Source of the DNA: Agelas oroides
Lineage: Eukaryota; Porifera; Demospongiae; Agelasida; Agelasidae
Length of the DNA stretch: 64,000 nucleotides
Assembly: GCA_949130485.1 (NCBI GenBank)
Contig: OX422187.1
Coordinates: 11,105,398-11,169,397 of the forward strand
Direction: 5' to 3'
In this document: piece after piece, positions 1 to 64,000 of the stretch
Layout of the letters: the number at the start of each line of letters is the position of its first letter
Position numbering within the stretch: position 1 is the first letter of the stretch
The notes under the pieces: model-generated
The model's input: the letters and a program-made list of their open reading frames with translations, nothing else
Told to the model about the DNA's origin: nothing
Database searches by the model: none
Position numbers and translations under genes: made by a program

Positions 1-247
1 AAACAAAAGCACTGTAGAGTCTAAACGGTGTGTCAAAAATTCAAAATCCTGTGACCGGATCTGTGCGGCGCCAATCTGATCATCAGGCACGCATGCGCAT
101 TATTAGTCATCCGGTGCAATTTAGCTTCGCGGATCAGCGACATGGTGCGCGCAAAGGCATCCCAATAACGTGTGTCAAAAGCGCCTGGGAACGAGGCCGT
201 CAGTACGGACTTCATAATTAAACAAATCGCTTTCATATACTTGGACT
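1..247. promoter_or_regulatory. 5' flank of the class C GPCR gene
   Basis: No convincing coding sequence is visible here. The short overlapping open frames on both strands show no family signature. The segment presumably carries the promoter and 5' UTR of the receptor that starts at 248. I see no clear TATA box or initiator. Confidence 0.4.
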
Positions 248-2599
248 ATGGTAACTCGCTCTTGTTTGCAGAAGTTTCTAGTTCTGTTGGTTGTTTGCTG
301 TCCACTGTTTGCTGATGATCAAACACAGCCGCCACAACCTGAGCGTCCAACCGTCTACCTGCTGGCCCTAGCACATAGAGGAAAAGGGTTACTTTCCGCA
401 GCACAACTGGCAGTGGACAAGATAAACACGAGAGATGACATCCTACCTTGGTTTAACCTCGAGCTAGTTGAAGCGAATTCAGAAACATGTAACCAGAGTC
501 TGGTAACAGAAGCACCAGTGAACTTTGTGAGACGTGTGACGGACGGTGCTTTGAAAATAGTGGGAGTGGTGGGGTTGCTGTGCTCCACAGTCACTCAGGC
601 AGTCTCCCCACTTGCAGGAAGGCTTGGAATAGACTTCCTCCAGATTTCAGCTGGTGCAATTTCTCCGGTATTCACCAATGAAAAAGAGTATCCGCATCTG
701 TACCGAATGATTCCTTCCTCAGCCACCTACAATGATGCTGTCCTGAAATTGATGGCCACTTTTCAGTGGAGGAATATCAGTGTTGTCCGAGATACCATCT
801 TGATCCAGCACACAACAACTGCAGATGACTTTGTGACCAAATTTGAGGGAAGAAATGAGTCCAAGCTTGCGTTCTTTGGAGAGGTCACTCCCACCTTTCC
901 CACCTCTCCTATTCAGAGCCTTCTACCAATGAGAGAAAGAATAATATATGCCTCTGTAACAGCATCTGAAGCCCGTGAACTATTGTGTGAATCATATCAG
1001 AAACTGCCTGATTTTGTGTGGCTGTTTCATGACCTTAGCATTGAAGATCTGGCACTCCATACTGCAAAATGTGATAATGAAACAATGAGGAGAGCTCTTG
1101 AAGGTGTATTCTTTCTGCGGTACAGACTCCAACCCAATCCCAACATGACTTTGGTTTCAGGACAGACCTACACTGAGTATCTCATGGAACTGCCAGATCG
1201 TATGAATGGGACACAAGAGAATCACCATGCTGATGCACTACACGATTCCATATGGGCATTTGCACTGGCACTGAACAATTCAGTGCCTGGAGAACTTGAA
1301 CTTGATCGAAGAAATTTGACTGCATCATTGGAGAAGAATCTGAGGGGTGTACACTTTTATGGTACTCTGGGGGAAATTGCTTTCAATGAGGAGAGGGAGG
1401 TGGTGACTGAAGTGGACATTTTTCATGTGAGAGATGGGCAAGAAATCTACGCTGGAAACTACAGTCCCGTCACTGGAAACATAACAGTCCAGTTACCTCC
1501 AGAGAGAATTCCAAGCGATGAATTTGACAGAGTGATTCGACTCCCTTTGGCCTTTCCTGTTGTAGTGTTTGTTATTACTGCAGCTCTACTTGTCTTCACT
1601 ACAGTTGTCCTGGTGCTCTTTATCTACTACTGGAATAAGCCATCAATTAAAGCCACCAGTCCCTTTCTGAGTCTCATCATGCTTGCAGGCTGCTGCATAC
1701 TGTATATGGCAGCATTGAATGTGGCTACAACAGAACTTTTACCTAATGAACTCTTTGGACCTATGTGTCAACTGGAGATTTGGTTTACGGCAATAGGAGT
1801 ACAACTTATCTACTCAACACTGTTCATGCGACTGTTGAGAGTTTATCGAATCTTTATCTACCAAGTCTTTAACAAGCCTGGAACCATGTTCTCAACTCGA
1901 GCTATTCTCATACAAATTGGCATCCCCGTATCTGTTACCATTCTTCTACTCATTGTGTGGACATCATTGGAACCTGCCTATACAGGTTTTGTACCTGTAT
2001 CAGGACAAACAAGTGGCCCCCCACTATCCACAAAAATTTGTGCGGGGGCGAATTTTCCTATTTGGGCAACAGTCATAGTTTTTGGAGTGAATGGAATCAC
2101 AATATTAGCCGTAGCAATTATTGCAACCCTCACAAGAAAAGTCCACTTAGAGTGTTTCAAGGATTGTAAGGAGGTGAATTGCTTTGTGTTTTCAACAGCA
2201 CTTTGCCTACTCATCTGGCTACCATACACACTAACATTCAGCCTAAGCATTCCTATTGCTGAAGCAAGCTTCTGTTTTGGTGTATTCCCCTATATGGCGA
2301 TTCCATTCCTCTGCAAAGTCTTCCTCTTTGTTCCAAAGATTTGGTCGTCAAGGCACGAAAGGCGTAGAACTAGGACTATGAGCAAAAGGAGGTCCACCTA
2401 TTCAAACACGTCTTTGATTAGAAGAAACAGTAATCCTTCTTCACCTCACACTCAAACTACAACATTACCATCAACAACATCTTTGATTAGGAGAAACAGT
2501 AATCCTTCACCTCACACTCAAACTTCAACATTACCATCAACAACCAACAACAAACAGGAGAATTTGGCATGCACACAGAGATCGATTACTTTTGACTAG
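248..2599 (+). CDS. Class C G-protein-coupled receptor, GABA-B type, intronless
   Basis: This is a 783-codon uninterrupted frame starting at the first ATG. Residues 1-22 form a signal peptide (basic start, then a Leu/Val-rich core). Residues about 33-400 look like a Venus-flytrap ligand-binding domain of the ANF-receptor fold, with the early run VYLLALAHRGKG and several N-glycosylation sequons. Seven hydrophobic segments occupy about residues 430-700, starting near LPLAFPVVVFVITAALLV. There is no cysteine-rich linker between the flytrap and the membrane part, which places it with GABA-B-like receptors rather than metabotropic glutamate or calcium-sensing receptors. The Ser/Thr-rich cytoplasmic tail contains a tandem duplication with two RRNSNP motifs. 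Lack of introns in an intron-rich neighbourhood suggests a retroposed or lineage-expanded copy. The ligand cannot be read from sequence; GABA is only one possibility. Confidence 0.9.
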   Translation: MVTRSCLQKFLVLLVVCCPLFADDQTQPPQPERPTVYLLALAHRGKGLLSAAQLAVDKINTRDDILPWFNLELVEANSETCNQSLVTEAPVNFVRRVTDGALKIVGVVGLLCSTVTQAVSPLAGRLGIDFLQISAGAISPVFTNEKEYPHLYRMIPSSATYNDAVLKLMATFQWRNISVVRDTILIQHTTTADDFVTKFEGRNESKLAFFGEVTPTFPTSPIQSLLPMRERIIYASVTASEARELLCESYQKLPDFVWLFHDLSIEDLALHTAKCDNETMRRALEGVFFLRYRLQPNPNMTLVSGQTYTEYLMELPDRMNGTQENHHADALHDSIWAFALALNNSVPGELELDRRNLTASLEKNLRGVHFYGTLGEIAFNEEREVVTEVDIFHVRDGQEIYAGNYSPVTGNITVQLPPERIPSDEFDRVIRLPLAFPVVVFVITAALLVFTTVVLVLFIYYWNKPSIKATSPFLSLIMLAGCCILYMAALNVATTELLPNELFGPMCQLEIWFTAIGVQLIYSTLFMRLLRVYRIFIYQVFNKPGTMFSTRAILIQIGIPVSVTILLLIVWTSLEPAYTGFVPVSGQTSGPPLSTKICAGANFPIWATVIVFGVNGITILAVAIIATLTRKVHLECFKDCKEVNCFVFSTALCLLIWLPYTLTFSLSIPIAEASFCFGVFPYMAIPFLCKVFLFVPKIWSSRHERRRTRTMSKRRSTYSNTSLIRRNSNPSSPHTQTTTLPSTTSLIRRNSNPSPHTQTSTLPSTTNNKQENLACTQRSITFD
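2411..2545 (+). repeat. In-frame tandem duplication in the GPCR tail
   Basis: Two adjacent copies (2411-2479 and 2480-2545) encode nearly the same 22-23 residues, SLIRRNSNPS followed by PHTQ and a Thr/Ser-rich stretch. The second copy lacks one codon. Each copy carries RRNSNP, a basophilic kinase site with Pro at +2. Confidence 0.9.
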
Positions 2600-4193
2600 T
2601 ATTCAGAAGCTATACAATTACAACATTCTTAATATGTGGTGATACAGCAACATTTTTTTGGCAACCAAAGATTATATACTACACCCTTTTGTATAATTTA
2701 ACTAAGTCACCTGACACCCAGACACTACTATGGCTCCACATATTCAGTTAAGGTAGTCTCACCCCAGATCAAATTTTGTTGTTCATACATAGCTAGTGAC
2801 CCTGTCAAACAGTAGGGACACATTCACTAGGAAAATTATGGGGCCTATAACTATAAAGCACATCCGATCAGCATTTTGTACCAGTCAGATTGCTCGCTAC
2901 GTGGAAGTACCTTACGTTTATACGTCATCACAGAGATGGCCAGCTTGTTGGGTGCCAAAGCTTATGCTAGTAGTACCGACTAATGTATAAGCCACCTACA
3001 ATTACTGACGGCCTATTTTTGATGGAGCAACAAGCTGCTGGATGCATGTGTCGGCGGCTCGATGTGCCCTGGAAGTGATGCAGCTTTCTTCTGATGTGTG
3101 TCGGCCCTCGCGGACCACAATCAGTTTTACCTCATAACATCAGTATTCTCATTAGGTAGGACTCGTGCTAGCTTGAAAGTAGTGTGACCGTGAAACTAGA
3201 CTCACGCACAGTTTAGGGTTAGGCACGCATAAATTATTTAGCTACACAACCAGTCAGTCTCACTTCCGTAGACTCTGAGAGGTGAATGTCGGCGAAAGTG
3301 TGTTTTGCTTTCAATCGCTGACGACGATCGCAACTTGTCACAAACTCTGTAATACAGCATCCACCTATGCAGTGCTAAGCTTGGAGGACACTGTGCCCAG
3401 GAACTATAGTCTGGACCCCAGACCCTTCTGGCCAGAAGGGCCAGAAGGGTCTGGGGTCCAGACTACCCGGAACGAGGCCACATCGTTCAAAAATTAGCAG
3501 CAAACTTTACCCTACGCAGGCTCCTCCCCGTTTCTCTGCATGGGGAGGACCCTGTCACGAGGGTAACCCTACCATAATGTGCTGGAACAGTATGGTGACT
3601 CACGCCTGCAGCTCAGTCTAGTCCTGTTGACAGTATAGCTATATCTACGTACTTTTTGCTGTTAATGCTGACAGTCCTTATATATAGCAGGATTGCATGG
3701 GTATGATACCCAGCTTTTCACATTCCTCTAACACGTTTTACCTCATAACATCAAGCTGGAGTTATTTTGCAAATAGGGAGAGAGTGCCTACAACACACCA
3801 ACTCCACCACTCCCATGCAGGTTCAAACCTGCATCTGTACTGATGCTTCTATTACCACATCCACACACGATTAAAAACCTCCTATAGTACAGAAGAAAAT
3901 TCAGCATGCATGGTTCAAGTTGCCATCTTGATTGAAAACACACTGTAGTCTCCAAGTCACACCCTGTGCAGACCGCTCCCACATTTTCTACTTCTCTGAC
4001 CCTCCTACCAACAATATATGTTTCTATAGCAGCAGCATCCATATAAAATTAACACTCAAAAACTAATTACATGCATGCACAATTAAAAGATATTTTGAAC
4101 TATATATGTGTACTACCATGCAAGTATACATCAGAAGATAACTAAGTCACTAATTCACTAATGGGTAATGTTACAAAACAGTAATATAGGCAA
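2600..4193. other. Intergenic region between the GPCR and the DEG/ENaC gene
   Basis: About 1.6 kb lies between the convergent 3' ends of the GPCR (+) and the channel gene (-). I find no supported gene. It contains a perfect 26-bp-arm hairpin (3408-3464) and two copies of the word ACCTCATAACATCA (near 3130 and 3740), which also ends the SINE-like repeat at 57.4 kb. Confidence 0.5.
3408..3464. repeat. Perfect inverted repeat with 26-bp arms and 5-bp loop
   Basis: Positions 3408-3433 are the exact reverse complement of 3439-3464, with AGAAG between them. The right flank continues into GGAACGAGGCCA, close to the end sequence of the dispersed foldback family described elsewhere in the window. It is therefore probably a nested or decayed member. 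Confidence 0.85.
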
Positions 4194-5770
4194 TTATTCC
4201 GGTGATCTCACCATGTGCCAATGAGTTGCATTCATTTTGCTACACTTTCCACAACAACGCTTTACTTCAGCTGTGAGCCACATGCCCAGTTCCACTATTG
4301 CTAAGAGACCAAACCCCAAAAACAGCCCTGCATTCCCACCAATGTCAGCAATCAAGCTAAACACTGTATATGAATCACTCGTCGTTCGAACTTCTACACT
4401 CAGGGTCTTGTAAAAAACATTCACTTCTGAAAGCTCAAAACCATCAAAAGTTCGTGTAGATTTTGAGTAGCTTACCGTAAGAGAATACGTTGTAAACTCA
4501 CATGCGGGTGGACACTTACAAGGTTCTTGAACCGTAAAAAATGCTTCTTTTTCGCAACAAATATCAGTTAAGTTACAATGCCTCATCTGCTTGTAGTGAA
4601 GATCACCAGGAGTGTACAGTAAAGGTTCTGTGCAACCACATTTATCTGCAAGTGTTGTGTAAAAGCAGTCATTCAAACAAGCAGAGCTTGAGTAGGGATA
4701 TTCACGAAGCATGTTGAAGTTTTTATTATCATTTTTTCCTCTGCATTGCTGGCTGGAGTATTTGGTTTCATCGATTGTTCTAAGTTTATTCATGGCAATG
4801 TAAACACCAAAGCCTGGAGGTACAGAAATTCCTTCAGCATCTGGTCTGGCAGGTTCACTTGGCTCATGGATTATCACTTTCATCCCATCGTCAGAGAAAA
4901 TGAACCATAATGTTGATCTGCATAAGAATCAAGTGTGACACGCAAGCCGTGTCGTACACCTGTATTTTGTGCAGTACGGTAGGGTGGTCTACTATTGAAA
5001 GTGTAGCAAAGGCCTCCAGCAGTTATTGTGGTATCAAAATCCTGGTAGTTGCAATTTTCTCCAAAAAATTTGCAAGAGTCATTGCGGGGTTGTAAGTGAG
5101 TGGGCATTATCTCTGAAATGCTGCTGCCTGTTCTGTATACAAGGCTACCCCAGCCTTCATTGAATGTGTTAGAGGCAGCTAACACTGATGCTGCAGCTTT
5201 ACACTGTGATACATTTATGTATCCTATGTTCACAACATCATTCAGTTTTTGACAATTAGAAGGAAACACGTCACAGGTTTTGTCCTTCCGAATAAAATTA
5301 AGGCTACAAATGGTCACAGCTGGGAAGGTGAGTGATTCTTCATTATTGAATGAAATTGATGTTGAAGTTGGTTTACTTGCGAGCGTGGCAACTCGGTCGT
5401 ATGTAGAGTATCCAAATCCTCCAAGAGCTGTAAGTAAGACCACAAGCCAGAAGAGGTGCATTATCCAAGAATTGCTCTTTGTGAAGACAAATGCAATTGA
5501 AGATAGTGAGGAATCTTCAAGCCATTTGATCCCCTTGTTGTCTCCTGGCTTGTGGCACAGCCTGTTAGACTCCCGCTCCTGAGCTGGTAGTTGCTGCACT
5601 TCCAGTACTGGGTTATCACTGGAAATGAACTGTTCCATCTCCATCTCCTTAGAGTCAATAATACTGCATTGAAAGTTACATATAATATGGAAAGGCAACT
5701 GATCACCTACCCAGGTGAAGAACGCTTCTAGTTCTTTCACAGAAGGGCGAGGCCGTGGCTGAGTGAACAA
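4194..5770 (-). CDS. DEG/ENaC (ASC) family ion channel with one internal frameshift
   Basis: Two overlapping frames (5770 down to 4880, then 4883 down to 4194) together cover a whole degenerin/epithelial sodium channel subunit of about 520 residues. The first frame has a cytoplasmic N-terminus, a first membrane helix (WIMHLFWLVVLLTALGGFGY) and the family motif FPAVTIC. The second has the conserved MKVIIHEP and ISVPPGFG strands, the cysteine-rich extracellular domain (CLNDCFY, CGCTEP, CPPACEF) and a second membrane helix with NAGLFLGFGLL. The frames change near 4883-4900, where a CT dinucleotide repeats (TTCTCTGAC). A 2-nt slip there would account for the change. It could be an assembly error, a polymorphism or a young pseudogene. 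The rest of the second frame is well conserved, so decay, if any, is recent. No intron is seen. Two hallmark motifs are altered (see findings). Confidence 0.82.
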
Positions 5771-6099
5771 GATTTGTAGGGGGTGGGGGGAGTGAATTAA
5801 TTGATAGGATTTTACCTACTTACTACTAGTAGTAGCTTCGTTTGCTTCCAGTTTTTGATGGCTTTACAGTGACTTTCTTATGCAAAAACCGAAGGAGACA
5901 GGCCTGAAGGCCGACCGTTGTAAAATTAACTACACATGGAGGCCGCGCCTAGCGTGCAGCGCTGAGCGAGTATTTTTGTAATGACGTCACATGAAATGCC
6001 CTCGCGTGGTCACTATTAAAACGCAAGACTCACATGTAGCTACTGATGAACTGGCATCATATTTGTTATACATCATCAACCAGGAACGTTCATTCCACA
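5771..6099. other. Spacer upstream of the channel and downstream of the dynein-like gene
   Basis: Both flanking genes run on the minus strand, so this holds the channel promoter and the dynein-like 3' flank. Positions 5869-5925 contain CCAGTTTTTGAT and TATGCAAAAAC, words shared with foldback elements near 7.6, 54.1 and 55.5 kb, so a MITE fragment is present. Confidence 0.5.
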
Positions 6100-34510
<28,411 letters not shown>

Positions 34511-35945
34511 CTTAATTTAGCTGGTCTGGCAATTCAAGACAGCAATTCTAAAGGAAACAAAGTATCAGTTTCCATTGTTTGCAGTATTAAAGTAAAGTTA
34601 CATTAGCTCTCTCCACTCTTCTGCACTTGACAAAAAGGCCAACCACTACTACACTCTAAAATTTCTGCTAAGAATATTGTACATTTCACATGCACCCTTT
34701 CAGCATCACATAAGAATTGCGTACAAAATTACTTAATGCATGTATGCAGTTACATGAAAAAGATTTTATACCCACATGGAGTGTAGAGTCTGTAGACACC
34801 ACTAATGAAACTGCACGAACTAAACTTTGATGCGCATTAAATAGAGTGAAGCACAGTATTTTTCTTTTTAGCCTCGAGGGCTAGAGGCTGTAGTATACTG
34901 AACATAAGCACAATATTTCATTGAGACAATACGTCGCGATCTTACTTGCACAACTCGCTGCAAGTTCTGATCTTTGCAATACGACAGTCTCGAGTTGTCA
35001 GCGATCACTCAACTTAGCATTTAGTTTGTGGTTCCCATAACAACGTGTAACCCCGCCTACAAATTGAAAAAATAGTGGGCGTGGCTTTTGCTAAATGCGG
35101 TTTTATGCTGTAGAGCCCAAAGCGACTACCTACCTGCCTTGCTGCTAAAGAGGTTTGACTGAAATTAACTCTAGCTCTGCAGATCGTAACAATTTCCAGT
35201 TAATGATCCCTAGAAACGTAGCTAGGCCTAGCCAGATATTAAAATCATACATAATTTGTCATAGATAGTAGCTAGAGCTCTACAATCTATGACATGTATG
35301 ATTAGTAGGACACTACTACTACTACTGTCTATGCCTATGCATACATGTAGCTACATGTACACATGTATAAATTTGACAGTATTAAAGCGGTTTAGGACAA
35401 GTTGTAGATAGTGTATCCTACTTCATACTTGTCTACTACCTATGCAAAAGTAGTCTCGTGCCCAGCGAAAAATGAGGTCTGGGAACAAGATTAATGCAAA
35501 AGCTGGTGGATTTACATGTACGTGTGCAAACTGTGGCGTGCTTTTGTGAGCCACACAGCTCTCCTGTGCAGCATTACACTGAAACATTTTTACTTAGCCA
35601 CATTTCCAGACTCCTCCCCAGATGACTAAGAAGCTGCACCGGAGCCTGGAAACGAGGCTATTAATTTTTTACCTGTATTAGTTAGCTTCTAGATAGTAGG
35701 AGATTTCTGGTCATGCAACTCTTTCTCTTGCTGTACTCACCATAAAAGATGCACCAAGTGTGGTGGATATCTTTCTCCCTAGCTTCCAACGAGGCTAATA
35801 TCCTGAACTTTTCCTCATGAGTGACTTACTAGCACAAAAGCACAAATTCAAGTGTCCAGAAATCCACTACTGTCAGGATCCCTACACCTTTGGAGCACTG
35901 TAGGCATATATAAATTTACTGTTATGTTATGTACAGTTCTACAGG
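34511..35945. promoter_or_regulatory. Divergent intergenic region between the dynein-like gene and the sulfatase
   Basis: About 1.4 kb separates the two divergent starts. It contains a perfect X-box (35031-35044, minus strand) and foldback-type sequence around 35450-35490. A short element at about 35595-35661 begins TAGCCACATTTCC and ends GGAAACGAGGCTA. No coding region is supported. Confidence 0.55.
35031..35044 (-). promoter_or_regulatory. RFX X-box motif
   Basis: The minus strand reads GTTGTTATGGGAAC, which fits every position of the nematode X-box consensus GTHNYYATRRNAAC. It lies about 520 bp upstream of the dynein-like ATG and on the same strand. RFX factors control ciliary genes across animals. 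Confidence 0.55.
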
Positions 35946-37490
35946 ATGAGTTTCCAGTACATTGTGACGGCCATCCTTCTTGCAGCACTTGTAGCTCCAA
36001 CTGAGAGCTCAAGAAGCCGCCACTATGCTCCTGAGCATTCAAACATTATCTACATTCTAGCTGACGACATGGGACTATGGGCTGCTGGGACATATGGAAA
36101 CCCTGAAATCAAGACGCCGAACATCGACACGCTAGCTGAGGAGGGTCTGAAATTCAACAATGCCTTCTGCAACACTCCAGTGTGTTCTGCCAGTCGTACA
36201 AGCTACTTTACCGGTCGCCTCCCAAGTCAGAATGGTGTCCATGATTGGATAGATGGTGGAAACGGTTGCGTAGATGAGGGTATTTTCTACACCCGGTTTG
36301 AAACTGCCTACACTGATGTCCTAGCTATGCACAACTACACGTGTGGTATTAGCGGGAAGTACCACCTGGGAGATCAGCAGACAGTCCAGCATTCCTTCAA
36401 ACACTGGTTTGTTCACCAGAAGGGAGGAGCTTCCTACATCAACCCACCCATGGTCAAGGACCTCCAGTGTGTGAACATTGATGGATACGTAACAGATATC
36501 ATCACTGACGATGCCATACAGTATATTCAGGATTATGTCAAGAGTGGAAACTCAGAACCGTTTTATCTGTCTGTCCACTATACTGCACCCCATGGTCCGT
36601 ATGTAGGTGCAGACGGACGGGCAGACTCCATGCATCCAAAGGACATCGTTGCTATGTACGACAATGCGTCTTTCGTCTCCTGCCCCCAAGAACCTAGGAA
36701 TCAATACGCAAATCATTTTGCTGGCCTCACATACGAATGCCTAGGGAACAGAGAGTGCTTAAAAGGCTATTACGCAGCTGTAACAGCAATGGATAATAAC
36801 ATTGGGCGAATAATGGACACATTGAAATCTAGCAATTTAGATGCCAACACTCTTGTCGTGTTTTCAAGTGATCATGGTTTTAATGCAGGCCACCATGGCC
36901 TATGGGGGAAGGGAAACGCAGCCTATCCTCTGAACATGTTTGATACCTCAATCAGAATCCCCATGATTTGGTGGCACCCTGGAGTAATTAAGCCTGGTGT
37001 TGAGGAATCAATCGTCCAAGTGGTCGATGTTGCTCCCACGTTACTGGAATACGCTGGTAATCTCTCGTTTCCTTTTGCGAATAACATCGCGGGGGAGAGT
37101 TTCACAGACCTGCTTCTGAATCCTGCGAAGAGAAACACTCGATCCAACAGAACCATATATGGAGAATATGGCCAGACGCGTTACGCAAGAGTGGAAGGTA
37201 CGATGAAGTACATCAGTCGACTGACTGGCTATGTGGAACTGTACGATTTGACCAACGACCAGAACGAGACTACTAACCTTATTGATCCATTTTCGTCTAC
37301 AGCTAAACAGTATGACTCACAAGCTACCATATATGGTAATGCTTTACGGCAGTGGTTCTCGTTCTTCGAGGACCCGTACGCTAGTGGCTGGACCCTCCCG
37401 GTGACAGGAAAGGGTCAAGAGAGAGCGATTTACTACAACAGGACCGGGTGGCCCAACACTCCTGCTTTCCAAGAGCTTGAACAGTTCTGA
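35946..37490 (+). CDS. Secreted or lysosomal sulfatase, intronless
   Basis: A 514-codon frame. Residues 1-20 form a signal peptide. The alkaline-phosphatase-fold sulfatase core begins with NIIYILADDMG, where D40/D41 are the expected metal ligands. The formylglycine signature is C80-S-A-S-R84 followed by TSYFTGRLPSQNG. The third metal region reads FSSDHGFNAGHHGLWGKGN, around residues 306-323. Several N-glycosylation sites fit a secretory product. The overall look is that of the arylsulfatase/choline-sulfatase-like branch. The substrate (sulfated glycan or small ester) cannot be read. The Ala in CxAxR is less usual than the animal CxPxR. Together with the lack of introns, this raises the possibility of acquisition from bacteria. 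Confidence 0.9.
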   Translation: MSFQYIVTAILLAALVAPTESSRSRHYAPEHSNIIYILADDMGLWAAGTYGNPEIKTPNIDTLAEEGLKFNNAFCNTPVCSASRTSYFTGRLPSQNGVHDWIDGGNGCVDEGIFYTRFETAYTDVLAMHNYTCGISGKYHLGDQQTVQHSFKHWFVHQKGGASYINPPMVKDLQCVNIDGYVTDIITDDAIQYIQDYVKSGNSEPFYLSVHYTAPHGPYVGADGRADSMHPKDIVAMYDNASFVSCPQEPRNQYANHFAGLTYECLGNRECLKGYYAAVTAMDNNIGRIMDTLKSSNLDANTLVVFSSDHGFNAGHHGLWGKGNAAYPLNMFDTSIRIPMIWWHPGVIKPGVEESIVQVVDVAPTLLEYAGNLSFPFANNIAGESFTDLLLNPAKRNTRSNRTIYGEYGQTRYARVEGTMKYISRLTGYVELYDLTNDQNETTNLIDPFSSTAKQYDSQATIYGNALRQWFSFFEDPYASGWTLPVTGKGQERAIYYNRTGWPNTPAFQELEQF

Positions 37491-37819
37491 AACACTAAGT
37501 GTTGTAATCAGTAACTATGTAACAGATCCACTAAGCTAAGTATGTATATACCCCACCCTTGTCATGTGTAATTAGAGGCAAAAATTTCTGTAAGTCACCT
37601 ATAGGAGCTAGCTAGCTGAGATTACGCAATACTTGTTACTATTGTATGCTTTTTTGTTATGATGACAAAATCTGCCATGGGACCAAGCTGTGTGCATATG
37701 CGTTTGTATAATTATATGTGCATGTGCAACAACAGTGTACTCTGAACTTGTCTATACCTTGATCACATACATGTGCACTTACATCTCTATGCTAGAATAT
37801 GCTAAAAAGGGAAGCTATG

Positions 37820-37887
37820 TAGCCTTGTTCCCAGGCCCTCACACTGCAAGTGACGGGAAGCTGGGTGAGGGCCTGGGAACGAGGCTA
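37820..37887. mobile_element. Foldback MITE, 68 bp, with 9-bp target duplication
   Basis: Begins TAGCCTTGTTCCCAGGCCC and ends GGGCCTGGGAACGAGGCTA. It is flanked by GAAGCTATG (37811-37819) and GAAGTTATG (37888-37896), a 9-bp duplication with one change. Member of the dispersed family described in the findings. Confidence 0.85.
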
Positions 37888-38176
37888 GAAGTTATGTACA
37901 GGAGAGTTAAATTTCATAGTTTCATTTTCAATTTTTGCTTTTGGTTTTGTTGTCTTGCAGCATATTCACAGCATCCATTAATGACAATGCAATAAGTTCA
38001 AGATAACCCCCAAAACGCTCTTCTATGGTGTATGATTAATAAATGGAATAGCCCAAATTTCACCGCATCCAATGAACTGTTCTTTATCTTCAACTTCAGG
38101 TATTTTGAGGACTTTAACTGTTCACTGATCAAGACAACTGCAAAAGTCAGTGAGAGCATCTTCATCTAATGCAAGT

Positions 38177-38368
38177 TCAATACTCAGCTTGGATATAGTG
38201 AAGAATACCTCCAACTGTAGGGGTCACCCCCTCTGTGCAGTGGACATAATCCTTTCCTTTACAATCAATGTTGAAGCAAGCTTGTCCAGTAATGCTGGCT
38301 GCGCAATAGCTAGCTGTAGTGAGTGTATCGTACCGTTCAGTAGCCACACTTTCACATTTTTCAGCCAT
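38177..38368 (-). CDS. Possible small protein, unrecognised
   Basis: A 63-residue frame starting MAEKCESVATERYDTL, cysteine-containing, with no family I recognise. A second stretch in another frame (TISKLSIELALDEDALTD, ending just before 38130) also looks coding-like and follows an acceptor-like CCCCTACAG. The real model may therefore be spliced or frameshifted. It may also be chance. Transcript data are needed to decide. Confidence 0.22.
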   Translation of the reverse strand: MAEKCESVATERYDTLTTASYCAASITGQACFNIDCKGKDYVHCTEGVTPTVGGILHYIQAEY

Positions 38369-38700
38369 GGCTTCCCTGTCGGTTCGTCACGCCCACCACA
38401 ACATCAGCAGTTTCCCAGAATATAAATTAATGATAAATCTCTAACAGGTATGAAAGGTATGCAGCACAACGAAGGTGAAGATATGAAGGAGATAAAAGTG
38501 ACAATAAAATAATCTCATGTTGATGATCGTTCCACTACGAAGGGGTTATTGGTGTGGGTGTGGCCACTGTCGTTGCGTTGATGTGGACAAGGAGGCTGGT
38601 GGTCTTGTCAACATTGTACATTCTTCCGAGCGCATCCTGTGTGCCAATAATAGCACTGTGTGTGTGTGTGTGTGTGTGCGTGTGTGCATGTGTGTGTTAT

Positions 38701-38877
<177 letters not shown>

Positions 38878-39045
38878 TAAATTGTACACCTAGAATTAGC
38901 CTTGTTCCCTTTGTTCCGTAAACACTGGTTCCCAGGGCTCTAACATGTAGCCATTCTTGCTTGCAGTGCTTTTCATACTGCTAGCAATAAAATCTGTGGT
39001 GGAGGCCTGGGATATTATAGGGGCTGGCAGCATGGACTCTCTCTC

Positions 39046-42000
39046 TTACCCCACAATTCCTAGTAAGATGAGGAAGACGTCGAGAATCCTGCCCCAGAAG
39101 CTTGCCTCACTGCAAGAGAGTGAACAGAGAAATGAATCGTTGAACTGGTTAGAGCAAGACATTCATCAGCACAAATGACTGGCGAAGAAGGTCCATGGAT
39201 CAAAAAATTACAGTCCCATTACTGCAACTTCTGAAAGAGCTCACAGAAATTTATCAGTAGATCAAGCAAGTCATGAGATTGGCAAAGGTTTGGTGAGCTC
39301 ACGTCTTAAAAAGTGGAGCCCCTTGTCTTGTACGTAAACAATAGACCTTTATCTGTGCAAAGGAAGGTCCATGGATCGCAGTTCTATAACTGCAAATTTT
39401 GCTACGACAGAACAACTCAAGTTATCAAGTAGATGAAACAAGATGCAAGATTGTCAAGGGTTTGGTTGAGCTCACGTCTTGAACAGTTTCCAGTGGAAGA
39501 TTCCGGGGAGGATGAAGGCCAGCAGGGTACAACAAGAGGACCCCACCAGAGCCATGATGGTGGAGAAGTCCGGGACACATATCATGATTAGACCTGTTAA
39601 TAGCACTAGCAGTGTGCGGAGGATGCACTGTGTGTGAGGGGGTGAGTGGGTGAGGGTGTGTGTGTGCATGTGTGGGAGATAAGATTACAGATATGCATAT
39701 ATAGAAGATCAGCAGCTGTTATTGCTAGTGTATGCAATGATTAGGGGCTTTCCAAAACCACGCCCCCTCCATTAAATTTTCTCCCAGCATCTTGATCTAC
39801 CTACCATAGTTAGTACTCTATGACTGCAGACTGACTTGCAAATTTCAGCTTTATACCATGTTTCATTCGTTGGATATGCAGGCTTCAAGTTTGGAGATTG
39901 GGGCCAGATTAGGGTCCTAGCTATTAAATAGTATGGGAAAACTGAAATTTTGAGTGTGCAGATCTCAGAAACTAAACATGCTATCCAGCTCAAATTTTCA
40001 ACTTAGTCTCTTCCTAATGAGTACTAAGTCATATCTAAAATTCAGGACAATCAGAGGTACTCCCCAAAAGTGGGTGGGTTTTGGAAAGCCCCTATTATCC
40101 CTAACAAATGACACATAGAGTTCAGCGGTCAAAAGTCTTTTAGTCTCGTATCAAGACCTCTCCCCCTCCTCTCCTCTTCCCCCTCCTCCTTCCTTCCCTC
40201 CTCCTCTCCCTCCTCCTTCCTTCCCTCCTCCTCTCCTCTCCCCCCTCCTCTTCCTCTCCTTCCCCCACCATCCCAAACCACTACCACCAGTTTCGTCCTC
40301 CCTAGCTCCCCCTACTCCTCCCTAGTTCCCCCTACTCCTCCCTAGCTCCCCCTACTCCTCCCACACACAATTTCGAGGGTCTAGGTTTGAGAGCACATGA
40401 GCACATTTCAGGTAAGTACATTAAAAGTTCTTTTTACCCCCATGATGTAGTTGGTATCAAATCCTGATTGTCTGTGGAATTCCAAGTCATCAGGCGCCTG
40501 CACTGGCTGACACAACATCTTCTCAAGAATCTTGGCAACTGGAAACATCATGACTGCAGAAATGAAAGGTCAAAGGTCAAAGGTTACAGTTGAAATACCC
40601 TTTATTTTAGCGAGGATTAAACATTTGATAATGCGTCTCGCTTTCATTGATTGCAGTATGAAGAGCAATGAAAGAGCTGGGTGCGAGAGTCTGGGAACAA
40701 GGCTGGTTGAGCTTACTGGGATAAGTGAAGAAGAGAGAGAAACAAAGACAACCCTTCACCATGAACGGGAACAGTCCTGTTGAGAGGAAGCAATTCAGTT
40801 AATTTTCTTGCATACTCTTGCATACTCTTGCATACTGTTACATACTGTTGCATTACCACATCCCCACACAGGTGTGGGGTGGAGTGTAATGGACTGTGGC
40901 AGCTCCATCTACAATTAGCACTAGGCTAGGGGAGGCCTGGGAACATGCTTACCACTTGGTAGGTTGAGAGTGATGATACTATCCGTTTTTGGGCCGAAAG
41001 ACTGTGAAGAGAGGAAGGGAGAAAGAGAGAAAGGGGAGAGAGGGGAGAGAGAGAGAGAAAGACCAAGGGAGAGGAGTGAGATGAAGAAGAGGGCACATTG
41101 CAAGAAAGAGAGAAGGGGTTGAGAAAGAGAGGATCAAGGTCTCACCAAATATCCGCAGACTCCGAATACAATGTACAGCAGTGTGGTGCAGACAATGGAA
41201 AGCTTGAAGATCCTAGAGAAGAGGTGATACGCACATCATTACACACAGGCAATCACATGACATCACATGACATCACATGACATCATGGGATATCACATGA
41301 GGTATCACATGAGATATCACACGACATCACATGATCTGAAGGTCTCACCCTCGGAAGCTTCCTCTGAGCTCCTTTGAAACAGATGCCTCCAGCGAGAGAA
41401 TCAGTCCAGCTCCCTGGACAAAGTGAGACACATACAACAAGTTTTAGTATACACATTGAACCACATCTCCCTGTAAACAGACAGGCTTAGATGTGCCCAG
41501 CAATAACACCAAGCTTGCAGCGTCAATATTAATGAAGCTTTTTTCCAACAGTGCTTGTGTGGGGTCTTTACACAACTACACTTGGCCGAGTTTCATTGGG
41601 GGGGGGGGGGGGGGACTGGGATTTCCCCCCTCCCCCAGAAACTTGAAAATTATATTGCCTTAACAGCTACAATAGGGAGCATAATTATAGTATTATAGCT
41701 GAACTTGACGATTTTTGTCCTTAAATATTTCCAGAATATCTAGCGGGTGCACCGACACACGCATGCACATTTCGCACGTATCTACATTCCCTCCCCCCCC
41801 TCCCCCCCCCTCCCCCCCCTCCCAGGAAAATATCCTGTATTAAACCCTGCGCCTGGATACATACCTCATAGCAATAAATAGCCACTCCGAGGTAAAATGG
41901 CAGTCCTTCCAAGGAGAAGTTTTGGATATGAAAACTACACAAATGAGAACACAAATTCATTCAAGTATAGCTCACTGATGATCATATAAGCTAGCCTCGG

Positions 42001-44504
42001 TACCAGGCCTCCCCCGTTTTACCTTCCGTTTGCGTTCACAATAATACGCTTCCGTGTATTATTGTGAACGCAAACGGAAGGTAAAACGGGGGGGGGCCTG
42101 GGAACGAGGCTACATATAAGCAATGCTATTGCATGTTAGGACTAGCTGATCATATAAGCAATGCTATTGTATGTTAGGACTAGCTGATGATCATATATGC
42201 AACACTATTGCTCACTGAATGAGATGAAAGTTTTCCAGGTCAAAGTAGAAGACAATGCCGTAGGCAAAGACAGTGGAGAAGTTAGCAAACACGCTGCGGA
42301 GGAGAGGATCGGAGAAAGTGAGGGAGAAGCAAAAGTGTGTGCATTAGAAGAAGGAAGTGGAGGAGAGGGAAGAGTGGAGTTCAGTAAGGAGGGAGATGTG
42401 ATGCTCAAACATTCAATACAGTAACCCTCACACACTCCCTCTCCCCCATTACACTCGGGTTTATCCTTGTCACTACAATGGTAACCTCACCTGAAGGGAG
42501 CTAGGTGACTGAGGTGTCGAAGGTTTGTGAGAAATATTAGAGGGATGAGGAGAGAGAAGAGATAAGCTAGTCTGTGTGTGTGTGTGTGGAGAAGGGAGGG
42601 AGAGAGGAGGGTGAGGCTACGCATCTGTAGCTGCGATAACTCTCTAGTTCACCACTAGTCCCCCTCACTTACCTAGGAATTATTGGACAGATGCTGTAGA
42701 GGTTATCAACAATGAAAATAAGATACGCACAACAGAAGCCTGCAACAAGAGGAGAGAATTTAGATCAGTATGACAAGATTGCCCCTTCACCAAGATCAGA
42801 ATTGATTGCTAAATGTAAGTCTTCGGTACTGAAGACCAACTGACAAAGGATTGCTCGCATACACAAGCAGTGACATCATAAGATCAAATTGCCAGAGCTT
42901 CTTGGAGAAAATGTTTGAGGTAAGTGTGTAGCAGTTTGTAGGGGGCCCACCTAATTAAAACAAGTTGCAATTGCTTGCATACACATAGGCATTGGATCAG
43001 AGCTTTTTCTAGGAAGAATGTCTGGGAGGAAGTAGTGGAGGGTGGTGTGGCAGGTTTGCTCACTGTTAATACTCAATTTCTACATATTTTGTTGCTCAAA
43101 TATTTTCTAAGCAGTACCTGAGTCATTATGGTGTTTGGGGGTGGAGCTAGACTACTTGGGAGGGTTTACTGACTCACCAACTTGGGAGATAATGATGGAG
43201 ATGTCCACCAGGACTTTTCCTGATGCTCCAAGAGCTGCATATCCTGTAGAAAGAGGAGCCATCAACCTACACTGCCCCAACTATCAATGAACCACATCAC
43301 CCTCTTAACTTAAGGTGAAGAGCAGGCCTATACGCCATACAAAGTCACCCACTGCACAGGACACTGTCTTCTCTACCTTCACAAACCGGCATATACGCAT
43401 GACTTCAACTCATCATCAAATCATAGAGATTTTAGAAAAATTGGCTCCACTCAAAATCATGATTGGACAAAGGGTTGATGAACTACTGTCCATTTCTAGG
43501 CTCTAGAAAATGGAGGCATTCATTTCACTGCTTAATAAAATCGTGAACACAACGGGTGTGTAAGTCTGTTAGTAGATTATCAAGAGCACTATTATATTCT
43601 CCATTACTATATGACGTACCTACATCACCATAGTCAATGTATGAGGAGCCATGGCCATTATTGACAGGGCTAGCAGTCTGTAAAAACAAAACAGGAGAGG
43701 GAGTAGTAACAAGAGTATGGGAGTAATTTGCATAATTCTCCCACTCTGCCATACACAGTACAAGAACATTATGGTCAGCTACTCACTCCATTAGCAAGTT
43801 TCTTTCTTCCTTTCTCTGCACTGTTGAGCACAGAAGAAATGGAAGCTTGGAGAAGGATCCTGTCCTTGCAGTCTATCAGTAACAACATTGCCTTTACACT
43901 GTGTGTGGGAGGGTGTGTGTGTGTGTGTGTGTGAGGATGGGAAGGAATGGAGGAGAGAGAACGGAAAAGAAAACCAAAGGGTATGTCTCCTTATCATTGG
44001 TAGGTACATGTAATCATTGCCATGACAACACTGACCTTATGGCTCCAACCACTGTCATAATCACAATTCCTTCGATGAGACCAGCCTGGTGTGTGTGTGT
44101 GTGTGCGTGCATGAACAATAGTACCTCTAGGCTATAGTGTTTGTCCAAATTAATCTTAATAATATGAATGAGTCACAAAACGCTCCATGCTAATTCCCGG
44201 CAGGCTTACAACTAAAATCCTTCCTATGAAGATCAAAACTACAAATTATTCTCCTGCCCCATTAATCCCAATCCCAGTTCCCTCACCCCCTATTCTGATC
44301 TCTACTACAACTATGCACCTCTTTGAAAGCATAAGGGAGTCCCAGGATCCCAGCTCCAATGAAGGATATGAAGATATTGGCAAATATCTTGACATGACTA
44401 TTCGTTCCTTCATCATTCATCTCACTCAGTTCAGCTCTCTGGAAATCTTTGAAAGATCTTACAGTGAAAGGTAGATCTACGTCCGTGAGAGATCGTTTCT
44501 TCAC
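39046..44504 (-). CDS. SLC36/AVT-type amino-acid transporter, 15 exons
   Basis: A multi-pass amino-acid/proton transporter of the AAAP family. Exons on the minus strand: 44319-44504, 44036-44085, 43787-43898, 43620-43677, 43178-43243, 42673-42739, 42491-42571, 42216-42293, 41865-41934, 41349-41413, 41146-41212, 40953-41001, 40438-40553, 39476-39627 and 39050-39109. An in-frame TAA lies at 39046-39048. The sum is 1281 nt (426 residues) and all phases agree. The first exon reads ANIFISFIGAGILGLPYAFKE, split as in the PAT/AVT first helix. Later landmarks are VKAMLLLIDCK, GKVLVDISIIISQVG, FYLGVAIYCYEGAGLILSLE and DSIITLNLPSG (cf. SITLNLP of SLC36). It probably exports amino acids from lysosomes or takes them up with protons. 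The last membrane helix is cut short by the TAA directly at the donor-like GGGGTAAGAG, so one more exon is possible. Confidence 0.88.
39742..40094. mobile_element. MITE with 18-bp inverted ends in a transporter intron
   Basis: The left end TAGGGGCTTTCCAAAACC and right end GGTTTTGGAAAGCCCCTA are inverted copies about 350 bp apart. The ends read TA-GGGGC and GCCCC-TA, so a TA target as used by Tc1/mariner elements is possible. No transposase is encoded. Confidence 0.75.
40140..40375. repeat. Pyrimidine-rich tract with short tandem repeats
   Basis: A C/T-rich stretch that includes three copies of the unit CCTAGYTCCCCCTACTCCTC (about 40302-40362). It is intronic in the transporter gene. Confidence 0.8.
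41250..41335. repeat. Tandem repeat of about 10 bp, CATCACATGA type
   Basis: Several copies of ACATCACATG/GATATCACATGA in an intron of the transporter gene. A related word set (ATCACATGAC, ATCAAATGAC) occurs near 16050-16090. Confidence 0.75.
41992..42112. mobile_element. Foldback MITE, 121 bp near-perfect palindrome with 9-bp target duplication
   Basis: Starts TAGCCTCGGTACCAGGCC and ends GGCCTGGGAACGAGGCTA, with long matching arms through GTTTTACCTTCCGTTTGCG. The flanks CATATAAGC (41983-41991) and CATATAAGC (42113-42121) are identical 9-bp duplications. It lies in a transporter intron. Confidence 0.92.
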
Positions 44505-44656
44505 AACAGCAGATTATACCAGTAATTGGTCTTTAAGTTCTTTGTCGACGTTTTATTGATAGGCGTTAATTGGAATTAATAAGCTCTCTTGCGCACGTGA
44601 TTGCACAATGCGAACACGTGCTTTTCTTTTTCTCTAGCAACGCCACGGGGCACACA
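44505..44656. promoter_or_regulatory. Bidirectional promoter with two CACGTG E-boxes
   Basis: A 152-bp gap between divergent ATGs (44504 minus, 44657 plus). Palindromic CACGTG occurs at 44594-44599 and 44615-44620, 21 bp apart (two helical turns). bHLH-zipper factors of the USF, MYC and MiT/TFE groups bind CACGTG. The last group controls lysosomal genes, which would suit the transporter. Confidence 0.55.
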
Positions 44657-47452
44657 ATGGCCGCCAGCTGCAGACGTTTGACCACTCTCCTCAGCAGAAC
44701 GAGGCCCATCAGATGGCGTCACAGCCTCGCGAGAGGTAGAGTAAACTCCCCTGTGGGCAACGGTGAGGGACATACGTACCAATGCAACCGTACAAGACGT
44801 ATACACAATCCACTTTAAGAAAATGTGGGTGGGCCGCGATTCTCTGTCACAAAATAGAACTAATGTAGTGAGTTTACTTCTAGCTGAGGTGCAATGCTTT
44901 GAATTAGTTTCTCACTTCTTTAGATCTGTAAATGTGGCTAGGTAATTTTGAGTTATTGGGGGCTTGTTTCTGATTTTGCAATAGGATGCGTAACCTGGAC
45001 CAAGAGTGCATAAGAACGGGCAGCTAGAGTAAGAGCGTGTAACTCCAATAGAAGCCCGTAGTCTGGTCAAAATTACTGAACCGTACTAAAAATAGAACAC
45101 CTGGTCGTGCTTAGCAACAAAAGCTTATGTCTACATGCAGCTGCACATATGTGTTACTATTTTTAGTATTGGGGGTAAATTCCGACTGGTTTCTAATTTT
45201 ACGGAGTTACACGCTCTTTCTCTAGCCGCCCGTTTTTATGCGCTCTTGCCTGGACCAATATTGCATCATTCTCATACACACATTAAAACGCTTAACCCTC
45301 ATTCCATGACCTTCTAACCCAGCGTTTGTTGCTTGCTGTACTGAATGTTTCTGCCTGCATTTGAGTATATGATTTTCCACATACTCACTGCCATTTTGTA
45401 GAGCAGTAGAATAGCAGTAATGTTCACGTGGACCCCTTGTTGGCTCCCTACCGGCAATACTGACAGCTGGATCGCTTAGTGGCTCACATATGTTACAAGG
45501 CTAATAGCAATGTATGTCGTACTGCAGTGATTTTAGATGCGGCTCATGGTAGTGTTCAGCAGCCAGCTAACAACCTCATTGCTGTATAAACTTGTCGTTC
45601 ACAGAGCCATTTTTGCCCTACAGTACGTCATCAGAATACTGACGCCACAGCCTGTGATGTCACTGCCACTTGTAACCATGCCCATTTAGGCACACAGTCT
45701 ATATAGAAACACTAAGTTTCTAGTCAATGCATACACCTTTTATATGTATACGTTAAAATTTTTTGCAGTGGATAAATTTTCATGTATTTCGCGAGTTAAC
45801 CTGTATCATGAATATTCCAATACAAACAGTATGTCACAAACAACTGTTTCTACTTGTCTCAGTTTGTGGCTCAGGTGTGCATGTGCTGACAGCCCCACTA
45901 TCTGTCAGTTGTCAGCGGCTACACCCTACAACAACCACCACTACGCCAGATGGTCCTGTGAATGGCGGAAACGTCTTCAAAAGAGTTTGGAGGTGGTTAA
46001 ATGAGGATGTGACTCCCAAAGAGGTGAGGAGGTAGTCCCTGGTAATTAACCACTTATGGAAATGTACACGAAGACTTCAGTATGTTGAAAGGTGTGCATT
46101 GTCATGACAATATAATGTGTTGTTTCAAGTACATCATGCAGTGAATACTGTGATATGCTCCTTGTAACCGACAGTTGATTTGTTCTATAGATTATCATGG
46201 ATCATGAAGAAAGAGAAGAAAGAGAGGCGCTATTACAACGAGTAAGTTCCACAACTATAGCTAGCTTAGTAGTATTCAACTCTTGATGACACCATATTCA
46301 ATTGTCAGATCTATTCCCCCCCAAAAAGACAACTTTATGGAGTCTGTATCACAGGTATTCTGTCTACTGCATGCAGGTCCAGGACATGTATTTTGCCAAG
46401 CCCCCCATCTCCCCTGACCTGGGCTTCTACAAGGAAGTCTTTCAAGCACTCGTAAAGTATAACGACAGGTTGGTCGGTACAACGAGCAACAATAGCCATT
46501 CAGCTTTCAGCCTGTAATGTATGGCCTTCTGCTTGGTCAAAACATTGCCACAATTACATATTTAAGCACTTAAACTGTGTCTAATACACACACACACACA
46601 CACATAGAACTGGTGTCGAGACATTATGGAATATGTTGTCAGAGATGAATGTAATTCCTGATGCGGAGCTTGTAGCACTGGTAAGTTACTTGGTACAGTC
46701 ACTGTTAATTAACCATGACAGCTGTTGCACAATCAGCGTTACCACTCTGAGGTGAGTGTTAGGCGTAGCCAGTGGCCTGATTTGTGTTAATAGTGCAGAA
46801 CTAGGGTGGACACTGATCAATGCAGTGGCAACTATTTACTTATAACTTCGCAACAATGCTGATTTTTTCCACTTGTTACTAACAGCCCCAACAGATTCAG
46901 CCAATTTCCAAGTTATTTGAAAGTAGTACTTTTGTCTTAGTTGAAAACTGGAGGCCGTTTGCTTTCTTCGTTTGAGAAAAAGCTTCGTGTTTGGCAGCCC
47001 TTGGCCAAATCACGATCGCTCATGAAGTAGTACCACCCCTTCCTGCTTTTCCTGGATAGTGATGTAAGTGAAAAGGTGTGGCCTCAACAATTACCACTAA
47101 ATAAGGAGGGGATTTACCCCAGAGCTACTACGCTTCGCTTCGCTTTTTTGCACGTACATTGCCTGTATTACATTTGGATCACACTCACACTATATATGCC
47201 TATTGCGTTGCGTTCAAAGGATAATAAATCAAAGCTGAATGGACATAGAGTGGGAATCATTCTACCACAAAATGGTGGGGGGTTTCTTTTTGTATATGAC
47301 CAGTGACATTTTCAGAGTAAAAATAGCTTTTCAGACTTTTCAACATGTGTTATGAACTCTAGACTACCAATTAGCCTCACAAACTTCAATTTGTGTCTCC
47401 TTAGGTTGAGCCTTATCTGCAGAAGGCACGAAGAAATGCCTGGTTCGAGTAG
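44657..47452 (+). CDS. Small mitochondrial protein with a PPR-like helical pair, 6 exons
   Basis: Exons 44657-44735, 45863-46023, 46191-46241, 46377-46468, 46608-46680 and 47405-47452 join with agreeing phases into 167 residues. The N-terminus MAASCRRLTTLLSRTRP is Arg/Ser/Leu-rich with no acidic residues, as in mitochondrial import signals. The C-terminal half, FYKEVFQALVKYNDRTG followed by WNMLSEMNVIPDAELVALV, resembles a pentatricopeptide-type helix-turn-helix. I do not recognise the family. A role in mitochondrial RNA or ribosome biology is a guess from the PPR-like look alone. It shares a 152-bp promoter with the transporter. Confidence 0.72.
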
Positions 47453-47928
47453 CAGCAGCAGCTAATAGTGCATTCATTATTTATGTTCTGTATAGTGTGT
47501 AGTAATTTATGTTGCCAGTGACATGCTAGCACTATAATAGGTGATTTTGAAAAGGACGAGGTGTGGAAAGTTGGACTGTCATTGACTGATCTGTACATAG
47601 AAAGGTTGCAGATTCTTTCCCACATGAAAAATTGTATACCGTCATGTATGTAAGCAACTCTGAGAACAAGGTTACCATTAATGTAGCCTTGTTATCAGGC
47701 CCCTTGCATGCAAGCTACAATGAAAAATTTGGGTGTGGGTTTGGGCTGACATGTTTTGGCCCTGGATTACCTGACTACCACAATTCTATGGTTTTCTCGG
47801 TCAGTAGCCACTTGTATGAACAAAGGGTGTTGGTGAAGATTTAAGTTCTGCTGCAACAGATTTTTGAATCCACACACTCAATATGGCTGAAAAATGTTAC
47901 ATGTGAGATCATAGCGAAATTTTTCTCA
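47453..47928. other. Spacer between convergent genes
   Basis: Contains the 3' UTRs of the small mitochondrial gene (+) and NUDT6 (-). A degenerate foldback fragment is present near 47682 (TAGCCTTGTTATCAGGCCCC). No gene is seen. Confidence 0.45.
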
Positions 47929-48821
47929 TTAATGAGATCTAACAAACAATTTGTAGGTCATATTGGGAAGTATAGAAGGCCATTCTTCCATCGTAATATC
48001 AATGCCACAAAATCCCTTCTCCCTGCCTTCCAAAATCAGTTTTGCTATCCTGTTACTGAGCAGCGTAGCATCTTTTGATATGGCCAGCTCACCCAGTGCC
48101 ATCCACTGGCACTTGAGTACCTCGTCTGGGCAGGGTTGGAGGTCAAAGTTCAGGGGGGTCAAACGGCAAATGAATAAGAGATCAGAGCAGTCGAAGCTGG
48201 TGGGGAGATGGTGGTGCTGGCGGAAGGCCAGGATGGAGCGGAACTCTGGAGGAAGGAGACAGAGGGAAAAGATGGAGGAAGGGGTTCCAACCCTGAAAGC
48301 AACAGTGTCATACTTCTTACCTGCATCCACTCCAGTTTCTTCTTTCACTTCTCTCACTGCTGTGTCGGCTACAGCAAGGAACCCAAGGTTGAAAAACTGA
48401 TACAAATGAGTGGCTGAACACAATATTTGTGTCAATAGGATTTGGTATAGAACACCTCAAGATACTAGAAAAGACATCTGAGCTGCATGTTGTATGACCA
48501 CTGTAACATCACTGGCATGTTACTAGTATACATAGTAGGTCCAGACTTCTGCAGCCTTCGTCACAAATTGCGTTGCTGCAAGCCACAAATGCTGCAGCAG
48601 CCTGTGAACGAGGCTGTGGTAACTGGTTGCTACATACTTACCAATGTCCTCTGCAAACTCTGATATTCCACCTGGAAACTTCCACAATGGACGCTGTAGA
48701 AACAACAGGAGTCTAATTTCAGCTGGTAGGGTCATGTTAGATGAACTGATTAGTCATCCCATGCCTTAAACTTGTCTTGGGTGACCAGAACTTCATTAGT
48801 GTCCTCCCTATACACCACTCC

Positions 48822-48854
<33 letters not shown>

Positions 48855-49910
48855 GAGTGTATGTGTATGTGTGAGTGTGTGTGTGTGTGAAGGAGACAGT
48901 TACTTAACCCTACAAGCTGTACTGCCATTCTCTCTCTCTCTCTCTCTTACCGCATGCTCCGACTTGATGTGAAGCATAGTGAGGCAGTTTGTTGTGCTTG
49001 CCTTCCAGTAGCCATCGGTTCATTACCACCTCCTCCCCTCGGGCGTGGTGGAGGGTGAACCCAAGGTCAGCAGCCAGAGGGATCAGGGCACTCAGTGGGA
49101 GGGGAATGTGAAGCCATATTGCAGTCCTTCCCTCTGCTTTCCAGTGAAATATGTGCGCTGGAAGAATACAGTAGGAATGTAGCTACATGTATTGATACTT
49201 GTGTAGCTTTCAGATAATCATTTCATAGCAAATGTGATCTTGGGGGAGGGGGGGGGGGGGGGAGCAGTTCAGATACATGTGACTTTCTACTATACAAAGT
49301 TCCTTGTACCTCTCACAGAAAGGAGGATGTCCTTTAATTTACAAAACCTTATTAATCAGGAGAGTTGACAAAGTTCCAACAGCATGCTTTTTTCAGCTTC
49401 TCCATAAGTGAGCTTGGTCACCCAGCTAGCTTTGTCCTATGAGAGCATGAAAATGAGGCTACAGCCTAATCAGGACCATGAGGATCCCAGTTATATCCAA
49501 ATTTTTCTCTCACCCACCTCACTCCCACTCTTACATTGCAGCAGTGGAGGAAAATCCTCCATTCTTTTTAGAGCCCACCCTCCTCTGTGAACAGCTTCAG
49601 TCAAATTCACCCTCACAGACCTGAACGGGTGAATTTCAGACCACGGGAGGGAAAGTGGGGTCTCAGAGCACCACCACCTGACACGCCCACTAGAATAAGG
49701 AGACAGAATTCTGTCAAAATTCCTGAAAAGACCATTCCATGAGGTGTGGCATCCTGTCCCATATCTTCTGTCTGTTCTTGAGCAGAAATGAATCGGTGTA
49801 CAGATTAAATTTAGCTTTATCCCACTGTCATAGCTCCTGCTTGTAGCGGATGTCAGGAGTAGCCGAGCCCTGGGGCACCTCTGTAGGCTGAAAACAGCCC
49901 TCAAAGTCAT
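47929..49910 (-). CDS. NUDT6: Nudix hydrolase, NUDT6 type, 6 exons
   Basis: Exons 49535-49910, 48951-49157, 48765-48820, 48642-48693, 48321-48368 and 47929-48245 sum to 1056 nt (351 residues). The Nudix box is assembled across a splice: GGISEFAEDI then ADTAVREVKEETGV, giving the full G-x5-E-x7-REV-x-EE-x-G-V pattern. Flanking blocks AIWLHIPLPLSALIPLAADL, LPHYASHQVGACG, EFRSILAFRQHH, DLLFICRLTPLNF and GIDITMEEWPSILPN match NUDT6 closely. The first exon starts MTLRAVFSLQRCPRARLLLT, a plausible mitochondrial presequence. The intron 48694-48764 has a GC donor. The enzyme should hydrolyse a nucleoside-diphosphate derivative. The true substrate of NUDT6 is not settled. Confidence 0.92.
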
Positions 49911-49997
49911 CTTTCTGACAGATGGGGATATTAGTTGTAGCCCCTTAATTATTTACCATGGTAACAAGTTGATTGCAAAACTATATAGCCCACCAAA
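49911..49997. promoter_or_regulatory. 87-bp bidirectional promoter with an X-box-like palindrome
   Basis: The starts of NUDT6 (-) and the F-box/WD gene (+) are only 87 bp apart. TTTACCATGGTAAC at 49952-49965 matches the X-box consensus at 13 of 14 positions on either strand. Confidence 0.5.
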
Positions 49998-52900
49998 ATG
50001 GCGGGTACTGGCATTGTGAAGCGAGCCCATATGCGCAGTGTTTCCGAGCCAGCTCTGCGTGTCAGCTGCGGTAGTTATTCGCGAGAGAGAACTAGGCTGA
50101 CGGACCTGGCCTACGAGAGGGGGAAGGACAACGTTGCTCACTGGATAGGCGCGTGGAGCTTCGAAGAAGTAGGCTATAGCTATCCTTTCCCTTTGCAGAA
50201 GTTACAATTCTGTACAGTAGAGTTATAAATGCGTGCTGTTCCTTTGTCCAGGTATGTGCAGTTCTTCCTTCTCTTGTTGCAAGATGCCCCCTCAATCAAC
50301 TGGAGTACTTGTGGACCGTGAGTCTGCTTGCAAACAAATCACTTGTTAGCTAAGAATGGTTGAGGTAAATAAAAGGAAAGTGAGAGCCAGCAGCATAGAT
50401 AATATATTATCTATGCTAGCAGTAACTGGATATCAAATTTAGATCTCCTGGACAACTTTGCTACAACCACTAGGCTACCACCAGCCCTCACAATCCTCTA
50501 TACTAGTCTCTCAAGCCCGACCCACTTCCACTAGAGAAGGGAGAGGGTCTGGTGAACTGCGTATACAAGCCGTGTCCCACCGGAATGCAATTAACTAGAT
50601 GACGTAACCAGATTTCAAATAATACACTCTTGAATTACCTGTTGCGGAGTAAGCACGCTCCCCGAGAAGTATAGTCAAAGTGTTTTTACAGCTCTGCAGT
50701 AGCGGAGAAGATGCCCTAGCTCTCTTTCGCCGTTTTCAAGACTGCTATTGCTACTCAAACAGTGACGTAATGCGTCATGTGACAAAATACTGCAGTGTGA
50801 TTGTACCACACTGTACAGTGCGGTGGGACACGGCTTGTATACGCAGTTCACCAGACCCTTTCCCTTCTCTAGCGGAAGTGGGTCGGGCTTGCGAGACTAC
50901 CTCTATACATGTACATACTGCACAGGTGGTACTGAATGCTTCAGTCACACACCTAGCAACCTTATATTGTTGCTGTGTGTGCACATTTGGATGCAGCTGT
51001 TATTCCTCCCCCCATATACACACACACCAGGCAATGGCGTCCATTCCTCATCGTGACTTTCTACACAGTGCAGGAGGTGTGGGAGCCAGTGGGCGCCTCC
51101 CCCTCTCCACCCCTCTCAGCCGTGAGATTACGGCAAGACTGAGCAAGTCCAGAAGATCCCAGGTATGAATGCTCATTTTCAGCAAAGGAGGAAATCATCC
51201 CAGCACATCACACTACTGCCTGCTTACAAGACAGACCTATAATGTGTCATTGCATGCTAGACGTGTAATGTTTCTAAGTTGCTGTGCATGTACAGTGCCC
51301 CCATCCCACCGTACACACACAAATGCTGTGAAGAGACTAATTTCCTCTGACGTGTTCCAAACAAGCATTCAATGTCAACCAATTGTGTTGCTGTGCATTG
51401 TACTCCTTATCACATAGGAACAATCAATCAATGACCCACAGAAAATGCAGGTGTGGATCTTGTACCACTGCAATTTTTCTCTCTACAGAACAAGCGGCTA
51501 CACCGAGTCCAAAGTGCTGTCGCTCATGGCGAGGTGAGTTTGCTATTGTCATGCTCACTCACACGCACACTTTCCACTAATGCACCAATTTGGTATGCTG
51601 GTGTACTGGTGTTCTATCGACCCAGACTCATACTGCAGTTCCACACAACCTCAAGTCTGAAACCAATCTGATATGGAGGTAAGTTCTTTGACTAGTTGCC
51701 CTTGACCTAAGATTAGAGCACTGGCAGCTCAAGCCAGGGGTCCTGGGTTTGATTCTCCAAGACTGCTGGCTTTTCACTTCATTTCCTCTTCTTCACCTTA
51801 TAATACACAACTTGCAAGTTAATTGTCCAGAGCAATAGGCGTTGACATACCATATTAGTAGTTTGTGTACAAACTTTGCAAACCACTATCTCAACGCCTA
51901 TTGCACTGGACAAGCAAAGGTATAACAATTGTACTGCTTCATCAGGTGTACTACATCCCCAGAAGCCACGCCTCCCTCCAGACTGCCTGGGCTGTGTCCT
52001 AGACCTCACACACACTCCTCTCCCTCTCCACTCTTCAGCCGGCCTAAGCACAGCCACCAACCCCTAGGAAGATGTGAGTTTCCCTTCCCACACACTTACA
52101 CACACACCACTCATATACCGACGTACATACACTCTTTCCCCTCCCTCTCTTCCACACAGCACTGAGCATCCCTTCCTCCCGTATCCCATCCCCCATGCGA
52201 AGGCACATGCTCACATCTCCCTTCCCTTCCAACCTCATCACCACCATGGAGAAAGAAGCACACACACCAACAATGCTACACAGGCAGTATGTATCTTCTT
52301 CCTCACCCCCCTCCCCCCACCCTGCTACCATTTCTCTCCTCGTCTTTCTCCTTCTTCTTTCCTCCTTCCTCTCCTTCCTCCTCTCACGTCCCTTATCTTC
52401 CTCCTTTTCACGATCTCCTTCCAACTCCTCCCTTCTCCTTCCTCCTCCTCTTTCTTTTCAGTTTTGTTTCTTATCTTTCACCTTCTCTTCCCCTCCTCCT
52501 CCTCCCCTTCACCATCTCTATCTCTAACTACTTTACTAGAAAATGTAGAACATTGTGGGGGCGAGCCTGAGCAAGCAGCTACTATGGCTACACATGAATA
52601 GACTAAGCTTCACGCTGAAATCATGAGCTGAATCGTTAGCGTTTATGAGTGCCGTTTATGCACGGGCCTTACCTGAAGCGATCTCTATTTGTACGGTCTG
52701 CGAGCAGCTGCCGTTGATGGTCGGTCCGTAGCTGCCGTGACAAACAAGAAGTTGCCGTGCGTGCTTCAACTTGAGCCGTCTCAGTTACGGTTGCCGACGC
52801 TGCACTAGCTCTGCATGGCAGTAGCCCAGCATTGCCCTTTTTATTGAGACTACCTAGTGCACGAGGACGTTCAATTTTCGGGAAATATTTATGCGCATTT

Positions 52901-55900
52901 AAAATTTACGGTATATGGCCGCAAGCAGACATACACACGCATCTTGCAATGCAGTCCTGCTAGTGTGGGGCTCGCTCAGGCTCGCCCCAATTAGGAAAAT
53001 AACATCGAAATATTTGCATGTTATATATATCGTACCTACAGTTACACACACATGAAATAATTCTCACTATGGAATGCACTTTCAAATCGAGCCCACAGTT
53101 ATTCTACCAGCTGTTCACAGTGCATGCATGCATGCTTCTAATTCACTTTAGGGCATTTTCATCCCAGTGCCACCCCTACTTGAAAGAGGTATCGATATTG
53201 ATACGTTACTAGATGAATGTCTGAGTATAGCCTCATTCCTAGACTTCTCGTGCACAAGAGTCTGGGAACGAGGCTAGTCTAGGTTGGTATTGATACATTA
53301 CTAGAATAAGATATATAAACACTCATATGAGCAGGTACACACAGGATTAAGATGTGATTTATGCCATATTTGGTCATAATTTGACTATAGGGAACTACAT
53401 TCAATGTCTGAAAACAACCCTAGTTTGTACATTACTTGTGGTCTGTAGTTTCCCAAGCTAATGGGCAAAACACACACCTGATGTTGTGCACCTGGATCAG
53501 TCCATTAGCTGTCACATGTAGTGCTAGCGTGTACTACCAGGTCTATATGCTCAGAACATCTTGCCTCACGCTGCGAAAATAGAGGAAAGTGAAAAGGCCG
53601 GCAGTCACTGGCTGTCGAACCCAGGACACCTCTGGCTTGAGCCGCCAGTGTTCTGCCACTGAGCCATGACAGCCGGACAACCACCAACCCCCACAATCCT
53701 TTATTTGTCTATGTGTTTATACCTCTATTGTTGTTCCATACAGCAACCTCCACTGCCTTCAGAAGCATTGCAGTTTCTACCTTGGTTCAGCAACCTTGAC
53801 AAAGGTGAACATTGGAAGATGAATACTGGGAAATGTACTGTTTCTAGCACTTGTACATACCACAAACAAGAAAATGTCGTTGAACAAGGGAACAGTGGTG
53901 CTTATATACTGTTATCCTCACCCGTTCCTCCACTTTCCCCTTCTCCCCTCCCTCCCTCCTCCCCTTCCCACACAGACTGCCAGCAGCAAGAAATATTACA
54001 GCTGGTTGTGTGCAACTTGGACCAGCGAGAGCTCTACTATTTGGCTACCCTGCTCATGGTGAGACATAGCCTTGTTCCCACGTCTTCCCACCGTCCAGTT
54101 TTTGATCACTTGCAGTATGCAAAAACGGAGGGGGAAGGCCTGGTATATTTTATCACGTGAATGACATCAGTATCTACCTAGGTAGACAGAGGGGGGGAGG
54201 GGTCCCCCATCGAAAGAACGAGCTTGAGGCCTTATCTTGTAGTTTCTGCCCCTAGCGCTGGAGTTTTGAACATTCGCGAAGCGAAAAACATACCGCTTCT
54301 AGTTCAAAACGAAAAACTCGTTCGCAAAATGCGTTCTTCAATGGGGAACCCCTCCCCCCCTCTGTCTGACTAGGTAGACACTGACGTCATTCACATGATA
54401 AAATATACCAGGCCTTCCTCCTCTGTTTTTGCATACTGCAAGCGATCAAAAAACTGGACGGTGGGAAGGCCTGGGAATGAGGCTAGTGAGACAAAGGATA
54501 TAGCCATATCCCCAGTCCTCCACTGACATTATCTCCCCTCCCAGTCACAGCAATACAGGGACTTTATCTCGCAGCTACCAGAGCCTCTGGCCTGCCGAAT
54601 ATTGTCTCTTGTACCACCCAAAGACATTCTCAGACACTGCTGTCGGGTAAGTGGAGTGGAGACAGGATGTGTGTCTGGAGTGCTTATTGTCAGGTATATT
54701 AATGTATTCAGGTATCCCATTCTTGGAATACGAGGTGCAGCAGTGAGCAGCTTTGGAAAACAAAATGCCACCAGGAGAGACTAGGTAATTGGTATGTTCC
54801 TTGTGCCAGGTTAACAATGTGTGTGGGGCCGGGTAGAAGGCCCGAGAACACATGTATAGGTAATGGGTTAGATGGTGTTTGTCTATAGCAGTACCACATA
54901 GGACCTTCAAAAACCAAGGATTAGCCTATGGTCACTGGCTATTTTCACACTGAGTCTATATATGCCTACAGTGGGAGTGGGCAGTCGTTAGTGGCTATTG
55001 TATAGCTGAATGCCTCCTGCACCTCCTCCTGTTTCACCTACACACTCACAAGCCATTCAGCGTGCTTTATTAGCGTGCTCTACACACTCACAAGCCATTC
55101 AGCGTGCTTTATCAGCTGCTCTACACACTCACAAATCCATTCAGCGGCGCTCTACACACTTACAGACTTTAGTGTTTGTCAGTTGGCAGAGGATCAAAAT
55201 GTGAGGATTGCTTGTGCACACACACACACACTCACGCAGGTCTCCCTCTTCATAACTTTCTCTCCTGGAAGGAGCTGTTTATTGATGATCTCAGGCTGAA
55301 GAGAAACTGGCGGAGGGGAAGGTGTGTCACCAACACACTCCAAGGACACACCAAGAAGTAAGAAACATTGCTCATGGAGACAATTACTCAACTACCTGGC
55401 AGTAACAAAGCATTTCTCAATGCACCACCAAGTGTTTTCAACTTCTTCACTTTACCGTTAGATGTTTATGACTGCTAGTGCTCAGAAATCAGCCATGTTC
55501 CCAGGTGTTCCTCCAGTTTTTGATCACTTACAAAAAAAAAACTGGAGATGAGTAAAACCTAGGAACGAGGCCACTCTAGTCAGCTCCTTTGATGACGCAT
55601 CAAAACATCAGCACTGTTTGTCAAAAGTCACTTCCCTAGAGTATTTCTTTCATCTTCAGTACACTCATCATTCCTGAAGAGTATTAGCAGCAACATTGCT
55701 GGTTGCAGGTGACACTGTACTTTACCTTGTTGCTTAGCAACCAAAGCTTTGAATATTATTAAGGTTAAGAAATGTGTGCAGTCAGCCAGAGTTGCTGCCT
55801 AGGCAGGACAAATGGCTCTATAGTGTAAGCTTTGAACACTGATGATAATAGTTAGAGTCATGTAGCACTGGGTTGCTAGGGGTAACAGACAGCAATGTAA

Positions 55901-58900
55901 GTTGTGTTCCACAGATGAAACAATATTCACCTTTTGGGCTCATGCTACAGTGGAACCCTTTGGTTACAAAAACCAATACATTTGATGAGGTATCCTTAAT
56001 TCCTGAAAAAAACTAATACAAATTTTGCAGCATGCAAATATAGTGTAATTTCTGGTTCCATATATCCCCCTCAACAGAGTGCTGTGTGTCAGACTGAAAG
56101 AGAATCTTGCTGCAACCGGCAGTGCTGACAGCACCATTAGGTATATATGTACATGTATGTTTATAGGCAATAGCAATGCTAGCTACAATATCTAGCTAAG
56201 TCTCTAACCCCCCTTCCAAATTAGACACAGAATGTAGCTCTCTGATTGGTCAGATCTTAAGCCTATGTGTAGCCTTGTTTCCAGGCGCACTCGAGCCTAG
56301 GAACGAGGGTAATCTTAGTTTTGTCATTCCACCTAATTTGGCTCAATTAATGTGTCCCACAGTTGATCCCTATCGTCCATCTCCCACACAGAATTTGGAA
56401 TCTTGAAAGCGGAGAATGCCTATGTTCCCTCCAGGGACATTGGGTCGGTACCCATTGTTTGCATTGCTGTCATTCATCACTAATCTCTGTTTTCTGAGCT
56501 TCAAAGGTTTGGAGGAAATGCAAGCTTTGCCAATACAAGGATAGTGTTCCTCTGGGCCCTGCCCTCCAGCTTTTGTCGTTGCTTGAGCTTTTGTTGCTTG
56601 CAGGACAATAGGTGATACTGCCCGGCGTGCATTGTGCATCAAATTGAATCCAAGTCAATTTCATTTTCTCTAACGAACAACTCTGTGAATCAATTCAGAA
56701 CACTACAAAGACTCTGTAGCCACTGTCTCACTTTCATGTTTGCTGTAGCCTCGTACCCAGGCCGCGTGGGAGGAGAAAGACGTCTTTCTTCTCCCACGCG
56801 GCCTGGGTACGAGGCTAATGTTTGCTGGTACTCCTATACATGTATGTATGTATGTATGTGGTTACGTGTCCATGCAGAAGGCGGTGTGGTGTTTGTGTTT
56901 CTATGGGAAGAACTTGCTCATTAGCGGCTCTGGTGATCAATGTATTAAGGTATGCATAACAATTTATTAAGCTGTATGTGTGGTTCTGAAATCATGACGG
57001 AGGTCACTAACCTTTCATCATTGGCTTATTTCAGATCTGGAACATTAAGACTGGGACCTGTGAACGGTGAGATCGCCCAAGTGCATGTCATAAACTCCTA
57101 TGCTGTGTTTACACAGCTGTGGTTTGGTTTTTGTACATGCACTTGCTGTGTCAAAGTACATGCATGCACCTGCTTCAAAGTGCTCATCTTTTTGTGTCAA
57201 AGTGCGCTATTCAGTGCAGACCCCAAGGGTCGAGGAACATGCATATGAAGCTTTATGAGCAGTTCAACAAGAAATGCCTCTGACTTAATGCTTAGGGAGC
57301 AAGTCATCCCATCTCTTGTTTAAAGACTGTGGACAAGTATTATATTCTTGGAACACTTGGCTCAGGTGAAAATAAAGACATACATGTATTATTTATGAGG
57401 TGAAAATAGAGGAAAATAAAAAAATTCAGCGGTTGCCAGGCGGCTCAAGCTAGGAGCCCTGGGTTTCGTGCCCCAGCAATTATTGCTTCCTCTATTTTCA
57501 CCTCATAACATCTAAAGTATTATATTCATACACCCACAGCACTTTGGAGGGCCACAGTGGTACTGTGTGGGCGTTACAGCAAAAGAAGGAGCTTCTCATC
57601 TCAGGAGCTCACGATAAAACGGTACATGTCTAGATCGACTCAGCCTCTAACCATAATGCAGTACAGTAGTTGTATATGTAGTAGAGTTTAAATGATCAAA
57701 TACTTGAAGCACTCAACTGTGGGCCAAAAGATCCCCTGTATATGCAACAGGGAGTTTCAGTATTTTCCCATGAGAAATGGGTTATTCCTTCGGGAGGGAA
57801 TATTAGCCGTAGCAATTCTAGTAACTAGTACTCATCCAGGGATAACAAACAACTTTATGCCATAGGGATGTATACATGTAGTGACCAGATATCCTCATTG
57901 TGATTGAAGTTGTAACCATCATACATTTATTCTTAGAATATGCATCACATAGTACTACATTGGCATTCATACAAGGTGCAATATAGTGTACTCATAGAGC
58001 CTTACCTGCATTGTCTGTGGTATACTGGACTGTTTCAGTCAACCCTGACTGCAACTTTCAGGCTGGCACTTAGTAGCTAAGTACCATACTGAGGTTTGTA
58101 CACAGGAAAGCTGGTATTCATAAATGTGAGTAGGCAAGTGCATGCACCCGCTCAAGCTCCCCCGGCCCTGCAATGTCTTGCAATCATTACTGTCTTCCCA
58201 ATACTATCACCCGCTCAAGCTCCCCCGGCCCTGCAATGTCTTGCAATCATTACTGTCTTCCCAATACTATTGCATCGTGTATTGATATGATCGTGCGATG
58301 AGTTAATGTGTACATGTAGTGCACTTCCGGAAGTAATTTATATTAGCGGAAGTTTTCGTTTCAATGGTCATGAATAACTGTGCACCGTTTAATACTGTTG
58401 CATACTAAGATGGAGATTGGATCGCTGAAAAACGCTATGCAACGCTTCGAGCTGAAAGGCGTGGAGCAGACGGGAGAGGAATTGGGGAAGGGATCGTATG
58501 CGACGGTAGTCGAGGTATTTTACCGAGGATTGCGATGCGCGGCGAGAAAGACGGTGGAGTCGTTTCACCGCGAACGCGTGGGAGATCTACTGGAGCGATT
58601 CGCTAGCGAGTGTTCGATGTTGAGTGGTCTGCGCCATCCACACATTGTGCAGTTCCTGGGCGTCTACTTTGAGCACGGTTTAGACGTCCCCGTGCTAGTG
58701 ATGGAATACCTGCCTGCCACACTGGCCAGCTTCATCGACAATTACGGCGTGTTCCCGGACGAAATCGGCTACGCCGTCCTGCGAGACGTCGCCCTCGGGG
58801 TGACATACCTCCACGGCCATTCGCCGCCGATCGTTCACGGCGATCTCACTGCGAACAATGTGTTGCTCTCATGGGACATGACAGCGAAGATAGCTGACGT

Positions 58901-61900
58901 GGGCGTGGCCCGCATGCTGAATCTTCCGCAGGGGCAAGCTTCCAAGGGTGCTAAAGTTTACCTACCCCCTGAGGCGTTGACGCCAAAACCACAGCACAGC
59001 AGGAAAGTGGACTGCTTCTCATTTGGCATTCTCATGATACACACACTCAGTGCAAGATTCCCAACACACATGGTCGGAAAATCAGTCTCGAGTGAAGCCA
59101 ATGGTGTGGGTGAGTATATTGAAGGCATCAGTTTCAACCACCCCCTCTCAATCCTCATCCTGCAGTGCATCAACAAGCTGCCTCAGCTAAGGCCCGAAAT
59201 TGCTCAGATCCTGGCCACACTCAGTGAAATGATGATGCAATTTCCCCAGCCTTCTTTTGAGAGAAGGATAGAGATCCTACATCGATTGAAAAGTGCACAG
59301 ACAAACTGGAAACAGAAAGTACCAATTATCAGAAAAGATAGCATTGCGACTCTGTCCAACTCGATTGAAATTGAGCACCTAAAACTACAGATTGAAGAGC
59401 TCCAGGTCGAAAACAGGGGACTGCTGAGCTCACTCAGAAAGCAGCAGAACCTTGTCAGTGCCCGGGATCATGAAATGGCTGCTAAACTGATGGCAAAAGA
59501 CCAGGAAATTCTCGCCAAACACCAGGAGCTTTGTGCAAGTGAAGCAGCAGTTGAAGCCTGTCAAGCAACCATCACTGCAAAGGAAGCGACAGTTCAGGGT
59601 CTCACTAAGCAATTGAGGCACCTACAGGACTACATTGCTACCAAACACCAGGTGAGTCGGTGGTCATTTCACCCACTGTCCTGTCTCATTATGACAAGAA
59701 GGGTGTTGTAACGTGACACCTTGTGGTGGCATATAAATGGCCTCTGGTACCATACTACAATTTCACTGTAGCCCATTAGCTGTACTGAATGGTTGATTAG
59801 CAGGACACCACAAAGTATGCAACGGTGCTCAGGGGCGGCGGAACCGGTCCGGCTGGTCCGGTTTTGGCCGGACCACTTTTCGGCGATCAACTAAGTGGTA
59901 ATGAGAGTCGGCAACGTTTGTTTGGAGTTTTTCACTAAACTTGACACATTATATAATTATATATGATTTCTTACACAATACTAGCGTCCTATCACACGTG
60001 TATTGACTGTGCATCTTCATGCTGAGAGCTGCTTCCTGGCAGTTCAATTAACGAAGGTAAAAAAAATTTTCACGCTGCGCAGCCTCCATATTACGAGCTG
60101 GACCACTCCTGAGCTGCTTCCGCCACCCCTGGTGCTCAGCACACTACTTGCATGTATACCTTTGTGCATATGCAAACTACTAGAGATATGACTACATGTA
60201 AGCAAGTAGTTTATCTTCAATTATGCACATATGCATACATATATATCCTATGTAGCCTCATTTGTTGCATCCCAAGGCACAACTAAAATGGAGGCAGTGT
60301 GCCCATCTACCAAGTGCAATGGTGTTTGCTCAGGCAGTCACCATTGGTAAGATGGTCTACTTTGGCAGTGGTACCACTACGATCGGGGAAGCCCCCACAG
60401 ACTGCCCATACAAGATCTTCCGGTACAATTCCTCAAACGACAAGTGGAGCCCAATCGGAGGCTGTCCTGTGGTTGGATTTGGTATGGTCAACTACATGGA
60501 GAAGCTTACCCTAGTGGGTGGCGCTTATGAATCGACAGAGAACACTTCTAACTCACAGTTTGCTTTGACCGGAGATGTTCATGTCTTTGATGAAGAGTCG
60601 AAAGAGTGGATAAAGACGATCCCTGCAATGCCCACCGCCCGCCTTCTTGCAACAGTCATCCAGTATGGTTCTGCCATAGTCTCCTGTGGTGGGATCATTC
60701 TTGATGAGACTCACGACATCTGTGTGAGTACTGTGGAGATATTCGATGGTGAGACCTTGCAGTGGTACAGGGCTGAGCCTCTTCCTCTTGCTTGCAGTGG
60801 TATGACGTGTGCCATAATCCAAGAGAGCTGCTACTTCCTGGGAGGGTTCACAGACACTGATTTCGACCATCCAACAATGATGCTATTCAGTGCATCCCTC
60901 CCTCGGTTGTTTGAAGATGCTGTTGCAAAGCATGGACTTTTGAATGGAAGTCAAGATAGTGAGTCAATCTGGCACACATCCACCGATGCACCTCGCTATG
61001 CTGCCACTGCCGCTAACATGGGTGGATGTCTCCTAGCTCTTGGAGGCAGTGACGAAAAACTGGAGCACAAATCAGGAGCTCTTCATGTCTACTCACCTCT
61101 CACAGACTCATGGCTTCGAATCGATGACATTCCTGTTGAGTGTTTCTCCTGCACAGTCGCCAAGCTTCCCCGAGGGGAGTTAATGATTATGGGCGGGATG
61201 GGCCACAATGAAGATGAAGCCTTGAAAACAGTCTACCGTGGTCGCATCGGTGTAGACTAATCCCTTCTCGTATTCATCAGCACCCTCCACTTTTTTAAGC
61301 CCAGGGTGTGACCCTGTGTGTACTTTCATAATGTGTATATATCCCTCTCAGTTTATCCCTGTTATGTGTTTTTCTTCAGCTTGGTGTTTAGAGTGTTTTG
61401 TGTCAAAACAAAGTTTCCTGCTGGTTTGTAATCACTCTACTTGGGAATCATTTTCAGATTGTCACAATTTGTCACCTTACTATTGAAAGAAGTTTGCGCT
61501 ATCTCGTTTTATGTATGTCCCCCCCTATTACATTCCTGGTATGTACTATTTCAAAGCCTCTGTGCCCGAGTACGTTATCTTGTTTTGAGTGCTTAATGTT
61601 GTGCATTGTAGATGCTTAGTATACCTTTGGCTTGCATATATGTTTTGATAGCAGGCTTTACACACATTCGTTGGTTTAAAATCAACAAAAAATTAGGATT
61701 AGGTTATTTACAGAATAAACAACTTCGCCACTATTGACAGAAGTCAGTCATCTTAAATAACTAGTGTATTTGCAAACATTGGTCAAGGATCAAATTACCC
61801 ACTTCCAAGCCTGTATACCACACTGGGAAGAAACTCTATTCTATAGTGACCTCATTCCATGTGAGAACTTGGGAATGAGGCTAATGTTGCATCAATATCC

Positions 61901-63865
61901 CATCTGATTGAGACCTGAAAGTGCACATCATGTGGAAACAATGGTTCTCCACATTGGCTTCATCATAGGATGTGGCTGCAAGTGTACTATGAACCCTTCC
62001 TAAACAGGATATGACATAAGTCTTGATCTAAACAGGAAGAAGCATGCAGGAAGTGTAACATTATATCATATCATTTTCAAAATGGATTTTCTTAACACTG
62101 TGGACATGTATGTCACATCCCAAGTGCTGGTGTTAACAGTGTGATTGAAGGGTACACTTAGACACCATTTGATTCACATTAAATTGATTGGACACATTAA
62201 TGCCAACAATTAGGCTGCCTGTATACAATGTATGTACTTCAATTGTTAAAGGGTACACTTAGATGACTTGTTTTGGACACAGTTAATTCAATATTGTTTC
62301 TTGATGCCAACAATTAGCCTCCCCATGTACAAGTTGTTGCAGTGTGTACGTCGTAGGGATTCACCCAGTTGATGCAATGTGTGTAGTAAGTACTGTGTGC
62401 AGAAATTCATGTTAAAGGTGTATAGATATTGACTTCATCCTCCTGATTGATGAAACGTTAGCTAAATATCATAGCTGTCTACAAATAATGATGCATACCT
62501 GAGCATGTTGAAGATGTGTCAGTAGAATCACTCCCAGATTGTCATCCTCTTCTACAGGCAGTCGTGTGGGACATTCGCCACTGTGCTCTTGTGTGGAGGT
62601 TGGAGGGCCACCGGGGAGCTGTTTTTGCAGTGGACCTGGACAATCTTGCTAGGATAGCCTTCACTGCATCAGGAGACAAGGTAGAGTATATAGCCAAGGT
62701 AGTCCAGCAGTGCACAAGAGTATAGTCAAGGTAGTTCAGCAATTGCCTTCACCACACTCTAGGGGGTCAAGTAATATTAGAGCAACCTTCAATGTGTGGA
62801 TGTTTGTGGTGTAAACTAAACCCACATATTGAACAGCCGAGTAGGCTATAGCAACATTTATCCTATGATCAGGGTGTACTCTAGCCACTATGTAAACCTG
62901 CTTTATAATAATTGTGTCTAGTTACTACTGTACTTGTATAGACCATAATGTACAGATTTAGCCCAACTCATGCAGAAGCAGAGTCACTGTAGCCTTGTTC
63001 CCAGGCCACTCCCAGAATTTCTCGCAGCCACAGCAGCGAGGTAAATCTGGAAGTAGGAACGAGGCTAGTGTCACTGTTTGCCAATGGTCAAGTCAAGCTT
63101 TTTTGACCACTACCCAAGTACTTAATTTTTCAGCTTTGCATGACACGCTAATCTTGTATTCTCCAGATAGTAAACGGTATATCGAAGTGTTCACTGTTGC
63201 CTTTCCTATCTGCAGACCATCTTGCAATGGAGCATGGAGAGTGGTCACTGTCTCAGGGTGATCAAAGCTAGTGAATCTCACCCCATCATGGCAATGCATT
63301 GGCACAATGTAAGCCATCATCATACAGTTAGTCCTGTTCCCAAACCACCTTCATCCCAGTTCCATACCATGCACTAACTATGACTTACAGTACTAGAGGG
63401 ATATAGGCTGAGAACAAGTCTTGAGTGGGATAGATTTTCTGAAGGTGCATGTACTGTAGCTGGGTGTGATTATATACACTGTTTACTACGATGTGTATAT
63501 GTAGGGTTACTTGGCTAGCAGTGCTGGACATGTGGTTACACTATGGGTTGCCCACAATGGGAGAAAACTGCTTGAGCTGAAAGGACACGAAGACAGGTAT
63601 GAATCAGAAGTTCATGAGGAAAGTAGACAAATGAAACCTATATGTGAGGGCTTTATTTACTATTAAAAGGTAGCAAGGATACCACTAATTAAGGCTTTAC
63701 ATGCACACAGTCATTCCTGCTTCCAAGATGGCTGGGGATCAAATATATATGCCTACTTCTTAGGGTGGAGTCTGTACAGTTGAAGGTGTATGACTGCAAG
63801 AGACATTCAGGGTTGTTACTCAGTGCTAGCAGAGACAAGACAGTCAAGTATTGGGACACTAGGAG
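49998..63865 (+). CDS. F-box/WD40-repeat protein, at least 20 exons, continues past the right edge
   Basis: Traced exons: 49998-50168, 50252-50317, 51031-51162, 51489-51533, about 51946-52076, 52160-52286, 53744-53804, 53976-54058, 54545-54646, 55173-55200, 55240-55357, 56078-56140, 56392-56443, 56878-56949, 57035-57066, 57540-57621, 62558-62680, 63216-63308, 63505-63596 and 63764-63865. The helical region CQQQEILQLVVCNLDQRELY leads into an F-box, DFISQLPEPLACRILSLVPP, then WKELFIDDLRLKRNWRRGRC, the typical bridge to the WD propeller. WD blades follow, e.g. NLLISGSGDQCIKIWN, TLEGHSGTVWALQQKKELLI and ASRDKTVKYWDTR. It would be an SCF ubiquitin-ligase substrate receptor. It looks nearest to the FBXW10 group, but I am not sure. 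Phases fail around 51.9 and 52.3-53.7 kb, so one or two exons are missing there. The gene has no stop inside the window. Confidence 0.82.
50504..50899. mobile_element. Foldback element, 396 bp, with perfect 9-bp target duplication
   Basis: The ends TAGTCTCTCAAGCCCGACCC and GGGTCGGGCTTGCGAGACTA belong to inverted arms of about 80 bp. The flanks CCTCTATAC (50495-50503) and CCTCTATAC (50900-50908) are identical. It lies in intron 2 of the F-box/WD gene. The TAG start and 9-bp duplication are shared with the TAGCCTCG family. Confidence 0.9.
51685..51790 (+). repeat. tRNA-derived SINE-like copy
   Basis: Contains GGCAGCTCAAGCCAGG, then CCTGGGTTTGATTCTCC (B-box-like), then a tail with TTCATTTCCTC. 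It parallels the better copy at 53.6 kb. Intronic in the F-box/WD gene. Confidence 0.6.
53228..53276. mobile_element. Short foldback MITE copy
   Basis: TAGCCTCATTCCTAGAC at the left and GTCTGGGAACGAGGCTA at the right, 49 bp in all. No clear target duplication remains. Confidence 0.7.
53576..53674 (-). repeat. tRNA-derived SINE with intact A and B boxes
   Basis: On the minus strand it begins GGCTGTCATGGCTCAGTGG (A box) and continues with a 5-bp anticodon-like stem CTGGC/GCCAG around the loop GGCTCAA. The B box follows as GGGTTCGACAGCC, then the closing strand GACTGCC, which pairs 6 of 7 with the start. After it comes a TTTTCACTTTCCTCTATTTTC tail, cut at its end, which is shared with other copies. 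The tail and copy number mark it as a SINE, not a working tRNA gene. Confidence 0.75.
54067..54485. mobile_element. Long foldback MITE, 419 bp, inserted at a splice donor
   Basis: Left end TAGCCTTGTTCCCACGTC, right end CTGGGAATGAGGCTA. The two halves are inverted copies almost throughout, including CCAGTTTTTGATCACTTGC against its inverse. The 8-bp duplication GTGAGACA (54059-54066 and 54486-54493) is the splice donor of the exon that ends at 54058. Confidence 0.9.
55036..55165. repeat. Tandem repeat of about 45 bp, 2.5 copies
   Basis: Unit CACACTCACAAGCCATTCAG continuing with CGTGCTTTAT. The third copy is degenerate. It lies directly upstream of the short exon at 55173 and supplies its acceptor region. 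Confidence 0.8.
56746..56817. mobile_element. Foldback MITE, 72-bp perfect hairpin with 10-bp duplication
   Basis: TAGCCTCGTACCCAGGCC to GGCCTGGGTACGAGGCTA with fully matching arms around GACGTC. The flanks ATGTTTGCTG (56736-56745) and ATGTTTGCTG (56818-56827) are identical. Intronic in the F-box/WD gene, 60 bp before the exon at 56878. Confidence 0.93.
57395..57509 (+). repeat. SINE-like copy with inverted tails
   Basis: The tRNA-like core (GGCGGCTCAAGCTAGG, CCTGGGTTTCGTGCCCC) lies between TTATGAGGTGAAAATAGAGG and the inverse CCTCTATTTTCACCTCATAA. It lies in the F-box/WD intron. Confidence 0.65.
58145..58270. repeat. Perfect 63-bp tandem duplication upstream of the kinase-Kelch gene
   Basis: 58145-58207 and 58208-58270 are identical, starting CACCCGCTCAAGCTCCCCCG. 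It ends 139 bp before the kinase ATG, so it may lie in its promoter. Confidence 0.95.
58410..61260 (+). CDS. Protein kinase-coiled coil-Kelch fusion, 2 exons, nested gene
   Basis: Exons 58410-59651 and 60277-61260 give 741 residues; phase is 0 at the join. The kinase (about residues 18-300) has the glycine loop GKGSYATV (26-33), Lys47 in CAARK, Glu67 in SECSML, the catalytic loop HGDLTANN (143-150, Asp145), DVG in place of DFG (163-165) and PPEAL in the APE position. It looks TKL-like and probably active. Residues about 320-410 are a long Glu/Gln/Lys-rich coiled coil. The second exon encodes Kelch repeats, e.g. GKMVYFGSG, YESTENTSN, SCGGIIL, CYFLGGFT, CLLALGGSD and LMIMGGMG. It could be a cytosolic scaffold-kinase whose Kelch propeller chooses partners; that is inference. 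The gene lies on the same strand inside the F-box/WD intron 57622-62557. I chose the ATG at 58410 because nothing upstream offers a better start. Confidence 0.9.
59832..60130. mobile_element. hAT-like MITE, about 300 bp, with 8-bp target duplication
   Basis: The ends GGGGCGGCGGAAC and CTTCCGCCACCCCT are imperfect inverted copies. The flanks GGTGCTCA (59824-59831) and GGTGCTCA (60131-60138) are identical 8-bp duplications, the length used by hAT trans­posons. It fills half of the kinase-Kelch intron. Confidence 0.85.
61261..62557. other. 3' flank of the kinase-Kelch gene within the host intron
   Basis: Contains the probable 3' UTR, with AATAAA at 61714-61719 as a candidate polyadenylation signal, and a degenerate foldback fragment near 61845-61882 ending GGGAATGAGGCTA. 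No further gene is seen before the host exon at 62558. Confidence 0.45.
62990..63067. mobile_element. Foldback MITE with 9-bp target duplication
   Basis: TAGCCTTGTTCCCAGGCC at the left and GGAACGAGGCTA at the right. The flanks GAGTCACTG (62981-62989) and GTGTCACTG (63068-63076) differ at one position. Intronic in the F-box/WD gene. Confidence 0.8.
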
Positions 63866-64000
63866 GTAAGCAACAAGCTACCCTGTCGCAGCCTCATCGT
63901 CAAATCAGAATTCAGTAATCCAGAAATATAAGCTAGCCTTTCTCTATATTGTTTGTTAGGCCAACTTTAGGTGTTCCCTATAGGTTAACTTGTACATGCA
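63866..64000 (+). other. Intron of the F-box/WD gene at the window edge
   Basis: The donor AG-GTAAGC at 63866 opens an intron that runs out of the window. Further WD repeats and the stop codon should lie to the right. Confidence 0.6.

Follow-up and report, generated by a model that had tools for sequence, protein, structure and literature searches.

Foldback and hairpin elements with a shared 17-bp end in the sponge Agelas oroides, probably passengers of a Mutator-like transposase

Copies in the window and the end they share

The window considered here, a stretch of 64,000 nucleotides from the genome of Agelas oroides, holds nine copies of a short inverted-repeat element that could be called as pairs of ends, six of them with target duplications. 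The longest is a 419-bp foldback element (54067..54485; duplication GTGAGACA, 8/8), whose 116-nt arms are complementary at 91% and where the left 17-bp end is followed by an interchangeable hairpin (54084..54137, plus strand) and then by an inner module, GCCTGG-N9-TCACGTGAATGACATCA (54138..54169, plus strand), with a counterpart on the right, GCCTGG-N9-TCATGTGAATGACGTCA (54382..54413, minus strand). The other five copies with duplications are a 121-bp near-perfect palindrome (41992..42112; CATATAAGC, 9/9), a 72-bp palindrome with the deviation GTACCC in both ends (56746..56817; ATGTTTGCTG, 10/10), a 68-bp hairpin element (37820..37887; GAAGCTATG/GAAGTTATG, that is GAAG(C/T)TATG, 8/9), a 78-bp hairpin (62990..63067; GAGTCACTG/GTGTCACTG, that is G(A/T)GTCACTG, 8/9) and a 43-bp element with a TAGTCTC-type left end (35451..35493; ATGCAAAAG, 9/9). 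At a 49-bp hairpin (53228..53276) only 6/9 positions agree and a duplication is unsupported, and two decayed copies, one of 66 bp (35595..35660) and a 42-bp hairpin (56270..56311), are without one. Single or decayed ends, each with three mismatches, lie at 7593..7609 (plus strand) and at 23315..23331, 25369..25385 and 61867..61883 (all minus strand).

The initial annotation of this DNA had named six copies, beginning at 37820, 41992, 53228, 54067, 56746 and 62990, and had listed approximate positions for decayed ones; all six are in place, and an end was found near each of the decayed positions. The duplications that it reported were recovered at five of the six, the exception being 53228, and the sixth case in the window is the 43-bp element at 35451..35493, absent from its list. 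Its statement that most copies are near-perfect palindromes was too generous, as only those at 41992 and 56746 qualify (paired fractions of 0.91 and 0.94, one each), with values of 0.68-0.78 for the other four.

The shared 17-bp end, TAGCCTCGTTCCCAGGC, to which the form TAGTCTCGTNCCCAGAC is related, has 28 matches in the window at up to 3 mismatches, against a mean of 0.09 (largest 2) in shuffled sequence. When the whole genome was searched with it, as had been proposed, 36,358 occurrences with at most 1 mismatch were obtained (17,811 forward and 18,547 reverse), and none with the reversed pattern as a control. The same ends are found on many unrelated interiors, and deviations from the 17-mer that are common to both ends of one element number 25, compared with 7.4 after shuffling (maximum 17). 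Inverted pairs of perfect ends separated by 10-40 bp number 368 genome-wide (control 0); close head-to-tail pairs, taken as a further control, amount to 309, which is large beside 368, and of 100 listed inward pairs 75 lie in tandem clusters and 25 outside, so that pair counts alone are no proof of transposition. The end has also been expanded into tandem arrays, with a unit of 15 bp at one locus (L013) and steps of 27 to 51 bp elsewhere. An exact match in a viral contig falls within a long phage-like frame and was taken as chance. The window has no Rfam match, four 13-/14-mers of the end do not occur in the main texts of the literature searched, and that search returned no publication on this element family. 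MITEs termed Queen elements have reportedly been described from a sponge.

Target duplications and the type of mover

With each adjacent inverted pair counted once, 27 of 79 carry a strong target duplication in the 354.5 kb covered, whereas 200 shuffles of the flanks gave a mean of 0.27 and a maximum of 3; flanking duplications are thus more frequent than chance, as the initial annotation had anticipated. An earlier count of 82 pairs, in which overlapping loci had doubled three, gave 29 strong cases (shuffled mean 0.42, maximum 2). A CA and a TA repeat account for two of the 27 and are uninformative. Among the exact duplications of the recount, 21 measure 9 bp (one being a TA repeat), 2 measure 10 bp and 2 measure 8 bp, not counting a CA repeat. 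In a set of 40 duplication-bearing elements, the interiors have a median paired fraction of 0.685, compared with 0.24 after shuffling; for 25 pairs without a duplication the median is 0.03 against 0.06, i.e. these are not palindromic, and therefore many of the called pairs are decayed or false.

Palindromes could also arise locally, as products of replication or break repair through fold-back priming, with no transposition at all. Some copies, such as that at 56746 and a 56-bp element elsewhere (L023), are indeed almost perfect palindromes with tiny centres, as priming would be expected to leave, and end-bearing units also stand in tandem arrays; but target duplications far above those of shuffled flanks, together with the recurrence of the same ends tens of thousands of times across the genome, argue against such an origin. 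Inverted flanks, which might mark the birthplace of a palindrome, reach at best an unconvincing 12 of 20 bp among the elements with enough flank. Fold-back priming is already disfavoured on these grounds, and we regard it as highly improbable.

The length of the duplications bears on the kind of transposase. Among the same 40 duplication-bearing elements, the flanks of which had been used in choosing the pairs, the best fit is 9 bp in 32 and 8 bp in 4, so that the most frequent length is of the Mutator type, as originally proposed for these inverted-repeat elements. Duplications of hAT elements are 8 bp as a rule, those of P elements 7-8 bp, and Merlin elements, with a Merlin (IS1595-type) transposase, make 8-9 bp; the hAT rule does not describe the present elements. 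A mover from one of these superfamilies rather than a Mutator-like element (MULE) would accord with the four 8-bp cases, with the range for Merlin and with the failure to find an autonomous partner in the loci read (see below). Nevertheless, we consider it unlikely, since the predominance of 9 bp and the additional 10-bp cases are closer to the 8-11 bp given for MULEs, along with terminal inverted repeats of 14-500 bp, in the portion of the source available to us (PMC6446971). Both ranges accommodate the sponge elements, with terminal inverted repeats running from 17 bp in the shortest to about 156 bp in a 1371-bp element (L042). They are likewise short, non-coding and numerous, with inverted ends and target duplications, as MITEs are; the mark of Foldback elements, a variable centre between long composite ends that are inverted and can fold back, is found in the long members only. 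With so many hairpin pieces between 9-base duplications, they resemble dependants of an autonomous Mutator-type transposon, and probably constitute one large superfamily of foldback/MITE elements that are themselves non-autonomous and are moved in trans by a MULE-type transposase.

Composite ends of long elements and the origin of short ones

The initial annotation had held that only the ends matter. This stands insofar as the same ends sit on many unrelated interiors, but half of the long elements (9 of 18, in 16 of 36 ends) have a second conserved part with fixed spacing, the inner module GCCTGG-N9-TCACGTG, which follows an interchangeable insert that often folds as a hairpin; the other 9 are without it. 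A longer form of the module has 926 exact matches genome-wide (control 0). The spacing is 9 in 98 of 100 listed matches, which are not independent, as some belong to a repeated unit of 17-21 kb, and among listed neighbours no more than 3 kb apart 13 pairs point inward, none outward and 1 the same way. Inward-pointing modules are found, for example, 2.2 kb apart at C1:1746205-1748440 and 1.0 kb apart at C1:6012439-6013468.

The module includes sequences that we take to resemble an E-box and a CRE, and this, with the number of the ends, invites the reading that the host has co-opted the ends for gene regulation or chromatin architecture, which would explain both their abundance and the CACGTG/TGACGTCA module. 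In placozoans a Mutator-end motif marks the loop anchors of promoter hubs, and the frequency of Mutator ends in an early-branching animal is a further likeness to the sponge, although the comparison is by description rather than by end sequence, as far as the accessible part of that source goes (PMC12221973), and on the sponge side draws on sequence only. By this analogy co-option may be entertained as an improbable alternative, against which the position of the module speaks: in 13 of 20 matches an end precedes the module by 25-130 bp, compared with 130 of 4000 random positions, so that belonging to the element accounts for the module.

The inserts fall into 19 groups among 32 ends. This diversity, the absence of the module from half of the long elements and the lack of TCACGTG after the inner GTCTGG of the TAGTCTC-type long ends inspected would suit a number of MITE families that are unrelated, each with its own autonomous partner, and that share or have converged on the same 17-bp end; such convergence would not, however, give half of the long elements the same module with the same 9-bp spacing behind differing inserts, and we think this reading quite doubtful. 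The 5′ and 3′ halves of the inserts pair better with their own partners than with swapped ones (sum -185.3 versus -136.9, p 0.0002, 19 groups), but only 9 of the 19 groups come among the first 3 of 18, and 6 come tenth or lower; a filter excluded the family of L008 and L042 from this test, and some inner GYCTGG motifs in it are possibly due to chance. The hairpin insert might be an interchangeable end part defined by structure and free in sequence, the transposase reading CCAGGC outside and GCCTGG-N9-TCACGTGA inside and needing almost any foldable insert between them, so that hairpin swaps would create new arm families; we offer this tentatively, as a rather unlikely proposal.

The short elements further qualify the idea that only the ends matter. 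Of 48 short half-elements, 17 have a counterpart among the long ends, always in register and on the same strand, which makes part of the swarm deletion derivatives, and 30 match none of the long ends examined, so that a deletion origin is shown for a part only. In the window, both halves of the palindrome at 41992 match the end of L042 in register (79-81% identity). L042 itself was considered as a candidate parent and rejected, its centre being a separate repeat of about 890 bp that occurs in at least 39 other places at 90-93%. Two further long elements were compared with their relatives. For a 615-bp element (L003), at least two among 40 scored of 274 candidates (C5:7902375-7903510 and C2:20409763-20410762) are interrupted by foreign stretches of about 400-550 bp, which could not accommodate a transposase; for a 637-bp element (L047), none among 40 scored of 416 candidates is split by an insert. 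The two arms of the L047 query copy are 88% alike, compared with 86-89% between whole copies, and hence give no sign of arm-to-arm copying there.

Under the preferred MULE-type reading, a transposase would bind the 17-bp end, perhaps together with the inner module, excise the element and join it to a 9-bp staggered cut. Long foldbacks would lose their interior and become minimal hairpins that keep both ends and are still mobile, a deletion that may be favoured by a direct repeat, since GCCTGG on the inner side of one end recurs in the same orientation on the outer side of the opposite end. The CACGTG/TGACGTCA stretch would be a putative protein-binding site or promoter of the parent.

Candidate partners and related systems

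The genome contains 119 matches to the MULE domain and 44 to the Pfam Mutator model (PF20700), the latter including frames of 887 and 886 aa at C3:17121123 and C8:6482690. A single autonomous element mobilising all hairpins, as initially envisaged, did not emerge: three MULE loci, read in part, out of the 119 matches yielded no transposase flanked by these ends. The youngest-looking MULE family (L051) has frames for ALS2CR8, MULE and CXXC plus a sub-threshold SWIM match, seven further copies (about 4 kb, 99-100%) and a repeat unit starting near L051:1343-1349; it was rejected as partner, the 5.5 kb read, which include its left boundary, being free of TAGCC ends. Two FLYWCH-MULE loci were rejected likewise, C8:4514551 with no TAGCC end in 1.4 kb upstream and C1:12995068 with none in either flank (951 + 1301 bases); they have a different end in common, GAGTCATTCCCAGAATG. 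A third FLYWCH+MULE locus lies at C22:5562019. On C1 (to 27.5 Mb), none of 31 MULE, 8 FLYWCH and 5 PF20700 hits has a listed exact inner module within 5 kb; within 10 kb of a listed module there are 1 MULE, 0 FLYWCH and 3 PF20700 hits (two of four loci), with 6% expected per random point, and the proximity of PF20700 is a weak lead only.

The Phantom-like FLYWCH MULE around the second of these loci (C1:12994392-12996078) resembles the elements in having tandem repeats in its ends, an 8-bp duplication (GTACTCAC, by eye) and a core of the end, TCATTCCCAGA, which the form TAGTCTCATTCCCAGAC contains as well; it differs in its outer sequence, GAGTC..., as well as in lacking the TAGCC end in the flanks read.

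A closer parallel in architecture may be Tm1, a Mutator/Foldback family of Meloidogyne with 61 elements in two genomes, to judge from the available part of its description (PMC3169594). The inverted ends of Tm1 are likewise composite and vary in length, its duplications measure 9 bp, its MITE-like class is large, and it has both long and short members. It differs in its end sequence, its tandem motifs of about 14 bp and its asymmetric tips, and its 61 elements contrast with the tens of thousands of ends in the sponge. One Tm1 member has a Phantom-type MULE transposase, whereas no transposase-bearing member of the sponge elements is known; conversely, an interchangeable hairpin with a GCCTGG-N9-TCACGTG module does not figure in that part of the Tm1 description. 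The Tm1 tip motifs (A1, A2) and repeats of its 14-bp motif C, as given there, were not seen by eye in the long sponge ends. In Drosophila virilis, the foldback Tetris and the MITE DAIBAM have terminal parts of their ends in common and are presumed to have the same autonomous mover, according to the portion of the source available (PMC4079207). There too, end repeats have expanded into satellite arrays; those of Tetris are built of internal repeats of about 220 bp, and those of the sponge of the end itself or of small end-containing units.

The family shows the reach of a MITE system in an animal genome: ends by the tens of thousands enclose many interiors that are unrelated to each other, and half of the long members examined have an end in which two fixed sites bracket an exchangeable insert. 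Should a single transposase recognise all of these ends, they would amount to a natural experiment on the requirements of Mutator-type transposases, and would provide a test case for the origin of hairpin MITEs and for the conversion of transposon ends into minisatellites or regulatory sites.

Abundance of the end and its target duplications

The assembly comprises 259.3 Mb in 141 contigs, the window lying on contig C5, and a scan of six frames recovered animal genes (class C GPCR, ASC/ENaC channel, sulfatase, kinase, Kelch, dynein). The 17-mer TAGCCTCGTTCCCAGGC, the terminal inverted repeat shared by the foldback elements, matches the window 28 times at up to three mismatches, where 0.09 matches are expected, and the whole-genome search with this end that the initial annotation had proposed bears out its abundance, with 17,811 + 18,547 matches at up to one mismatch and 0 for the reversed pattern. 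A density sample consisting of the window and 20 stretches taken at even intervals along contig C1 (260,934 readable bases), partly non-blind because the window was selected on account of the finding itself, contained 34 ends at up to one mismatch and 106 at up to three (controls 0 and 0), which scale to about 34,000 and about 105,000 ends per genome, respectively. At five mismatches the sample gave 199 ends against 26 in the control, which is thus no longer empty.

For the analysis of target duplications, each left end was paired with the nearest following right end up to 1.5 kb away, ignoring the flanks, over 354.5 kb of sampled sequence. Strong duplications were detected in 29 of 82 pairs (shuffled-flank mean 0.42, maximum 2), a figure in which three pairs from overlapping loci are counted twice; counting each pair once gives 27 of 79 (shuffled mean 0.27, maximum 3), a share that is not a genome average because many loci (L001-L030) were fetched for holding an exact end. 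Exact duplications in this recount measure 9 bp in 21 cases, 10 bp in two and 8 bp in two, not including a CA repeat with matches at 6, 8, 10 and 12; one of the 21 is a TA repeat with further matches at 5 and 7. Another set, of 65 elements and biased in that the flanks were used in choosing the pairs, has duplication scores of at least 5 in 40 elements (best fit 9 bp in 32, 8 bp in four, 10 bp in four), and 32 nine-mers carry C or G at their outer positions in a fraction of 0.68, strands pooled. The initial annotation reported duplications on five of its six window copies, and these were found again (37820, 41992, 54067, 56746 and 62990, with 53228 lacking one); a sixth duplication-bearing copy lies at 35451-35493. 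The right-hand duplication CATATAAGC of the 41992 element is also the exact starting point of a 38-bp direct repeat, present in two copies at 42113-42188.

Anatomy of the elements and their composite end

Duplication-bearing elements are 33-637 bp long, plus one of 1371 bp with a nested repeat of about 890 bp, and the paired fraction of their interiors has a median of 0.685 against 0.24 when shuffled, reaching 0.6 or more in 20 of 36 (shuffled, 0). The 25 pairs without duplication, with a median interior paired fraction of 0.03 (shuffled, 0.06) and values of at least 0.6 in 3 of 21, are decayed or false pairs. Identical deviations from the 17-mer at both ends of one element number 25 (shuffled 7.4, maximum 17), or 13 (4.1, maximum 12) when elements with the related TAGTCTC form are excluded, so that an element's two ends belong together as a set. 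The nested repeat of about 890 bp at approximately 4714-5610 of locus L042 has inverted ends CTCAGG...CCTGAG and recurs at 90-93% identity at no fewer than 39 other scored places.

In a long set of 18 elements (316 to 637 bp, plus the 1371-bp one; some without duplication), G(C/T)CTGG occurs within the first 140 bases of 25 of the 36 ends (shuffled mean 2.1, maximum 6) and GCCTGGTA in 8 (shuffled mean 0.055). Specifically, GYCTGG-N9-TCACGTG, with at most one mismatch in TCACGTG, is found in 16 of these ends and 9 of the elements, and across all sampled ends at up to three mismatches the distance is nine in 18 of 24 cases. In the reverse search, 20 places match TCACGTGANTGACRTC at up to two mismatches; GYCTGG (one mismatch allowed) stands exactly nine bases upstream at 15 of them, and the 17-bp end (up to four mismatches) 25-130 bases upstream at 13, compared with 130 of 4000 random positions. 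The nine spacer bases themselves vary from family to family. Genome-wide, there are 453 + 473 exact occurrences of GCCTGG-N(0-30)-TCACGTGANTGACGTCA, against 0 in the control, and among 100 matches listed, all on contig C1 and non-independent in that eight lie within a unit recurring every 17-21 kb, the spacing is 9 in 98 and 10 in two. Neighbouring listed modules up to 3 kb apart face inward in 13 cases, outward in none and the same way in one, 11 of the inward pairs being separated by 233-293 bp and the others by 1029 and 2235. Eight same-strand copies of the module at intervals of 17.3-21.2 kb, within G000:C1:1305884-1433593, point to a large tandem duplication.

The insert between the outer CCAGGC and the inner GCCTGG is family-specific and often folds. 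Insert halves pair better with their own group than with others (sum -185.3 vs -136.9, p 0.0002, 19 groups), own pairing ranking 3 or better of 18 in 9 groups and 10 or worse in 6; the L008/L042 family, removed from this test by a filter, has an insert that visibly folds. The insert may be a structured hairpin.

The short set (24 elements of 60-150 bp, duplication score at least 3) provides 48 halves, of which 17 align with the end of a long element on the same strand, all 17 in register, one matches the other strand and 30 match no long end sampled. Arms are common to long elements and small hairpins in the families L008/L042 and 54067/L027/L007 (54067 being the 419-bp window element), and partly in L006/L033. 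Judging from these arms, such small hairpins would most simply derive from long elements by loss of the centre, and the inner GCCTGG at one end, a direct repeat of the outer GCCTGG at the opposite end, could offer a deletion route.

Tandem arrays and neighbouring repeats

Close end pairs include 368 in inward orientation against 103 + 206 in the head-to-tail control. Among 100 head-to-tail places listed, 75 are clustered, each no more than 250 bp from the next, and 25 are isolated, giving 38 distinct places. Arrays containing the end occur at C7:896011-896687 (thirteen starts, 49 bases apart), C2:17120219-17120541 (steps of 51), C4:8987566-8988108 (44), C5:3280537-3281390 (27) and C6:7167630-7168098 (28), and at about 2730-3017 of locus L013 the outer end itself forms a minisatellite with the 15-bp unit TAGCCTC(A/G)(C/T)TCCCAG. 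The ends have therefore multiplied also without transposition.

Elsewhere in the window, inverted repeats at 50504-50899 (84-nt arms, 94%) and 45001-45248 (46-nt arms, 91%) are possibly other MITE families, and a GGGA-rich tandem repeat of about 850 bp at 19139-19987 yields spurious long reading frames on either strand.

Candidate transposases and proposed mechanism

The genome holds at least 119 matches to the MULE domain (150 of 194 candidates scored), 58 to FLYWCH and 44 to the Pfam Mutator model (PF20700), and no match of these three kinds could be tied to the ends, so that the transposase with the same ends anticipated in the initial annotation was not found among the candidates read. Two frames of 887 and 886 aa with strong PF20700 matches (C3:17121123-17122175 and C8:6482690-6483742) are transposase candidates by sequence similarity. 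At C1:12994392-12996078 (loci L054, L055), FLYWCH and MULE matches share one 453-aa frame; this compact Phantom-like element (C1:12995068) is bounded by ends of its own, GAGTCATTCCCAGAATG... and GGAAACGTCCCAGAATG..., which contain 15-bp tandem repeats, and by eye an 8-bp duplication GTACTCAC flanks it. Its end core TCATTCCCAGA also occurs in the TAGTCTCATTCCCAGAC form of the studied ends, which may reflect kinship or chance. A MULE family at L051:1343-5501 (contig C20) is very young (seven further copies, each some 4 kb long, are 99-100% identical) and matches ALS2CR8, MULE and CXXC domains, with SWIM below threshold and an OTU-like stretch, by eye, at the end of the part read; it was rejected as a partner, being a different family with no 17-bp end in that part.

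A search of open-access main texts listed no paper that treats these ends or an end built of two sites around an exchangeable hairpin. Passages in related papers describe MULEs of foldback type that make 9-bp duplications and include MITE-like members (Tm1; PMC3169594), a foldback element and a MITE with common end tips and satellite growth (Tetris/DAIBAM; PMC4079207), and, in placozoans, loop anchors that carry Mutator ends (PMC12221973). The length of the duplications and the inverted ends support assignment to MULEs, and the elements are labelled 'MULE-type' rather than proven MULEs because the defining transposase is lacking. Their anatomy points to a mechanism in which a MULE-type transposase acting in trans would recognise the 17-bp end, excise the element and insert it at a 9-bp staggered cut. 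In the CACGTG/TGACGTCA stretch the elements may retain a promoter or binding site of the parent.
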